Shown here piece after piece: positions 1 to 64,000 of a stretch of DNA of 64,000 bases (its first letter is position 1; every line of letters begins with the position of its first letter). Location of the stretch: assembly GCA_002189035.1 (NCBI GenBank), contig CM007990.1, positions 3,968,001 to 4,032,000 of the forward strand. The letters are read 5' to 3'. The notes beneath the pieces are model-generated. The model saw only the letters and a program-made list of their open reading frames with translations. It made no database searches and was not told the origin of the DNA. The position numbers and the translations under genes were made by a program. The stretch is from Utricularia gibba (taxonomy: Eukaryota; Streptophyta; Magnoliopsida; Lamiales; Lentibulariaceae).

Positions 1-659
1 GAAATTAAATCAATTGGTATGTCACATTCATTGAAAAATTCGAAAAGTATTTGATTGGAATTCATATGTTTACTTATATAACTTTGAGTACTTGGACAGT
101 TATCTCGAAAAATATGAATACTTAATTATGAAATAATTGTTAGATATACATTTAATTTTTTTATAGTATATCTCTTTAATAAAACTTAAATAGTAATTAT
201 TACAAAATTAAAAATAGCGAAACATCTCACTAAATACTTTTAATATAATAATTATTACAAAATTAAGAAATACATAAATTATGTATACCTAATGATTTTA
301 TTATTTAATATTTGTAAACAACAATTATTTTTTTGAAAGAAGATAAGAGTATCAACCTACAATCGAATATGCACATCAACTAGGAAAAGTGATTTAATCA
401 CTTTTCTAAATCACCCTTATAGATAAGTTCATCCTATATCCAATGATTCAAGTTATTAATGGTGTCCAAGCAAATGTTCCGACACTTTCCAATTCATTTC
501 CATTTTTGGCGTATATTAAATACTTTTTTATATTACTTTTTTTAAAAAATAAGAAATTCGTGAATTTATATACACATAGAGACCATTTTTTCATACATTA
601 AGATGGTTGATTTTTTAATAAACTTTGATTCATGCGGTTTGGGATCAGTCAAACCCTAC
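1..659. other. AT-rich intergenic, no gene seen
   Basis: The stretch is AT-rich, with many short A/T runs. I see no open frame with plausible protein features and no clear repeat. Confidence 0.5.
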
Positions 660-998
660 GGCCCCGTTTGGTTGAGAGTTCGGTGATATAAATTATTTAG
701 GTATCTTTAAACCCATATTCATGGGTTTTATGTAGAAACATGTTTGATTCGTGTGTTAAAATTATTTGGATTTATCATTACATGTGTTTAGTATATTAAT
801 TTAAGAAATAGGTGTTTATAATTAATATGGGTATACTTAAACCCACCCCCTAGATGAGTTTATATAAACCCATATCTATGGGTTATTGATTGATTTATCT
901 AAATCTGTGAGGTAAATTTAAACTCAATAATAACCTACATACCATCAAATATTAAACATATGTATAAATCTAGTTAAACCCACAAACCAAACGAGGTC
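660..998. mobile_element. MITE with CGTTTGG-type inverted ends
   Basis: The left end reads GGCCCCGTTTGG and the right end is CCAAACGAGGTC, so the termini are 12-bp inverted repeats with two mismatches. The 339-bp interior is non-coding and carries several copies of AAACCCATA/TATGGGTTT-like words. A TAC triplet flanks both ends and could be a short target duplication, but this is weak. It lies about 430 bp upstream of the MBOAT start. The superfamily (hAT or Harbinger) is uncertain. Confidence 0.6.
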
Positions 999-1424
999 TA
1001 CATGTGTTCACATGTATTAAATACATTTTAAAAGCTAAAATAAATATTTAATTTATCGAAATCTTATTTTAATAACCTCGAATTTAGCTCTATGAAAATT
1101 ATCATAGAATCACATACGTAAATCTGATGAACAAAGGATGATGAAAGGGAATGCTTTTTCCACATTAAATCTCATCAAATTGTGAAAACTGGAAATCCCT
1201 CCTGCCTGCCTTTTCCTGTGTTTGTTTCTCTGCTTTGTAGTCTGGTGAATTTGGATTTCTGTATTGTTGCATATGGCTGGCTTGGTTTTTATCACGTAAT
1301 GTTAAAAGTTGAAAATTGATGGCCTTTATGCTATGGCGGCCATTTCTGATTTCCCGATTCAGTCCAGTCCTTCGCACTACTCATTGATCGTGTTAGATTA
1401 GCGCCTTGTAACCAGTTGGAGATA

Positions 1425-4400
1425 ATGGTGTTAGGTACGGATTTAGTGATGAAGACAAGTACCTGGAAGCAAAAAGAGCTTGTATTTCTTGTGCTATATG
1501 CTGCCGTCTTCTACTGGATTGTAATCCGACGCTCACTCCAGCTCTCACATGGTATGGCTCTGAATTGGAGATCTGTTTTTAGTATCCCATTGTTTTGAAT
1601 GATTTTTTAAATCTCTTTATGGGATGTGAATGCTGGCAGATCATTTCTTCAAGCTTCATGGACTGCGTCCTGGCTGGATTTCGGGTCGACTGAATGTATT
1701 GCAACTTCTTTGCTGTTAACGTTCAAAAACTGTTTTCTGTTTGTGCTCAATCTGATATTTGTTCATGAAATTTATTTTTTAAGGGACAAATGCTAGTTGA
1801 TGGCATTTTTTTGTTTGTTATGTTGGTTTGAAGGGGATTTGTCGAAGTAATTGATGAGATATTTTCTATGATTGCCGTCAACGTACTTTCTTAATTCTAT
1901 CCTCTTTTCTTTTGCCTGTGCTTTCATTTCTCTGACAGTGTAGCTGAATTTTATTATACATTAGTCGATCAAAAATTATATGTACAGGATGTTTCTGATG
2001 CGCAATGGAGAAATTTCAGAGGGAATTTAAGCATCCTCACCCTGGTTTTCGGATTCTTCTCATTTACTGCAACCATAATCAGAAAATCATTTTCATTGAA
2101 AGCAAAGGGGATGTCAATTATCTGGACAATTCTTTCGTTAGCTTACTTGTTGTATCTACATGAAGCTTGGTATGCATGAATCTTTTCTTGTGAAACAATG
2201 TTGCAGTTTGTCATGGTTAACTTATGGTATAACCGTTGTATATTTTTCCTGATGCAGTGTCATCTTTATTCTGGGTATTGCGTCGGCTAATTTTCTCCTT
2301 GTAAAGGTTTGTTTTGTACAAGAACTTAAATGCTATTAGAGTTATTCTGGTTGTTAAAGCTGCTAGAGGTATGGGTGGTAGGAACTCATTGAATGTTGGT
2401 AGAATTTGAAGAGTGCATTTTGATATGTTTTTAGCATGCGAAGGCAGATGGGTCAAAGAACTGGAAAAACTCTTGTCTGCCAGGCAAGAGCACGATAGGG
2501 GTTGTTCCTTGCAGCAGTTTACTGGAGGGATACTTTCCCTCTACCCTAATCCTGAAAATTGTAAAGTAGGTGTTACAATGAACAACCTCGTATTCTGTGG
2601 CATTGATGCATGATTTCCTGTGGCTTTGATGGTCTGGAATTTGGTGACTCAAAACTGTGGAAAAGAGGTTAATTTTGGCTTCGGTGCCTAAAAGTTATTT
2701 TCAACTTCCCTCATGGTTTTTCTGTACTCTCATGGCCTGTAAAATGGCAAATGCAGAACGTGTCCCATGAATTAAGCTCGATTATTTAAGGAGAGGGAAT
2801 ATTAGTCCATAGTTTGCATCCACTTTTAGTGTGGTATGCTCCTCTTGTGTACTACGTTTGTGTGGGCTTTCGGTTTTTGAACCATTTAGAAGCTTTTTGA
2901 CCGAGGGATTTTATAGAAACAAGAAAAATAATTTAGGTTTGTTCATTTAGACTTCTCTACTCGTTTTCATAAACTAGTGAATGAGGTATTCGTCTGATAT
3001 TTACTTCTGCAGATGTTTGGAAGGGAAAAATATTTCTTACTTATTCTCTGGATTTTTAACCTGTCATTTCTCATCTGCAATCGAATCTGTGAAGGATATC
3101 GCTTCTCTAGCTTTGGGTAATGTCTTCTCTCATGAATTTGCTATCCAACTTTAATTGTCAAGTTCACATGCAGCCATTTGCTTTTTGCTCGTGTAGGAGT
3201 TACTTGGCCTATCTGGATAGCTTTCGTGGTACCTTCAGATGGCATATCTGCTTCAACTTTGGTATATTATAATTTATTTTTAAGATGCGATTGATAGACC
3301 TAATAAAAAAATGTGTCAACAAAGAACATGAAACATCAAAGCTTTCCATGAGATGATGAAAATACATGTTTTTCTGTTAATTTTATATGTTTTCTACTTC
3401 AGTATTCAAGCTTCTTGTTTTACCTAAGTGTCATGAATATTGAACAAATCAGAGTCAGGTATATTTATTTCATTGTTGTCAAAATCATTAAATTAGCTTG
3501 CCGTACCATATATTGGAATGAATATATAGCTACCGGTGTGATCCTATTATACATTTGCTGCAGTTGTACTGCGAATGCTAAGCTTTGGCTATGACTACCA
3601 TTGGGCTGACAAGTCAAAATCAGTAGATCAGAAGGTGTGGCTAGATATTCTATATTTGGGAGAAATCCATAAAATGTCATCACTGAAAGTTTGTTTTATC
3701 AACTCGAAAGTCCCTGTTCCTCTCTTTTACTTTATACCAGCTTCCATTATTCAAAAAAAAAAAAAAATCTTCAATTTATATTTTCATGTAAATTTTAAAT
3801 GGATGAGGTGGGAATAGAGTATCCTAATGCTAATATGGTTGCATGCAGAAACAATATAACTCAGTAGCTAGCCTGAGGAGTAATTATCGGTTAATAACTA
3901 TGATGTTGAGTTTCTTTTTTCTACATGTTCTGCCTACAATCAATCCAAATGCAGCTTTTGGTATCTGCTATTGCTTAAAGCTTCCTTCTTATTATGTATG
4001 AACCGTGTACAGCATTGTGACCATTGTGCATCTGGAAGGACATGTTATTTTGTGTTACAGGTTAGCTTCAGAGTTATCACTTGCCACTTTTTTGCTAAAA
4101 TGCTTTGCAACATCTGGTAAACTAGCATCTCGAATGGTTCGCTCATATCTGCTTTGTCAACAACATCTTTGGTGTCCTCCAGGAGACAAGGGTTGCTGAT
4201 GACAAATTCTCATATCTCATGTACTTGTGTTATCTGTCTTATTGTCCTCTATATATTGCTGGACCGATCATTGGCTTCAATGCATTTGCTTCACAGGTTT
4301 GTTATGCTTGGTGTTTTGGTCATGCTGCTTTCTTTTATAGTTATTTGTATATGTTTAGTGTTCGCATGTGCATGCATAGCCTTCATTTGTCATTTTCTGT

Positions 4401-6553
4401 CACTTTTCTTTTTTTACTTTGTTTCTCTATTTTTTTTTATTGTCCTATGTCACTTAGTTTCTCTGCCATGAGCTTTTCTTTTTACTCCTTGATGGTTTCA
4501 GTTTTTCAGTAAATGAGAAGATTTGGGTGGTGTGCAAGAAAATTTTGGTTTTTTGGTTTATGAAACTTTACAATTTATCTTTTTCAATGTCCTGCATATC
4601 TCTTTTTCAGTATTTCCTAGACATGTGTCTTAGCATCCGTTCCTTGCATCAATGCAACATGAAATCAACTTAGTTAAGTTTGTGCAGTTGGATTCTCCCC
4701 AAAACATCTACTCAACTTGGGAAGTGTTCTTGTACGGATTGCGCTGGACATTTAGTTTTCTTCTTATGGAGTTAATGACACATTTCTTTCATTACAATGC
4801 CTTTGCCACGAGGTCAGTGCACGTTTTTCACAAGTAAAATGATTTTATATTTGTATCATATAAATAGAATTGAGTTTTTGGTTTGAAGTGGATTGTGGAA
4901 GCAGTTGTCTCCACTGGATATTTTCATCATTGGATATGGGGTAATGGTTGCTAACCATTTAATCCTGCTTTTTTCTTAAGCCCATTTAATTTGAAGTTCG
5001 AACCAAAGATTGACATATTTTCAAATATTACAGGTTCTAAACTTCATGTGGCTCAAGTTTTTCCTGATCTGGCGTTATTTTCGATTATGGTCAATGGTAA
5101 AGTTTTGTTATCTACTTTTCTTCGGCTCTGGATTTCCTAATTTCCAAGCATATGATTATATAGAAGTGTGCCAAGGGCTCAACTAGCACTACATAGCTGT
5201 AGATTAATGGCGTTGTGGTTCCTGAGAATATGCCAAGATGTGTAAACAACTGTCACAGCTTGGAAACCTTTTGGAAAAGCTGGCATGCTTCGTTCAACAA
5301 ATGGCTCGTTAGGTATTAGCTGTGTCTCTCCATTATTTGTTATATTTCTTCTGTACATGCCTTTATCTAGCTTCTAATTTTGTTAGGTACATCTACATAC
5401 CTCTTGGAGGCTCTAAGAAAAAGCTGCTCAACGTTTGGCTCATATTTACATTCGTTGCTATATGGCATGATTTGGAGTGGTATTACTAGCTTATCTAGGT
5501 TCTATGAACAATCAATGACAACTTTTTGTTCTCGAGTCCCACTGCTAATACTGCTCTGCCTTATAGGAAACTTCTTTCTTGGGCATGGTTGACTTGTATA
5601 TTCTTTGTTCCAGAAATGATAGTAAAATCATTGGCAGGATCGTATCAGGTATGAATCTTGACTCTCCTTTACTCTTGTTGTGATAAATGAAGAATTTGCT
5701 TAGTGCAATGCATGTAGACAAGACCATTCACACACATTTCCTAAAGTATCCAACGCTTCAAAGCATCCAACTTCTAAGTTCATAATAATAGCAATAGTAA
5801 TCTGAATGTGATAATGGCCAGGACTTTCGGTTATGGGCTTATTGCATCATGTGTGTCAGGTGGAGAGTGCTTTTGGAGAATTCATTTTCCGTGAACTTAC
5901 CGCCATCTCCGGTGCTGTAACAATAACATGCCTCATGGTTCGTCTTCTACTGCCTTCACATTTTAGTATAGCACGTGATAGGTACAATAAATATGTGCCC
6001 TTGTCATGCTTGCAAAATGTCTACCAAAATTTCCTTAGCCGATCAGGAAATGTGCGTCTTTCAGTAATGAGCTATTAGTGACTTTTTATTCAAGATAGAA
6101 AATTACCAAGCAGCAAAGTAGTCTGTTGGTTCTTTCGCTGAACTTTGTTCCCAAGACACCAATATTCATGATGTCATGAATTGTAATAGTATCAATTCGG
6201 TTATTGAAGGTGGCGAATCTTGTGGGGTTTGTTATCGGACCATCAGGAATCAGTTGGTTGCTTTCAGGGTTTCTCCAAGAAGGAGGTTGTCCCCCTTTAT
6301 TCCGTGTTTTGTAACTAGAAAAGCTCTTCAAGTAATATAAAAAGCATGTTACAGGTCTCGCCACGATTGGCGGTCTGTTGATTTCATTCTACCTCGGGAC
6401 GAAGGTTGGTACACTGGAACTCCTCCATCCCTCATGATCAGCGTGCTCCATTGCCGCAGTGCATTTTTTATCATACCTTTTCTTCCTTTGTTGAACTTTC
6501 AGCTTATGCTTCACATCTCTGAAGCCAAGCAGCAGAAGTACAAGACCAGATGA
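1425..6553 (+). CDS. MBOAT family O-acyltransferase, GUP1/HHAT-like, 19 exons
   Basis: Multi-pass membrane protein of the membrane-bound O-acyltransferase family, closest in pattern to plant GUP1/HHAT-like proteins of the ER. Exons that keep frame with GT-AG borders: 1425-1551, 1640-1695, 1988-2169, 2258-2306, 3013-3116, 3197-3261, 3564-3634, 4013-4060, 4183-4296, 4688-4812, 4889-4940, 5034-5096, 5203-5312, 5387-5479, 5567-5648, 5860-5937, 6210-6285, 6355-6404, 6503-6553. They give 531 residues, a usual family length. The MBOAT core spans exons 13-15: [16 protein letters not shown], then [12 protein letters not shown], then AIWHDLEW, whose His is the expected catalytic residue. A Cys/His-rich cytosolic-loop-like segment lies in exon 8. 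The N-terminus ([18 protein letters not shown]) is a membrane anchor. The start is the first ATG in frame; a TTG nine bases upstream is not needed. The acyl substrate cannot be read from sequence. Confidence 0.9.
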
Positions 6554-8902
6554 CTCCTAAGGTAAAACGTAACTTCAACTGCTCCCCCCATTTCTCGACT
6601 ACCCACTTGATTCTTGTCAGAATTTGGATATTCTTTGGGTTTTTTTAGTATCATTGTTTTAACCTTGAATGTAAAATGTCGTTTTATAGTAGGTTATTAA
6701 TATATTTAAATATAATGTAATTGAGTATGTATATAACATTTGATATTCGAGAATATAAATCTAAATATATAAGTGTTATAAATATAATTAGTTATTTTTA
6801 TATTTATGTATACTATCCATTTGCTAAAAGAAATAAATGGTATAATCATATAATATTAGTATATATATGTTAATTAATTAAATAATATTTTATATATAAA
6901 TTTAGATATAAATATTTTATACTATATTATTATTAAATTTATTCTAAAAGTATCTATATATTTTGCACCACACTTGCCGTGGAGTCGACCCCACGAAATC
7001 AAATTACCATAATAAAATATATCCATTTCTTCTTCTTATTTAAATTTGGGCGGAATTTTTCTATGCTACAATTGATGAAATGGGCGCGCGTGAGAACAAA
7101 TAGTGCTCCTAAAGTAAACCAAACGTGGAAAGACAATGCCTAAAGGACAAGTGGCATGAAAAGCAATTTACGGTTATTTATATCTGAAGCACTCTTTTAA
7201 ACACAAATGGGATCCATACATAGGTTCGATAATTTTTAATTATATTCTCAAGTGAATATATCAAAGTATTTAATATACGCAAAAAATGGGAATGAATCGC
7301 AACGTGTCCGTGCCACCCTAATGACCCACCGACATCTCACTCGGTTGATAAAAAATATATTCAAGTAATTATCACGAGAAAATTAAAAAACATTAAGAGT
7401 CAATTTAGGAGTTTCATATCGTACACGTGGCAGGCAGCCCGGGATCCACGAAACCATCACTTACGTTTTGTTGAGCTATTTATTTTTAGTTGTATATTAA
7501 ATTTAATACGACAAAATCGCTATCAAAGGCAAAAAAACAAAAACGAATGTGGTGGATCGATTCATTATTATTCATTTATAACCTAATAATAAAATAAATA
7601 AATAAGAAGATTCCTGAGGTGCTGAGTTGCCCCGAAGCTTCCGACGTCCCCCACTCCCTAGGGCTCTTGCAATTTGTCACTTTTTTTGGGTGCTTTTTCG
7701 GGTAATCTTATTGGCCTAAGAACGTTTTTTTATTGGAGAAGGTCAACTAGTGCCAAGTGTTTCATAATAACAACCATTTGAGACACTTTGGTTAGACAAT
7801 TATTATTTACTAGGAGGAGAAAGAGGGAGGAATGCCTAACCTCATCACCCATTTTAAAGTTATGGATTCATTTTGAAAAAGAATCAAGTAGAAAGTGGGG
7901 AGAGCCAAATAAGAATAGCCCACGACCCTCTTTTTATGTAGGTGGATGTGCAAATACTCAACCTCCTCAAGTAATAATGTAACAAATTACACTATACATA
8001 ATACATTGTTTTGAAACTTGTTTTAAGTACATTGTATTAAACCATGAAAGTTAGATGGTCAGATGAATCATTAGTGCCAAGTTTTTATGTCTCAGCACGA
8101 TGGGCTAAAAACATACTTCAAAATGATATACTGTAGATAACATAAATTATCATGATTTGAAAGATATAGTAATATGGTTTAATTTAAATTTAATTATATT
8201 TTAAAAATAAGTATGTTTGTTGTTGAGATGTTTGTAACATAACTTTTCAAATTATAAAGTTGAAATATCTAATTTTATTTTTTAAAGTTGGGGGATTAGA
8301 CTTTTGTAAAGTAGATTAGTCATACCCCACGTCTTCCGTTCTCCGTGGTTTTGCGAAGAAAAGTAGTTATTTCATGAGAGAGAAGGGGAAAAGTAAGAAA
8401 CTGTTTTCCCACGCCGTCGGCTATTTTTTTAATATTTATATATTTTATTTTTACTCACCTCGGAGTACGTGTACTATTGAAAATAGGCATAATTATAAAG
8501 TAATAATTTACTACACAGCTGGTCTAGATTCTTCATTTATTTTGTCTTACTGTAATAAAATATTCGAATTTTTTACCACCAAAAATTGCATTAATAATCA
8601 TTTAAAAACGTATATTTTTACTTCAAGGGAGGGGTGGATTAATAACTAAAAGAATGACTCGTGGTACACCAACTTATAATAATATAATAATTATTATATG
8701 GTATTTTTGGGAAATTTGAAAATGAGCCGGAAAATCAACACAATCAACAATGGTTGGTTTATTGAACAAATTTCGCAAGGAAGGGCCAGGGGACGGGGTA
8801 ATGCGGCCAGCGCGGGTCCGCCGTACACACGGACTCCCTTTGAGAGACTAGACGTTCATTTGATTGAACACCTCCGGTTTTGTGGATCCCGAACCGTGAG
8901 CC
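6554..8902. other. AT-rich intergenic region, no gene seen
   Basis: This contains the 3' flank of the MBOAT gene and a long AT-rich stretch with poly-A/T tracts. Two short frames (7788-7982 and 8374-8649) have no recognisable domain or splice context. I see no transposon ends. Confidence 0.5.
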
Positions 8903-9235
8903 TCAAAGCCAAGAACCCGGTCCACGGCAGCAATTGGAGGCGCTGGCGGCGGAGTACAGGCGGCGGAAGGTCCTCCCTCTCCTTCCCGCAGAAAACACGA
9001 GGCCGTTCTTGAAGCTAATCCACAGCCTCCTCCTCATCTTCCTCACGGTCCTGAACCGGGCCCAGATCACCTTCTTCGCTCTGAGGAACGTCTTCTTCAT
9101 CTTTTCCGCGAAGGTCTGCTTCCTCGAGAACTGATAGCTTCTGAGGAAGAGCAGGCGCTTCTCCGCCTCCGTGTACGCCGCCTCGCTTCTGAGGAAGCAC
9201 GCCGGCTCGATGACGGAGTAGCTGAGAGCCGTCAT
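8903..9235 (-). CDS. Small basic plant protein of unknown function
   Basis: A 110-residue frame starts MTALSYSVIEPACFLRSE and is very rich in Arg and Lys, with a central FLRAKKVIWARFRTVRKMRRR segment. I chose the internal ATG at 9235. The frame stays open 19 codons further upstream, but that part is a low-complexity YIYFCFCFCV leader that looks like translated UTR. The GC-rich, open character stands out from the AT-rich surroundings, which supports a real exon. There is no signal peptide or known catalytic motif. It may be a small plant-specific regulatory or nucleic-acid-associated protein, but this is a guess. Overlapping frames on both strands here are treated as shadows. A second exon downstream cannot be excluded. 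Confidence 0.55.
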   Translation of the reverse strand: MTALSYSVIEPACFLRSEAAYTEAEKRLLFLRSYQFSRKQTFAEKMKKTFLRAKKVIWARFRTVRKMRRRLWISFKNGLVFSAGRRGRTFRRLYSAASASNCCRGPGSWL

Positions 9236-10402
9236 CGGAGAGGGAACACAGAAACAGAAACAGAAATAGATATAGATGGTAGATACAGACACAGAAGTGG
9301 TGGTGCGTATCTATAGGCTTGAAACGTGAGAGAAGTACGAGAGGGCAGAGGGGGGTGGGTTTCGTTTTAGTGAAGTTTTTATTGCCCGGTGAAAGGACTT
9401 TTATGAGAGGAGGCGCGGCGGGGGCATGTGGGTGGGTAGCTTGAGCCAATACGACGACGTTCGGGGGGTCGGTGCCCCGGTGCCCCTTTTTAATCTTGGC
9501 TCCTGGGTAAATAATTTAAATGGAAAAAGATCATTAATAAATTGAATTTAAATTATTAGGCAACCCGGCTACTACAACGGTTTAAACTTTTTAATCCAAA
9601 ATCATTTCATAAAGATGTCTTAATGATTGACAATGATTCATCCAAAAAATTTAATGCTATTTGTTGCAGAATATTTTAATATTTTGTTTTCATATTGTAT
9701 TTAAGAAGGGAACATCGGGGTACAATAATTTGTGTTATTAAAAGATTGACCCATTAATTTGAACGAAAGCCTATTATACATAGGTAGGTAATATACCGTT
9801 TTCACAAAATTAGTTTGTGATATACATATGCATTGGCTTCATGACTAATCACCAAGTGATTACTCGTAAATCGATCCCTCTAAAACTATCCAAATGATAC
9901 GAATTGGAAACACTCATTGACTAATTTTGTATCAAAAACATGGAAGAATTAATGGTTGGATTTTTTATGAGCAATCAAATTGGACACTATTAATCGAATT
10001 AATGGTTGGATTTTTATTTTAAAAAACCACCAACAAAATTATTTTTTTTCTTATTAAGAAGTGTTTATTGAGTTGAATTTTAGTTCTATTATGAATTGTT
10101 TGAACTTCAGGCTAAAACAATTGAGAAACAAGTGTTTTGGATCAAGCCCAGCTATTTCAAATGCAGGGCTCATTAGAGGAAAACAGAGTAAGCCCATGTA
10201 ACTGCCAAATAAAGCAGCCCATGATCCGTCACTTTTATTTTTTTTTTTTACAAAAATTACTCATACACATATTTATTATACAATATATAATATTATACAA
10301 ATTAAAATAATTATTATTTAATTTTTTTAATAAAAATTATTGAATATTATTTAAAAAATCATATATTTGAATTAAATCTATATAACTTGAGATTGACACT
10401 TA
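9236..10402. other. Probable promoter/5' UTR of the minus-strand gene, then AT-rich spacer
   Basis: The first roughly 250 bases are GC- and CT-rich on the minus strand, like a 5' UTR, with ATAAAA words near 9370-9405 that might serve as a TATA element. The remainder (about 9490-10402) is AT-rich with no gene seen. Confidence 0.35.
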
Positions 10403-11071
10403 GGATCGTTTGATAGGGTATTTATTGGATATAAATTGAGTTTAAAAATAAACATTCGTTTGATTAACTATTTTTCTTTTCTTATGACCCGTTTCTAAAA
10501 TTCGGATTTCGTTATTAAACCTGGGTTTTGGGTATTTTTGGATATTTTTGTGAATCCATCAAGAAGATAGGTTTAGTAAGACTAACATAATAATTATCTC
10601 TTTTATCTTTTTATTCAATCATAACTTTTACATACATGTAAAGATATTTATCCTCCCTCAAAACCCTAGCTACCAGGTAATCTTGAGAGACTACTCCTAT
10701 TCATCTTTTTCAAAAACTTTGTTTGTGTTTACAATAGGATGTAAGCAGTTCTCTTGCTAAAAAATTCAAGTTGAATAGTATTTTGGGAGAATTTCAATGA
10801 TGCTGGACTGCACAGGAAATAGCAATTTTCTTGCTAGGAACACAAGTTTTTATGATGGGATTTGAGAAAAAGTAATTATGTCAATTAATAAGGATGTAAT
10901 GATAAAAAATCATTAAAACCAAATTTTTATTATACCCAACCAAACACACATTTCATTATTCTTTATAAAATAAACTATCATACCAAATTAATTAAATCCA
11001 TTCATTTGAAGGTTTTATTTTTCTTAGTTTTTAAAAGCACTCTAATACTAAACATTATACCAAACGAATCC
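10403..11071. mobile_element. Tourist-like MITE with TTA target duplication
   Basis: The element begins GGATCGTTTGATAGGGTAT and ends ATTATACCAAACGAATCC, which is an inverted copy with a few mismatches. TTA occurs immediately on both sides (10400-10402 and 11072-11074), the target duplication typical of PIF/Harbinger elements. The 669-bp interior has no coding capacity. It ends about 550 bp upstream of the RH3 start codon. Confidence 0.75.
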
Positions 11072-11404
11072 TTAGTTCCTGTTTATTGATAGGAAATACT
11101 CAAATTACAATTAATTAAAATATTTAATAGGTTTGATTTGCATATTTATAATGTTTTTGTACATAATAAATATGAAGAGATAAAAAATTATGACATGTTT
11201 TATTCAAAGTTCAAACTCATATAGTTTGAAAATTTTGAGTTTGTATTTAATTTGTGATTAAAATGTATATGCTATCAAATACATTAAACATATTTTTTAT
11301 TTAACGAAAAACTAATGTTATCTAACGTATCAAATAGGGAATTAGTATTAAATTTAAGAATTCAATTTTAATACATGAACTATATTATTTTATCTGGAAA
11401 TACA

Positions 11405-11411
11405 TATAAAA
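11405..11411 (+). promoter_or_regulatory. Possible TATA box of the RH3 gene
   Basis: TATAAAA lies 215 bases upstream of the RH3 ATG, followed by CA-rich and CT-rich sequence that could be the 5' UTR. No transcription start is visible, so this is only a position-based call. Confidence 0.3.
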
Positions 11412-11625
11412 CACATCACACACACATTGTCAGAGAGTCGATGTGTTTTCCACAAATATCTGCCTTAAAATATCCATCGAAATTTGTAGACACTTAATAA
11501 ATCCTGCGGCTCTCACAGGCGAGGTGGAGGTTACCGTTGCCATAGAACAAGAGGATCCTCCCTCTCAACTCGCCACCCTTATCCTCTTCTCATTTCTCCG
11601 CCATCCGCCGCCGTCGCTGCTGCAG

Positions 11626-14600
11626 ATGGCTTGCTCTTCATCTCTAACCGGGGTTTCCTCCGTGTGCCATACCCCTCCGACTGACACTAATCCCAAGCAC
11701 CACCGTCTCCATTTCTCCGTTGCGCTTAATCCCTTTAGACCGTTTCTTTCGGCGCCTCGCACCGGTTTGGTTTCCGGGTCTTCTAACTCCTTCGTTGCCT
11801 CTGCTGTTTACACGCCCAATTCAAAGATTCTCAGCGAGGATGCCTTCAAAAATCTTGGTGGATTTGGGAAGGGGGTTTGGGTTTGGGTTTGGATGAAGCG
11901 GAGTATGAAGAGCTTGAAGGCGTAAAGGGGAAATTTGAGGCTGAAAACCCGGATGAACTCGATCTTACTAAGCTGGATTTGCCTCCACGCCTCGTGGAGA
12001 CGCTCAAGGGGCGTGGTATAACCCATCTTTTTCCCATTCAGGTATGTGCTCAAGTTCCTTGCTTTGTGCATTTCTTGTATTTAGAAAATATCTGCTTCTG
12101 CAGTTCGTTTTCAGTGTTTTTCCGTTTACTCACTCTGCACTTGAGTCGTTTGGTCGAGATTTTATCTTCAAAGAATGAGCTTTGTTTGAATACCTTTTCC
12201 ATTTTATCTTATGTAGAGGGCTGTATTAGTTCCAGCATTGGAAGGCCGTGATATAATCGCTCGTGCAAAGACTGGGACAGGAAAGACTTTAGCATTTGGT
12301 ATGCCAATAATCAAGGGACTTGATGATGCCCAACAAGATCGAAGTTCTTTGCGGTAAACTAAATTGTGCATCCGAGCTCTTTTGTTATACAGAGCATAAC
12401 CATTCCATATTGGTGGTCTGTGTGCAGGCGTGGACGGCTTCCTAAAGTATTGGTCCTTGCACCTACCAGGGAATTGGCTAAGCAAGTGGAGAAGGAATTT
12501 AGAGAGTCTGCCCCCAACCTGAGTACTGTATGTATATATGGAGGTGTTTCATATCTCACACAGGAAAACTCTCTTTCTCGTGGGGTTGATGTTGTGGTTG
12601 GAACTCCTGGAAGAATAATTGATCTTGTAAATAGCAACAGGCTTAAACTGGGAGAAGTTCAATATCTTGTCCTTGATGAAGCCGATCAGATGCTTGCTGT
12701 TGGATTTGAAGAAGATGTGGAGGTTATTTTGGAAAAGCTTCCTTCTAAGAGGCAGAGCATGCTATTCTCGGCAACAATGCCCACCTGGGTCAAAAAATTA
12801 GCCAAAAAGTTTTTGGATAATCCTCTGACCATTGATTTGGTAAATCCCTTTCTGACTGAATGTTACCTAGTGCTTCCTGTGATATTATATTTTGATATTT
12901 CTTTTGTTGGCTTGTTAATACCAAGCTCCTTAATTGCTCTCTGGATGCTTAATTCTATAACTATGATAGGTTGGTGATCAAGAAGAGAAGTTGGCAGAAG
13001 GCATTAAGTTGTTTGCTATTTCAACCACTGCAACATCTAAGAGGACTATCCTTGGGGATCTAGTGTCGGTATGAAATATTCATTCATAAATTTTGCCTCT
13101 TGATTATTTTAGGAACCTGCATTCACTTCTCCTATCTTGAATTCTGAATTCTTCTTCCTAAATGTTATGAAACAAATGTGTTCCTTATTGATGGCTTAGT
13201 TATTCCTTTTCTAGGTCTATGCTAAGGGTGGGAAAGCAATTATTTTTACTCGGACTAAACGGGATGCTGATGAAGTCTCATCAGCACTAACAAATAGCAT
13301 TTCCTCAGAGGCGCTTCACGGTGATATTTCTCAACACCAGAGAGAAAGGACCTTGAATAGCTTTCGGCAGGGAAAATTTACAGCTCTTGTTGCCACTGAT
13401 GTTGCAGCACGTGGGCTTGACATTCCAAATGTTGACCTTGTAAGTTCATAGACAATTTTTGATGTAGTTTTGAGTCTTAATGAACGTTTTTCAACCATTC
13501 ACTAACTAAAAATTTCCCTGTGTACCCTTTTCTAGAGACGCATAAGTCCATCCTCTTTTCGACAGCTTTTTGTCCAACAAAACTGCTCATCTGCTGGTCA
13601 TTTATTCAATTAGATGCTTTTGTTGTATCTTCACTCTTTTTCTGTGACATACGCAATGTTGGTGAAATTTAGGAGTAACTGTCTCTTAATTTTTTTGCTC
13701 TTAAATTTTGGTTCTTTGTATTTAGGTTATCCACTATGAACTTCCAAATGATCCAGAAACATTTGTGCACCGCTCTGGCCGAACAGGGCGAGCAGGGAAG
13801 GAAGGTGCAGCTATACTAATGTTTACCAGTAGTCAAAGGAGAACAGTCAAATCCCTTGAGCGTGATGTTGGGTGCAGATTCGAGTATATAACTCCGCCTT
13901 CTGTTCATGAAGTTTTAGAGTCATCTGCCCAGCAAGTAGTTGCCACACTTAGTGGAGTTCACCCTGAATCTATTGACTTTTTTACTCCAACCGCACAAAA
14001 ACTTATTGAAGAGAGAGGGGTTGATGCGCTTGCTGCTGCTTTAGCAACATTGAGTGGTTTCTCACGTCCACCATCTTCCCGTTCTCTTCTTACTCATGAA
14101 CAGGTAGATAAAAGCCTCTTGTTTAAGTTATCTTAAAGTATCGTAGTGTTCATAGATAAGAGATGCATTACATTTCTTCCTTCTTTAAGATGATGATTCT
14201 TCATGTTGGATTCTGAATTTTTCTGTTTTTTCCCCACACTGCAGGGAGTAGTTACTTTGCAACTGATTCGTGAGTCTGGTTATTCAAGAGGATTTCTTTC
14301 TGCCAGATCAGTCACTGGCTTCCTGTCTGATGTTCTGCCTGCTGCTGCTGATGAAATTGGAAAAATACAACTTCTTGCCGATGAAAAGGTTGATTAACGA
14401 GAGACCTTATTATGATGAACTGATGTTGTTTCACAGTTTTTACAAGATGGCTCTCTGTTTTCAGGTTCAAGGTGCAGTTTTTGATCTCCCAGAGGAGATA
14501 GCAGTGGAGTTGTTAAGCAAGGACCTTCCCGCTGGGAACACTATTACGAAGCTGATAAAGGCAACGATAGATCGCTTTTGTGTCCTTTCTTTCCAAATGC

Positions 14601-15130
14601 ACCATCAATTTGTAGTGTTCCATTCCTTCCACAATCTCACCTCTCACATATAACCCATTTGCAGTTACCCGCACTGCAAGATGATGCACCTGCAAGTGAT
14701 TTCTATGGAAGATTCTCCAACAGCGAAAGGCGTTCACCACGAGGGTCAAACAGCAGGAGAGGCTCCTCCCGGTCCTCCTCGCGTGGCTGGTTGGATGACA
14801 GTGACGATGATAACGAAGGCATCTTTCGTAGAGGCGCTAGCCGTGGCAGGGGAGGCGAAAGCAGATGGTCCGGTGGGGGAGACGGTAACTCGAGAAACCG
14901 TGGGTTTTCAAGCAGATCCACATCTTATGGAGGCCGGGACAGGTAATGGATAATACCTTACCTACCATATCCCACATTCCCTCCTACCATCTTTGAAACT
15001 CACTTGAATTCATGCTTTGCACCACCGAAGCGGCTCGAGCAGAGGAGGCTTCGGAGGCGCATGTTTCAAGTGCGGTCGGAGTGGTCACCGGGCATCCGAA
15101 TGCCCTGAAAGGAGTGACTTCTCGTTCTGA
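11626..15130 (+). CDS. RH3: Chloroplast DEAD-box RNA helicase RH3, 10 exons, frameshift in exon 1
   Basis: ATP-dependent RNA helicase of the plastid RH3 type, known for roles in group II intron splicing and 50S ribosome assembly. Exons: 11626-12041, 12217-12353, 12428-12839, 12970-13068, 13215-13439, 13726-14103, 14245-14388, 14465-14560, 14665-14942, 15031-15130. Visible in order: a Ser-rich transit peptide starting [13 protein letters not shown]-motif GITHLFPIQ; Walker [25 protein letters not shown] (VLDEADQML); SAT; a helicase C domain with [12 protein letters not shown] and [11 protein letters not shown]; a GUCT domain ([20 protein letters not shown]); an Arg/Gly/Ser-rich tail; and a CCHC zinc knuckle [14 protein letters not shown]. 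Exon 1 is one base short in a G-run near 11871-11875, so the ATG frame stops at about 11925 while the helicase frame lies one base off. With that base restored the length would be about 761 residues, normal for the family. Intron 8 has a GC donor. Confidence 0.93.
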
Positions 15131-17110
15131 TGGCTGTTTGGTCTCTAGGAGGAGAAGCTTCTTATGAAACAGAACCTGGCTGCTGCCTCTAAAGATCTCA
15201 TGTCTAGGAAAGAAACGGAGAAGGAAATGATCCACTGCAGCAAGTCATGATTTTGCTTAAGATCTTCAGCAGCCTACTGTCGTCTGTTTACTCCTTTTTG
15301 CCACAGAATCATGTAGAAATGTTAGTTCAACTCTTTTGATTTTTTTAGGCGGTTTTTGTTCATTTTCTTGTGGATTGTAAATGGTGGACACCACGTTAAA
15401 GTTGCAGGTCCCCATGTCAGTGTTTTCGGTGGTTTCCACAAGGTAGTTACTCGTTCAGAAACGTACAAATGCTGCATGAAGAAATACATGAAGATATTGT
15501 GGGGCGGGTGAATGTTAAGGAGATTTTATGACCTAAAATCCCAGATTTTATTCATGAAAAAAGGGGGTTAAGCTCATTATTCAATAATTTATATACAAAA
15601 TTGAAATTTAGAATATGAAATTTAAATAACTATTTTTATTTTTCAACTAATTGTAAAAAGAATTTACTCAAAATCGTGAATAAATTTATTTATTGATTGA
15701 AATGAGTTTTAAAACTATAATATAATAATTGTATGAATCTAAATAAATAACTTATTGACATGACAATGAAAAGAGTTCTAATAAATCAACTACCAAGTGG
15801 CATGCATTTCTCTATCTCCTTCCGGTGGTTCTTGAAATTCAACACTACTCAAGCACGCTTTATGTATTTTAAGACGAAGGACTGCATCAACGTTTTGAAA
15901 TTATCATAATCAATTATATTCTGAATAATTCTGAATAGAATTGATTCTTTTTCCAAATGTACATCAAATTTTATTATGTGAGAATTAATTTTAGAGAACC
16001 AATTCAATTCTATAATAAATATAGATTATTAATTTTTTTCAAAGAAATTATTTTTGAGAAATGATTCTAAAATTGAAATTACGGTTATGTTCTTATAAAT
16101 AATTATAATTAATAATATTATAAAGAATTAATTACCTTAATTTTTAAATTTTAAATTTAATTTTGATATAAATATGTTCAAATTAAATTAATCATGTAAA
16201 TTATAATTTAAAAATTATGTGATATTTTTATAATATAAACAGTATATAAAAATATTTTTAAATTATAAATTTGTAAAATACAATTATTAATAAATATGGA
16301 TAAATATATCATTTAATTATTAAAATCAATTCTCATTTTATAATAATCATTCTAAAAAAAAAATTTTAAACATATATTAATTCTCATTCTATCATAAATT
16401 TCAATTCTTTTAAAATCAATTCTAAAATGATTTTTATACATATAACCTACGTTTTTTTGAAATGACTCAGCATGCTACTCCAAGATAATTATGACGTTTT
16501 TTTTTTCACAAATTTACACCTCGTCTCTTTGATTTTCTAGATATTCACAAATTTGAGAATGTAATCCAATACCATCATCAGAGTTTTTATTTTGAATGGC
16601 AAGATTATGAGATAAATATTGACTTTTAGTATAATGAGGTAAATCATTTTCTTCCATCTCAAAGTTGCATCATAGGTTGATTGTGTTGAATCTAAATTTA
16701 TATTATCATAAGTTGATGATAGAGAATTTATTGCATCATTATCTTATTTGTGTTTGTAAAATGAAAGTAATATTTTCTCTTTACTCATTGTCTAAAAAAT
16801 CAAAATCAAGATATCAAATTATGAAATATTTAAGTTTCATAACAAAAAAAATTGAAACAAGAAAACAACTAATATATACATATACTTAATTAATTAAAAT
16901 ATATTTTTGTCATTAGAAGGATTATTTAAAATAATTTGTTGTGAGTATAGTAGTTCAATTAAAAGATCTTCACAATTTAAATTGTATTTAATTATTGAAA
17001 AAGTTTTAAATTAGAGAATGCATCAAGATATTTCATTTGTATAGATGTATAAGTATGATATTTAAAATACAAATAATCAATTTATAATCTTTCAAAAATA
17101 TGTTAAAATT
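15131..17110. other. RH3 3' flank and AT-rich spacer
   Basis: About the first 350 bases probably include the RH3 3' UTR. From about 15,550 the sequence becomes very AT-rich, with repeated AATTGATT/AATCAATT words between 15,890 and 16,440 that could be an old MITE without definable ends. No gene is seen. Confidence 0.4.
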
Positions 17111-17243
17111 AAGAGAAAATTCTTTCTACCACAAGTATTGGAGATAAAATTCCAAAACATTACCAACTTTATATTTTAGTGTTCAATCAAATTTCCATAT
17201 CAGTATTTTGTATTTATTTTTTAAATGTAAATTCACATAAATA
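17111..17243 (+). repeat. Left terminal inverted repeat of the MULE
   Basis: Pairs in inverted orientation with 20410-20540 over about 130 bases. Confidence 0.85.
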
Positions 17244-18840
17244 GGGTATTGTATTTATTTCTTTTTATATTATATCAGAAGCAATCCGTTCAACGCAATA
17301 GTACACATATGATTGATATGTTCAGATTTTAGCATTAAAATTATGAAAAAAAATTCACGACATTAAATTCATTTGTTTTTTTCGATTCAAAATTCAAAAA
17401 TCAAGAGTATTATGAAATGCATCTCTCATATCATCATTCTTATCCATTTTCTTCCTCTCAGAATTTCAATGACTTCTTTTCCAATTGAGATCCGATTTTA
17501 TTAGGGAGATAACTTGTTTTCTGGAAATAATGGTGTGTGCTGCATGACTTGCCACCGCGATTTTCTGCTTGGGTTGCCCATAATACCTCAATATCCATGC
17601 TATTGTTATTGATTTTTGATGTTATGCAAGTATTTTCAGTTGAGTATTCTATTAGCATTATTGTAAATTATGTTGTTATAAATCTAACAATGGGTTTTTA
17701 GAGGTATTATCATCATCTTTATTAAACAGATGACCGTTTATCTTTGATTTTTAATTAAAGCTGTATATTTCAGGTGCTGACATATATATTAGAGCGATTC
17801 CAAGCTTCAAAAATTTGGACATTCAACAACACACTGGTATGTGAATTGTTTTTTTCCAAATAATTTTATTATTATTAGTTTTAAATTACATTTAGGAGTT
17901 TTTTGTATTCATATGATTAAAATATGTTAATGATGTATTGCATTTTTAATCTCTACATAATGTTGGAGAAACATCAAATAATCATAATAATCCTCGTATT
18001 TCACTAATATATCATAATCCTTCACCACCCGACTCACCTTATGACGAAAATATATTATGAGATTTAGATCATCTTGTGAGAAAGATGCTACTAAATAAGT
18101 TGAATATGAAATGATGCAACAAGTTATTCTATCTTCAATTTCTTCAAGTGATAATGATAATGAACAAACAGAAGTCAGATATTATGAAAACGTTATTGCA
18201 ATAGAAATTTCCATAATGGTTGAGTTTGAGAAGACTTTGAACTTCTTTGATGGGACAAGTAGTGATCTACACAATATGGTTTTTTTAAAAATGAAATTTC
18301 AATGAAGGAAACATTAAATTATTACAATATCATGAAGCTGAAAAAGTCTTTCCATATTGAGAAGAGCAACAACAAGCAATATAAAATAAACTATATCAAC
18401 CGAACTGCAACGCCTCCATATGAATGGCGTGTTAGGGTATGAAACAACAATATCACTCAATTTTGGACTATGACATAATATGGGAGGCCTTATACTTGAT
18501 TTTCTAACTATTCTAGGACTGCAAGAAATTATAGCATTATTAGAAAATTTGTGTTTCTTTACATTATGAACAAGGTAAAAGCGAATGCAGAGATACGCTT
18601 TTCTTATGTCATTGATGATATTGATGAAGTTTATTATTTTAAAATATCCTATAAGTTCAAATAGATTGCTGTTAGACATACTATCATGCATATGTATAGT
18701 ACTTGAAAAGAATGACAAAGATTCCTTTCTATTTGTTATCTATTAAGGAAATCAACCCATATAATTCATTTTTATTTACGTGCATTGATATTTGTTTACT
18801 AACATATTTTTTTTTATTATAGATACTATATTTGAATATG

Positions 18841-19870
18841 AGAATCTTCGTTCTCATGATGGCAAGCCAAATGTTAAGTCATGTATTTTGGGCTTTGAGT
18901 CATGTGTCCATGCTATTCGGTATTGTCGACCGATCATTAATGCTGATGAAATACATCTATGCATAGAATATAGATATTAGCTTCTAATAGTATGCATACT
19001 TGATGGCAATCACACTATAATTCTACTTGCATTTGCTATTGTTGAAGAAGAATTATATGAATTATGCTATTGGTTTTTTAACTTTTTGGTTAAGCATATT
19101 GTGAAAGAATGTCATATTTGTCTAATAATTGATTTTGGTACAGAATTGTTATCTTTAATTAAGGATATACCTACTTTCAATGAGCCCATGAGAGTTTACA
19201 GATTTTGTATGCAACATTTGGTTGCCAATTTCATGTTCAATTTCAGGTCAAAACAGTTGGTTAATTTATTTTGGGAGGTTGTATTGAGTTCAAAAACAAA
19301 AAATTCCAAATAGCTATGCAGAAAATCAAAAGTAGGAATGTAGTTTGAGTATCTTCATGAAATCAATCTAAAGCGATGAATATTATCGTATGATAATGAC
19401 ATAAGGTAATTGAAAATGAAATAATTTTATTAATATTATTACTATGCTAACTTTATAATTTTTATTTTTTCAAATGTGATGTGCATGTTACAAGTATCTA
19501 TGAATCATTAAATAGTGTTTTATGTGGGGTACAAAAACTACCCATAAAAGCTATTGTTGAGATCAATTTCGAGTGATATGTTAAGATTTTCATCAATAAT
19601 AAAACGAAAATAGATTCACTCATGGAAATAGACCAATTATTTATTTCATATTTACTCTTTATTTACAAGAGATAAGATGACAAATCAATCAACTATGGTC
19701 GAGAAATACAATGCTGAAAAAATGAGTACTATCGTGATGTCTCAGAGCAAAAGTTCTAAAAAAACAAGCATTATTATATTATTTGTTTGACAGATTTGAT
19801 ATGTACTTGTGGAAAATGGCAACAAAAAGTTATTTCATGTTCGCATACTATTCAAATAAAAATTATATCT
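18841..19870 (+). pseudogene. MuDR/MULE transposase remnant with SWIM finger
   Basis: Frame-by-frame reading gives the MULE DDE core: CRPIINADEIHL (first Asp, canonical VDGTHL), LLAFAIVEEELYE (canonical PLAFAIVEEE), HICLIIDFGTELLSLIKDIP (canonical ICLISDRH, second Asp), then VYRFCMQHLVANF and SKQLVNLFWE. Further on at about 19,790-19,840 lies CTCGKWQQKVISCSH, a SWIM zinc finger. A TAG stop follows IEYRY near 18,980, and frames break elsewhere, so no full protein can be made. It lies inside the long inverted ends, which identifies it as the element's own transposase. Confidence 0.85.
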
Positions 19871-20409
19871 GATGTATCATGTTACTTATAATATCATAAT
19901 AGTTGTTAACTTTGTTTCTGTTTTGGGTGTACAAAGAATTTAATAAAGATGTAATTTCTTATATTTCAAAATATTATTAGTAAGTGAAGATATTTATGAA
20001 AATATAGAAAAAGGTAATTTAATCCAATAATTCCTGAGAGTGGATGGGATGCGTTTCCATTTGATTGTTTACAATCCAACAAGAAAAGTGACTACCAAAG
20101 TTCGTGCTAGATTAAAATTATTTTTGAGCAATTTAACTCATATACATTTGAAGAAAATATTAAGAGTTGATTAATTTCAATTTCAGATATTTTTATGGAT
20201 ATATTTTCGAGACTTTAGGATTTTAATTCAAATAATATTACTCATGCAACTATTATATGTTTTATTGCATAAGTTGTGCATTCAATTAATTGGCTATGTT
20301 TTCACTTATTGGTTAATATAAATATTGTAATATAATTGTATTGTAATATATTATATTTAAATTTTTCAATATAAAATTTGATTAAATGCATTTTTTTTGA
20401 AGAATTTTG

Positions 20410-20540
20410 TATTTATGTGAATTTACATTCAAAAAATAAATACAAAATGATGATGTTAAAATTTAATTTAATACTAAAATATAAAGTTGGTCGTGTTTTG
20501 GAATATCTCCAATACTTGGTAGTAGTAGGAATTTGCCCTT
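20410..20540 (-). repeat. Right terminal inverted repeat of the MULE
   Basis: Reverse complement of the left end, with a few substitutions and small gaps. Confidence 0.85.
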
Positions 20541-21103
20541 AATATTAATACTCATTAAAACTTGAAATTGAACTAAACATAAGATAGATCCATGGATCTA
20601 AACCCAATGAGTCTAACTTGGGTTTGATATGGAATTGTCTTGTGTCACTTGTTGGTTTTTTACTCTCCAAAATCTAAATTTTCCTTTCAAATTATTCATA
20701 ACTCACACATTTACGTTAATGTAATTCAAGAAAACTTAACTGTAATAACTATTCTCGTTAAACAAGTATTTGCTCAAATTATAATACTTTAAATGAGTGC
20801 TTATAGCAAAAGTCATTTACTCAAGATTTCCATTTCGCACTTTTTATATAGAATTTGGATTATAGCATTTTTTTTATTATAGTTCTTTTATTAATTTTTA
20901 ATTTATAGTTGTTCTATGTTACTATTTAAATAATAGATGCATTGTGACTTCTTTTAGTACCATTGAATTGAAATAACATTAAAAAAATACTAATATGAAA
21001 TTTTATATTATTATTTTTAATTTTCTTCAAAACTAGTATGATAACGAACACTAAAAGCATTGTGAAATAGAAATTTTTATCAATTATTCAACCATGAAAA
21101 ACA
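20541..21103. other. AT-rich spacer, nothing recognised
   Basis: Between the MULE and the first SPH gene. It would include the 3' UTR of the minus-strand SPH gene. No other feature is seen. Confidence 0.4.
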
Positions 21104-21523
21104 TCATATGGTATTCCAATCATACATCTTTTTGCCTCTCTGAAATGGAGCATGCGCTAAATATATCCCATCATCTGCTGCAAGCCAAATCTGGTAATTT
21201 GGATTGCTGTCCAGGTTCTCATTATAAGCATTAAATTTTTGGGTCTTGTTGCCCCACCATATATGACAAAAGAATTTCGTAGTTGGAATGAAATTCAAGC
21301 AGAACTTCCACTTGAAATAATCATTGAATTTTAGAAGCATATGATATCCAAGATCATCATCTTTCGAAAAACAATGTACCTTCATCGGAATGGCGTCGGA
21401 AGAAACATTTCGATCAACGACCACTGTTATTTTTTCCTCGATAAAGCGAGGTAGACATGCTTCAAGGGGGTTGCATTTTATGAGAAGAAGAAATAATAAA
21501 ATGACAAGAGGAGTAGTGCTCAT
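21104..21523 (-). CDS. S1 self-incompatibility homologue (SPH), copy 1
   Basis: A 139-residue single-exon secreted protein of the plant self-incompatibility S1 family. A hydrophobic signal peptide (VILLFLLLI) ends at CNPLEA, with cleavage likely just before Cys. Core motifs: RNVSSDAIPM with an N-glycosylation sequon NVS, VHCFSKDDDLGYH, FKWKFCLNF, FFCHIWWG, and the C-terminal WLAADDGIYLAH. The mature part keeps four Cys: the one after the leader, HC, FC and the one before HIWWG. The Cys pair usual near the C-terminus of classical S1 proteins is absent. Length and lack of introns fit the family. This member belongs to the NVSSDAIPM clade. Founding family members act in poppy pollen rejection; most homologues have no known role, so no function is assigned. 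Confidence 0.9.
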   Translation of the reverse strand: MSTTPLVILLFLLLIKCNPLEACLPRFIEEKITVVVDRNVSSDAIPMKVHCFSKDDDLGYHMLLKFNDYFKWKFCLNFIPTTKFFCHIWWGNKTQKFNAYNENLDSNPNYQIWLAADDGIYLAHAPFQRGKKMYDWNTI

Positions 21524-21560
21524 GCTTGTGTGGTTTCATTCATTCATGCTCTTGGTGCTC

Positions 21561-21568
21561 TTTTTATA
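21561..21568 (-). promoter_or_regulatory. TATA box of SPH copy 1
   Basis: TATAAAAA on the minus strand, about 40 bases upstream of the ATG, followed by GAGCAC. The same TATAA(A/G)AAGAGCA arrangement precedes most intact genes of the cluster. Confidence 0.6.
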
Positions 21569-22514
21569 AGGGTTGCTTTAATATCAATTGTTTGTTTTTT
21601 TTAATATACGGCTAATGCTAATAATTCTCTTTCACTTTGTTGACTGAAATGGTAAATGGGCAGTTTTTTTTTGAAGTTGACCAAACTTTACCACATTAAT
21701 TAGAATTTGTCATATTGAATCTCTAGTTTAAAGTCACAAGAATGATAAATGGAACAAACCCAAGCAACAAGAATTAAGGAAAACATGAAGTTTGAGTAGG
21801 GAATTGGATGTAATTAGAATCAAATTTGTTTAAGAATCGATAAATTGAAATCGATAATAATAATTCGAGTATAGATAAAAAAAAAATTATACTTCGGATT
21901 TGGGTTTAAATTCTTATAAGCCGTTTATTCGAATAAGAATTGGATATTTTTTATTTTTATATAAATATTTTTTATAATACTAATTATGTAATATATTATA
22001 TATTTATGAACAAATATATATATATTATTTAAAATTGACAATATAAATTTATTATTTATATATCAAAAAATAAAATAAAATTTAGATTTGTGATGATATC
22101 AATATTTGAAATCAGATAAACCGATTAAAAATCGAAATTGATAATTTGCATAAAAACCGATTAATAGAATATTCGATCCAATATCAATAAGAACTGGAAT
22201 TGAACCCAATCTACGAAGATCTCTAAGTTTGAGACTCTAAATATCTATTTTTTTTTCTTATGGCCTATCGAGGGACTAGGTAATTACCAAGCAAATGGCG
22301 TAGTTATGCAAATATAAAACTTGAAGTGGGGATTATGCAACCCTTGTATGAGCATCAATGTCATTCATTTATTTAAAAGAAAAGCTATCGTTATATGACT
22401 ATTCATATGCATGGCTGGAAGCTGGCATGCCGCATGCGGGATAAGACACGAAGATCACATTGCATATATATAAATTTAGTGTGACGGTTTGTATGTCTAG
22501 ATTTGGTATTGAAG
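21569..22514. other. AT-rich spacer between SPH copy 1 and the carboxypeptidase relic
   Basis: The stretch is rich in poly-A/T and in short GATT/AATC words between 21,810 and 22,180. No gene or definable transposon end is seen. Confidence 0.4.
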
Positions 22515-24566
22515 ATGAGCATCACTGCACTTCTGTCGGTTGATCTGCTGCTGTTCCTCCTCCTGCTACAGGGGATCGTTTTTGGTGATGGGGGCTCTCA
22601 GATCACACATCTCCCTGGCTTTGATGGCCCTCTTCCATTTTATCTGGAACTTGGAAGCAGGGTTGATTGACAATTAGCTGTTCTCTCATGAAGGATCTGT
22701 TCTGTTGGTTTCCTTGTGATAATTCTTGTCGAATGTTCTGAGTAGGTACATAGGTGTTGATGAAGAAGAAAATGTGCAGCTGTTTTACTACTTTGTTAAG
22801 TCATCGGGGCCGGAGCCTGAGAAAGAGTGCCAGGGTGCTCTGTTTTTGCTGCTCTTCTCTATGAAATTGGTTTGACTTCTTCTCTCTTCCATTTTTTTAT
22901 GTTCCATTTGCCGTACTCCGAGACAGGAAGAGTTTTCATCGCAGGGCCTTTGAGTTTTAATATGTCGGCTACAGTCGAAGGGGGCCTGTCCGGGGTGATG
23001 TTGAATCCTTCTTCATGGATCCAGGTTAGTAATTGTTTCTATTATGGAACTGTTCATCTTTTTTTTTTCGGAATATTGAGATTAGGATTTTTATGTTTTT
23101 TTTACAGGAAGCAAACATATTGTTCTTGGATTCCCCGTGGGAACTGCATTTTCCTATGGGAAGACAGAGAAGGCTACCTACACAACACACTTTCATTCAT
23201 GTGAACAAGCTTACCTGTTCCTTCAGAAGGTTTGTTTGTTTGATCCAACATATCCATGTGTTCTTTTATATATCCGTTTTTTGAGTTGTGACTTCTGGTC
23301 CGTCTGCAGTGGCTGGATGATCATTCGGAGTTCGGATTGAGCCCGTTTTACGTCGCCGGAGACTCCTTTAGCGGCACCACAGTACCTGTCATCACCAGGC
23401 TGATAGCTGATGGTGCACACAAATGAAAACAGGCCTATTTCTTCTGGACTCCGCAACTGACTCTTGCTTTCGCTCTTGTGATGCAGGGAATGAACTCGGA
23501 ATCAAAGCACCAGATTAACCTTAAAGTTTGTTATTCTTATTTTTATCTTTAGTTGCCTTCAAATTTTTTCAAGAATTCAACGCTTTGGAAACAGGGGTAC
23601 ATCTTGGGAAATCCAATCACATCTCATGACCATAAAAACTACAGGATATGGAATGGGACTCATCCCTCCTGATCTCTACGAGGTTAAACTGAAATTTCGC
23701 TTCATTTAAGAGTTGACAGAAACGTCAACTATCCTATGTTTGAGTCCTTGGAGCGAAACTGCAAGGGGAATTACTCGATAGATGCCAACAACAAGCCATG
23801 TTCTAAAGATGTTGAAACTTTTCAAGAGGCAAGATATCAAATTCCTGTGAAGATATCAACTTCCCAGTTCCTCTTTTCCCTCTGTCGAATCTTGAGTTTG
23901 ATGTAAACTTTGCCTGTGAAGCACAGCTCGTGGATCCCTTGAATATGCACAATGCCTTCAAGCCAGCATGCCCGTCAGTTTCTGGGAGAAGGCGGGATAT
24001 GATTCAGGTGTACAGAAACGAAGAGCACCCGGAGATTCATTGCCATGCAACATGCACAGCCTTTCTCGTGTTTCCATTCCTCTGTGTTCATTAATCTGTG
24101 TTGATTTCTCAGCCTGACAGTTGCATATTTTGCATTCCATGGGCTAATGATCCCAGTGTCCAAGAATCCCTTCACGTCACTAAGGTAAAACAATACACCT
24201 TTTGCTCTGCTTCAGATGCACAACAACAGGGAAAGATATTGTTTGTTGCTGATGATGCAGGGGAAAATATGGATTAGATGTAATTATAACATAAACTGCA
24301 GTTGTGATTATCCGAACATGACACCTTTTCATAAGAATCTGACCTCCAGAGGCTACCGCTCTCTGATTTACAGACAACAATCAAAGTAATGCTACTGTTT
24401 TGGCAAGCACTCCCAACCTGTCTCTCGTATGTGTTGTCGTGGTCTTGCAGTGGTAACATCATTTGGTATTGACATGTTGCAGGCGGCGGGGCATGTAGCT
24501 CCCCGGTACAAGCCCAAGGAATGCTTTTTCATGTTCAAGAGATGGATTTCGCGCAGCCCCTTGTGA
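22515..24566 (+). pseudogene. Serine carboxypeptidase-like (SCPL, class I type) pseudogene
   Basis: The exon order of a plant SCPL gene is readable. It has a signal peptide (LLLFLLLLQGIVFG) and ITHLPGFDGPLPFYLE; YIGVDEEENVQLFYYF; PGCSVFAALLYEIG; NILFLDSP then VGTAFSYGKTEKA in another frame; FYVAGDSFSGTTVPV with the nucleophile Ser; GYILGNPITS; SLERNCKGNYSIDANN; YRSLIY; and AAGHVAPRYKPKECFFMF with the catalytic His. Defects: the block before PGCS (normally the WLTGG region) is deleted with a frame change, one base is missing after LDSP, a frame break follows GIKAP, the exon that should hold the catalytic Asp (YSGDHD) is absent, and the first donor site does not restore frame. Class I SCPL proteins include acyltransferases as well as peptidases. 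It is most likely dead. Confidence 0.85.
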
Positions 24567-25844
24567 TATCTGTGTATTCTCATGGCATTGCTGACCTACG
24601 TTTCACAGCGGTCTGTGTATTGACGCATTGCTCATTAAAAGTAATGTTGTCTTGTTTTACATTGTAATCATGGACTGTGTTTGGGATATGATTCTTTAGC
24701 AACTTCAATCACTTCTAAATTGTCATTTTTCCTCTTTTATTTATGTTTGTTGAACTTTGCCTCATTATTCCATGTATTTCTTATATAGATTTTCATTTTT
24801 AGTGTGCCAATAGTGCTCGTTAAGAATAATTTGGTATCTTAACCCTGTCTTGGTATTAAAACAAACAATTTTGCTTTAAAATTTAAAAATGAAATAAATA
24901 TATAAAAAATTATAAATTAATAATAATTGATTACATTTAATTTTTTCTATATATAATATATATTTCTTATATAATTGGTTTTCCTTGTTCTTGCCCAACT
25001 CACGGGAGCTTAATTTCAACATGGTCTCTAAACTTTTGCCGTACACCACAGCTTGGGCGACTTAGATGTATTTCGTATTAGTCTATGCTTTGGATTAAAA
25101 AAAAAATAAAAAGATGCATTAAGTTTAGGTAATAAAAATTAGATCGATATATGATCCAAGTATTTTTTATAATCACAAAAAACAAGTCTTAATCAAATTA
25201 AATGATAATTTTAACTTGAAGATAGTTATTAAAACAAACAATTCCACATTATAATTTAAAAGTGAAATAGTTAAATATATAAAAAATTACAGATTATTAA
25301 TAATCTATTGAATCTAATTTTTTAAAATGTAATCTATGTTTTTTTATATATTTAGATTTCACATGTTATGGCACGTGATTACTTCTATGTCATTGTGGCA
25401 TGTGGATACTTCTATGTCATTGTGGAATTCAAATTTCACCATGAAACCATGAACCGATCCCATTGTGGCACCATAAAAGTTAATGCGATGAGGAATTCAA
25501 ATTCCACCATGAAACCATGAACCGATCCCATTGTGGCACGTGGATACTTCTATGTCAAATCTACTCTCATCGAACTTTGCATGCCAAATTATACTTAATT
25601 GGGCAATATTCAGACACAAGGCGAGGAATATTAAGGAAGAACATGAAGACCAAATTCGATAAATATGAATAGAATGCAAAAGATGTAAAACCAATAACAT
25701 GGTTGTATATGTAGCAAGAAGTATGGTTATAGTTATCGAGGGTTTTTGTCAGCAACATGATGACAGTTTCAGCAGGCCCTCCATGTCATCACAACCATGA
25801 ATTTCTTGTAGTTTATTCAAAAGAGTGAAGTGCAGTCAGTGAGT
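24567..25844. other. AT-rich spacer with direct repeats
   Basis: Two related AT-rich segments (about 24,850-24,970 and 25,220-25,345) share TTAAAACAAACAATT and ATATATAAAAAATTA words, suggesting an old direct duplication. A sharper repeat at 25,425-25,538 is listed separately. No gene is seen. Confidence 0.45.
25425..25538 (+). repeat. Two-copy direct repeat, 67-bp period
   Basis: A 47-base word starting GAATTCAAATTTCACCATG and ending CATTGTGGCAC occurs at 25425 and again at 25492 with one change. Flanking GTGGATACTTCTATGTCA words extend the similarity on both sides. It lies about 300 bases from the 3' end of SPH copy 2. Confidence 0.8.
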
Positions 25845-26258
25845 TCATGTCTCCCAATCAAACACCTTGTTGTCATCAACATATGGATCACGATGCGACA
25901 GATAGATCCCATCATCCTTTGTTATCCAAACGTTTATTCTGTGGTTGGGAAAGAAATGCTCATGAAATGCCTTAAAAGCCTTGCTCTTATCTCCCCACCA
26001 AATGTGACAAAAGAACTCTGCCATGGGGAAAAGATTCAAGCAGAAATCCCACTTGAGGTAGTCGTGCGATTTTCGAAGCATATGGGTATCAATATCATCA
26101 TCGCCGGAAAAGCAATGCACCTTCATCGGGATCGCATCCGATGACACGTTACGAACGACGAGAACAATGACTTTAGCGTTCAAGAAACACGCCTCAAGAG
26201 GGTTGCATTTCATGAGAAGAAGAAACAGCAAACCGACTAAGGAGTTATTACTGCTCAT
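25845..26258 (-). CDS. S1 self-incompatibility homologue (SPH), copy 2
   Basis: A 137-residue intronless frame. The signal peptide (LVGLLFLLLM) ends at CNPLEAC. The mature part carries VRNVSSDAIPMKVHCFSG, then DDDIDTHML where most copies have DDDLGYH, LKWDFCLNLFP, EFFCHIWWGDKS, and the C-terminal WITKDDGIYLSH. The sequon NVS and the four-Cys pattern match copy 1. A TATA-like TATAAGAACATC lies just upstream near 26,300. It is the most divergent member of the NVSSDAIPM clade in the DDDLG loop. Predicted to be secreted; partner unknown. Confidence 0.9.
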   Translation of the reverse strand: MSSNNSLVGLLFLLLMKCNPLEACFLNAKVIVLVVRNVSSDAIPMKVHCFSGDDDIDTHMLRKSHDYLKWDFCLNLFPMAEFFCHIWWGDKSKAFKAFHEHFFPNHRINVWITKDDGIYLSHRDPYVDDNKVFDWET

Positions 26259-27404
26259 TGTGGTGTGGGAGTGGAACCCCTCAGCTACCTCTTGATGTTC
26301 TTATAGACGTACATTAATTACTTCATACTCACAGATGCTTCAAAATCATGGAGAGTTGCAGAACTTTTTCTCCAAGAAAATAAGGTTTTACTTCAATTTA
26401 CATATAATACAAGATCCTCAGTAGTTCTTTCCACATGCGAATGACATTCAATCAACTCCACTGATATCGAATTTATTTGTTAGAGTGGCTTTTAAATGCA
26501 GCATACCAATGTAGGCTTTTATATTATTTTCGATTGACTATATATGTTTTTTGTCGTATATATTAAGACAAAGAATTAATATTGAAATCAAATATATATA
26601 TATATATATATATAATATTACAAAATTACAAAATGACCAATTTCTAAATGATTACATGTGTGTGTGTGTCTGTCTTGTCTTAAACCCAATCGGGGTGGTC
26701 TTCATTGTTTGTGCATGTATAATTTATGCATAAGTTTCAAAGCATATCACATTTATTTAATAAAATTAATACTTTGTGACATTTATTTTTTATAATAACC
26801 AATAGGGCCATAATTTCAATTTCTCTAAACCATTTTTCATTTGCAATTCGATACAAAAATTATTAACTTATGTGTTCCAAAATTAATATTGAATTAACGT
26901 AATTCATCAAGAAAACCTTATAACATGCACAATCTAAATCTCCATAACGTGCAAACCCAAAATCTTCAAACAAAAAATAAATCATCCGCATCTTCCATAA
27001 TCCATACGTTAATTTCATCAAGATTATCACGATATAAAGATTCAAGACCTTCATTTTCCGCAAATCATTTAAATGGTTTGAACTTCAAAGACATTCATTG
27101 AAAAGACAACTCATAACCCCAAAAGTATGTTAATTCAACAAAATCTTATCCAATTCTAAAGAAACACGGTGTGTAAGAGCATGGGGACTAAAAGACCCAT
27201 GATTTCACTGGTCACGTGGGGTTTTGGGTGTGATTCTCAGCTTTGGAGAATCTTGAGTCGTTACTCATCTTTAATCGCTTAGTTTTAATGTGATCGTCAT
27301 GAATGATTGTCATGACTGGGGAGGGCTATTATTCTAAGTATGGTGAATTATTGTCTTCATTTCTCTACCATCTTATTCATTATAAAACATAGTGATATGA
27401 ATCA
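26259..27404. other. Spacer with AT microsatellite and start of a duplicated block
   Basis: An (AT)n run sits at 26592-26614. From about 26,985 the sequence matches 37,235 onward, marking the left part of the block shared by SPH copies 3 and 4. No gene is seen. Confidence 0.6.
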
Positions 27405-27809
27405 CTACTCCCAATCATACACCTTCTTGGCATCGGAATAAGGATCGTCGTGAGACAAATAGATGCCATCATCTTTTGTCACCCAAACGTTAAGCAAATA
27501 GTTGATTAGAACTTCGTGAAATGCCCTAAACTTCTTTTGCTTCTTTCCCCACCAGACGTTACAGTAGAAACTGGTAACCCCCACGCCGCTCATGCAGAAC
27601 TCCCATTTGAACCCATCGTGCAGTTTCAGAAGCGTGTGAATACCCAAATCGTCATCACCGGAAAAGCAGTGCGCTTGCATCGGGATCGCATCTGAAGAAA
27701 CGTTCCGAACGATGGACACAGTCGCTTTGGAGCTTAGGAAACATGCTTTAAGAGTGCTGCATGTGGTCAGAAGAAATAAGAAGAAGACGAGCAGGGAGTT
27801 GTTGCTCAT
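27405..27809 (-). CDS. S1 self-incompatibility homologue (SPH), copy 3
   Basis: A 134-residue single-exon secreted protein. The signal peptide LLVFFLFLLTTC ends at STLKAC. Motifs are VRNVSSDAIPMQAHCFSG, DDDLGIHTLL, FKWEFCMSG, FYCNVWWGKKQ, WVTKDDGIYLSHDD and the final VYDWE. It differs from the copy at 38150 at only four residues (K/E in the leader, GIH/GTH, HDD/HND, SDA/SNA), so the two arose by a recent duplication that also copied about 2 kb of flanks. TATAAGAGG on the minus strand near 27,855 is the likely TATA box. GVGV replaces the usual (L/F)PTT loop before the third Cys. Confidence 0.92.
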   Translation of the reverse strand: MSNNSLLVFFLFLLTTCSTLKACFLSSKATVSIVRNVSSDAIPMQAHCFSGDDDLGIHTLLKLHDGFKWEFCMSGVGVTSFYCNVWWGKKQKKFRAFHEVLINYLLNVWVTKDDGIYLSHDDPYSDAKKVYDWE

Positions 27810-28372
27810 CGTTTGAGGTTTCCGTTGAGGACTCCGAGCTATCAGGACTCCTCTTATACCTCTTTTGGCTTTCCATTTAATTAAATGGTCTTAACAGATC
27901 CTCGAACTTGGAAAATGTAACCAACAAAAAATTGTTATGCAATTTTTGCAAATGCATGTTCTTTTGATTCCATGTGAAATTTCAGTTTTCTGATTCATCC
28001 CAAAAAACTTCTGAAATCTCTTCAAAATATAATCATTTTGAATGCAAGATGCCTAAACATTTATTTACTTTAAGTGAATTTAATGGCAATTTACATGGAA
28101 AATTTTCATTACTTACATAATATTCACTTTAATCGATTAAATTACTCAATAAGGTAGTCAAATAATTTCTTTTCGACATTTTTTTAATACAGATATGGAT
28201 TGTGTAGTTATACAACATATCTTATAGAAATAATGCTTTATTTTCCAACTTATTCGAATGGAAAAAATGCATCAACTCATCACATATAAATGTAAAATGC
28301 ATTACAATAAACAATTTTGAGGATGCATGTTGAAGAAATTTCGTTGCTTTTTAATATTTGATATGAGTATGT

Positions 28373-29372
28373 TTGTAAGGATATAATTATCATATTTATG
28401 GGGAAATTTGTAAAAATGCCCCCAATAGTTTACACATATGAGCAAAAATGACTCAAAAGTTTACTATGGTACAACTTTACCCCTAAAGTTCATATGCAGA
28501 TGCAATATTGACTCCAAATGTTTGCAAAAGGTTTTAATATGTTACATATCTTTGAGAAATATAGGTGCAAAAATGTTCTAACTTCTGTCAAATTTTTAAA
28601 TGTATATTTTTATCTCAAATATTTCAAAGTGTACACTTTTGCCCCATACTACTTTTTTTTATTATTACTAATATTAATATAATAATAAAAGTAATAATAA
28701 TAATAATTTTATTGTACAAAAACCCGAAACACTATCTGAAATTCTAAACTCTTGATAAACCTTTAAACTCAAACCAAAGTGAAAAAAAAAAAATTTGCAT
28801 CTTACTACGAGTTTTAGTATGATGATAATGATTAAAATCATAAATTGAGATAAAAACATTAATCAAAATGAATGAAAAATGGTTAAGAATTTATTTCATA
28901 GACAACCAAAGATGGTTAACAATTTATCTCATCATCATACTCAAACTCGTGTAATAAGATACAAAATTTATATTTTTTTCTATTTGGTTTAGGTTTAAGG
29001 GTTTTAACAAGACTTTAGATTTTCAGATTTTCGTACAATAAAATTATTATGATTATTAGTTATATTAATAATAAGTAATAACAATAAACCAGAATTGGGC
29101 AAAAGTTCACACTCTTAAATATTTGGGGGTAAAAATACACATTTAAAACTTTGATGGAAGTTAGGACATTTTCGTGTTGTTAAAAATAATTGGGCACAAA
29201 AATATATTTTTCATATATATATGACATATTAAAATGTTTTTGCAAATATTTGGGGTATTGTTACATATGTGTGAACGTTTGGGACAAATTTATGCCACAG
29301 TAAACTTTTGGGATAAAAAAACTTGTGTGTGTAAATAGTTGGTGATAAAAATAAACTTGATCTGATATTTAT
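28373..29372. mobile_element. 1-kb fold-back element with near full-length inverted arms
   Basis: The left arm (from about 28,399, with CAATAGTTTACACATATGAG, AAAAGTTTACTATGG and ATGTTTGCAAAAGG) recurs inverted on the right, down to about 29,345. Similarity continues inward through CTAACTTCTGTCAAA/TGATGGAAGTTAGGAC and the AATTTTATTGTAC/GTACAATAAAATT words towards a centre near 28,880. The paralogous block at 39,060-39,075 runs directly from GATATGAGTATGT into GCTTTTTT and lacks the whole element, so the borders are set by an empty site. It has no coding capacity. A non-autonomous Mutator-like or fold-back element is likely. Confidence 0.85.
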
Positions 29373-31235
29373 GTGCTTTTTTTTAGCATAATCCTAAATT
29401 TAGAGAAAATATTATGCAACCAACAAAATAGGGAGGTTTCCATATTTTATAAGGATCCTGACCCTAAAAAACAATTTCAAGAACTCTCTTATAGTTTTAG
29501 GACTCAACAATATTAGCCTTGGGCATGAGTACGAGTTAACTCCAGTAACTCATGAGTTTGTGGAATGAGTGACTTCTAATCATAATCATAGGAGGTAAAT
29601 CAACCAATTCTCAAATGTTACTCATGAATGAATTCAATTCTGATTTTATACTTTCTTTTCATTTCTTGGAATTTAATAAAGATATTGCCTCATCATAAAT
29701 TCTTGTCACAAACAGTTTTCAAAATTCTTCTTCATTTTCCTATCTTCTCAAATGGATTTAAAATCACAACAAGTGACCATAGATGATTTTCAAATAGTAA
29801 GAATAAATCATTGTTGTTTGAGAATCAATTATATCATGTTGATTGCCGTTTCTACAATAATTTTTTTTTAAAAAAAATTAAAATGTAAAACAAAAAGGGT
29901 GTAACTGAATATCGATCACATGGAGTTAATTTTTAAGAGAATGATGCAGTTTAAAACCTAATATAAACTATCACGATTTTGTAAATGAGATTATAAAGGT
30001 AAACAGAAAAAACAAATTTAAATGATGAATCTTAAGCAAGATTACTGTTGGATTGGAATCCTTACCAATTATCATTATAACTCTATCCCTCTTCGGTTTT
30101 TTTGGGGTATATGAACACAAATCACCTATGCTCTCTTATACTCTCTTATAAGAAAACATGAGAATTGTCTCATGTAGCACCTTTTTGGATGATCGTAAAG
30201 ATAAGAGATCCAAACATCAATTATCTTCATGATCGAATTGGCCATATGCGTCCAAGTGTTGCCAATGGTTCTATTGTGGTTGGATACACTCACAAACAAA
30301 ACGTTCTCTCCTTCGAACTGAAAAGGTAGGAGTTGGTGTCTTTCAGCTTGTTCATTTTGAAAACTTGTAAGTAGCAACGAATTACTCATGAATTTTGACT
30401 AGAGATCATTATACTGCAATGCATGTACATTGAAATATGTGAAAGCCGATTGAATTCAGAGAGAAAATGCATAATTAATCATACGATATAGAAGAAGTCT
30501 GTTAACCCAGAAAAGAGAAGTTTAGTTGCAAGCGGTCAAACACAATATGAAACTCAAAGCAAACTAGAGAAAAAAATGGAGAAAAACATTTTAGAGAAAT
30601 GTGAATTACAAAAACTAAAACACCAAATATTATCCTTATCTAAATATTGAAAATACATATTTCGAAGGGGATCTTATTTTTTGGTAGTATTGTCACGTTT
30701 TTCAACCAGTTATCATGCATATTCTCCAATAATGCACTTCAATTCAATTATACTAATATAAGAAAAAACTTATAATTCTTATTCTAGACATCAAATTATA
30801 CTACTCTAATTTCATTTAAACATACACTATGACACAAAATATGATATTAAAATAACAATTAGCATGTCACTTGGAAAACTAGTGGAAATTATGTAACTAA
30901 TTTTTTTAGGTGATCTCCATAGCCAACCAGATAAGAATTGCAGTGTATTTTCAATTTTTTAAATACATTATGAAGAATGATTTGAATTTAAAAATTATAA
31001 GCATAATCATATTTTAAAAAAAGTATTTGCGATGTATATAAATGTGATATAAAATTATTAGTAATTATGTTACATATATGATTTTCATTTTTTTGTGAAT
31101 GGTGTAATTTTTCCACTTAATCACATTCAATTTGAAAACCAAATTTAATATAGGCATAGTATCAAAGTTTCAATATTATTTAACGAATCAAGCACTCACC
31201 AACCATATTGTTAGTGGATGTGACAATTTCTTCTG
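29373..31235. other. AT-rich spacer with an old repeat-B remnant
   Basis: The right flank of the copy-3 block runs to about 29,460. About 30,060-30,700 resembles 48,850-49,560 and, more distantly, repeat B near 62,900-63,300 (shared words around AGTGTTGCCAATG, GTAGGAGTTGGTG). From about 30,945 the sequence aligns with 41,365 and 49,785 and leads into SPH copy 5. No gene is seen. Confidence 0.5.
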
Positions 31236-31667
31236 TCAAATACCAACATTATAAGGTGGTGTATTTTCATTCCAACCATATTGCCATGCTGGAGAATCAT
31301 CACCATACCATAAGTAGATTCCATCATCTTTTGCTTCCCAGAAGAATCTTAAAGGAGCAACACCCATATCTTCCTTAAATGCGTTGAAAATAACACTCTT
31401 CTTTCCCCACCATATATGACAAATGAATTTCGTAGTAGGAAGAAAATTTACGCAAAATTTCCAACTAACATAGCTACGAAACACAGGGAGTTGGTGGTAT
31501 CCAAGATTGCCATCTTTTGAAAAGCAATGCACCCTCATCATCGTCGAATCCGAAGACACCATACGAGTAATGGAGATGATTTCCTCCTCAGTAAAGATAC
31601 ATGCTTGAATGGGGCTGCATATTGCAATAAGAACAAATAAGAGTATGGTTGGGAGACCGTTGCCCAT
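31236..31667 (-). CDS. S1 self-incompatibility homologue (SPH), copy 5
   Basis: A 143-residue intronless frame from the ATG at 31667 (MGNGLPTILL). The frame stays open upstream for 31 codons, but the TATA element lies inside that extension, so the downstream Met is preferred. The signal peptide ends at CSPIQAC. Core: TRMVSSDSTMMRVHCFSKDG, NLGYHQLPVF, VSWKFCVNFLPTT, FICHIWWGKKS, FFWEAKDDGIYLW, and a Trp/Tyr-rich C-terminus WNENTPPYNVGI. It represents the second clade (MVSSDSTMM), which lacks the NVS sequon. The DDDLG loop reads DGNLG here. It forms a block with pseudogene copy 6 and an upstream minisatellite, repeated at 42-44 kb. Confidence 0.9.
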   Translation of the reverse strand: MGNGLPTILLFVLIAICSPIQACIFTEEEIISITRMVSSDSTMMRVHCFSKDGNLGYHQLPVFRSYVSWKFCVNFLPTTKFICHIWWGKKSVIFNAFKEDMGVAPLRFFWEAKDDGIYLWYGDDSPAWQYGWNENTPPYNVGI

Positions 31668-31704
31668 TGTGTTGAGGTGTCCATTGAGGTTTTCAGGAGA
31701 TGCT

Positions 31705-31713
31705 CTTCTTATA
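31705..31713 (-). promoter_or_regulatory. TATA box of SPH copy 5
   Basis: TATAAGAAG on the minus strand followed by AGCATC, about 40 bases before the chosen ATG. The same element occurs at 52753-52761 before the paralogue. Confidence 0.6.
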
Positions 31714-32159
31714 GGAGTCTTACAAATCAAGTTGGCAATTGCTAACTTGACAACTTCCATAAGTTAGCACATTTTATAGGTAATTTGAGAGAATTAGGTC
31801 TCAATTCAAATTAAAGGTGCAATTGTATTAAGTTAAATTTATCCAAATCCTATAAAAAAAACCAACCTAAATCATCAAATTAAACTAATGAAATGAATAC
31901 AAAGAGTGAAATGTAATAATAATAGAAAAAATAGTTAATAATACAATTTCATTCTTAACTTATGAACATCAGAATTACCTAATAATATTTGCGGCTATAA
32001 GAGTTGAGTTCACATTAATTTTAAACTGAAAAAGAAAAGAATTCATATTTTATCAATTTCAAGACAAGATTTTTTTTTGAATTATTTAAACTAAAAAAAG
32101 GATTCATACTGATTTATAGATGAAATATGAGTCAACAATGAAGCCATATTAAATATGAA

Positions 32160-32440
32160 TTTATACAAGGACATATTTATTAAATAGATGTGATTTGGGT
32201 TATTATGAATGTATACAAGGGTATATTTATTAAATGGATGTGAATTTTGGTTATTATGAATATATACAAAGGTAAATTTATTAAATAGATGTGAATTTTG
32301 GTTATTCTAAATAGATATAAAGGTAAATTTATTAAATAGATGTGAATTTTGATTATTATAAATTAGCATCAAGGAAAATTATTTGAAACTTGATTATTAT
32401 GAATCTAGACAAGGGAAAATTTATTAAATATAAGTGAAAT
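32160..32440. repeat. 50-bp minisatellite, about five to six units
   Basis: Units carry TTTATTAAATAGATGTGAAT, TTTGGTTATTATGAAT and TACAAGGGTA in order, with a 50-base period and unit-to-unit drift. The array lies about 500 bases upstream of SPH copy 5. The same unit forms arrays upstream of the paralogues at 42,284 and 52,284. Confidence 0.85.
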
Positions 32441-32955
32441 TTGGTATTATGTAATTTGAAAATGTACATAAAGTTGGGGATTCGAAAGATCGGATAGGTT
32501 TCGGTTGCACTAAGCCTGAAACTAAACAGCTTTACAATACCCAAAATTTCAAACTTAAACTCAAATTTTAGCAATATTTTGTACACAATTTCATTTTTTT
32601 ATATATAAAATTAATAATTTTTTAGAATACTGATTTCTCGGATGAAGAAAAATCAAATTCCCATTTTTTAAAATAACACTAAAATGAATAAATCATAATG
32701 TTAATTCTTGTTTGTTCTAATTTTAACAAAAATTTTTTTTAATAATGTTTCTGTTATTTTTTCTTTTCTATGTTAATTCTTTTTTTTTCCTTTTTATTAG
32801 TGTTAGCTTATACGATTCTAGGTAATAAAATAATGATGGCATTTCTTACGAAAATAATTCAAAATGAGATTTGCGCAAACATGGGGCAAGGTCATGGTAG
32901 TATATGACATTGAAAATGTATACTATTAAATAATTTAATGGACTTATACTCTATG

Positions 32956-33175
32956 AGTGTGTTTGGTAGAGAGGATAAAGGGGGATAGTTAAATGGAAAA
33001 AGAAAAATAGTATGTTTAGTAGATGAGATAAATTATACTTAATATAATTTATACCATGAATATGAAATAAAATAATGGAAGGAGAGGGATTGAGATAAAA
33101 TTATATTATCATATACCCCTCCTTTATATACCAACTCTTATTTCTGGTATAATTTATCTATGTACCAAATACAAT
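32956..33175. mobile_element. 220-bp MITE with TTTGGTA inverted ends
   Basis: It begins AGTGTGTTTGGTAGAGAG and ends ATGTACCAAATACAAT, an imperfect inverted repeat. CTATG flanks both sides (32951-32955, 33176-33180). The paralogous block near 43,790-43,815 has ACTTATACTCTATG only once and no element, giving an empty site. Confidence 0.8.
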
Positions 33176-33249
33176 CTATGTTCTCTGTAAGTATGCAAGG
33201 GGTATAAACATAAATTAGTAGCAATTATTAAGAACATACATTATTTGAT

Positions 33250-33668
33250 CAAAATATAATATTATAAGGTGGTATACCTTCATTCCAACCATATGCTCTC
33301 AATAAGGCATCATTACCATGTCCTAAATAAAACTCGTAATCTTTAACTTCTCAATAGTCTTTGAAAGGAGTCATTTTAATACTCTTGATGTGAATTAAAC
33401 TTAAGACTCTTCTTTCCCCACCAAAAATGATGAAAAAGCTTGAAAAAAAGTTGAAACAAAAAGTTCGACTATAAGTAATATGCAATATTGGGAGTAGGTG
33501 ATATCCAAGGTCATTATCCTTGGAAAATCAGTACACCCTCATCACTGTTGAATTCAATGAAAACTTACAAAAGACTGCAACATATTGCTCTTCAGTCACA
33601 CAAGCTTTATTAGGGTTGTGTAGTGCAAGAAGAACAACTAGGAAGATGGGTATGAGATTGTTGCTCAT
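33250..33668 (-). pseudogene. SPH pseudogene, copy 6
   Basis: It starts like an intact gene (MSNNLIPIFLVVLLAL, leader ending KACVTEEQY) and reads on to LNSTVMRVY, where the codon for the conserved Cys of the HC motif is TGA. Downstream pieces remain recognisable: FSKDNDLGYHLLPIL, then a damaged HIWWG region, then a second TGA in place of the Trp of the W-x-x-K-D-D-G motif, and a preserved tail YGWNEGIPPYNI. A TATA-like TATAAGAAG is still present near 33,705-33,713. The TGA at the Trp is shared with copy 8. Confidence 0.85.
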
Positions 33669-35138
33669 TGCATTATGGTCTGTATTCATGATTTTAGCCA
33701 ATGCTCTTCTTATAAGAGTTTGGTAAACCAAAAAAATGAGTAATCTCTTTCTCTCTAGAAGCAATAAACTAAAGTAGGTATTTACCATTCAATGGTTTTG
33801 AGTCATTTTCAATTGATTTGAACAATGAACATGTATTACATGGATCTTTGAGAAGTGGCAATTTATGTTTTTTTGCTGACACACTAAAGTTGTAAATTAA
33901 TATTTATATTACTTTTTGCACACATATGTTAGAAAACTACTTTCTAAATAACCATACATTTTACAAGCATAGATATTACTAACATTAAACCCCAAATGAG
34001 GGTGTGCACTTAGTCCCTTCATGAGGCAAATAGTCAACTTAAAATAATGGGGAAAGCATTAAAATAGAGGGAATCATTGTTGTAATTTTTTATGAATATC
34101 GGAGACCATTAACATCAAATACCCAATGTATTATATAAAAATTATGTGTTTCAAATTTAATATTGAATTAACATAATTCATCATGACTATGGAAAAACAA
34201 ACCATTTCCAATATATAGAATAGAAAAATTTAGTTATTACCATAAAGTCCAACTATGAAAAATTAATGTGATTTACAAATAATATGATAATAGTACTGTC
34301 TAAATAAATCAAACTTCAATATTTTGATTAGATATACAAATAAAAAATTTCATATGTTATGAATACTCGAAGTAAATATTAAATAAAATTATGAGTTATA
34401 GTTATTCAGGTAACATCAAATAGGAAACATGATGTTTTGAATTTAGATATCAAATGGGGATCTCAAATCGGAATAGCATACAATTATCTTTATAACCCGA
34501 TATAATCCATCGCTTATTTTGTGCTAGGAAGTGCTGAGAAAATCCTCAACAATCTGATGTTATTAGTGAAGAAGAAGAAAAAACCTAAAAAGAAAGCATG
34601 GAATAGAAATAGGAACTCAATTTGAACTATGGCCATTTAAATATAGATTTGATTCAAAGAAAATTCAATATGAAGAAAAGATTCAGGAGCAGAATTCTAG
34701 CTTACAACCAAGACACTGGCAAAAAACCCACAATTTTAAACTCTCAATGAGAATATAACAGTTGTATAGCTTTATTATATACAAATAGGAGAAACATACA
34801 TGCAGATCTGTAGATTAAAAATTATTTTTCTCCATAAAATTATTTTTGGAGGATAAAACTTCAAGTTCATAAGGTTCAATGTCCAGGCTCCAAGATAGGA
34901 ATGTATAATCTTAAATCAGTTCATTTTGTTGGTAGGTTGGGGCGATCACGGCAGCCCAGGTCCAAAATAAAATTTTTTTTTTTTTAATTTTGCATATGTA
35001 TTTTTTTATGTTTTTAATATTATGGTGCAAATTATCAACAAAATAGTACTAATATATCTTTCAATTAACCAAACAATATATCAAATAAGTTGTATCATAA
35101 GTCTATTAAGATTAAATGAGAAATAACATCATTGTTGT
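33669..35138. other. AT-rich block flank, no gene seen
   Basis: At 33,965-34,030 the words ACATTAAACCCCAAATGAGG and GTGCACTTAG recur at about 41,645 and 44,590, marking the border of a duplicated block. The rest is AT-rich without a recognised feature. Confidence 0.5.
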
Positions 35139-36997
35139 TGTGGTTGAAAATCTGTACTAGGGTAGGAGACGATTTTCGGGTTACGAGTACGGCTGGATGC
35201 ATAATATCCAATTTAGGTTCACATGTTATGTGGGGTGAGATACGGTTAATAGAAGCACATGAGACATAGAATTTTACGTGGAAACCATCGGAAAACACAA
35301 AAACCACGGAGCTGTCGGAGCTTGTCGGAAAAATGGTTTTCACTAGATGGAGGTGGAGAGATGTTAAGTGTCATTTTCTAGTTATTTATTAGGTGTTATT
35401 ATGTGTTAATTATGTATTAAGTCACCCAATTAGGAATTATATTGATCAGAAATTGATTTTCCTTAGAAAATCGCTATTTTCCTATTTTGTATATATTTTC
35501 TGTCTTTTTTTTCACACTTTGACCGAGACATGTCAGGAGACTATCATGGAGTGTTGCAGGAGTATTGCAGGTGGTAAGACTCTGAGTTTTCGTGTCTTGT
35601 ACGCGAGTTGGAACGATTGTGGGCGGAAGACTAACACTGGTCAAGGCCCGTGACTTACGGCATGTCAAAGTCTGCAGAAATGATTGAGCGCAAACTTGCA
35701 TGCAAAGAAAAGCCGCTGGTGCACGCAAGACAGAAGGAATGATGGGAAGGGGACCCAAAGGAGTTAATGCACGTGGGGAGTGATGTAAAAGCCACTTGGA
35801 GCACTTAGTTTCGAACTTTTTGCCATTTACTTTCTAGACTTAGAACTTTTAAGTTCTGCCTCCCCTCAAGGAGGAAGAACACTTAGCTTCCTTTTCATTT
35901 CTGTTTCCATGGTCCTTTGTGGCTAAAAACCTTTTAGTTTCTGGGAGAAGATGAAGTTTCCTTCTAAATCCTGGGCAATACACTCGGTTCTTCGCTGAAT
36001 TGATTTCGGATTCTACATACTTCCACACATTTTGTTGCAGTCTTTCTGTAATGACTCTTAGTCAAGGTCTATAAGTAGCAGGCCACTCCTCGCGGATTTT
36101 GGTGAAGATCAAGGTAAAGAACACCAACTCCAACCCTGCCAGTTCGAGGGAAGTAGGAGATTGTTTGTGGCCTAGGTACCGCGATAGTGTACAGGTTGTG
36201 ACCTTGGACCTACCACTGGCCATTGTCAACAGCTGGGCACACGCGCACAATTCGGTTTTGAAGGCAGTCGAAGGCAATCCTCTTGTCTTCCTAATCGTCC
36301 AAGGGGAATCACATGAAGCTATTTCCGTGCCTCCTTGTCAATCAGAGTGTAAGGGAGAGTAGGCTATTCCTTGCTCCTATAACCAGCCATTCGGAAAAAA
36401 TCAGTGAAAACCGAGACAAGAACGGATAGAGGAAGGAGATGAAATCTTATTCCCAAGAACTGCATCCCGTAGTCAAGGGCCATCACTTAGGTTGTAGCTT
36501 TTATTTCTGCACCTTAAAAACCCTCTTTTGCAAAACCGTGACATTTTGTGAAAGTTTCTTACAAACACTTTTCACGAAAAACAACTCCCTGAAATCGATA
36601 CTCGTACTACGCTTTTTGTGTTTTACATTTTATAAATATTTAAATTTTGTTGAGGAAACGCCACACAACATAAGAAAATACAAGTTGGAGGGCTTCGAGT
36701 CAAACCTTTTTTTCTGTAGGATTTCTTGTCTTTATAGATGAGATGGATTTGACTGAATTCTGAATTCTATAGATTTTGTCTACTTTCTGCACCTGCTGTA
36801 CGTACTCTGGTCTTGCTTTTTGGATAACCACCGCCTGCTTTATCGTTGCCATAATTCGGCTATTTTTCAAATTGTGCAAAACGGCCGTTGCTGACAGTGT
36901 TGACACTTACCAATATGTCGGCCTGCACCAGGGTGTCAGGATATCTTTTGCCTACTTTTTAGAGATCGATTAACCCAATCCGATTTAACCCCCATCA
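35139..36997. mobile_element. Solo-LTR-like repeat A, copy 1, split by repeat B
   Basis: The repeat begins TGTGGTTGAAAATC and ends CCCCATCA, i.e. TG...CA ends as in LTRs. ATTGT follows the right end (36998-37002) and also occurs just before the left end at 35131-35135, three bases away from the TG chosen here. Outer parts 35139-35361 and 36671-36997 together make about 550 bases and align with the repeat at 49839-51993. No gag or pol is present, so it is a solo LTR or a small non-autonomous element. Confidence 0.75.
35362..36670. mobile_element. Repeat B, copy 1, nested in repeat A
   Basis: A 1.3-kb insertion beginning TGTTAAGTG and ending CACACAACA, so the ends are TGTT...AACA. It interrupts repeat A exactly where the other A copy reads GGAGAAAAGATACAAG. 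An inverted, truncated copy lies at 62632-63646. Several short open frames occur (35393-35653, 36099-36362), but none resembles a protein family. No clean target duplication is seen. Confidence 0.75.
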
Positions 36998-38149
36998 ATT
37001 GTGTTCTTTGTTTAACAAGAAAGCAGCACAACCAAAGCGTGAAATTCATGAATTTCATTTGTCTATAAGTTCATATCTTTATCTTGGTTTAACCTTGAAA
37101 TTTCAATAAAAATTAATGATAAACTTAAATCATATATTTATGTAATAAGATGAACAATGTTTAAAAAGAAAACCTTGATGCATGTATATATATATGTACA
37201 TTCTCATGTCTTTTGTCTAGTGTATCAAAAAATAGATTATTTTCATCATTCATAATCCATATGTTAATTTCATCAAGATCAAGATATAAAGGTTCAAAAC
37301 CTTCGTTTTGCACAATTCATTTAAATGGTCTGAATGTCACAAACGTTCATCGAAAGGCAAAACTTTTAACCCTGAAAATAAGTTAATGCAATGAAATCTC
37401 TCAACATTCAGACACATGGTGTGCAAGAGCATGGGATTAAAAGAGCCACCACTTCACCTGTCTCGTAGGGTTTTGGATGTGATTCTCAACATTAGAGAAT
37501 CTTGAGTCCTTACTCATTCTTTATCGCTTAGCTCAGTTTTAATGTGATCTTTTTCACTGATTGTCGTGACATGGGTGTGGCTATTATTCAAAGTATCTGG
37601 GTTATTGTCCTAATTTCCATGCCATCTTATTCATTAGGCCTCATGGGGTCATTATCTCTCTTTATGCAAAATTGTAAAAATAATACCTTAAGTTGTCAAA
37701 ACCGTGAAACAAATATCCAATAGTTTTCAAAATTTGTTAAAAAGAATTAGTTTACACTGCCATGAATGAGGTTTGCTTTCAAAACCACCGAAATTTAATG
37801 TTAGGATTTTTGCATTCGTGTCTAAAATTCAACAAATCGAATGATACTTCTGTTAATGTTATATACAATTTTATGCGTTCAAGGCAAACTATTTAAAAAA
37901 AATACATTAAGAGGTGTATAATACAATTTTAAAACTTAATGGTGAATCTATTTATACTGATTGTAAGTTCAAGTGCTAGGCAAACTACACCCCTTCCATA
38001 TTTCTCTAGATTTAACCTTTTGACTTCTACTAGGCAATGTCGAGACATTCAGGGCCAAATGGTCGAAGAATGACCATCCTGAACCCCTAGTTTGATCGGA
38101 ATTTTTTGTTGAATTTTATTCAATAAAAAAAACATAATATTATGGATCA
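36998..38149. other. Duplicated flank of SPH copy 4 with a 479-bp insertion
   Basis: From about 37,235 the sequence matches 26,985 onward. At 37637-38115 there is a segment absent from the sister block, bordered by TTATTCATTA (37627-37636) and TTATTCAATA (38116-38125), which look like a 9- to 10-bp target duplication. The insertion has no inverted ends and no coding capacity. Confidence 0.6.
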
Positions 38150-38554
38150 CTACTCCCAATCATACACCTTTTTGGCATTGGAATAAGGATCGTTGTGAGA
38201 CAAATAGATGCCATCATCTTTTGTCACCCAAACGTTAAGCAAATAGTTGATTAGAACTTCGTGAAATGCCCTAAACTTCTTTTGCTTCTTTCCCCACCAG
38301 ACGTTACAGTAGAAACTGGTAACCCCCACGCCGCTCATGCAGAACTCCCATTTGAACCCATCGTGCAGTTTCAGAAGCGTGTGAGTCCCCAAATCGTCAT
38401 CACCGGAAAAGCAGTGCGCTTGCATCGGGATCGCATCTGAAGAAACGTTCCGAACGATGGACACAGTCGCTTTGGAGCTTAAGAAACATGCTTCAAGAGT
38501 GCTGCATGTTGTCAGAAGAAATAAGAAGAAGACGAGCAGGGAGTTGTTGCTCAT
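38150..38554 (-). CDS. S1 self-incompatibility homologue (SPH), copy 4 (sister of copy 3)
   Basis: A 134-residue protein starting MSNNSLLVFF. The frame is open 29 codons further upstream, but those codons fall in the promoter region shared with copy 3, and there copy 3 does not keep them open, so the internal Met is chosen. The leader ends STLEAC. Motifs are VRNVSSDAIPMQAHCFSG, DDDLGTHTLL, FKWEFCMSG, FYCNVWWGKKQ and WVTKDDGIYLSHND. It is almost identical to copy 3 and keeps its GVGV loop, sequon and four Cys. Both promoters carry TATAAGAGGAGTC. The pair indicates a recent tandem-type duplication over more than 10 kb. Confidence 0.92.
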   Translation of the reverse strand: MSNNSLLVFFLFLLTTCSTLEACFLSSKATVSIVRNVSSDAIPMQAHCFSGDDDLGTHTLLKLHDGFKWEFCMSGVGVTSFYCNVWWGKKQKKFRAFHEVLINYLLNVWVTKDDGIYLSHNDPYSNAKKVYDWE

Positions 38555-41500
38555 CGTTTGAGGTTTCCGTAGAGGACCCCGAGCTATCGGGACTCCTCTT
38601 ATACCTCGTTTGCTTTTCCATTTAATTAAATGGTTATGCATTTTTTTGCAATTGCATGGTCTTTCGATTCCATGTGAAATTTCAGATTTTTTATTTATTT
38701 AAAAAAAAACTTAAGAAATCTCTTAAAAACTTAAATCATTTTGAATTCAAGATGTCAAAATATGTATTTACTTTTAAGTGAATTTAATGGCAATTTACAT
38801 GGAAAATTTTCATTACTTACATAATATTCACTTTTATCGATTAAATTACTCAGTAAGGCAGTCAAATAATTCCTTTTCGACATTTTTTAATACAGATATG
38901 AACTGTGTAGTATACAACATATCCTACAGAAATAATGCTTTAGATTCCCATGAATTTGAATGGCAAAAATGCATCAACTCATCACATATAAATGTGAAAT
39001 ACACTACGATAAACAATTTTGAGGATGCCTATAAAAAAGAAATTCACTTTTTAATATTTGATATGAGTATGTGCTTTTTTCAGCATGATCCGAAATTATG
39101 AGAAATTATTATGTAACCAACAAAATATGGAGGCTGCCATCTTTTATGATGGATCTCTTGGCCCTAAAAAACTATTTCAAAGCGTCTTCTATAGTTAGTC
39201 CAAAAGTTTTAGTATTTACCATGAAGTACCTCAAAAACCTTCATATTGAAAAACCTCAATATAAAAAATAGCATTTACTATCTTAATAATCCCATTCACA
39301 TAGACTGGAATATCAAGAGTCAAGACTTGAGTGATAATGTAACCAAAGTCCAACAAACCTCATAAATAGTCATTTCCTAATCCCCGACTCATTGGATTTT
39401 TTTTTCAAAGTAGTTATCATTTATTATCCCAAGAAAACAGTTCAAGGCATGGTTCTTAAAGACATTTGGAACGTGAATTATTGAGAGAGTGGTGAAATTA
39501 CATATTTCTATGGACCAACAACCACATTGTAAAATAGTTTCATAACTCCATTTTCATTTCTCATTGTGGTTGTGTGCACCTCCCTAGCCATGTGCATCCC
39601 TGTTAAATTTCAAGGAGGCTCTAGAGAACTTGCCAAGTTCTCATAGAAGCGCCCAAGCTTCAATTTCCTTTGGATGAACTATTTTAGGAAGGAATCCTTC
39701 ATTAAGAGTCTTCATCTAATAATTCAAGCATCTTTGCAACACGGAACAAATATTTAGGTAAAATGCTCCAGCATTAGTATGTGCTTAAGTTTTACGCATA
39801 TGAACCTTGTGTTGGAAGTTTCTGATACGAGATTAGTTATCCACACATTTCAATGAGCAAATGGCATTAAAACCGATTCCCTTGCGTTTGCGCCAGCTCT
39901 TTTGAATGACGTGCGAGATACATCCCATCCCCGTTTGCACACCAAGAATGTTTTCTACAGGACACCTAATTGGTATATCCCGGGATCCTAAGGGGGTGAT
40001 TTTGAAAAATAACTCCTATCAAATGATTATGTGATAAAAATATCCATCTTATATGTATTTTTTTGTGAGTAGTATGTGTGATAGAAATGGAAGATGGTTA
40101 ATTTTATAAACAACCCGGATCCCAAGGCTCTTCTCTAGATGAATTTGAAGCGTAAGTATACTATTATTATTGTGTGTGAAAATAATCATCGTATATGTAA
40201 AATACTATTATTAGTATATGATAAAAAATGTTAAGATGTTTATTCTCTTCCCATACTAGATAACAATGCAAGACGGTCCTAGGAATTGTTTCCCATATCT
40301 GGTAAGCTCATGGTTCCATGGCATTGCTTGAATCGAGATGCATCTTGCCAGAAGTAGGTGGAGAAAGGGAAGAAGATTTTTTCTGTCATGGGGGTTCTTA
40401 CAATTATATATCCATATGTAATTATTGTATTAGAGCCTGCATTTTCTTTTTATTCACCGTATATTTTAAAAGAATTATTTTATTAATATAGTGTTAAATA
40501 TTTTATATATTTTATTAAAGTATATATTCAATTTAAAAAATAATTGAATGGGACTACATCAACAACTTGAAAGGAAAACAGGAAAATTATTCAAATATAT
40601 GTGCAATTTGGGTATTATCATATTTTTTTTTATTATTGATTTTGGGAAAATAGGCAAAGATGATATTAAATATAAACTCATTTGCAATATATAAAGATAA
40701 AAAATTCAAATAAATAATAAATTGTGTTATTCTACTAAACGCTTCATTAAAGTTCAGATTTCAAATTCAAATCATCAAATAAATCATCAATTAAATTTCT
40801 CTAAACCCAAAAAATCTACAAAAAACAAAAATAAAAAAACCCAAACCAATCTGATTCATTAGATTTCAAAATTAGATTCAAATTGAAACATTAAAAGTCA
40901 GTTAAACCAATGCAATGCAATTCACTAATTCAGTTATTTTGAAATTTGAAGTTGTATTTCATATTATATAAAATAAAATCATTTGTAAAATTATATGAAT
41001 CAAATTACTTTGAAATTATAAAACTGTTTTGTATAATATAATTTAATAAAATAAAATATATGTTATAAATTTTAATATATTAAATTATTATATAATTAAT
41101 ATTATGATATTGATATATTTTTCAAATAGATAAAAAATGAATAATATAATTTTTCTAATTAATCTTTCATTTAATCACTGAAAAATATATTTAATAATTC
41201 AATTATTTAAGATTAATTATATAATCTGAATTTTTAATTTTAATACAGAATAACAAAAAATTAAAATTTTCATAAAAACTACACATAATTATTTCAAGAA
41301 ATTATGAAAACAGAATAGATCCATAATGTATGTACATTATCAATATCGGATCACTTCTGCTATTTCAATTTTTTAAATAGATTATGAAGAATAATTTGAA
41401 TTTAAATATTATACAAATAACTATGTTTGAAAATTAAGTATTTGGGAATGTATGTAAATGTGATATAAAATTATACGATTTACAAGCTTTGGTTCAAGAT

Positions 41501-42283
41501 ATAATTTTTCATCTTATCACATTCAATTTGAAACTTTAAGGGCTTATTTTATTTTAATAATTTCATGAATTGATTTTATTTAATTTTTAAATATTCCAAT
41601 TTTTAATTGTTCTGTAGTAAAATTAAAAATTTATATTTTACAAGTATGCATATTACTAACATTAAACCCCAAATGAGAGTGTGCACTTAGCCAATCCGTG
41701 AGGCAAATGATCAAATTAAAATTTAGCTAAATTAATTCTATAGATCTTTATACATAGATTTTTCATCTTATTTCTAGCAATCACTTCTCTCAAATACTAA
41801 AAGAAAAAGAACAAAATTTGTATTTGCAGATTTTCTATAATGTCATGTATGGTTTGCGTGTTGGAGTTAAATCTAAATCTTAATTTTTTGGATATCTTTG
41901 AATTCGAATTCATGGGTTTTATAAACAAAAATGTGTTTAGTAAATGGATTATTATATAATAGTTTAATATATTAAAATTTATAATATATATTTTATTTTA
42001 TTAAATTTATAATATAATTTTACATACTGTCATAAAACAATTTTACAATTTCGAATTAATTTTATTCACATAATCTCAAAACTGATTATATTATATCTAA
42101 TTTGAAGTATAATTTCACATACATAACATGCTCTAATTATTATAAGTTGATCATACAATATTTTTGAAATCATTCAAAAAATGTTGATTAAAATAACATA
42201 CGCATAGTATCAAAGTTTCGATATTATTCAACGAATTGAGCACTCACCAACCATATTATAAGTGAATGTTACAATTTCTTCTA
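38555..42283. other. AT-rich spacer between SPH copies 4 and 7
   Basis: It matches the copy-3 block up to about 39,160. The next part (39,160-40,900) has no feature that I recognise. From about 41,365 it aligns with 30,945 onward and leads into SPH copy 7. At 41,637-41,715 it carries the block-border words also seen at 33,965 and 44,590. No gene is seen. Confidence 0.5.
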
Positions 42284-42715
42284 TCAAAGACCAACATCAT
42301 AAGGCGGTATATTTGCATTCCAATCATATACCCATGTTGGAGAATCATTACCATGCCCTAGATAGATTCCATCATCTCTTGCTTCCCAGAAGAATCTTAG
42401 AGGAGCACGAGTCAAAGTTTCCTTATATGCGTTGAACCTAATGCTCTTATTTCCCCACCATATATGACAAATGAAATTTGTAGTAGGAAGAAAATTTACG
42501 CAAAATCTCCAACTAAAATTACTATGCATCACAGGGAGTTGGTGGTATCCAAGATCGTCATCTTTTGAAAAGCAATGCACCCTCATCATCGTTGAATCCG
42601 AAGACACCATACGAGTAACGGTGATGACTTCTTCCTCAGTAATGAAACATGCCTGAAGGGGATTGCATATAGCAAGAACAACAATTAAGAGGACGGTTGG
42701 AAGATTGTTGTGCAT
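42284..42715 (-). CDS. S1 self-incompatibility homologue (SPH), copy 7
   Basis: A 143-residue intronless secreted protein starting MHNNLPTVLLIVV, with a leader ending CNPLQAC. Core: TRMVSSDSTMMRVHCFSKDD, DLGYHQLPVM, FSWRFCVNFLPTT, FICHIWWGNKS, FFWEARDDGIYLGH, and the tail WNANIPPYDVGL. It carries a potential sequon NFS in the HSNFSW segment that copies 5 and 9 lack. It is the counterpart of copy 5 in a duplicated block and, like it, has a pseudogene partner upstream and a minisatellite between them. Confidence 0.92.
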   Translation of the reverse strand: MHNNLPTVLLIVVLAICNPLQACFITEEEVITVTRMVSSDSTMMRVHCFSKDDDLGYHQLPVMHSNFSWRFCVNFLPTTNFICHIWWGNKSIRFNAYKETLTRAPLRFFWEARDDGIYLGHGNDSPTWVYDWNANIPPYDVGL

Positions 42716-42750
42716 TATGCTGAAATTGTATTGAAGGTTTAGGGGATGCT

Positions 42751-42760
42751 CTTTTTATAG
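42751..42760 (-). promoter_or_regulatory. TATA box of SPH copy 7
   Basis: CTATAAAAAG on the minus strand followed by AGCATC, about 40 bases upstream of the ATG. Confidence 0.6.
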
Positions 42761-42879
42761 GAGTCTTAGAAATCAAGTTGGGAATTGTTGACTTGGATAA
42801 TTTTCATAAATTAGCATATTTTGTTGTTAATTTAAGAGAATTAGGTTAACAATGATGATGCCACATTACATAAGATTTT

Positions 42880-43375
42880 CATATGAATTATACACAGACA
42901 AATTTATTAAATAGATGTGAATTTTTGTTATTATGAAGTGGCAAATTTATTAAATATATGTAAATTTTGGTTATTATGAATTAATGCATGGGTATATTTA
43001 TTACATTGATGTGAATTTTGGTTATTATAAATTGATACAAGGGTAAATTTATTAAATAGATGTGAATTTTTGATATTATGAAGGGGAAAATTTATTAAAT
43101 ATATGTAAATTTTGGTTATTATGAATTAATGCATGGGTATATTTATTAAATTGATGTGAATTTTGGTTATTATAAATTGATACAAGGGTAAATTTATTAA
43201 ATAGATGTGAATTTTTGTTATTATGAATTGATAAAAGGATAAATTTATTAAATAGATTTGAATTTTTGTTATTATGAATTAATATAAGGACAAATTTATT
43301 AAAGTAAATGTGAATTTGGTTATTATGAATTGATATAAGGGTAAATTTATTAAATACATGTGAAATTTGGTAGGA
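42880..43375. repeat. 50-bp minisatellite, about ten units
   Basis: Same unit as at 32160-32440 (AAATTTATTAAATAGATGTG, TTGGTTATTATGAATTGATA). One internal stretch of about 150 bases is itself repeated (GCATGGGTATATTTATTA at two places). It starts about 165 bases upstream of SPH copy 7. The long minus-strand frame across it is a by-product of the repeat. Confidence 0.9.
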
Positions 43376-43862
43376 TTCAAAAATTGGATTGGTTTGGATT
43401 GCACTAAGCCTGAAATAACTAAAAAAGTTTATAATACCCACAATTTTTCAATTTAAACTGAAATATTAGCTATATTTTACACATATTTTTCATTTTTAAA
43501 TAATTCATGATGTTAATTCTTGCTTCTTTTTTTTCTTTTCTATTTTAGTTCATTTTTTTCCATTTTCTTATTTTTGGCTTCTTATATTCTAGATAATAAT
43601 GATGGCATTTTTATAAAAACACTCCCAAATGAGATTTGTGCAAACATGGGGCAAGGTCATGGTAGTAAATGATATTGAAAATTTATATTAATAAATAATT
43701 AAATTTTCCTTCATTAGATATGTATTTTATTACTTTATTAAAATAAAAATTGATACTTTATGTTATTTTAAATTTTTAAATGACTTATACTCTATGCTTT
43801 ATATAAATATACAATAGGTAAACATAAATTAGTAGCAATTATTAAGAACATGCATTATTGGA
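43376..43862. other. Spacer equivalent to 32,450-33,249, without the MITE
   Basis: Aligns with the copy-5/6 spacer but has an empty site where the 220-bp MITE sits in that block. No gene is seen. Confidence 0.55.
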
Positions 43863-44288
43863 TTAAAATACAATATCATAAGGTGATACATTTTTATTTC
43901 AACCATATGTTGTCAATGGGGTATCATTACCTTTTACTAAATAAAATCTATCATCTCTAACTTCTCAATAGTTTTTCAAATGAGTTATTTTCATACACCC
44001 TTATATGTATTAAACTTATGACTCTTCGTTCCGCACCACAAATGATAAAAGGAACTTATAGTAGAAAAAAAGTTAAGACAAAAAGTCCAACTATAAGTAA
44101 TATGGAATACCGGGAGCAGATGATATCCAAGATCATCATCTTTGGCAAAATGCACACCTGCATCATTGTTGAATTCGATGAAACCATATGAGTAATCGCA
44201 ACATATTGTTCCGTGGTCACAGAAGTTTGAACAAGGTTTCACATTGCAAGAAAAACAATGAGCAATAAGGTATGAGATTGTCATTCAT
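43863..44288 (-). pseudogene. SPH pseudogene, copy 8
   Basis: Relic of a second-clade SPH gene and sister of copy 6. The ATG and the leader (NDNLIPYC...) are present but out of frame with the body. The body reads KDDDLGYHLLPVF, YSWTFCLNFF, a damaged HLWCGTKS in place of HIWWG, and the segment before the C-terminal motif has TGA for Trp, as in copy 6, followed by EVRDD. The HC motif has lost its Cys. The TATA element (TATAAAAAGAG near 44,330) is still visible. Confidence 0.85.
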
Positions 44289-44750
44289 GGCATTAAGGTA
44301 TGTATTGAGGATTGTAAAAGATACTCTTTTTATAAGAGCTTGGTAAATTAAAAAATGAGTATCTCTTTCTTTTTAAGAAAGCAATAAACTATAAAGTGGG
44401 TATCACCATTCAATGGTTTCGAGTCATTTTCATTAATTTGAACAATGAGTTTGTAATACATAGATTTTTGAAAAGTGACAATTTATACTTTTTTTGTTCA
44501 CACATTAAAGTTACAATTAATATTGATAGTACTTACTTTTTACATGTATATGTTAGAATATTACTATATAAATAATCATATATTTTACAAGTATGCATAT
44601 TACTTATATTAAACCCCAAATGAGGGTGTCACTTAGCCTGTGAATGGGACAATGATCAAATTAAAACGATTTGATTCAGCCTAGTTTAACTAAATTAATT
44701 TTGTAAACGTTTATACATAAAATTTGTATCTCATTTCTAGCAATCATTAT
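44289..44750. other. Upstream flank of copy 8
   Basis: Resembles 33,690-34,060, including the ACCCCAAATGAGG border words near 44,610. Nothing else is recognised. Confidence 0.45.
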
Positions 44751-45400
44751 TGATGACACACATTTTCTTTGAATTTTATAATGCAAAATGGTTATGTTTT
44801 ATTATGGTTTAGGTTAGGTATATATGGTTTTTCATGTTTTATGTGTGCTAATGTTAATTTTGTGTGTTTATGTTAAAAAGTGAACTAAATCTTTTGATTT
44901 AGTTCACTACTTTTGTTATTAATGTTTGACTAAATTCAGCAAGGAGATTAGCAGCAAAATCAGACTTACAATTGAGTGGAATAAGTAGAAAAAGACACAA
45001 CATCCAAAGAGAGACAAAGAGCACTATTCTACCACTTGCAGTCTACAAGTTCAGGTCGAGAACAGTGCTGGTATCAAGAACAATGCATTGAAATCAAGGA
45101 GGGGAGATATTTTCGAAAAAGAAGGGCGGGAGAAGACAACACAGACACGAGGGGGCTTCTCCTCCAACAATACGAAGAACACCGACGAGAAGAGAAGAAT
45201 AGGGACTTAATCCTCAAGAACAGCATCAGAGCCTAGTCCAGCGCTACTGTTCATGGCTCAGAACAATAGCAAACGGGCTTCAAAACATTCTCTATTATTT
45301 TTTCGTTTACTAAACGTTTTGAGTTTCTGCATCTAGCTTACTTATAATGTTTCTGTTATTTTCACTGCATTATCTAAATAAAATCATGTTTTATCTTCAA
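44751..45400 (-). mobile_element. Repeat C, truncated inverted copy
   Basis: It begins TGATGACACACATTTTC, the inverted counterpart of the right end of repeat C (TGTGTGTTATCA at 62192). The inner part 45,140-45,270 matches 61,620-61,760 inverted (CTTCTCCTCCAACA, CTACTGTTCA). The other end is lost near 45,400. It interrupts a block flank after CTAGCAATCATTAT. A short frame at 45036-45236 has no known domain. Confidence 0.7.
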
Positions 45401-46338
45401 AGTGTAGTGGATATATACTATAGATGAATTTGCAAAAGAACTATAACTTTGTCATATGATAGTATTTCTTACTCTCTCTAGTTTTGAATACATGTGCTTA
45501 ATATGTTAATTTTTCCTATTAATTGTTGTAGATGAATGTTTTGATGGTAGATGTATGATATTTTTCTATATTATTTATCTATGAATAATAAGAAAAATAG
45601 CATATACGAAAAGATTGAAGTTCACTTAAATCGAAAGAGAATGTGTTGTACCTACAAATCCTGAAACCACATCAATCAAGAATGACTACAAATGGTTTGA
45701 ACGTGTATTCGATGAGTTTCGAGAAAGACAAGTACTCTCTTGAATTATGTAGTTCATTTGATGAAGAGGAAAATAGTAGTGCATATGCAAATCACACTGA
45801 TATAAATAAAGGTGGTGAAAATTATATTAACTATATTGAGTATATTAACAAACACAAACTAAATGCTTGAGCTGTATAATAATGCTGAAGATGTTAGTAT
45901 CACTATTAATGGTGAGAAACTATCATCTTTTAATAAAGATGATAGAGAAGAACATCAGCAAATATAAAAAAGAAAGTAACAAAGTAAAAATAATAATTAT
46001 GTGATGTATTTTATCATATCTATTCATTTGTTAAAAATGTGTTAGATATTGAATCAGAAAATATTACATCTTATTATTGTTAATGTTTTAAGTTTATAAC
46101 AAATGCATACCCAATCATATTTTCAGACATACTCTTGTTATACTTTCAAACATTTTCGTATAAATCACATTTAGTGTAATAAAAATAAATCTATAAATAT
46201 ATTAAAAATAAATATGCTAATTTAATTACATCCAATCAATACCCAAATAATTATCTTAAAACATACAAGAGTTTGTTCTCATGGTTGAAATATAGATTTT
46301 GGTCTTTAGAAGGATCTTTCCACATTAAAATTTGGTAT
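45401..46338. other. Block flank, paralogous to 53,560-54,270
   Basis: Shares GATGAATTTGCAAA, TAGTTTTGAAT and CACATCAATCAAGAA words in order with 53,560-53,800. A frame at 45643-45870 has no recognisable domain. Confidence 0.5.
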
Positions 46339-47505
46339 TAATAAATGAAAAATTTATGCAACGTCATTTGAATTGCAAATTTCTCTTATCAAATAAAATT
46401 TATAAACCTAATTCACATCAAATCATATGAAAAATATGAGTATAGTGGACTAAGGTTAAACACAAGTACTTAGGTGCTTACTATGTGAAAGTCAATGTAT
46501 TCAATCAATGTCACATCGATAGATTTGATCTTAATTAGGACTAAGTCAAAGTTGCGGTAAAATACAATAAGAAAAAGTAACAAACTTCTGAACTCGGTTA
46601 TTTCTAAGGTGAAATGGGTGATGTTTTGGGACTTCTAGAGTATGTATGCTTATCACTAAACACGCTCATACAAACCATAAATCAAACAACTAACAAACAA
46701 AGTATAGGTCTACTCGAACTCTTGTTTTTTGCCTAATCTTTGGTCTACCTCTAATTTGGATAGTTAAGATGGGTTTCACTATTTTCCTCTCCTGGATCTA
46801 TCCTGGTTTTTAAGGAAGTGGCGTGATTTATGATTGATTAAGTCTAAAGATTGATTAGTACATTTCTCCTCTTTTCACCCCCAAGGAACCCTTAAATAAT
46901 TAGCCACTCATAACAAGAGAAAGGAAGACACTTTCATAACCTAGAAACCAGAACATGTTCATGTCATTGTGCAACAATGAGAAAGAAACATAAACAAAGA
47001 CAGAAGATGGTAAACGGTTAATGCAGAAAGCTAAAGCTATTCCTAATTAGGAATAGTATTCCTGATAAACGAAAAGTTTAAGTGTAGTTGAAATCTTCTT
47101 CTTTGTCCTCCATGGTTCTTTTGCGACTTTCCCCCAGAAAACCTTCTACAGAAAGCTGTCTCGTGTGTTCCCAATGGGGAGATCTTTTTCTCTCTTCATC
47201 TTGTCCCCTTTTTGTCCAAAATATCAATTTTTTCTCTTCCTTGGATTTTGTGTGTATTCCTTTTCAGACTTCTGCCTCATCCTCTGCCACTACACTGTTC
47301 ATATCCGACTCTTTGGAATTTGTATTGCAACATATGCTGCATTGTTCAAAGAAAACTATTAGAGGTTGGGATTAAATTTAAGACTAAAAAAACACAACTA
47401 CGATAATATTCGCAAAAATATAAAAGCAGGCAATAAAACTTAATTTTTGCAGCATAATATGAGTAATTTTCATATATTAAATCACTCAAAAAATATCTGT
47501 TATCA
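46339..47505 (+). mobile_element. Repeat D, copy 1, with GGTAT target duplication
   Basis: The element runs from TAATAAATGAAAAATTT to CTGTTATCA and is flanked on both sides by GGTAT (46334-46338, 47506-47510). The sister block near 54,270 has the target once and no element. It is 1167 bp long with no gag or pol, and CT-rich with several short unrelated frames in the 47,090-47,400 part. The ends resemble repeat C (TGATAAAC...TTATCA), so it is best read as a solo LTR of a related family. Confidence 0.8.
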
Positions 47506-48017
47506 GGTATATTATAGGTTTTAACAAAACTGCTTATTTGAAATTCAATTAAGAAAACTTGCCTAACCTAGGATAAAAAATTGGTACAACTGTTTTAGTT
47601 AAATAGTTAGACAATTCAGAGTTTAGACAATGAAGTTTGTAGAGCTTTTGCCGTTAAAATTTTTCTATTAAACCAATTAGTAGATTAACTTGAATCTATC
47701 AACATAGTTCAATTAACTCGCACCATTATTATGCATTCATAGTAAGGTTTTGTTTGTAGAGTTTCATTCGACTTCTAACTCCATCTTCTGTAGAATCTCT
47801 CGGTCAAGATACTATACCAGCTCCCACGTTTTCTCTTCTCTGGTACCATTCTCATTAGCCTAACCATGTAAATATTACAATATAATGCATTTAGAACAAT
47901 TTGACAAAAAATATGGAAATATGTTTCTTGTGACAAGAAGAAATCGATATACGCTCATTGTGTGAGTTAATAAAAATTGCTTAAAACTCTTAAATTGTAA
48001 AGAAAGGCTTTAAATTG
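47506..48017. other. Block flank, paralogous to 54,270-55,060
   Basis: Shares TTTTAACAAAACT and ATTTCATTCGACTTCT words in order with the flank of SPH copy 11. No gene is seen before the SPH fragment. Confidence 0.5.
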
Positions 48018-48195
48018 TTTTTTCGAAAGACGATGATCTTTGATATCACTCTCTCCGAGTTGTACACTATGTTGCTTGGAGATTTTGTGTGATTTTTTTC
48101 CCTACAACAAGTTTCTTTTGTCATATATGGTGGGGAAAGAAGAGTATCAAGTTCAATGCATATCAAGATCATTTTTAGTGTGGTCCTTTCTTGTT
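48018..48195 (+). pseudogene. SPH fragment, copy 10
   Basis: Plus-strand remnant of the middle of a second-clade SPH gene: FSKDDDL, a TGA where copy 12 has Gly, YHSLRVV, AWRFCVIFFPTT, FFCHIWWGKKS and FNAYQDHF, followed by a TAG. The leader and C-terminus are missing. It is closest to copies 11 and 12, which lie in the same orientation further right. Confidence 0.85.
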
Positions 48196-49838
48196 CAGAT
48201 TCACATGTGAAAACAGTAAGAAAATATAAAGAAAGCCAGTTTAGGAAAGGCAGACATTGGATCAAGATTAACGTTCAAGCTGGAATATATATGAATCAGG
48301 GTTGTGATTTGTAGGGTTTTAATGTTTAGGGTTTTTTAGAAGGTGCCGATCAATGTAATTGTTCAATTACATTGATTATACATCTTTATACAATTCATGC
48401 TAATACATGTACATTGCAATTTCATGTACTAGTTTTTCTACTTCTTTTTCAAAGTTATCTATTTAGCATTATTGGGAATTAAAATTTATTTCAATATATC
48501 ACATATTCATTGTTAATTTTTTAATTAAAGGTAATAAAATATATCACATATTCATTATTTTCAAATGTATAAGCGAAATGAAAAGATATGTTTTGAAACT
48601 TGAGGAAATAATTTAGTTAATACTTTAATTTTTCAAAATTGAATTAATACTTTAAAATTAAGAATTAATTTCAGGGGGTGGAGATTTCTAATAACAAAAT
48701 TATAAAAAATTTAGAATAATTGTTATTTGTATGTAAAACAAATTACTATAATAACTGTATTTTAATGCATGATATGAAAATGAACCTCTTTATAAAATGT
48801 ATTACTACTCTCTTTTATTTCTGCGACTTGGGCCTATTGTTAAACCTTCTCAACTGAGCTTATCTTTACAACCTAATTACGCATGTGGGTTCAAGTGTTG
48901 CTAATGATCTAATGGTGCAAATACGAGGTCATTATATGTCCATTGTGATAAGATACAATCACGAATAAAATATTATCTCCCTCAAATCAAAAGAGTAGGA
49001 GTTGGTGTTTTTTATCTTACTCCTTACAAACTCGTAAGCAGTGACTAGCTAGCTACTCATGAATCTAGATTAAAAGTCATTAGAAAAGACTGTAACCTAT
49101 GCATGAGGAAATGTGTTAAACCAAATCGATTTCAAAGAGAAAATATAGAATAAGTCTCCTAATCGAAAAATGAGAAGTTTAGCAGCAAACAGCCAAACAT
49201 AAAAGCAAACTGGAGAAAAGTTGAACAAAAATATTTTAGATAAATGTGAATTACAAAAAGTAAAACTCTAAACAGTAATTTCTCCTTGTTTTTTCCTTAA
49301 ATTTTATTAGTAATTTTGTGTGACTTGTAAGAAAATCTTATGCTACTATAACACTACAATGCAATTATCATTCCTTTTCTCACATACAATTGTGTTTCTC
49401 ACGTTAAGTCTGATTATCAATATTTTGTTTTCTTATGGAAAGACGTCTTTTGAAGGTGTTCCTATCTTTCATGTAGTTGCCACATTTTTCAGCCATCTAT
49501 CACGTATATTCACCAATCATACACTTAAAGTCAATTAAATTTTTCATAAAAAGAGATAAGATAAAATATAAAAATAAAGATAATTATACTAGAAAAACTT
49601 ATAACTCTTAGTCTAGACTTCAAATTATATTATTCTAATTTTATTTAGATATACACTATGACACAAAATATGATATTAAAATAAAAATTAGATGTTATTT
49701 GGAAAAATATTGGAAATTATGTATGTAAATTTTTTAGGTGATATCTATCGCCATCCAAATAAGATATGCAGTACCCATATATTTTCAATTTTTTAAAGAC
49801 ATTTCGAATGATTCAAATTTAAAAATTATAAGCATAAT
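48196..49838. other. Spacer with palindrome and old repeat-B remnant
   Basis: Two TTTAGGG-like words lie at about 48,312-48,335. About 48,850-49,560 resembles 30,060-30,700 and repeat B. From 49,780 it aligns with the flank of SPH copy 5 and is then interrupted by repeat A. The frame 49320-49538 shows no domain. Confidence 0.45.
48349..48376. repeat. Perfect 13-bp-arm palindrome
   Basis: ATCAATGTAATTG is followed by TT and its exact reverse complement. It would form a hairpin with a two-base loop. Role unknown. Confidence 0.8.
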
Positions 49839-51993
49839 TGTGGTTGAAAATCGGTATTGAGGCGGAGACCGATTTTCGGGTTAGGGGTACGGCCAGATGC
49901 GTTGTATCCGATTAAGGTTTCAATGCTTTATGTGATGCGATGCGGTCAATGGAAATGAAGAAAGACAGGGATTTAATGTGGAAACCGTCGGAGAACGGAA
50001 AAACCACAGAGCTATCAGGGCTCGTCGAAAAATGGTTTCACTAGACGGAGTCGGAGAAAAGATACAAGTTAGAAAGCTTGGAATCCAACCACTTCATCTT
50101 CAAGCTTTCTTGTATTTATAGAATAGACTAGTGTGACCGAATTCTGAATTCTGTAAATATCAGCTACTTTCTGCACCTGCTATCCATACTGTGGTCCTGC
50201 TTTCGGATAACTGCCGAGTGTTATGTCATATCGTAATTCGGCTACTTTTCAGACTATCTAAAACGGAAATTTCCTAATATCGTTGCAAAAAATAGAAATT
50301 TCGTATCAAATAAATTTTTAAGCTTTAATCTACAGAAAATAAAAATTTAAAAAACTTGTATAGTTATTTTGAGATCGATCACGAAGAGCTTGTGCTTGCT
50401 AAGTGTTTCAACATATGCGAAATTCGGAATAATAGTGGTCTTAATCTAAACTCGAACTAACATAGGTAAGGAAGTTCAATAAACAAAGTCATGTCTCAAT
50501 GCTGAAAGTAACAATTATCGGTTTTAACACAGACTAATGGGAAGATACTTTAAGGGTCTGCAGATGGTGTGGTGTTAAGATGTCTAATTTAATTTACCAT
50601 GTTTCTGTGCTCACAACTTCAAACAACCTATGTCTACCCAGGTCATTCATTATATTTTTGGCTAAGCTAGTCCCCAATATCATCACCAACATTGTAATTA
50701 GGTCTATCCGCATGCAAAGTATATAGAATTAAGTCTACCTGGTTCTACTGATTCTATCTTGGACTAATATCTATTGCTCCCATATTGATTTTTCGGTTTA
50801 CGTCTAAATCAAGCATCTTAGTTGTGAAGTTACTTGTTCCCTTCCTTAAGTCTACCCATGTAATGATAGAAACAAGAGCTAAGAAACAAACACAAAATTC
50901 ATTATTAACCCTAGATCCACACCATCATGTTTTACCTTAAGGCATCCCTAAGGTTTTAGCTACTCATATATGAAAGATAAAGCATGATATCATCAAGATA
51001 AATTGAAGAGAATAGCAAATACATTGTAAAATAATAGTCAAAGTAACAAAATATCCAGTAAACTAAAGATAAAGTTGGGTGTTTTGTTCACGATCTGGTA
51101 CTGTTCACTGCTCGGAATAGTAGCGCTGAATTGGGTCTTTGATGTTGTTCTTGAAGTCTTTGGTCTTCCTTCTGAAGAAATCGCCTTCATCTTCCTTCCT
51201 TCGTGTTCTCGTCCCCCTCTCGGGGTCTGGTCATGCTCTCTTCCTTCCCCCCTCCTCCAAAAATATCTTCACATCTTTTTTCCATTTTCCAAAATCAGTC
51301 CATTGTTCCTCACATCTATACTGTTCCTAGTCTGAACCTGCAGACTGTAGGTGACTGAATATTAATCATATCTCATCCTTATGTCTTGTGCCCCTTCGAA
51401 TCGTTCTCATAAACTAGCTAAATGTGATTCACAATACTGCTATTAACACTTGGAAGAATATTAGAAATCATAATATAGATTAAATCAATAATTTAGTCTA
51501 TATTATGCATAAAAATACGAATAATACTACAATTAATAAAATATTGAAAATCATAATTAAATACCTAATTTTATCAGTAAACATATCAATTTTATAACTT
51601 AAAAACACTGATGAAATGTGTGTTATCACGGGGCTCATCGGAAAATGGTTTCACTAGATGAAGGTAGAAAAAAGATACAAATTAGAAAGCTTGGAATCCA
51701 ACCACTTCATCTTAGGGTTTTGTTGTATTTATAGAATAGACTAGTCTAACCAAATTCTGAATTCTATAGATATCGGCTATTTTCTGTACCTGCTATTTGT
51801 ACTGTAGTCCTGCTTTCGAATAACTACCGAGTGTTCTGTCATACCGTAATTCGACTACTTTTTAGACTATCTAAAACGGCGGCTACTGGCAAACTCTGAC
51901 ACATATTAGTCTGTCGACCTGCACCAATTTGTCAGGAAACCTTGTGGCTCCTTTTCAGTTGCCAATTATCTCGATCCGATTTATACCCCATCA
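49839..51993. mobile_element. Repeat A, copy 2, rearranged around repeat C, with ATAAT target duplication
   Basis: The unit begins TGTGGTTGAAAATC and ends ACCCCATCA and is flanked by ATAAT on both sides (49834-49838, 51994-51998), a perfect 5-bp target duplication. The left A part covers 49839-50275 and the right part 51629-51993. About 260 bases (CTCGTCG...ATCTAAAACGG) occur in both parts, flanking repeat C. Outer sequence on both sides matches the copy-5 block, so the site before insertion can be read. Confidence 0.85.
50276..51628 (+). mobile_element. Repeat C inside repeat A
   Basis: Matches 60797-62192 along its length (GTATCAAATAAATTT, GATCGATCACGA/GTCGATCACAAGG, AAATCAAGCATCT/AAATCAAGTATCT, final TGTGTGTTATCA). 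The first bases (TGATAAAC) are missing, so the left end is eroded or was lost in the rearrangement that duplicated the A sequence. No coding capacity is recognised. Confidence 0.75.
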
Positions 51994-52283
51994 ATAATTA
52001 TATTTAGACATTAAGTATTTTGCGATGTATGTAAATGTGGCATCAAATTATTAGTAATTATGTTACACGTATGATTTTAAATGTTTTTGTTGAATGATGT
52101 AATTTTTCCATTTAATCACACACAATTTCAAACTCTAATTCTTCTAACCTGATCATACAATGTTTTCAAATAACTCAAAAAACGTTGACTAACATAACAT
52201 AGGCATAATATTAAAGTTTCAGTATTATTGAACGAATTCATTACTCACCAACCATATTGTTAGAGGACTTTAAATTTTCTCTA

Positions 52284-52715
52284 TCAAACACCAATATCAT
52301 AAGGTGGTATATTTTCATTCCAACCATACATCCATGCTGGAAATTCATCACCGTGCCCTAAATAGATTCCATCATCTCTTGCTTCCCAAAAGAATCTTGA
52401 AGGAGCACGAACCATATTTTCCTTATATGCGTTGAACCTAATACTCTTCTTTCCCCACCATATATGACAAATGAAATTCGTAGTAGGAAGAAGATTTACG
52501 CAAAAACTCCAACTAATATGGCTACGAAAAACAGGGAGCTGGTGGTATCCAAGATCGTTATCTTTTGAAAAGCAATGCACCCTCATCATCGTCGAATCTG
52601 AAGACACCATACGGGTAACAAAGATGAATTCTTCCTTAGTAAAGACACATGCTTGAAGGGAGATGCATGATGTAAGAAGAACAACTAAGATGATGGTTGG
52701 AAGATTGTTGCCCAT
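52284..52715 (-). CDS. S1 self-incompatibility homologue (SPH), copy 9
   Basis: A 143-residue intronless frame from MGNNLPTIIL. The frame is open 18 codons upstream, but those overlap the TATA element TATAAGAAG (52753-52761), so the internal ATG is used. The leader ends at LQAC. Core: TRMVSSDSTMMRVHCFSKDN, DLGYHQLPVF, ISWSFCVNLLPTT, FICHIWWGKKS, FFWEARDDGIYLGHGD, and the tail WNENIPPYDIGV. It is closest to copies 5 and 7. Its block has lost or never had the pseudogene partner and keeps only about two units of the minisatellite. Confidence 0.92.
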   Translation of the reverse strand: MGNNLPTIILVVLLTSCISLQACVFTKEEFIFVTRMVSSDSTMMRVHCFSKDNDLGYHQLPVFRSHISWSFCVNLLPTTNFICHIWWGKKSIRFNAYKENMVRAPSRFFWEARDDGIYLGHGDEFPAWMYGWNENIPPYDIGV

Positions 52716-53159
52716 TATGTTGAGTTGTGCGCTGAGGGTTTTAGGGGATGTTCTTCTTATAGGAGTCAATCAACTTTGCAATTATTGATTTGAACAATTT
52801 TCATAAATTACCACAAGTTATAGGTAATTTTAGAGAATTAGGTCTCAATTCCATAATGAGTTATGTACCAAGGGTTCAATTGAATTAAGTTAGTTTTATC
52901 CAAATTCGAATTCAATCTACTGAAATCAATAAAATAAACTAATGAAATGAACACAAAAAGCGAAATGTAATAATGATAGAAAATTGTTAATAATATAATT
53001 TCCTTCGCAACATATCAAATATCAAAATTATTAATAATATTTGCAGCTATAAGAGTTGAGTTCACATTAATTTAAACTTAAAAAATATATATTTTATTAT
53101 TTTTTTCAAATTATTTAGGCTGAAATATGAGTCAACTATGAAGACGTATTACACAAGAA

Positions 53160-53265
53160 TTTCATATAAATTTATTTAAAGTCAAATTAGTTAAATAGAT
53201 GTGAATTTTTATTATTGTGAATTGATATCAAGGTAAATTTGTTAAATATATGTGAAATTTGGTCA
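53160..53265. repeat. Minisatellite unit, about two copies
   Basis: TTAAATAGATGTGAATTTTT and TTAAATATATGTGAAATTTG units occur at the position equivalent to the arrays at 32,160 and 42,880, about 450 bases upstream of SPH copy 9. Confidence 0.7.
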
Positions 53266-54913
53266 TTTTTTCTTTTATTTATATTCATCATCCAATCTAT
53301 TTTTGTTTTTGTCTATAATTATTTTTTTGTTTATAGAAGTTATTGCTCTGCCATTTGCATTGATGCTCTTCTTTTTTATTTGTCATGTGATGTAATTCTC
53401 ATGCTGCCTCTACAAATCAGGATCCATAGAGGCTAAAGTGTAACACTTTGCCTTGTTGTCATCAGCCTCAGCTCTATCAGTTTCATTCATATTTATCACA
53501 TAAACAAGGTATGGACAATGCAATAGATAGAATTATTCTTACTCTACATCTCCTCAAGTAGCTGATGTATAGTCTAGATGAATTTGCAAAGACAATGTAC
53601 TTTCATCATATAATAGTACTTCTTATGTTATCTAGTTTTGAATTCATGTGCTTGATATGTAAAGTTTTCCTGTGAATTATTGTGGATGGATGTTCCAGTG
53701 GTAGGTGTTTATCATTTTATATATAATTTACTAATGAATAACAAGAAAAATAACATCCTAAAACTATCGTTAATAGAACCACATCAATCAAGAACGACTA
53801 CAAATGGTTTGATAGCGTATTAGATGATTTAATTAATTGTACACTGATTTTCAAGAAAGACGAACACCCTTTTGAATTATGTAGTTTACATGATATGAGG
53901 AAGATAGTGGAGCATATACAAAACAAGATGATAAATTTTAAAGAATAATTGTGTGATTTATTTTATTATATTTATTTATTTTTGATGAATGTATCAAATA
54001 TTTGAAATCAAAAAATATTACACTCATTTATTGATAATGTTTGTTTATAACTGATGTATGCTCACCAATTTTTTCACACATATGCTCATTATACTTTCAA
54101 ATAATTTCATATGAATCACATTTAGGTTAATAAAAATAAATCATTAAATATAATAAAAATACATATGAAAATTAACTACATACAAGCAAAACAAAGTAAA
54201 CTACATGCATATTTGAAATAGCGAACCTCATTATTATCTTGAAACATACAAGACTTCATTTTAATATTTGGTATATTTTAGGTTTTAACAAAACTCTTTA
54301 TATGAAATTTAATCAAGAAACCTATCTAGCCCTAGGGCGAAAAATTAGTGGGTTAAATAGTTAGACAGTAATAGTTTAGACAATTAAGTTTTTGTAGAGA
54401 GTTCTGGGCTTTCTGTGATTCTAAGTTTTTCATTAAAGCAATCAGTTGCTTAACTTGAATCCATCAAACTACTTTGTTTAACTCGCACCCATTAATATGC
54501 GTTTATAGTTAGATTTTGTTTGAAGAATTTCATTCGACTTCTCACTTGTATCTTCTGCAGAATCTCTCACCAAGTTACCATACTAGCTCCTACGATTTTT
54601 CTCATGTGCCATTCTTATTAGCCTACCTGTGTAAATATTAGAGTAAAATGCATTTATAACAATGTTATTACGAAAAATTATGGAGATGTGCTTCTTATGA
54701 CAAAAGGAAATCGATATAAGCTCATTATGTGAGTTAATAAAAATTACTCAAAACTCTTGAATTGTAAAAAAAACATTTTAATGCTTTTCTACAACATGAG
54801 ATTTGGTTATGTAGATTTTTTTGCGTATACATTCATGAAAACACTCCAATGTGATTTATAAAACTATTATAACAAGAGCATATGCTAAAGCTCTCATTGC
54901 CAATCTCAAAACA
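53266..54913. other. Block flank between copies 9 and 11
   Basis: 53,560-54,270 matches 45,410-46,330 and 54,270-54,900 matches 47,506-48,000. The frame 53239-53436 has no domain. No gene is seen. Confidence 0.5.
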
Positions 54914-56486
54914 ATGTGGAAAAATAATTTCCTTGTCATCTTGTTGTTTGATGTTCTAATGAGATGCAATCCTCTTTAGGCCTGTATAACCAATGAAGTT
55001 TACTTCAATATTATATGCATGGTAACCTCAATTCAACCATGATGATAATGCATTAATTTTCAAAAGATGATGATCTTGGATACCACCATCTCTCCCAGTT
55101 GTATGATATGTTTGATTGGCGATTTTCTGTGAACTTTTTCCCTACAACGAGTTTCTTTTGTCATATATGGTGGGGAAAGAAGAGTATTGGGTTTAATGCA
55201 TATCATGAGCACTTTCAGCATGGTCCTTTGAAACGTCATTGGAGAGCTAAAGATGATAGAATATATTTTTTATAACACATATTTTCGAGTATTTTAAGTA
55301 TAGAAAAATGACTCATATTTTACTTCAAAACTCAACTTTATTATATATTTTCTATGTTTTTATGACTAATATTGTAGTTGCATCTTTTATTCTTAGTTGG
55401 GACTAAATCATACAACCTTAGTTCTAATGGTTTTCTTGAGCAATGTAGCGGTTTGCTAGTGGCCCAATTCCCTAGGAGCCGAAGAAGGAAGTACAACCAA
55501 ATCCCAAGGAAGAAAAAAGGGATTTTAGGAAATGATGAGAGAGAGAAGAGGAGAGAGGGACCCTTGAACAATAAGCCACAAAGAATTCTGAGGAGCTAAG
55601 AAGAAAAATCACAATAACACACGGGAGTGCGAGGAGGAAGATCTAGAAAAACAAGCTTCCTTTCGAAAATTTCTTACGCTCTCGAAGAACACTAGTCCTA
55701 ACTGAGAACAGTTCTAGCTTTACTGCATTAACAATTTACCATTTCTATGTTTATTATACCCTATTTGTTGTTGTTTAACTTCGAGAACAAAATGTTACTT
55801 AAGATATGTTATGAAAACACTTTTTTCACCCTTATCATAAGTAGTTAAAGCACCTAGTAGTGCCTTGGGAAAAGGGGTAAACAAGATTGTTGTTCACTAA
55901 ACCACATTAATCAAATATCACATTATTTCCTTACAAACCAAGATAGATCCAAAATGGTAAGTACTGAAACTCACTAAAATAACTCTAACTAGAGGTAGAA
56001 CAAAAATTATGGAAAACAAAGGTTTGGATAGACTTAAATCTCTACTTATTATGTGAATGATCTATTATCTAGGTGGGATAGTTGTAGCAAATTACATGTT
56101 AACCCTCAGACTCTCAAGGCACCACCCATCTCATCTTAGGAACAACCGAGTTCAAAAGTTTGTTACTTTTCTCTATTAGATTTTATCCTAAATCTGTTTT
56201 AGTCTTAGTTTAGACTAAATCTATCAACATGCCATTGATTGCATGCATTGATACTCATATGACAAACACCTACTCTTCGTTTTGACCCTAATCACTATGC
56301 TCACAATTATATTATGTTTGAATGTTTATTAGATTTATAAATTTTATTTGATAGAAGAATTTTCAATTCTAACAACGTTGCAAAAATTTTTCATTTATAA
56401 ATTTTAGACATGAATGCAAAGATATCTTAAGAAAGATGTATGGTTGGAATGAAAATATACCACCTTATCCTAATATTATTTTTTAA
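54914..56486 (+). pseudogene. SPH pseudogene, copy 11, split by repeat D
   Basis: It starts MWKNNFLVILLF and has TAG in place of the Gln in the leader end (CNPL-stop-ACITNEV). It then frameshifts within the MVTS region and resumes KDDDLGYHHLSQLYD, FFPTTSFFCHIWWGKKS, FNAYHEHFQ and RAKDDRIYF. There the coding sequence is interrupted at 55269 by a 1.13-kb repeat and resumes at 56406 with RHECKDILRKMYGWNENIPPY and the stop at 56484-56486. The intact neighbour at 59615 shows the uninterrupted order. The TATA-like TATAACAAGAGCA upstream is also shared with that neighbour. Confidence 0.9.
55270..56400 (-). mobile_element. Repeat D, copy 2, inserted in SPH copy 11, ATTTT duplication
   Basis: Read on the minus strand it begins TTATAAATGAAAAATTTTTG and ends GTGTTATAA. 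ATTTT stands on both sides (55265-55269 and 56401-56405), and ATTTT is present once in the intact paralogue at the equivalent codon. It has 1131 bases, is related throughout to 46339-47505 in inverted orientation, and has no gag or pol. Confidence 0.85.
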
Positions 56487-57109
56487 TGAAATAATCCATA
56501 ATTATTGATAAATGATGTTTTTTTCTAAGATAGGTGCTTAGATTAGTGGCGTAACTTTAATAAGGATCCAAGAAGTTTACGGATCTGAGAAGTATATGCA
56601 TTGGATTTATATGAGGGTAGTTACATAAGAAGCGCTATTGTGTTGCTCGAGTACGCTCTTTTGTTTCTTGTGTTGGACAATTATTGGAGTGCTTGAGGAC
56701 TTTCTACCTCTCTATCGCATCACTTCCTTGATGTCTTTAGTTTCCAAGAATGTTCCTTATGATTGAGAAGATTTCTTATGCTCAATAAAGACTCGTAACC
56801 ACTAGAAGGCATTGTATTTCTCTTAAGTGCTCTGAAGCAAAAGAAGAAGAAGAAGAAGAAGAAGAAGAAAAAGAAGAAGAAGAAGAAGAAGAAAATGAAT
56901 AGAAATAATAACATACAACTTTTATTTTGATAAAACCTAGGGTCTCAAAAATTTCTTGAGTTTGGGTCATCTCCCAACTTGTAAGAATGTATAATGTAGC
57001 ATCTAAGTATAATACTAAAATATTACAACTCACACACTACACGATAAATAATTACCTAATATCACTACATTAGTTATTCTTCACAAAGCACATACATAAT
57101 TTCCTCTTC
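56487..57109. other. 3' flank of copy 11, paralogous to the flank of copy 12
   Basis: Shares GAGTGCTTGAGGACTTTCTA and the GAA microsatellite with 60,053-60,430. Confidence 0.6.
56840..56894 (+). repeat. GAA/AAG microsatellite
   Basis: About 55 bases of AAG triplets with a single interruption. The paralogous position downstream of SPH copy 12 (60401-60421) has a shorter run. The poly-Ser/Phe frames across it are artefacts. Confidence 0.9.
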
Positions 57110-58380
57110 CCATGCTATCTATAGTCACTCCCATGCTTTATGCTAACAATATGCCACATCTTTATAGAAGTCAAATAGTGCTGCAATCCAATAGTTGTAG
57201 CCAAATTCGCTAGTCCTCCAACATTTAAATTATATGGCTTAGCTTTTTGGTAACTTGACTTGAAGGCTGTACGAGGTTGTTTTTCAAAAAATACATCTTT
57301 CAAAGCCTCTGCAAGGATCTATGAGAGTTTTACTTACTAGCTTACTAATTCTAACTGCTAATAAATGCGACATTATCTTATGCCACATATCGTATATTTT
57401 AATATTATTTGTTATAGTATTTAGCACTTGTACCTCATATCTCATCCCTATTTTTGTATAGTACAACAACCAGGTGACTTTTTGACTCCTATCATGGAGC
57501 CTCGAATTAACTTTCAACCTTCGATGCCAAGACTATATCAATAACCTTGAATATCTAGCTCCCCTACTAGAGATAAATTCATTATAAAAAATGATGTTAT
57601 ATGTTGAAGACTCTTATATTTCAACTATACCGTCATATTGGTGATCACACATGGATTTCCAATCCTAAATATTTCTTTTGTATATAATGGTTTTCCATTT
57701 TAACTTTACTAGAACTACACTTTTGATAGTTAACCATACATGTCTCAATAGATGTAGTATGTAACAAAACTATTGAATCTGCGAACCAATCATTCACTAG
57801 GTTAACTTCTTCTATCTCAACTGTTAATAAAACCAACAAGTTATTATCATCAAGACTCATATAGGTAGAGATATTTTTGTCTATTGTATCTTTTGGTTTT
57901 CACTCCTTATTCTACTCTTGTTGAGATTATTTGTAGGCTTGGCAGTTCTTCCATAAATGACTTTTGTCCCATAGTAAAAGCATAATTAAGATTCATAATT
58001 TTTCATGTATACTTGAGTTAGTTTGACACTTAGCTATATTTTTGCTTCCTAGTCATCTTTCTAGATCTTCTTTTATACTTGTTCTCACTATACATTAAAA
58101 TATCTTTTGAATAAAATTCTTTATCAGCTCTTGTAGATTTCAGCCTAAGTTCTTCTTACAATAAAGAAGTTACCACTATCTTGTATTAGTGTTTCCCACG
58201 AATCAAAGATTGTATCTCGAAGTTGTATGACTTGAATCTCATCGTCAAAACTCTTCTTCACTACCATCATTTGATCAAATATATCCTTACCATTGTAGAG
58301 ATGGTCTAACATGGATTTATCATCTTTATATACTTCAAGCTGGACATATGTTTATACAAAGTCAATTTGTTCAATATGTT
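57110..58380 (-). pseudogene. Ty1/copia gag-pol remnant, copy 1
   Basis: Minus-strand reading in several frames gives a copia order: a gag segment with DHLYNGKDIFDQMMV and LRDTIFDSWETLIQD at about 58,330-58,170, a protease-like NDWFADS at about 57,790 (canonical W-x-x-D-S-G-A), and a gag-pre-integrase segment with MWHKIMSHL, FERCIFEKQPRTAFKSS and GGLANLATTIGLQHYLTS at about 57,420-57,150. Stops and shifts are frequent, and reverse transcriptase and LTRs are not seen. It follows SPH copy 11, and a paralogous remnant follows copy 12. Confidence 0.75.
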
Positions 58381-58676
58381 ATCTGACCAAAACATCTCTT
58401 CCAAAGCCTATCACAATAACTATGCATCTTCATATTCAATGATCTATGAGATAAACAGTTATTTATATACAAGTTCATAATAACTAATGATCTATACCAC
58501 TTCGAGGAATATAGGGACTTGAGAAGCTTATGAATCTATGAGAAGCATATGCACTAGCCTAAAGGAATACAGGGACTCGAGAAACTTCTAAATTTGAGAA
58601 GAAAATGTACTTGGGAAGTATTACTATAAAGTCCAACTATCCTTTATTATTTCTCGTATTGGACAAGTATTGTTAA

Positions 58677-59276
58677 TCCCCTTTGCCCTAAGGCACCACT
58701 AGGTGATTAGCTATTCATGATAAGGAAAAGTAAAATACTTTCATAACAAGCATCATTCTGATTTCAAAGTTCAACAACAACAAAAGACACATAACATAAA
58801 CATAAACTATAAATAGTTCACACGAAAAAGATAAAACTACTCCCAACTAGGAGTAATGTCTTCATAAGCCAAAAAAGTCTTCAAAAGTGAGATTGATTCC
58901 TGGTTCTTCTTCTTCATTTTTTCTTGTAAGGTTTTCTCTAGATCTCCTCTCCAAAAATTTGTGACGTGTTGTTCGAAGTCCTGGAGATATTTTCTCTCCC
59001 TCATTATATCCAAAATTCATCTTTTTATCTCTTTGGATTTTGGTGCACTTCCTTTCAATTTTCGTCCACATCTTCTGCAACTTCATTGTTCTCTTTCGGC
59101 TCTTTGAGATTTGGACTGCTAAAACATACTACATTGAGCAAGAGAGTGATTAGAATTAAGATTGAGACTAAATCATGGATTTAATACCAACTAGGAATAA
59201 AAGACACAAACGGTGGTGCTAGTAAAATATTAGTCATTTTTCTATCCTTAAATACTCAAAAATATTTTTTTTATCA
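58677..59276 (+). mobile_element. Repeat D, copy 3, left end missing
   Basis: Matches the right half of repeat D (GGCACCACTAGGTGATTAGC, CTCCCAACTAGGAGTA) and ends TTATCA at 59276, after which the sequence matches the 54,576 flank of SPH copy 11. The left half is absent, so this is also the join of two duplicated blocks. Confidence 0.7.
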
Positions 59277-59614
59277 ATCACCATACTAGCTCCTGCAATT
59301 TTTCTAATGCATCATTCTTGTTAGCCCACTTGTATTAATACTAGAGTAAAATGCATTTATAACAATGTTATTAAGAAAAATTATGGAAATGTACTTTTTA
59401 TGACAAAAAGAAATCTATAGTATGCTCATTTTGTGAGTTAATAAAAATTGCTCAAACTTTTGAATTGTAAAAAAAACCTTTTAATGCTTTTCTACAGTAT
59501 GAGATTCGATTATATAGATTTTTTGGGTATACATTCATGAAAATATTCCAATGTGATTTATGAAACTACTATAACAAGAGCATCTGTAAAGCCCTCATTG
59601 CCAATCTCAACACA

Positions 59615-60052
59615 ATGAGGAAAAATAATTTTCTTGTCATCATGCTGCTTGCTGTTCTAATGGTATGCAATCCTCTTCAAGCTTGTATAACCGATGAAGT
59701 TTACATTGATATTATATGCATGGTGACCTCAAATTCAACCATGATGATAGTACATTGCTTTTCAAAAGATGATGATCTTGGATACCACCATCTCTCCCAG
59801 TTGTATGATATGTTTGATGGGAAATTTTGTGTGAACTTTTTCCCTACAACGAGTTTCTTTTGTCATATATGGTGGGGAAAGAAGAGTATTGGGTTCAATG
59901 CATATCAGGAGCACTTTCAGTATGATCCTTTGGAATATCATTGGAGAGTTAAAGATGATGGAATATATTTTAGACATGAAGGCAAAGATATCCTAAGAAA
60001 GATGTATGGTTGGAATGAAAATGTACCACCTTATCTTAATAGTGTTTTTTAA
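59615..60052 (+). CDS. S1 self-incompatibility homologue (SPH), copy 12
   Basis: The only intact plus-strand member: 145 residues, no intron. The signal peptide FLVIMLLAVLMV ends at CNPLQAC. Core: CMVTSNSTMMIVHCFSKDDD with sequon NST, LGYHHLSQL, FDGKFCVNFFPTT, FFCHIWWGKKS, HWRVKDDGIYF, and the tail YGWNENVPPY. It has one extra Cys (IICMV) compared with copies 5, 7 and 9, giving five in the mature part. The TATA-like TATAACAAGAGCA near 59,570 is weaker than the TATAAAAAG of the other genes. It is the surviving sister of split copy 11, with which it shares upstream and downstream flanks including a copia remnant. Confidence 0.9.
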   Translation: MRKNNFLVIMLLAVLMVCNPLQACITDEVYIDIICMVTSNSTMMIVHCFSKDDDLGYHHLSQLYDMFDGKFCVNFFPTTSFFCHIWWGKKSIGFNAYQEHFQYDPLEYHWRVKDDGIYFRHEGKDILRKMYGWNENVPPYLNSVF

Positions 60053-60391
60053 TGAAATAATCCATGATTATTAATAAATGATGTTTTGTTTTTTAAGATA
60101 AGTGCTTAGATTAGTAGCGTAACTTTAATAAGGATCCAACAAGCTTCTAGATCTAAGAAGTGTAAGCACTTCCGTAGTCGAGAAGCATTGTTGTATTGCT
60201 CGAGTACGCTTTTTGTTTCATGCATTAGACAATTATTGGAGTGCTTGAGGACTTTCTACCTCTCTATCACATTGCTATCTCAATTTCTCTAGTTCTCAAC
60301 AATGTTCCCTGTGATTGAGAAGATTCCTTGTGCTCAGGAAAAACTTGTAACCACTAGAAGGCATTGTATTTCTCTTAGGTGCCTTGAAGCA

Positions 60392-60423
<32 letters not shown>

Positions 60424-60639
60424 TAAATAGAAATAGTAACACATAAGTTTCATTATGATAAAACCTAAAATCTCAGAAACTTATTGAGCTTGGATTATCC
60501 CCTAAGTTATGGGGATTTATAATCTAATATCTAAGTGCAATACTAAAGGATCACAACTCACACACTACACGATAATTAATTACCTAATGTCACTATACTA
60601 GTTACTCTTCACAAAGCACATACATAATTTCCTATTTCC
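60053..60639. other. 3' flank of SPH copy 12
   Basis: Matches 56,487-57,109, including a short GAA run at 60401-60421. No separate gene is seen. Confidence 0.6.
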
Positions 60640-62631
60640 ATGCTATCTATAGTCACTCTCATGTTTTATACAAACAATCCCCCACATCTTTATAGAAGTC
60701 AAGTAGTGCTTCAATCCACTAGTTGTAGCCAAATTTACTAGTCCTCCAACATTTGAATGATATATCTTCACTTTTAGGTTGCTTGACTTGAAGGCTTGAT
60801 AAACAAAAATTTTTGAATCTAAAATCAAATTTTCGTATCAAATAAATTTCTAAGCTCTAATCTTCACAAAATACAAATTAAACACAAGATGTAAAGTGGA
60901 ATTCGGGGTCGATCACAAGGAGCTGATGCTGCAGTGTGTTTCAGCAAATATAGAATTCAAAATAAACGTTGTTCTTAGTCTAAGCTCAAACTAACAGTAA
61001 CAGACAAACTCGTTAAGTAAAATCAAGTTGCAAAGCAGAAAATAAAAAGTGTTGGTTGTAAGTACGGGATGATACTAAGATGCCTTAACGCAATATAGGT
61101 GATGTGGTGCTAATTAACCTAATTTAATTTACCATGTTCCTATACTCACAACTCTAAATAACCTAAATCTACTCAGATCATTCATCATATTTTCGACTAA
61201 GCTAGTACTCAATATCATCACCAACATTGCAATTACGTCTAGCTACATGCAAATCGTATAGAACTAGGTCTACTCAGTTCTATTGGTTCTACACTGAACT
61301 AATATTTACGGCTCCTGCCTTGATTTGTTGGTTTACCTCTAAATCAAGTATCTAAGTTGCGAAGTTATTTGTTCCCCTCCTTAGATCTACCCATGGAATG
61401 ATAGAAACAAGAACTAAGAAACAAAGATAAATTGTATTTTTTAAATCTAGCCCCACATCACCCTTCCGCACTTTAAGGTATCCCTAATGTTCTAGTTACT
61501 CATGTGTGGAAAATAAAACAAGGTTTCATAGTCATAAACTGAAGAAAATATTTCCAACATCATCAAACAAACAGCCAACGAAAGTAAAGTTTCAGCAAAC
61601 TAAGTAAAATAAAGTGTTCTATTTTCTATCTGCTACTGTTCACAGCGTAGAATAGTAGCACTGAACTGGATCTTATTAATGCTCTTGTGGGTGGGGAGGC
61701 TTCTTCGCGAGAATCTCCTTCTCCCATTTGGATCGATGTTCGTAGTGTTGGAGGAAAAGCCCACTATGTGTTGCTGTTATGGAAGCTCCCAAAGCTCTCC
61801 TCCTTTTTCTCTCTCTTTCGCAAGAAAAATATTTTCTTCATTTCCCAAAGCAAGTACGATTTTTTGAAAATCCTTCTGCTCCTACCTGTAACCTGCGGAC
61901 TGCTACCGTAACAGTACACTCATTGTCCCTTTTGTTATGTTGCAGATCTGTCAAGTTGCTCCCTACACGAAATCCTTGCCTTCTTTCCCGATTTTTGGAA
62001 GTTTCTGCTAGATTCAAAACCCGTTAGTAACAACGAATGAGCTAAATCAAGGGATTTAGCTCATTTGCATATAAATTTCATATATTCACTAAATTATAAG
62101 AAAATATTTAAGACTAGAAAATAAACAACTAAAACTTAATTAAAAACTTATAATTTTTATATTATAAAAATAGAAAAATTTGTGTGTTATCAAGGCTACA
62201 CGTGGTTGTTTTCCCAAGATACATCTTTCAAAGCGTCTGCAAGGATTTATGAGAGTTTTGCTTACTAGGTTACTAATTCCAACTACTGATAAATGCACAG
62301 CTATCTTGTGCCACACATCATACATTTTAGTACTCTTTGTTATAGTATTTAGCACTTGTGCCTCATATCTCATCTCTATTTTATATAATACAGCAACCGG
62401 GTGACTTTTGACTACTATCATGGAGCCTCGTATTAACTTTCAACCCTCTACACCAGGGCCATATCGATAACCTGGAATATCTAGCTCCCCTACTAGGGAT
62501 ACATTCATTATCAAGAATGTTGTTACATATTGAAGACCCTTATATCTCAACTATACTGCAATTATACATATGGTCTGACATGAATTCACCATCTTTATAT
62601 ACTTCAAGCTGGATATATGTTTATACAAAGT
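60640..62631 (-). pseudogene. Ty1/copia remnant, copy 2, split by repeat C
   Basis: 60,640-60,796 encodes on the minus strand the segment GGLVNLATTSGLKHYLTS. 62,198-62,430 encodes MYDVWHKIAVHL and FERCILGKQPRVA. Joined across the inserted repeat they follow the same order as copy 1. At about 62,550 the sequence jumps to the gag-like part, so most of the protease region is deleted. Repeat B begins at 62632 and ends the remnant. Confidence 0.7.
60797..62192 (+). mobile_element. Repeat C, complete copy with AGGCT target duplication
   Basis: Runs from TGATAAACAAAAATTTTTG to TGTGTGTTATCA; the outer six bases are inverted (TGATAA...TTATCA). AGGCT is present on both sides (60792-60796, 62193-62197) and once in the paralogous copia remnant at about 57,260. 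It is 1396 bp with no gag or pol; the frames at 61679-62027 are not recognisable. It fits a solo LTR. A 13-bp-arm hairpin at 62036-62065 lies near its right end. Confidence 0.82.
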
Positions 62632-63646
62632 TGTTGCATGTCGTTTCCTCAATAAATTTTAAATATATAAAACGTAAAATACAAAAGAGCGTAGTACGAG
62701 TATTAATCTCAGGGAGTTGAGTTTTGCAAAAAGTGTTTTATAGAAAACTTTCACAAATTGTCACGGATTTGTAAAAAAAGGTTTTTGAAGTACAAGAAAT
62801 AAAAATACAACCTACGTAATGGACCTTGACTAAGGGTTACAATTTCTGGGAATAAGATTCCGCTTTCTTCTTTTGTCTATCCTCGCTTCGATTTTCATTG
62901 ATTCCTTCCGAATAGCTGGTTATAGGAGTAAGGAATAGCCTACTCTCTGTTACACTCTCATTGACAAGGAGGCACGGGAATAGCCTCATGTGCTTTCCCC
63001 TTGGATGATTAAGAAGACAAGAGAATTGCCATCGATTGCCTTCAAAACCGAATTGTGCACATATGCCTAGCTGTTGCTAATGATCAATGGCTAGTACGAG
63101 GTTACTACTCGTCCACTGTCACAGTATCTCAGCCACAAACAATTTGCTATTTTCCTCGAACTAGTAGGGTTGAAGTTGGTGCTCTTCACCTTGATCTTCA
63201 TCAAGACCCGCGAAGAGTGCCTGCTGCTCATGGACTATGGCTAAGAGTCATTATAGAAAGACTGCAACAAGATGCGTGGAAGTATGAAAAATCCGAAATG
63301 AGTTCAACGAAGAACCAAGTTTAGTGCTCAAGACTTGTAAGGAAACTTCATCTACTCCTAGAAACTAAAGGGTTTTAGCCACAAAAGGGCCATGAAAATA
63401 GAAACAAAAATGAAAGTGAAGTGTTCTTCCTCCCTTGGGAGAGGAAGAACTCAAAAGTTCTAATTCTAGAAAGAAAATGTCAAAAGTCCGAAAATAAGTG
63501 ATCCAAATGGATTTTACATCACACCCCACATGCATTAACTCCTTCTGGTCCTCTTTCCATCATTCCCTCTGTCTTGCGTGCACCATCAGCTTTCCTTTGC
63601 ATGCAAGTTAGCGCTCAATCATTGCTACAGACTCTGACATGCTGTA
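62632..63646 (-). mobile_element. Repeat B, copy 2, inverted and truncated
   Basis: The inverted match to 35,650-36,670 starts TGTTGCATGTCGTTTCCTC. Shared landmarks include GTAGTACGAGTAT, AGGAGGCACGG, GGAAGAACACTT and TGCATTAACTCC. About the first 290 bases of copy 1 have no counterpart, and homology stops where a MITE begins. The frame 63055-63324 falls in it and shows no known domain. Confidence 0.75.
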
Positions 63647-63647
63647 A

Positions 63648-63808
63648 GAGCATCTCCATTGTTGGGCGCCCAAGTCCCATGTGGCGCACACCTCAGCTTT
63701 GTCTGTCATTATTATTGGTCCGGTCACCAATGTGATGACAATAATAAATGTCCAGAAAAAAGAAGTCCTCGGACCTTTTATTTCTGCGGACAAAAACTCA
63801 TGTTGCTC
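63648..63808. mobile_element. Small MITE with TAA target duplication
   Basis: It begins GAGCATCTCCATTG and ends CATGTTGCTC, giving only a 5-bp inverted end (GAGCA...TGCTC), but TAA flanks both sides (63645-63647, 63809-63811), as for PIF/Harbinger elements. The left end resembles the common plant GAGCATCTCCA repeat end. Confidence 0.5.
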
Positions 63809-64000
63809 TAAACCTAATTCATTTTCTCTATCTTCCTTCCATCTTCCTTCCGCAGCTGCATCAAATTTCTTCTAAGGTAACAAATAGTTTTTAATTTCAT
63901 AAAATCTTGCCCATAAGTACTTTGAAGATGTGGGTATGGTTAATTTCTTTATTAATGCTTATTTTGGGATTATAAGTTATGTATTTGTTTTTTTAAAACC
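63809..64000. other. Window edge, nothing recognised
   Basis: CT-rich then AT-rich sequence. A minus-strand or plus-strand exon running out of the window cannot be excluded. Confidence 0.3.

What the first reader, a model, noticed from the sequence alone, without database searches (positions are those of the whole stretch)
21104..60052. A 39-kb cluster of S1/SPH secreted-protein genes: eight intact, four broken, two interleaved clades
Twelve copies are readable. Copies 1-4 share NVSSDAIPM with an N-glycosylation site; the others share MVSSDSTMM or MVTSNSTMM with a YGWNE-x-x-PPY tail. The order along the DNA is clade 1 (21, 25, 27 kb), clade 2 (31, 33), clade 1 (38), clade 2 (42-60). All keep the CNPL(E/Q)AC leader end and four Cys but lack the C-terminal Cys pair of classical S1 proteins. 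Clusters of small secreted proteins with fast turnover often underlie recognition traits; that link is inference.
Basis: partly seen in the sequence, partly recalled or inferred. Interest (0 to 1): 0.75.

Follow-up and report, generated by a model that had tools for sequence, protein, structure and literature searches.

The report
Bladderwort cluster of secreted S1-type proteins
In what is almost certainly the humped bladderwort, one stretch of chromosome holds fourteen copies of a gene for a small secreted protein related to a poppy mating protein, whereas the sister stretch left by an old genome doubling holds just one; such clusters are known in other plants, but this pair shows the genes being gained and lost.

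Summary
The window contains exactly twelve S1/SPH (PF05938) loci, eight intact and four broken, in two lineages. The cluster is larger than reported: two more intact copies lie just beyond the window, so it spans about 54 kb with fourteen loci. The genome is very probably Utricularia gibba (100 Mb; COX1 with the Utricularia Cys-Cys motif).

New facts. (1) The flanking genes RH3 and GH9 have a colinear duplicate on contig C451, where 3.2 kb with one S1 gene replaces 62 kb with fourteen. (2) The interleaving comes from duplication of an ~11 kb block that carried an already broken copy. (3) The copies share a core promoter, TATAARAAGAGCA, 44-50 bases before ATG; its 17-base form occurs three times in the genome, always before one of these genes. 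(4) Intact frames have no indels while their flanks have many. (5) The predicted fold is that of SPH15; the C-terminal Cys pair, present in the genome's other S1 cluster, is missing.

Best reading: a birth-and-death array of secreted SPH ligands. Self-incompatibility is unlikely, because the species sets seed in closed selfing flowers. Expression and function are untested. SPH arrays are known elsewhere, so this is a new member of a known kind.

The parts
21104..21523 (-). S1/SPH copy w21, intact, 139 aa, 'clade 1'
   Evidence: PF05938 83.8 bits; ORF
25845..26258 (-). S1/SPH copy w25, intact, 137 aa, 'clade 1'
   Evidence: PF05938 67.3 bits
27405..27809 (-). S1/SPH copy w27, intact, 134 aa, 'clade 1'; block-duplicate partner of w38
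   Evidence: PF05938 66.0 bits; dS 0.05 to w38
31236..31667 (-). S1/SPH copy w31, intact, 143 aa from the conserved ATG, clade 2
   Evidence: PF05938 69.6 bits
33258..33668 (-). S1/SPH copy b33, broken, clade 2: in-frame stops and deletions, a 2-base deletion and a TGA shared with b44
   Evidence: tblastn; alignment
38150..38554 (-). S1/SPH copy w38, intact, 134 aa, 'clade 1'
   Evidence: PF05938 67.2 bits
42284..42715 (-). S1/SPH copy w42, intact, 143 aa, clade 2; modelled
   Evidence: PF05938 81.6 bits; model
43872..44271 (-). S1/SPH copy b44, broken, clade 2, block duplicate of b33
   Evidence: tblastn
47978..48217 (+). S1/SPH copy b48, broken remnant: 5' part missing and stops
   Evidence: tblastn; profile 61.7 bits
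52284..52715 (-). S1/SPH copy w52, intact, 143 aa, clade 2
   Evidence: PF05938 78.3 bits
54914..56483 (+). S1/SPH copy b55, broken, clade 2: stops plus a ~1.1 kb insertion (about 55273-56396) before its last part
   Evidence: tblastn; blastn to w59 block; junctions
59615..60052 (+). S1/SPH copy w59, intact, 145 aa, clade 2, fifth mature Cys
   Evidence: PF05938 73.2 bits
21554..21569 (-). core promoter element of w21 (TTATAAAAAGAGCACC)
31699..31714 (-). core promoter element of w31 (CTATAAGAAGAGCATC)
   Evidence: genome-wide uniqueness
33700..33715 (-). core promoter element of broken b33
42745..42760 (-). core promoter element of w42 (CTATAAAAAGAGCATC)
44320..44335 (-). core promoter element of broken b44
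52747..52762 (-). core promoter element of w52
54867..54882 (+). core promoter element of broken b55
59569..59584 (+). core promoter element of w59
26971..34044 (.). block holding w27, w31 and b33, duplicated as 37226-44666 (w38, w42, b44)
   Evidence: five colinear blastn matches at offset 10.2-11.0 kb, 76-87% identity
37226..44666 (.). second copy of that block
11493..15347 (+). left flank: RH3-like DEAD-box helicase, duplicated on C451
   Evidence: DEAD 112.9 bits; 77-79% DNA match to C451

Best explanation
This is a birth-and-death tandem array of S1/SPH genes of (very probably) the bladderwort Utricularia gibba. Each intact gene is intronless, most have the same short TATA promoter, and each encodes a protein of ~13-15 kDa with a secretion leader and a beta-sandwich fold, held, by inference, by two disulfides. 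The array grows by duplication of multi-gene blocks, presumably through unequal exchange, which also spreads dead copies. After the last genome doubling one side kept and enlarged the array while the other shrank to one gene. Most likely the proteins act outside the cell as ligands for a surface receptor, as PrsS does in poppy, in a reproductive or other cell-to-cell setting rather than in self-incompatibility. Shown: sequence family, predicted fold, array structure, shared promoter element, retention of reading frames. Inferred: secretion, disulfides, transcription, ligand role.
For: PF05938 match of all eight; only 34 exon-level matches in the genome. Predicted nine-strand model, pLDDT 75, pTM 0.70, with SPH15 (6g7g) as best match at Z 11.6 over 107 residues, ahead of the next at 8.6; Foldseek TM 0.68-0.71; a sequence profile also finds SPH15. 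Hydrophobic leader in every intact copy. Block duplication with five colinear matches and a frameshift plus stop common to b33 and b44, so that gene was dead before it was copied. Colinear duplicate RH3 - one S1 - GH9 on C451, dS 0.41 and 0.50. No indel in the frames of w31/w42/w52 and w27/w38 against 2-13 in their flanks. Promoter element in 12 of 13 C2 copies that could be scored, ten matches in the window against 2.65 expected, the 17-base form three times in 100 Mb, all here.
Against: No expression evidence was available. The model rests on eight related sequences and has only moderate confidence. Recent-pair dN/dS of 0.5-1.0 (mature part) would also fit weak constraint and decay. Four of fourteen copies are dead, so the array may be eroding. 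Signal peptides were judged by hydrophobicity only. No receptor was looked for.
Confidence: 0.7

Rival explanations
1. A self-incompatibility locus of the poppy type: the copies are stigma S-determinants that recognise self pollen.
For: Same protein family and fold as PrsS; PrsS triggers pollen death in Papaver (PMC13033167).
Against: U. gibba has fertile closed flowers that self (PMC4350169). A tandem array of paralogues is not a single multi-allelic locus. The C-terminal Cys pair is missing.
Confidence: 0.03
2. Trap or defence proteins: secreted into the bladder or the apoplast, where diversity is driven by microbes or prey.
For: Carnivory genes such as cysteine proteases and chitinases are enriched among U. 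gibba tandem duplicates (PMC6982007); fast turnover fits. The fold resembles domain 4 of cholesterol-dependent cytolysins, Z about 8-8.6, a likeness already noted for SPH15 (PMC13033167).
Against: The likeness in fold shows no function, and no paper found ties SPH genes to traps. Arabidopsis SPHs are reported mainly from floral tissues and the pollen coat (PMC9856046).
Confidence: 0.2
3. A decaying array with little or no function left: copies are made by unequal exchange and drift to death.
For: Four dead copies; dN/dS of w31-w42 and w31-w52 near 1 in the mature part; transposon remnants on both sides.
Against: Zero indels in intact frames against many in flanks, P 0.02 or below for each pair; older pairs have dN/dS of about 0.13-0.45; promoter element kept at a fixed distance.
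Confidence: 0.12
4. The interleaving of lineages and the high identity of w27 and w38 come from gene conversion rather than block duplication.
For: w27 and w38 differ at 2% in the frame and 11.7% in the flanks.
Against: At four-fold sites the difference from the flanks is not significant (2/52 against 64/548, p 0.10), so selection on the protein may suffice. Five colinear matches and the shared disablements of b33/b44 show a block duplication.
Confidence: 0.1

Closest known systems
Turnera subulata TsSPH1 and its tandem paralogues; Passiflora organensis SPH array (PMC9862265)
   Same: Neighbouring tandem SPH paralogues that expanded separately in each species
   Different: Here 14 loci with four dead, interleaved lineages, and a genome-doubling partner with one copy for comparison; no distyly link known
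Papaver PrsS, stigma S-determinant (PMC13033167, PMC3166141)
   Same: Small secreted protein of the same Pfam family and predicted fold
   Different: PrsS is a multi-allelic SI ligand with four conserved Cys; here the C-terminal pair is absent, the genes are paralogues, the species selfs
Arabidopsis SPH15, PDB 6g7g
   Same: Beta-sandwich; Z 11.6
   Different: 19-20% identity; the aligned part of SPH15 has no Cys at the position of C93 of my alignment
The genome's own C505 cluster, 1.837-1.854 Mb
   Same: Same family, intronless, tandem; shares Cys 39, 68, 93, 104
   Different: Six Cys including the C-terminal pair; mostly head-to-tail at ~1.3 kb spacing; different TATA element
SPHs of the Arabidopsis and Brassica pollen coat (PMC9856046) and SIPS, an SPH acting in interspecific pollen-pistil signalling (cited in PMC13033167)
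   Same: Family membership; candidate model for function
   Different: No expression known here

Membership tests
S1/SPH family (PF05938) at large | PF05938 domain over the curated cut-off | tested here: met
   66-84 bits for all eight intact copies, cut-off 24
S1/SPH family (PF05938) at large | Short precursor with N-terminal secretion signal | tested here: inconclusive
   134-151 aa with a strongly hydrophobic 10-residue core in each intact copy; no signal-peptide predictor available
S1/SPH family (PF05938) at large | Beta-sandwich fold of SPH15 | tested here: met
   Nine-strand prediction, Z 11.6 to 6g7g, TM 0.68-0.71
S1/SPH family (PF05938) at large | Single-exon gene | tested here: met
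   Complete uninterrupted ORFs from ATG to stop
Classical SPH with the C-terminal Cys pair (as in C505) | Two Cys in the C-terminal third (alignment columns 129, 135) | tested here: not met
   Absent in all intact C2 copies and u451; present in all eleven aligned C505 genes and C402
Papaver-type SI S-determinant | Multi-allelic single locus with linked pollen receptor PrpS | not testable with these tools
   One assembly, no PrpS model searched
Papaver-type SI S-determinant | Self-incompatible species | not testable with these tools
   Literature only: fertile selfing cleistogamous flowers in U. gibba (PMC4350169)
Papaver-type SI S-determinant | Stigma-specific expression | not testable with these tools
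   No RNA data on hand

The most novel reading that the evidence does not exclude
A bladderwort SPH subclass that has dropped the C-terminal disulfide, has a private core promoter, and is diversifying under selection as a set of extracellular recognition ligands unrelated to self-incompatibility.
Probability: 0.25. Interest if true: 0.6.

Novelty: new member of a known kind. Interest (0 to 1): 0.4.

Why it matters
Little is known of what SPH proteins do outside poppy. This locus offers a within-genome natural comparison: the same neighbourhood was doubled once and now holds fourteen S1 loci on one side and one on the other. Expression of the array and of the single gene in the same plant would show what expansion bought. 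The shared promoter element gives a handle for finding where the array is switched on.

Tried and rejected
phmmer of one copy against the PDB found nothing up to E 10; only the 22-row profile found SPH15. A search of the genome with the alignment was not possible. Gene conversion between w27 and w38 was considered and not shown. Positive selection was considered and not shown. The idea that the whole array arose after the genome doubling was considered: the AU test cannot place u451 (p 0.34), but dS between the main lineages (above 1) exceeds that of the flanking pair (0.41-0.50), so the lineages are probably older. Literature searches for SPH genes in Utricularia traps gave nothing. The PNAS paper on the long-read U. 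gibba genome is not held. A first dS estimate for RH3/GH9 counted overlapping frames and was redone. The second structure job was not used, because the rule for that tool does not list loci from the fetch from genomes.

Full report
What was checked. The window is G000:C2:3968001-4032000 of a 100.09 Mb assembly in 516 contigs. The mitochondrial contig C515 carries a COX1 whose helix 3 region reads LLLLCCSALVEV. Adjacent Cys at 113-114 is the motif described for Utricularia, and U. gibba has a ~101 Mb genome (both PMC5516982), so the plant is very probably U. gibba.

The observation. PF05938 hits every intact copy far above its cut-off. A filter-free profile scan of 84 kb finds twelve S1 loci in the window, two beyond, and nothing else above chance. 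The two outside copies (72.9 kb on + and 74.5-74.9 kb on - in window-extended coordinates, loci L001 and L002) are intact, so the cluster is ~54 kb long. Genome-wide there are 34 exon-level matches: this cluster, a second tandem cluster on C505 and a handful of single genes.

Cysteines. In an alignment of intact genes, Cys at columns 39, 68, 93 and 104 are common to this cluster and to the C505 cluster, while the pair at 129 and 135 is present in C505 and C402 and missing here and in the C451 gene. Columns 39 and 93 are kept or lost together in the intact genes aligned, as is the C-terminal pair, which suggests the pairs 39-93, 129-135 and by exclusion 68-104 (inference). This cluster would then have lost one whole disulfide.

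Fold. A model of the mature 42 kb copy from the eight window sequences has pLDDT 75 and pTM 0.70 with nine strands. Its best solved match is SPH15 (6g7g): Z 11.6 over 107 residues at 2.8 A and TM 0.68-0.71. The next matches are domain 4 of cholesterol-dependent cytolysins at Z about 8-8.6, a likeness already reported for SPH15 (PMC13033167) that shows no function.

How the cluster grew. Self-comparison shows that 27.0-34.0 kb (w27, w31, b33) recurs at 37.2-44.7 kb (w38, w42, b44) in five colinear pieces at an offset of 10.2-11.0 kb and 76-87% identity. b33 and b44 share a 2-base deletion and a TGA in place of Trp, so that gene was already dead when it was copied. This explains the interleaving of lineages: blocks moved, not single genes. 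w52 and w59/b55 belong to further block copies. In the tree, clade 2 is supported (99/97).

The duplicated neighbourhood. The left flank is an RH3-like DEAD-box helicase and the right flank, beyond the window, a GH9 gene. Both have 93-94% copies on C451 at 198 and 205.5 kb. The two regions are colinear: RH3, then one S1 gene on the minus strand, then GH9. Between RH3 and GH9 there are 3.2 kb on C451 and 62.4 kb here. dS is 0.41 for RH3 and 0.50 for GH9, which dates the doubling relative to the S1 genes. w27/w38 (dS 0.05) and w31/w42/w52 (0.15-0.23) are younger. w59 against that trio (0.75-1.0), the other lineages (above 1, often saturated) and the C451 gene against all (1.6 or more) are older. 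So the array already had several lineages before the doubling, the C451 side lost all but one, the counterpart of that one was lost here, and this side kept duplicating. This assumes comparable synonymous rates.

Are the copies under selection? Frames of the recent intact pairs contain no indel, while their flanks contain 2 to 13; the chance of none in the frame is 0.02 or below for each pair. Mature dN/dS of the trio is 1.03, 0.82 and 0.48 with 95% intervals of 0.49-3.08, 0.39-2.03 and 0.25-1.01. Frames are held, but amino acids change freely. Older pairs have dN/dS of about 0.13-0.45.

Promoter. Twelve of the thirteen C2 copies that could be scored carry a TATA element related to TATAARAAGAGCA, at -44 to -50 in eleven and at -34 in b44 (whose start is uncertain); x74 lacks it and the C451 gene has a variant. 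Matches range from 0 to 3 mismatches; in random pieces, 2 mismatches occur in 0.9% and 3 in 8%, so w27 and w38 (3 mismatches) rest on position rather than score. In the window the 16-base form has ten matches against 2.65 expected, eight of them before S1 copies. The 17-base form occurs three times in the genome, all upstream of w21, w31 and w42, and its reversed control never. The C505 genes have other TATA elements. This suggests that the copies are, or until lately were, transcribed.

Function. Known SPH roles are floral: poppy SI, SPHs in the pollen coat (PMC9856046), filament length in Turnera as likely (PMC9862265) and SIPS in interspecific pollen signalling (PMC13033167). U. gibba makes fertile closed flowers that self (PMC4350169), so SI is unlikely. 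I commit to secreted ligands with a role in reproduction or another cell-to-cell setting; trap or defence use is the main rival. Neither was testable here.

Novelty. SPH arrays with species-specific clades are described in Turnera and Passiflora (PMC9862265). What is new here is this array, its four-Cys type, its private promoter and the contrast with its doubled partner. Whether four-Cys SPHs occur in related plants was not testable with the collections on hand.

Noticed in passing
G000:C505:1837260-1854182 (L003, L004): Second tandem S1 cluster, ~17 kb, about 14 loci with eleven intact, almost all on one strand, with six Cys including the C-terminal pair; the locus at 1837717 is a truncated near-copy of the gene at 1844571.
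   Followed up: partly
G000:C515:185171-185854 (L012): Mitochondrial COX1 with adjacent Cys in helix 3 and an intron bearing a LAGLIDADG-type frame, matching descriptions of Utricularia.
   Followed up: yes
window 28454-29310: Self-complementary stretch of ~860 bases at 69% identity, perhaps a foldback element inside the duplicated block.
   Followed up: no
window 42900-43371 and 32154-32363: 51/145-base tandem repeats at matching places upstream of w42 and w31, longer in the first.
   Followed up: no
window 55273-56396: ~1.1 kb insertion in broken copy b55; part of it (55906-56402) recurs inverted at 46337-46838.
   Followed up: partly
window 18.9-19.3 kb; L001 4164-4781; L002 9368-9736: Remnants of a MULE transposase, a Plant_tran (Harbinger-like) transposase and a gag-pre-integrase around the cluster (the last two lie beyond the window).
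   Followed up: no
window 59615-60052: Copy w59, like broken b55 and b33, has an extra Cys (IICMV or VFCKF), giving w59 an odd number of mature Cys that could allow a disulfide between chains.
   Followed up: no
L008 (G000:C317:1484645): Single S1 gene that also lacks the C-terminal Cys pair but is very divergent; its relation to this cluster is unsure (long branch).
   Followed up: partly
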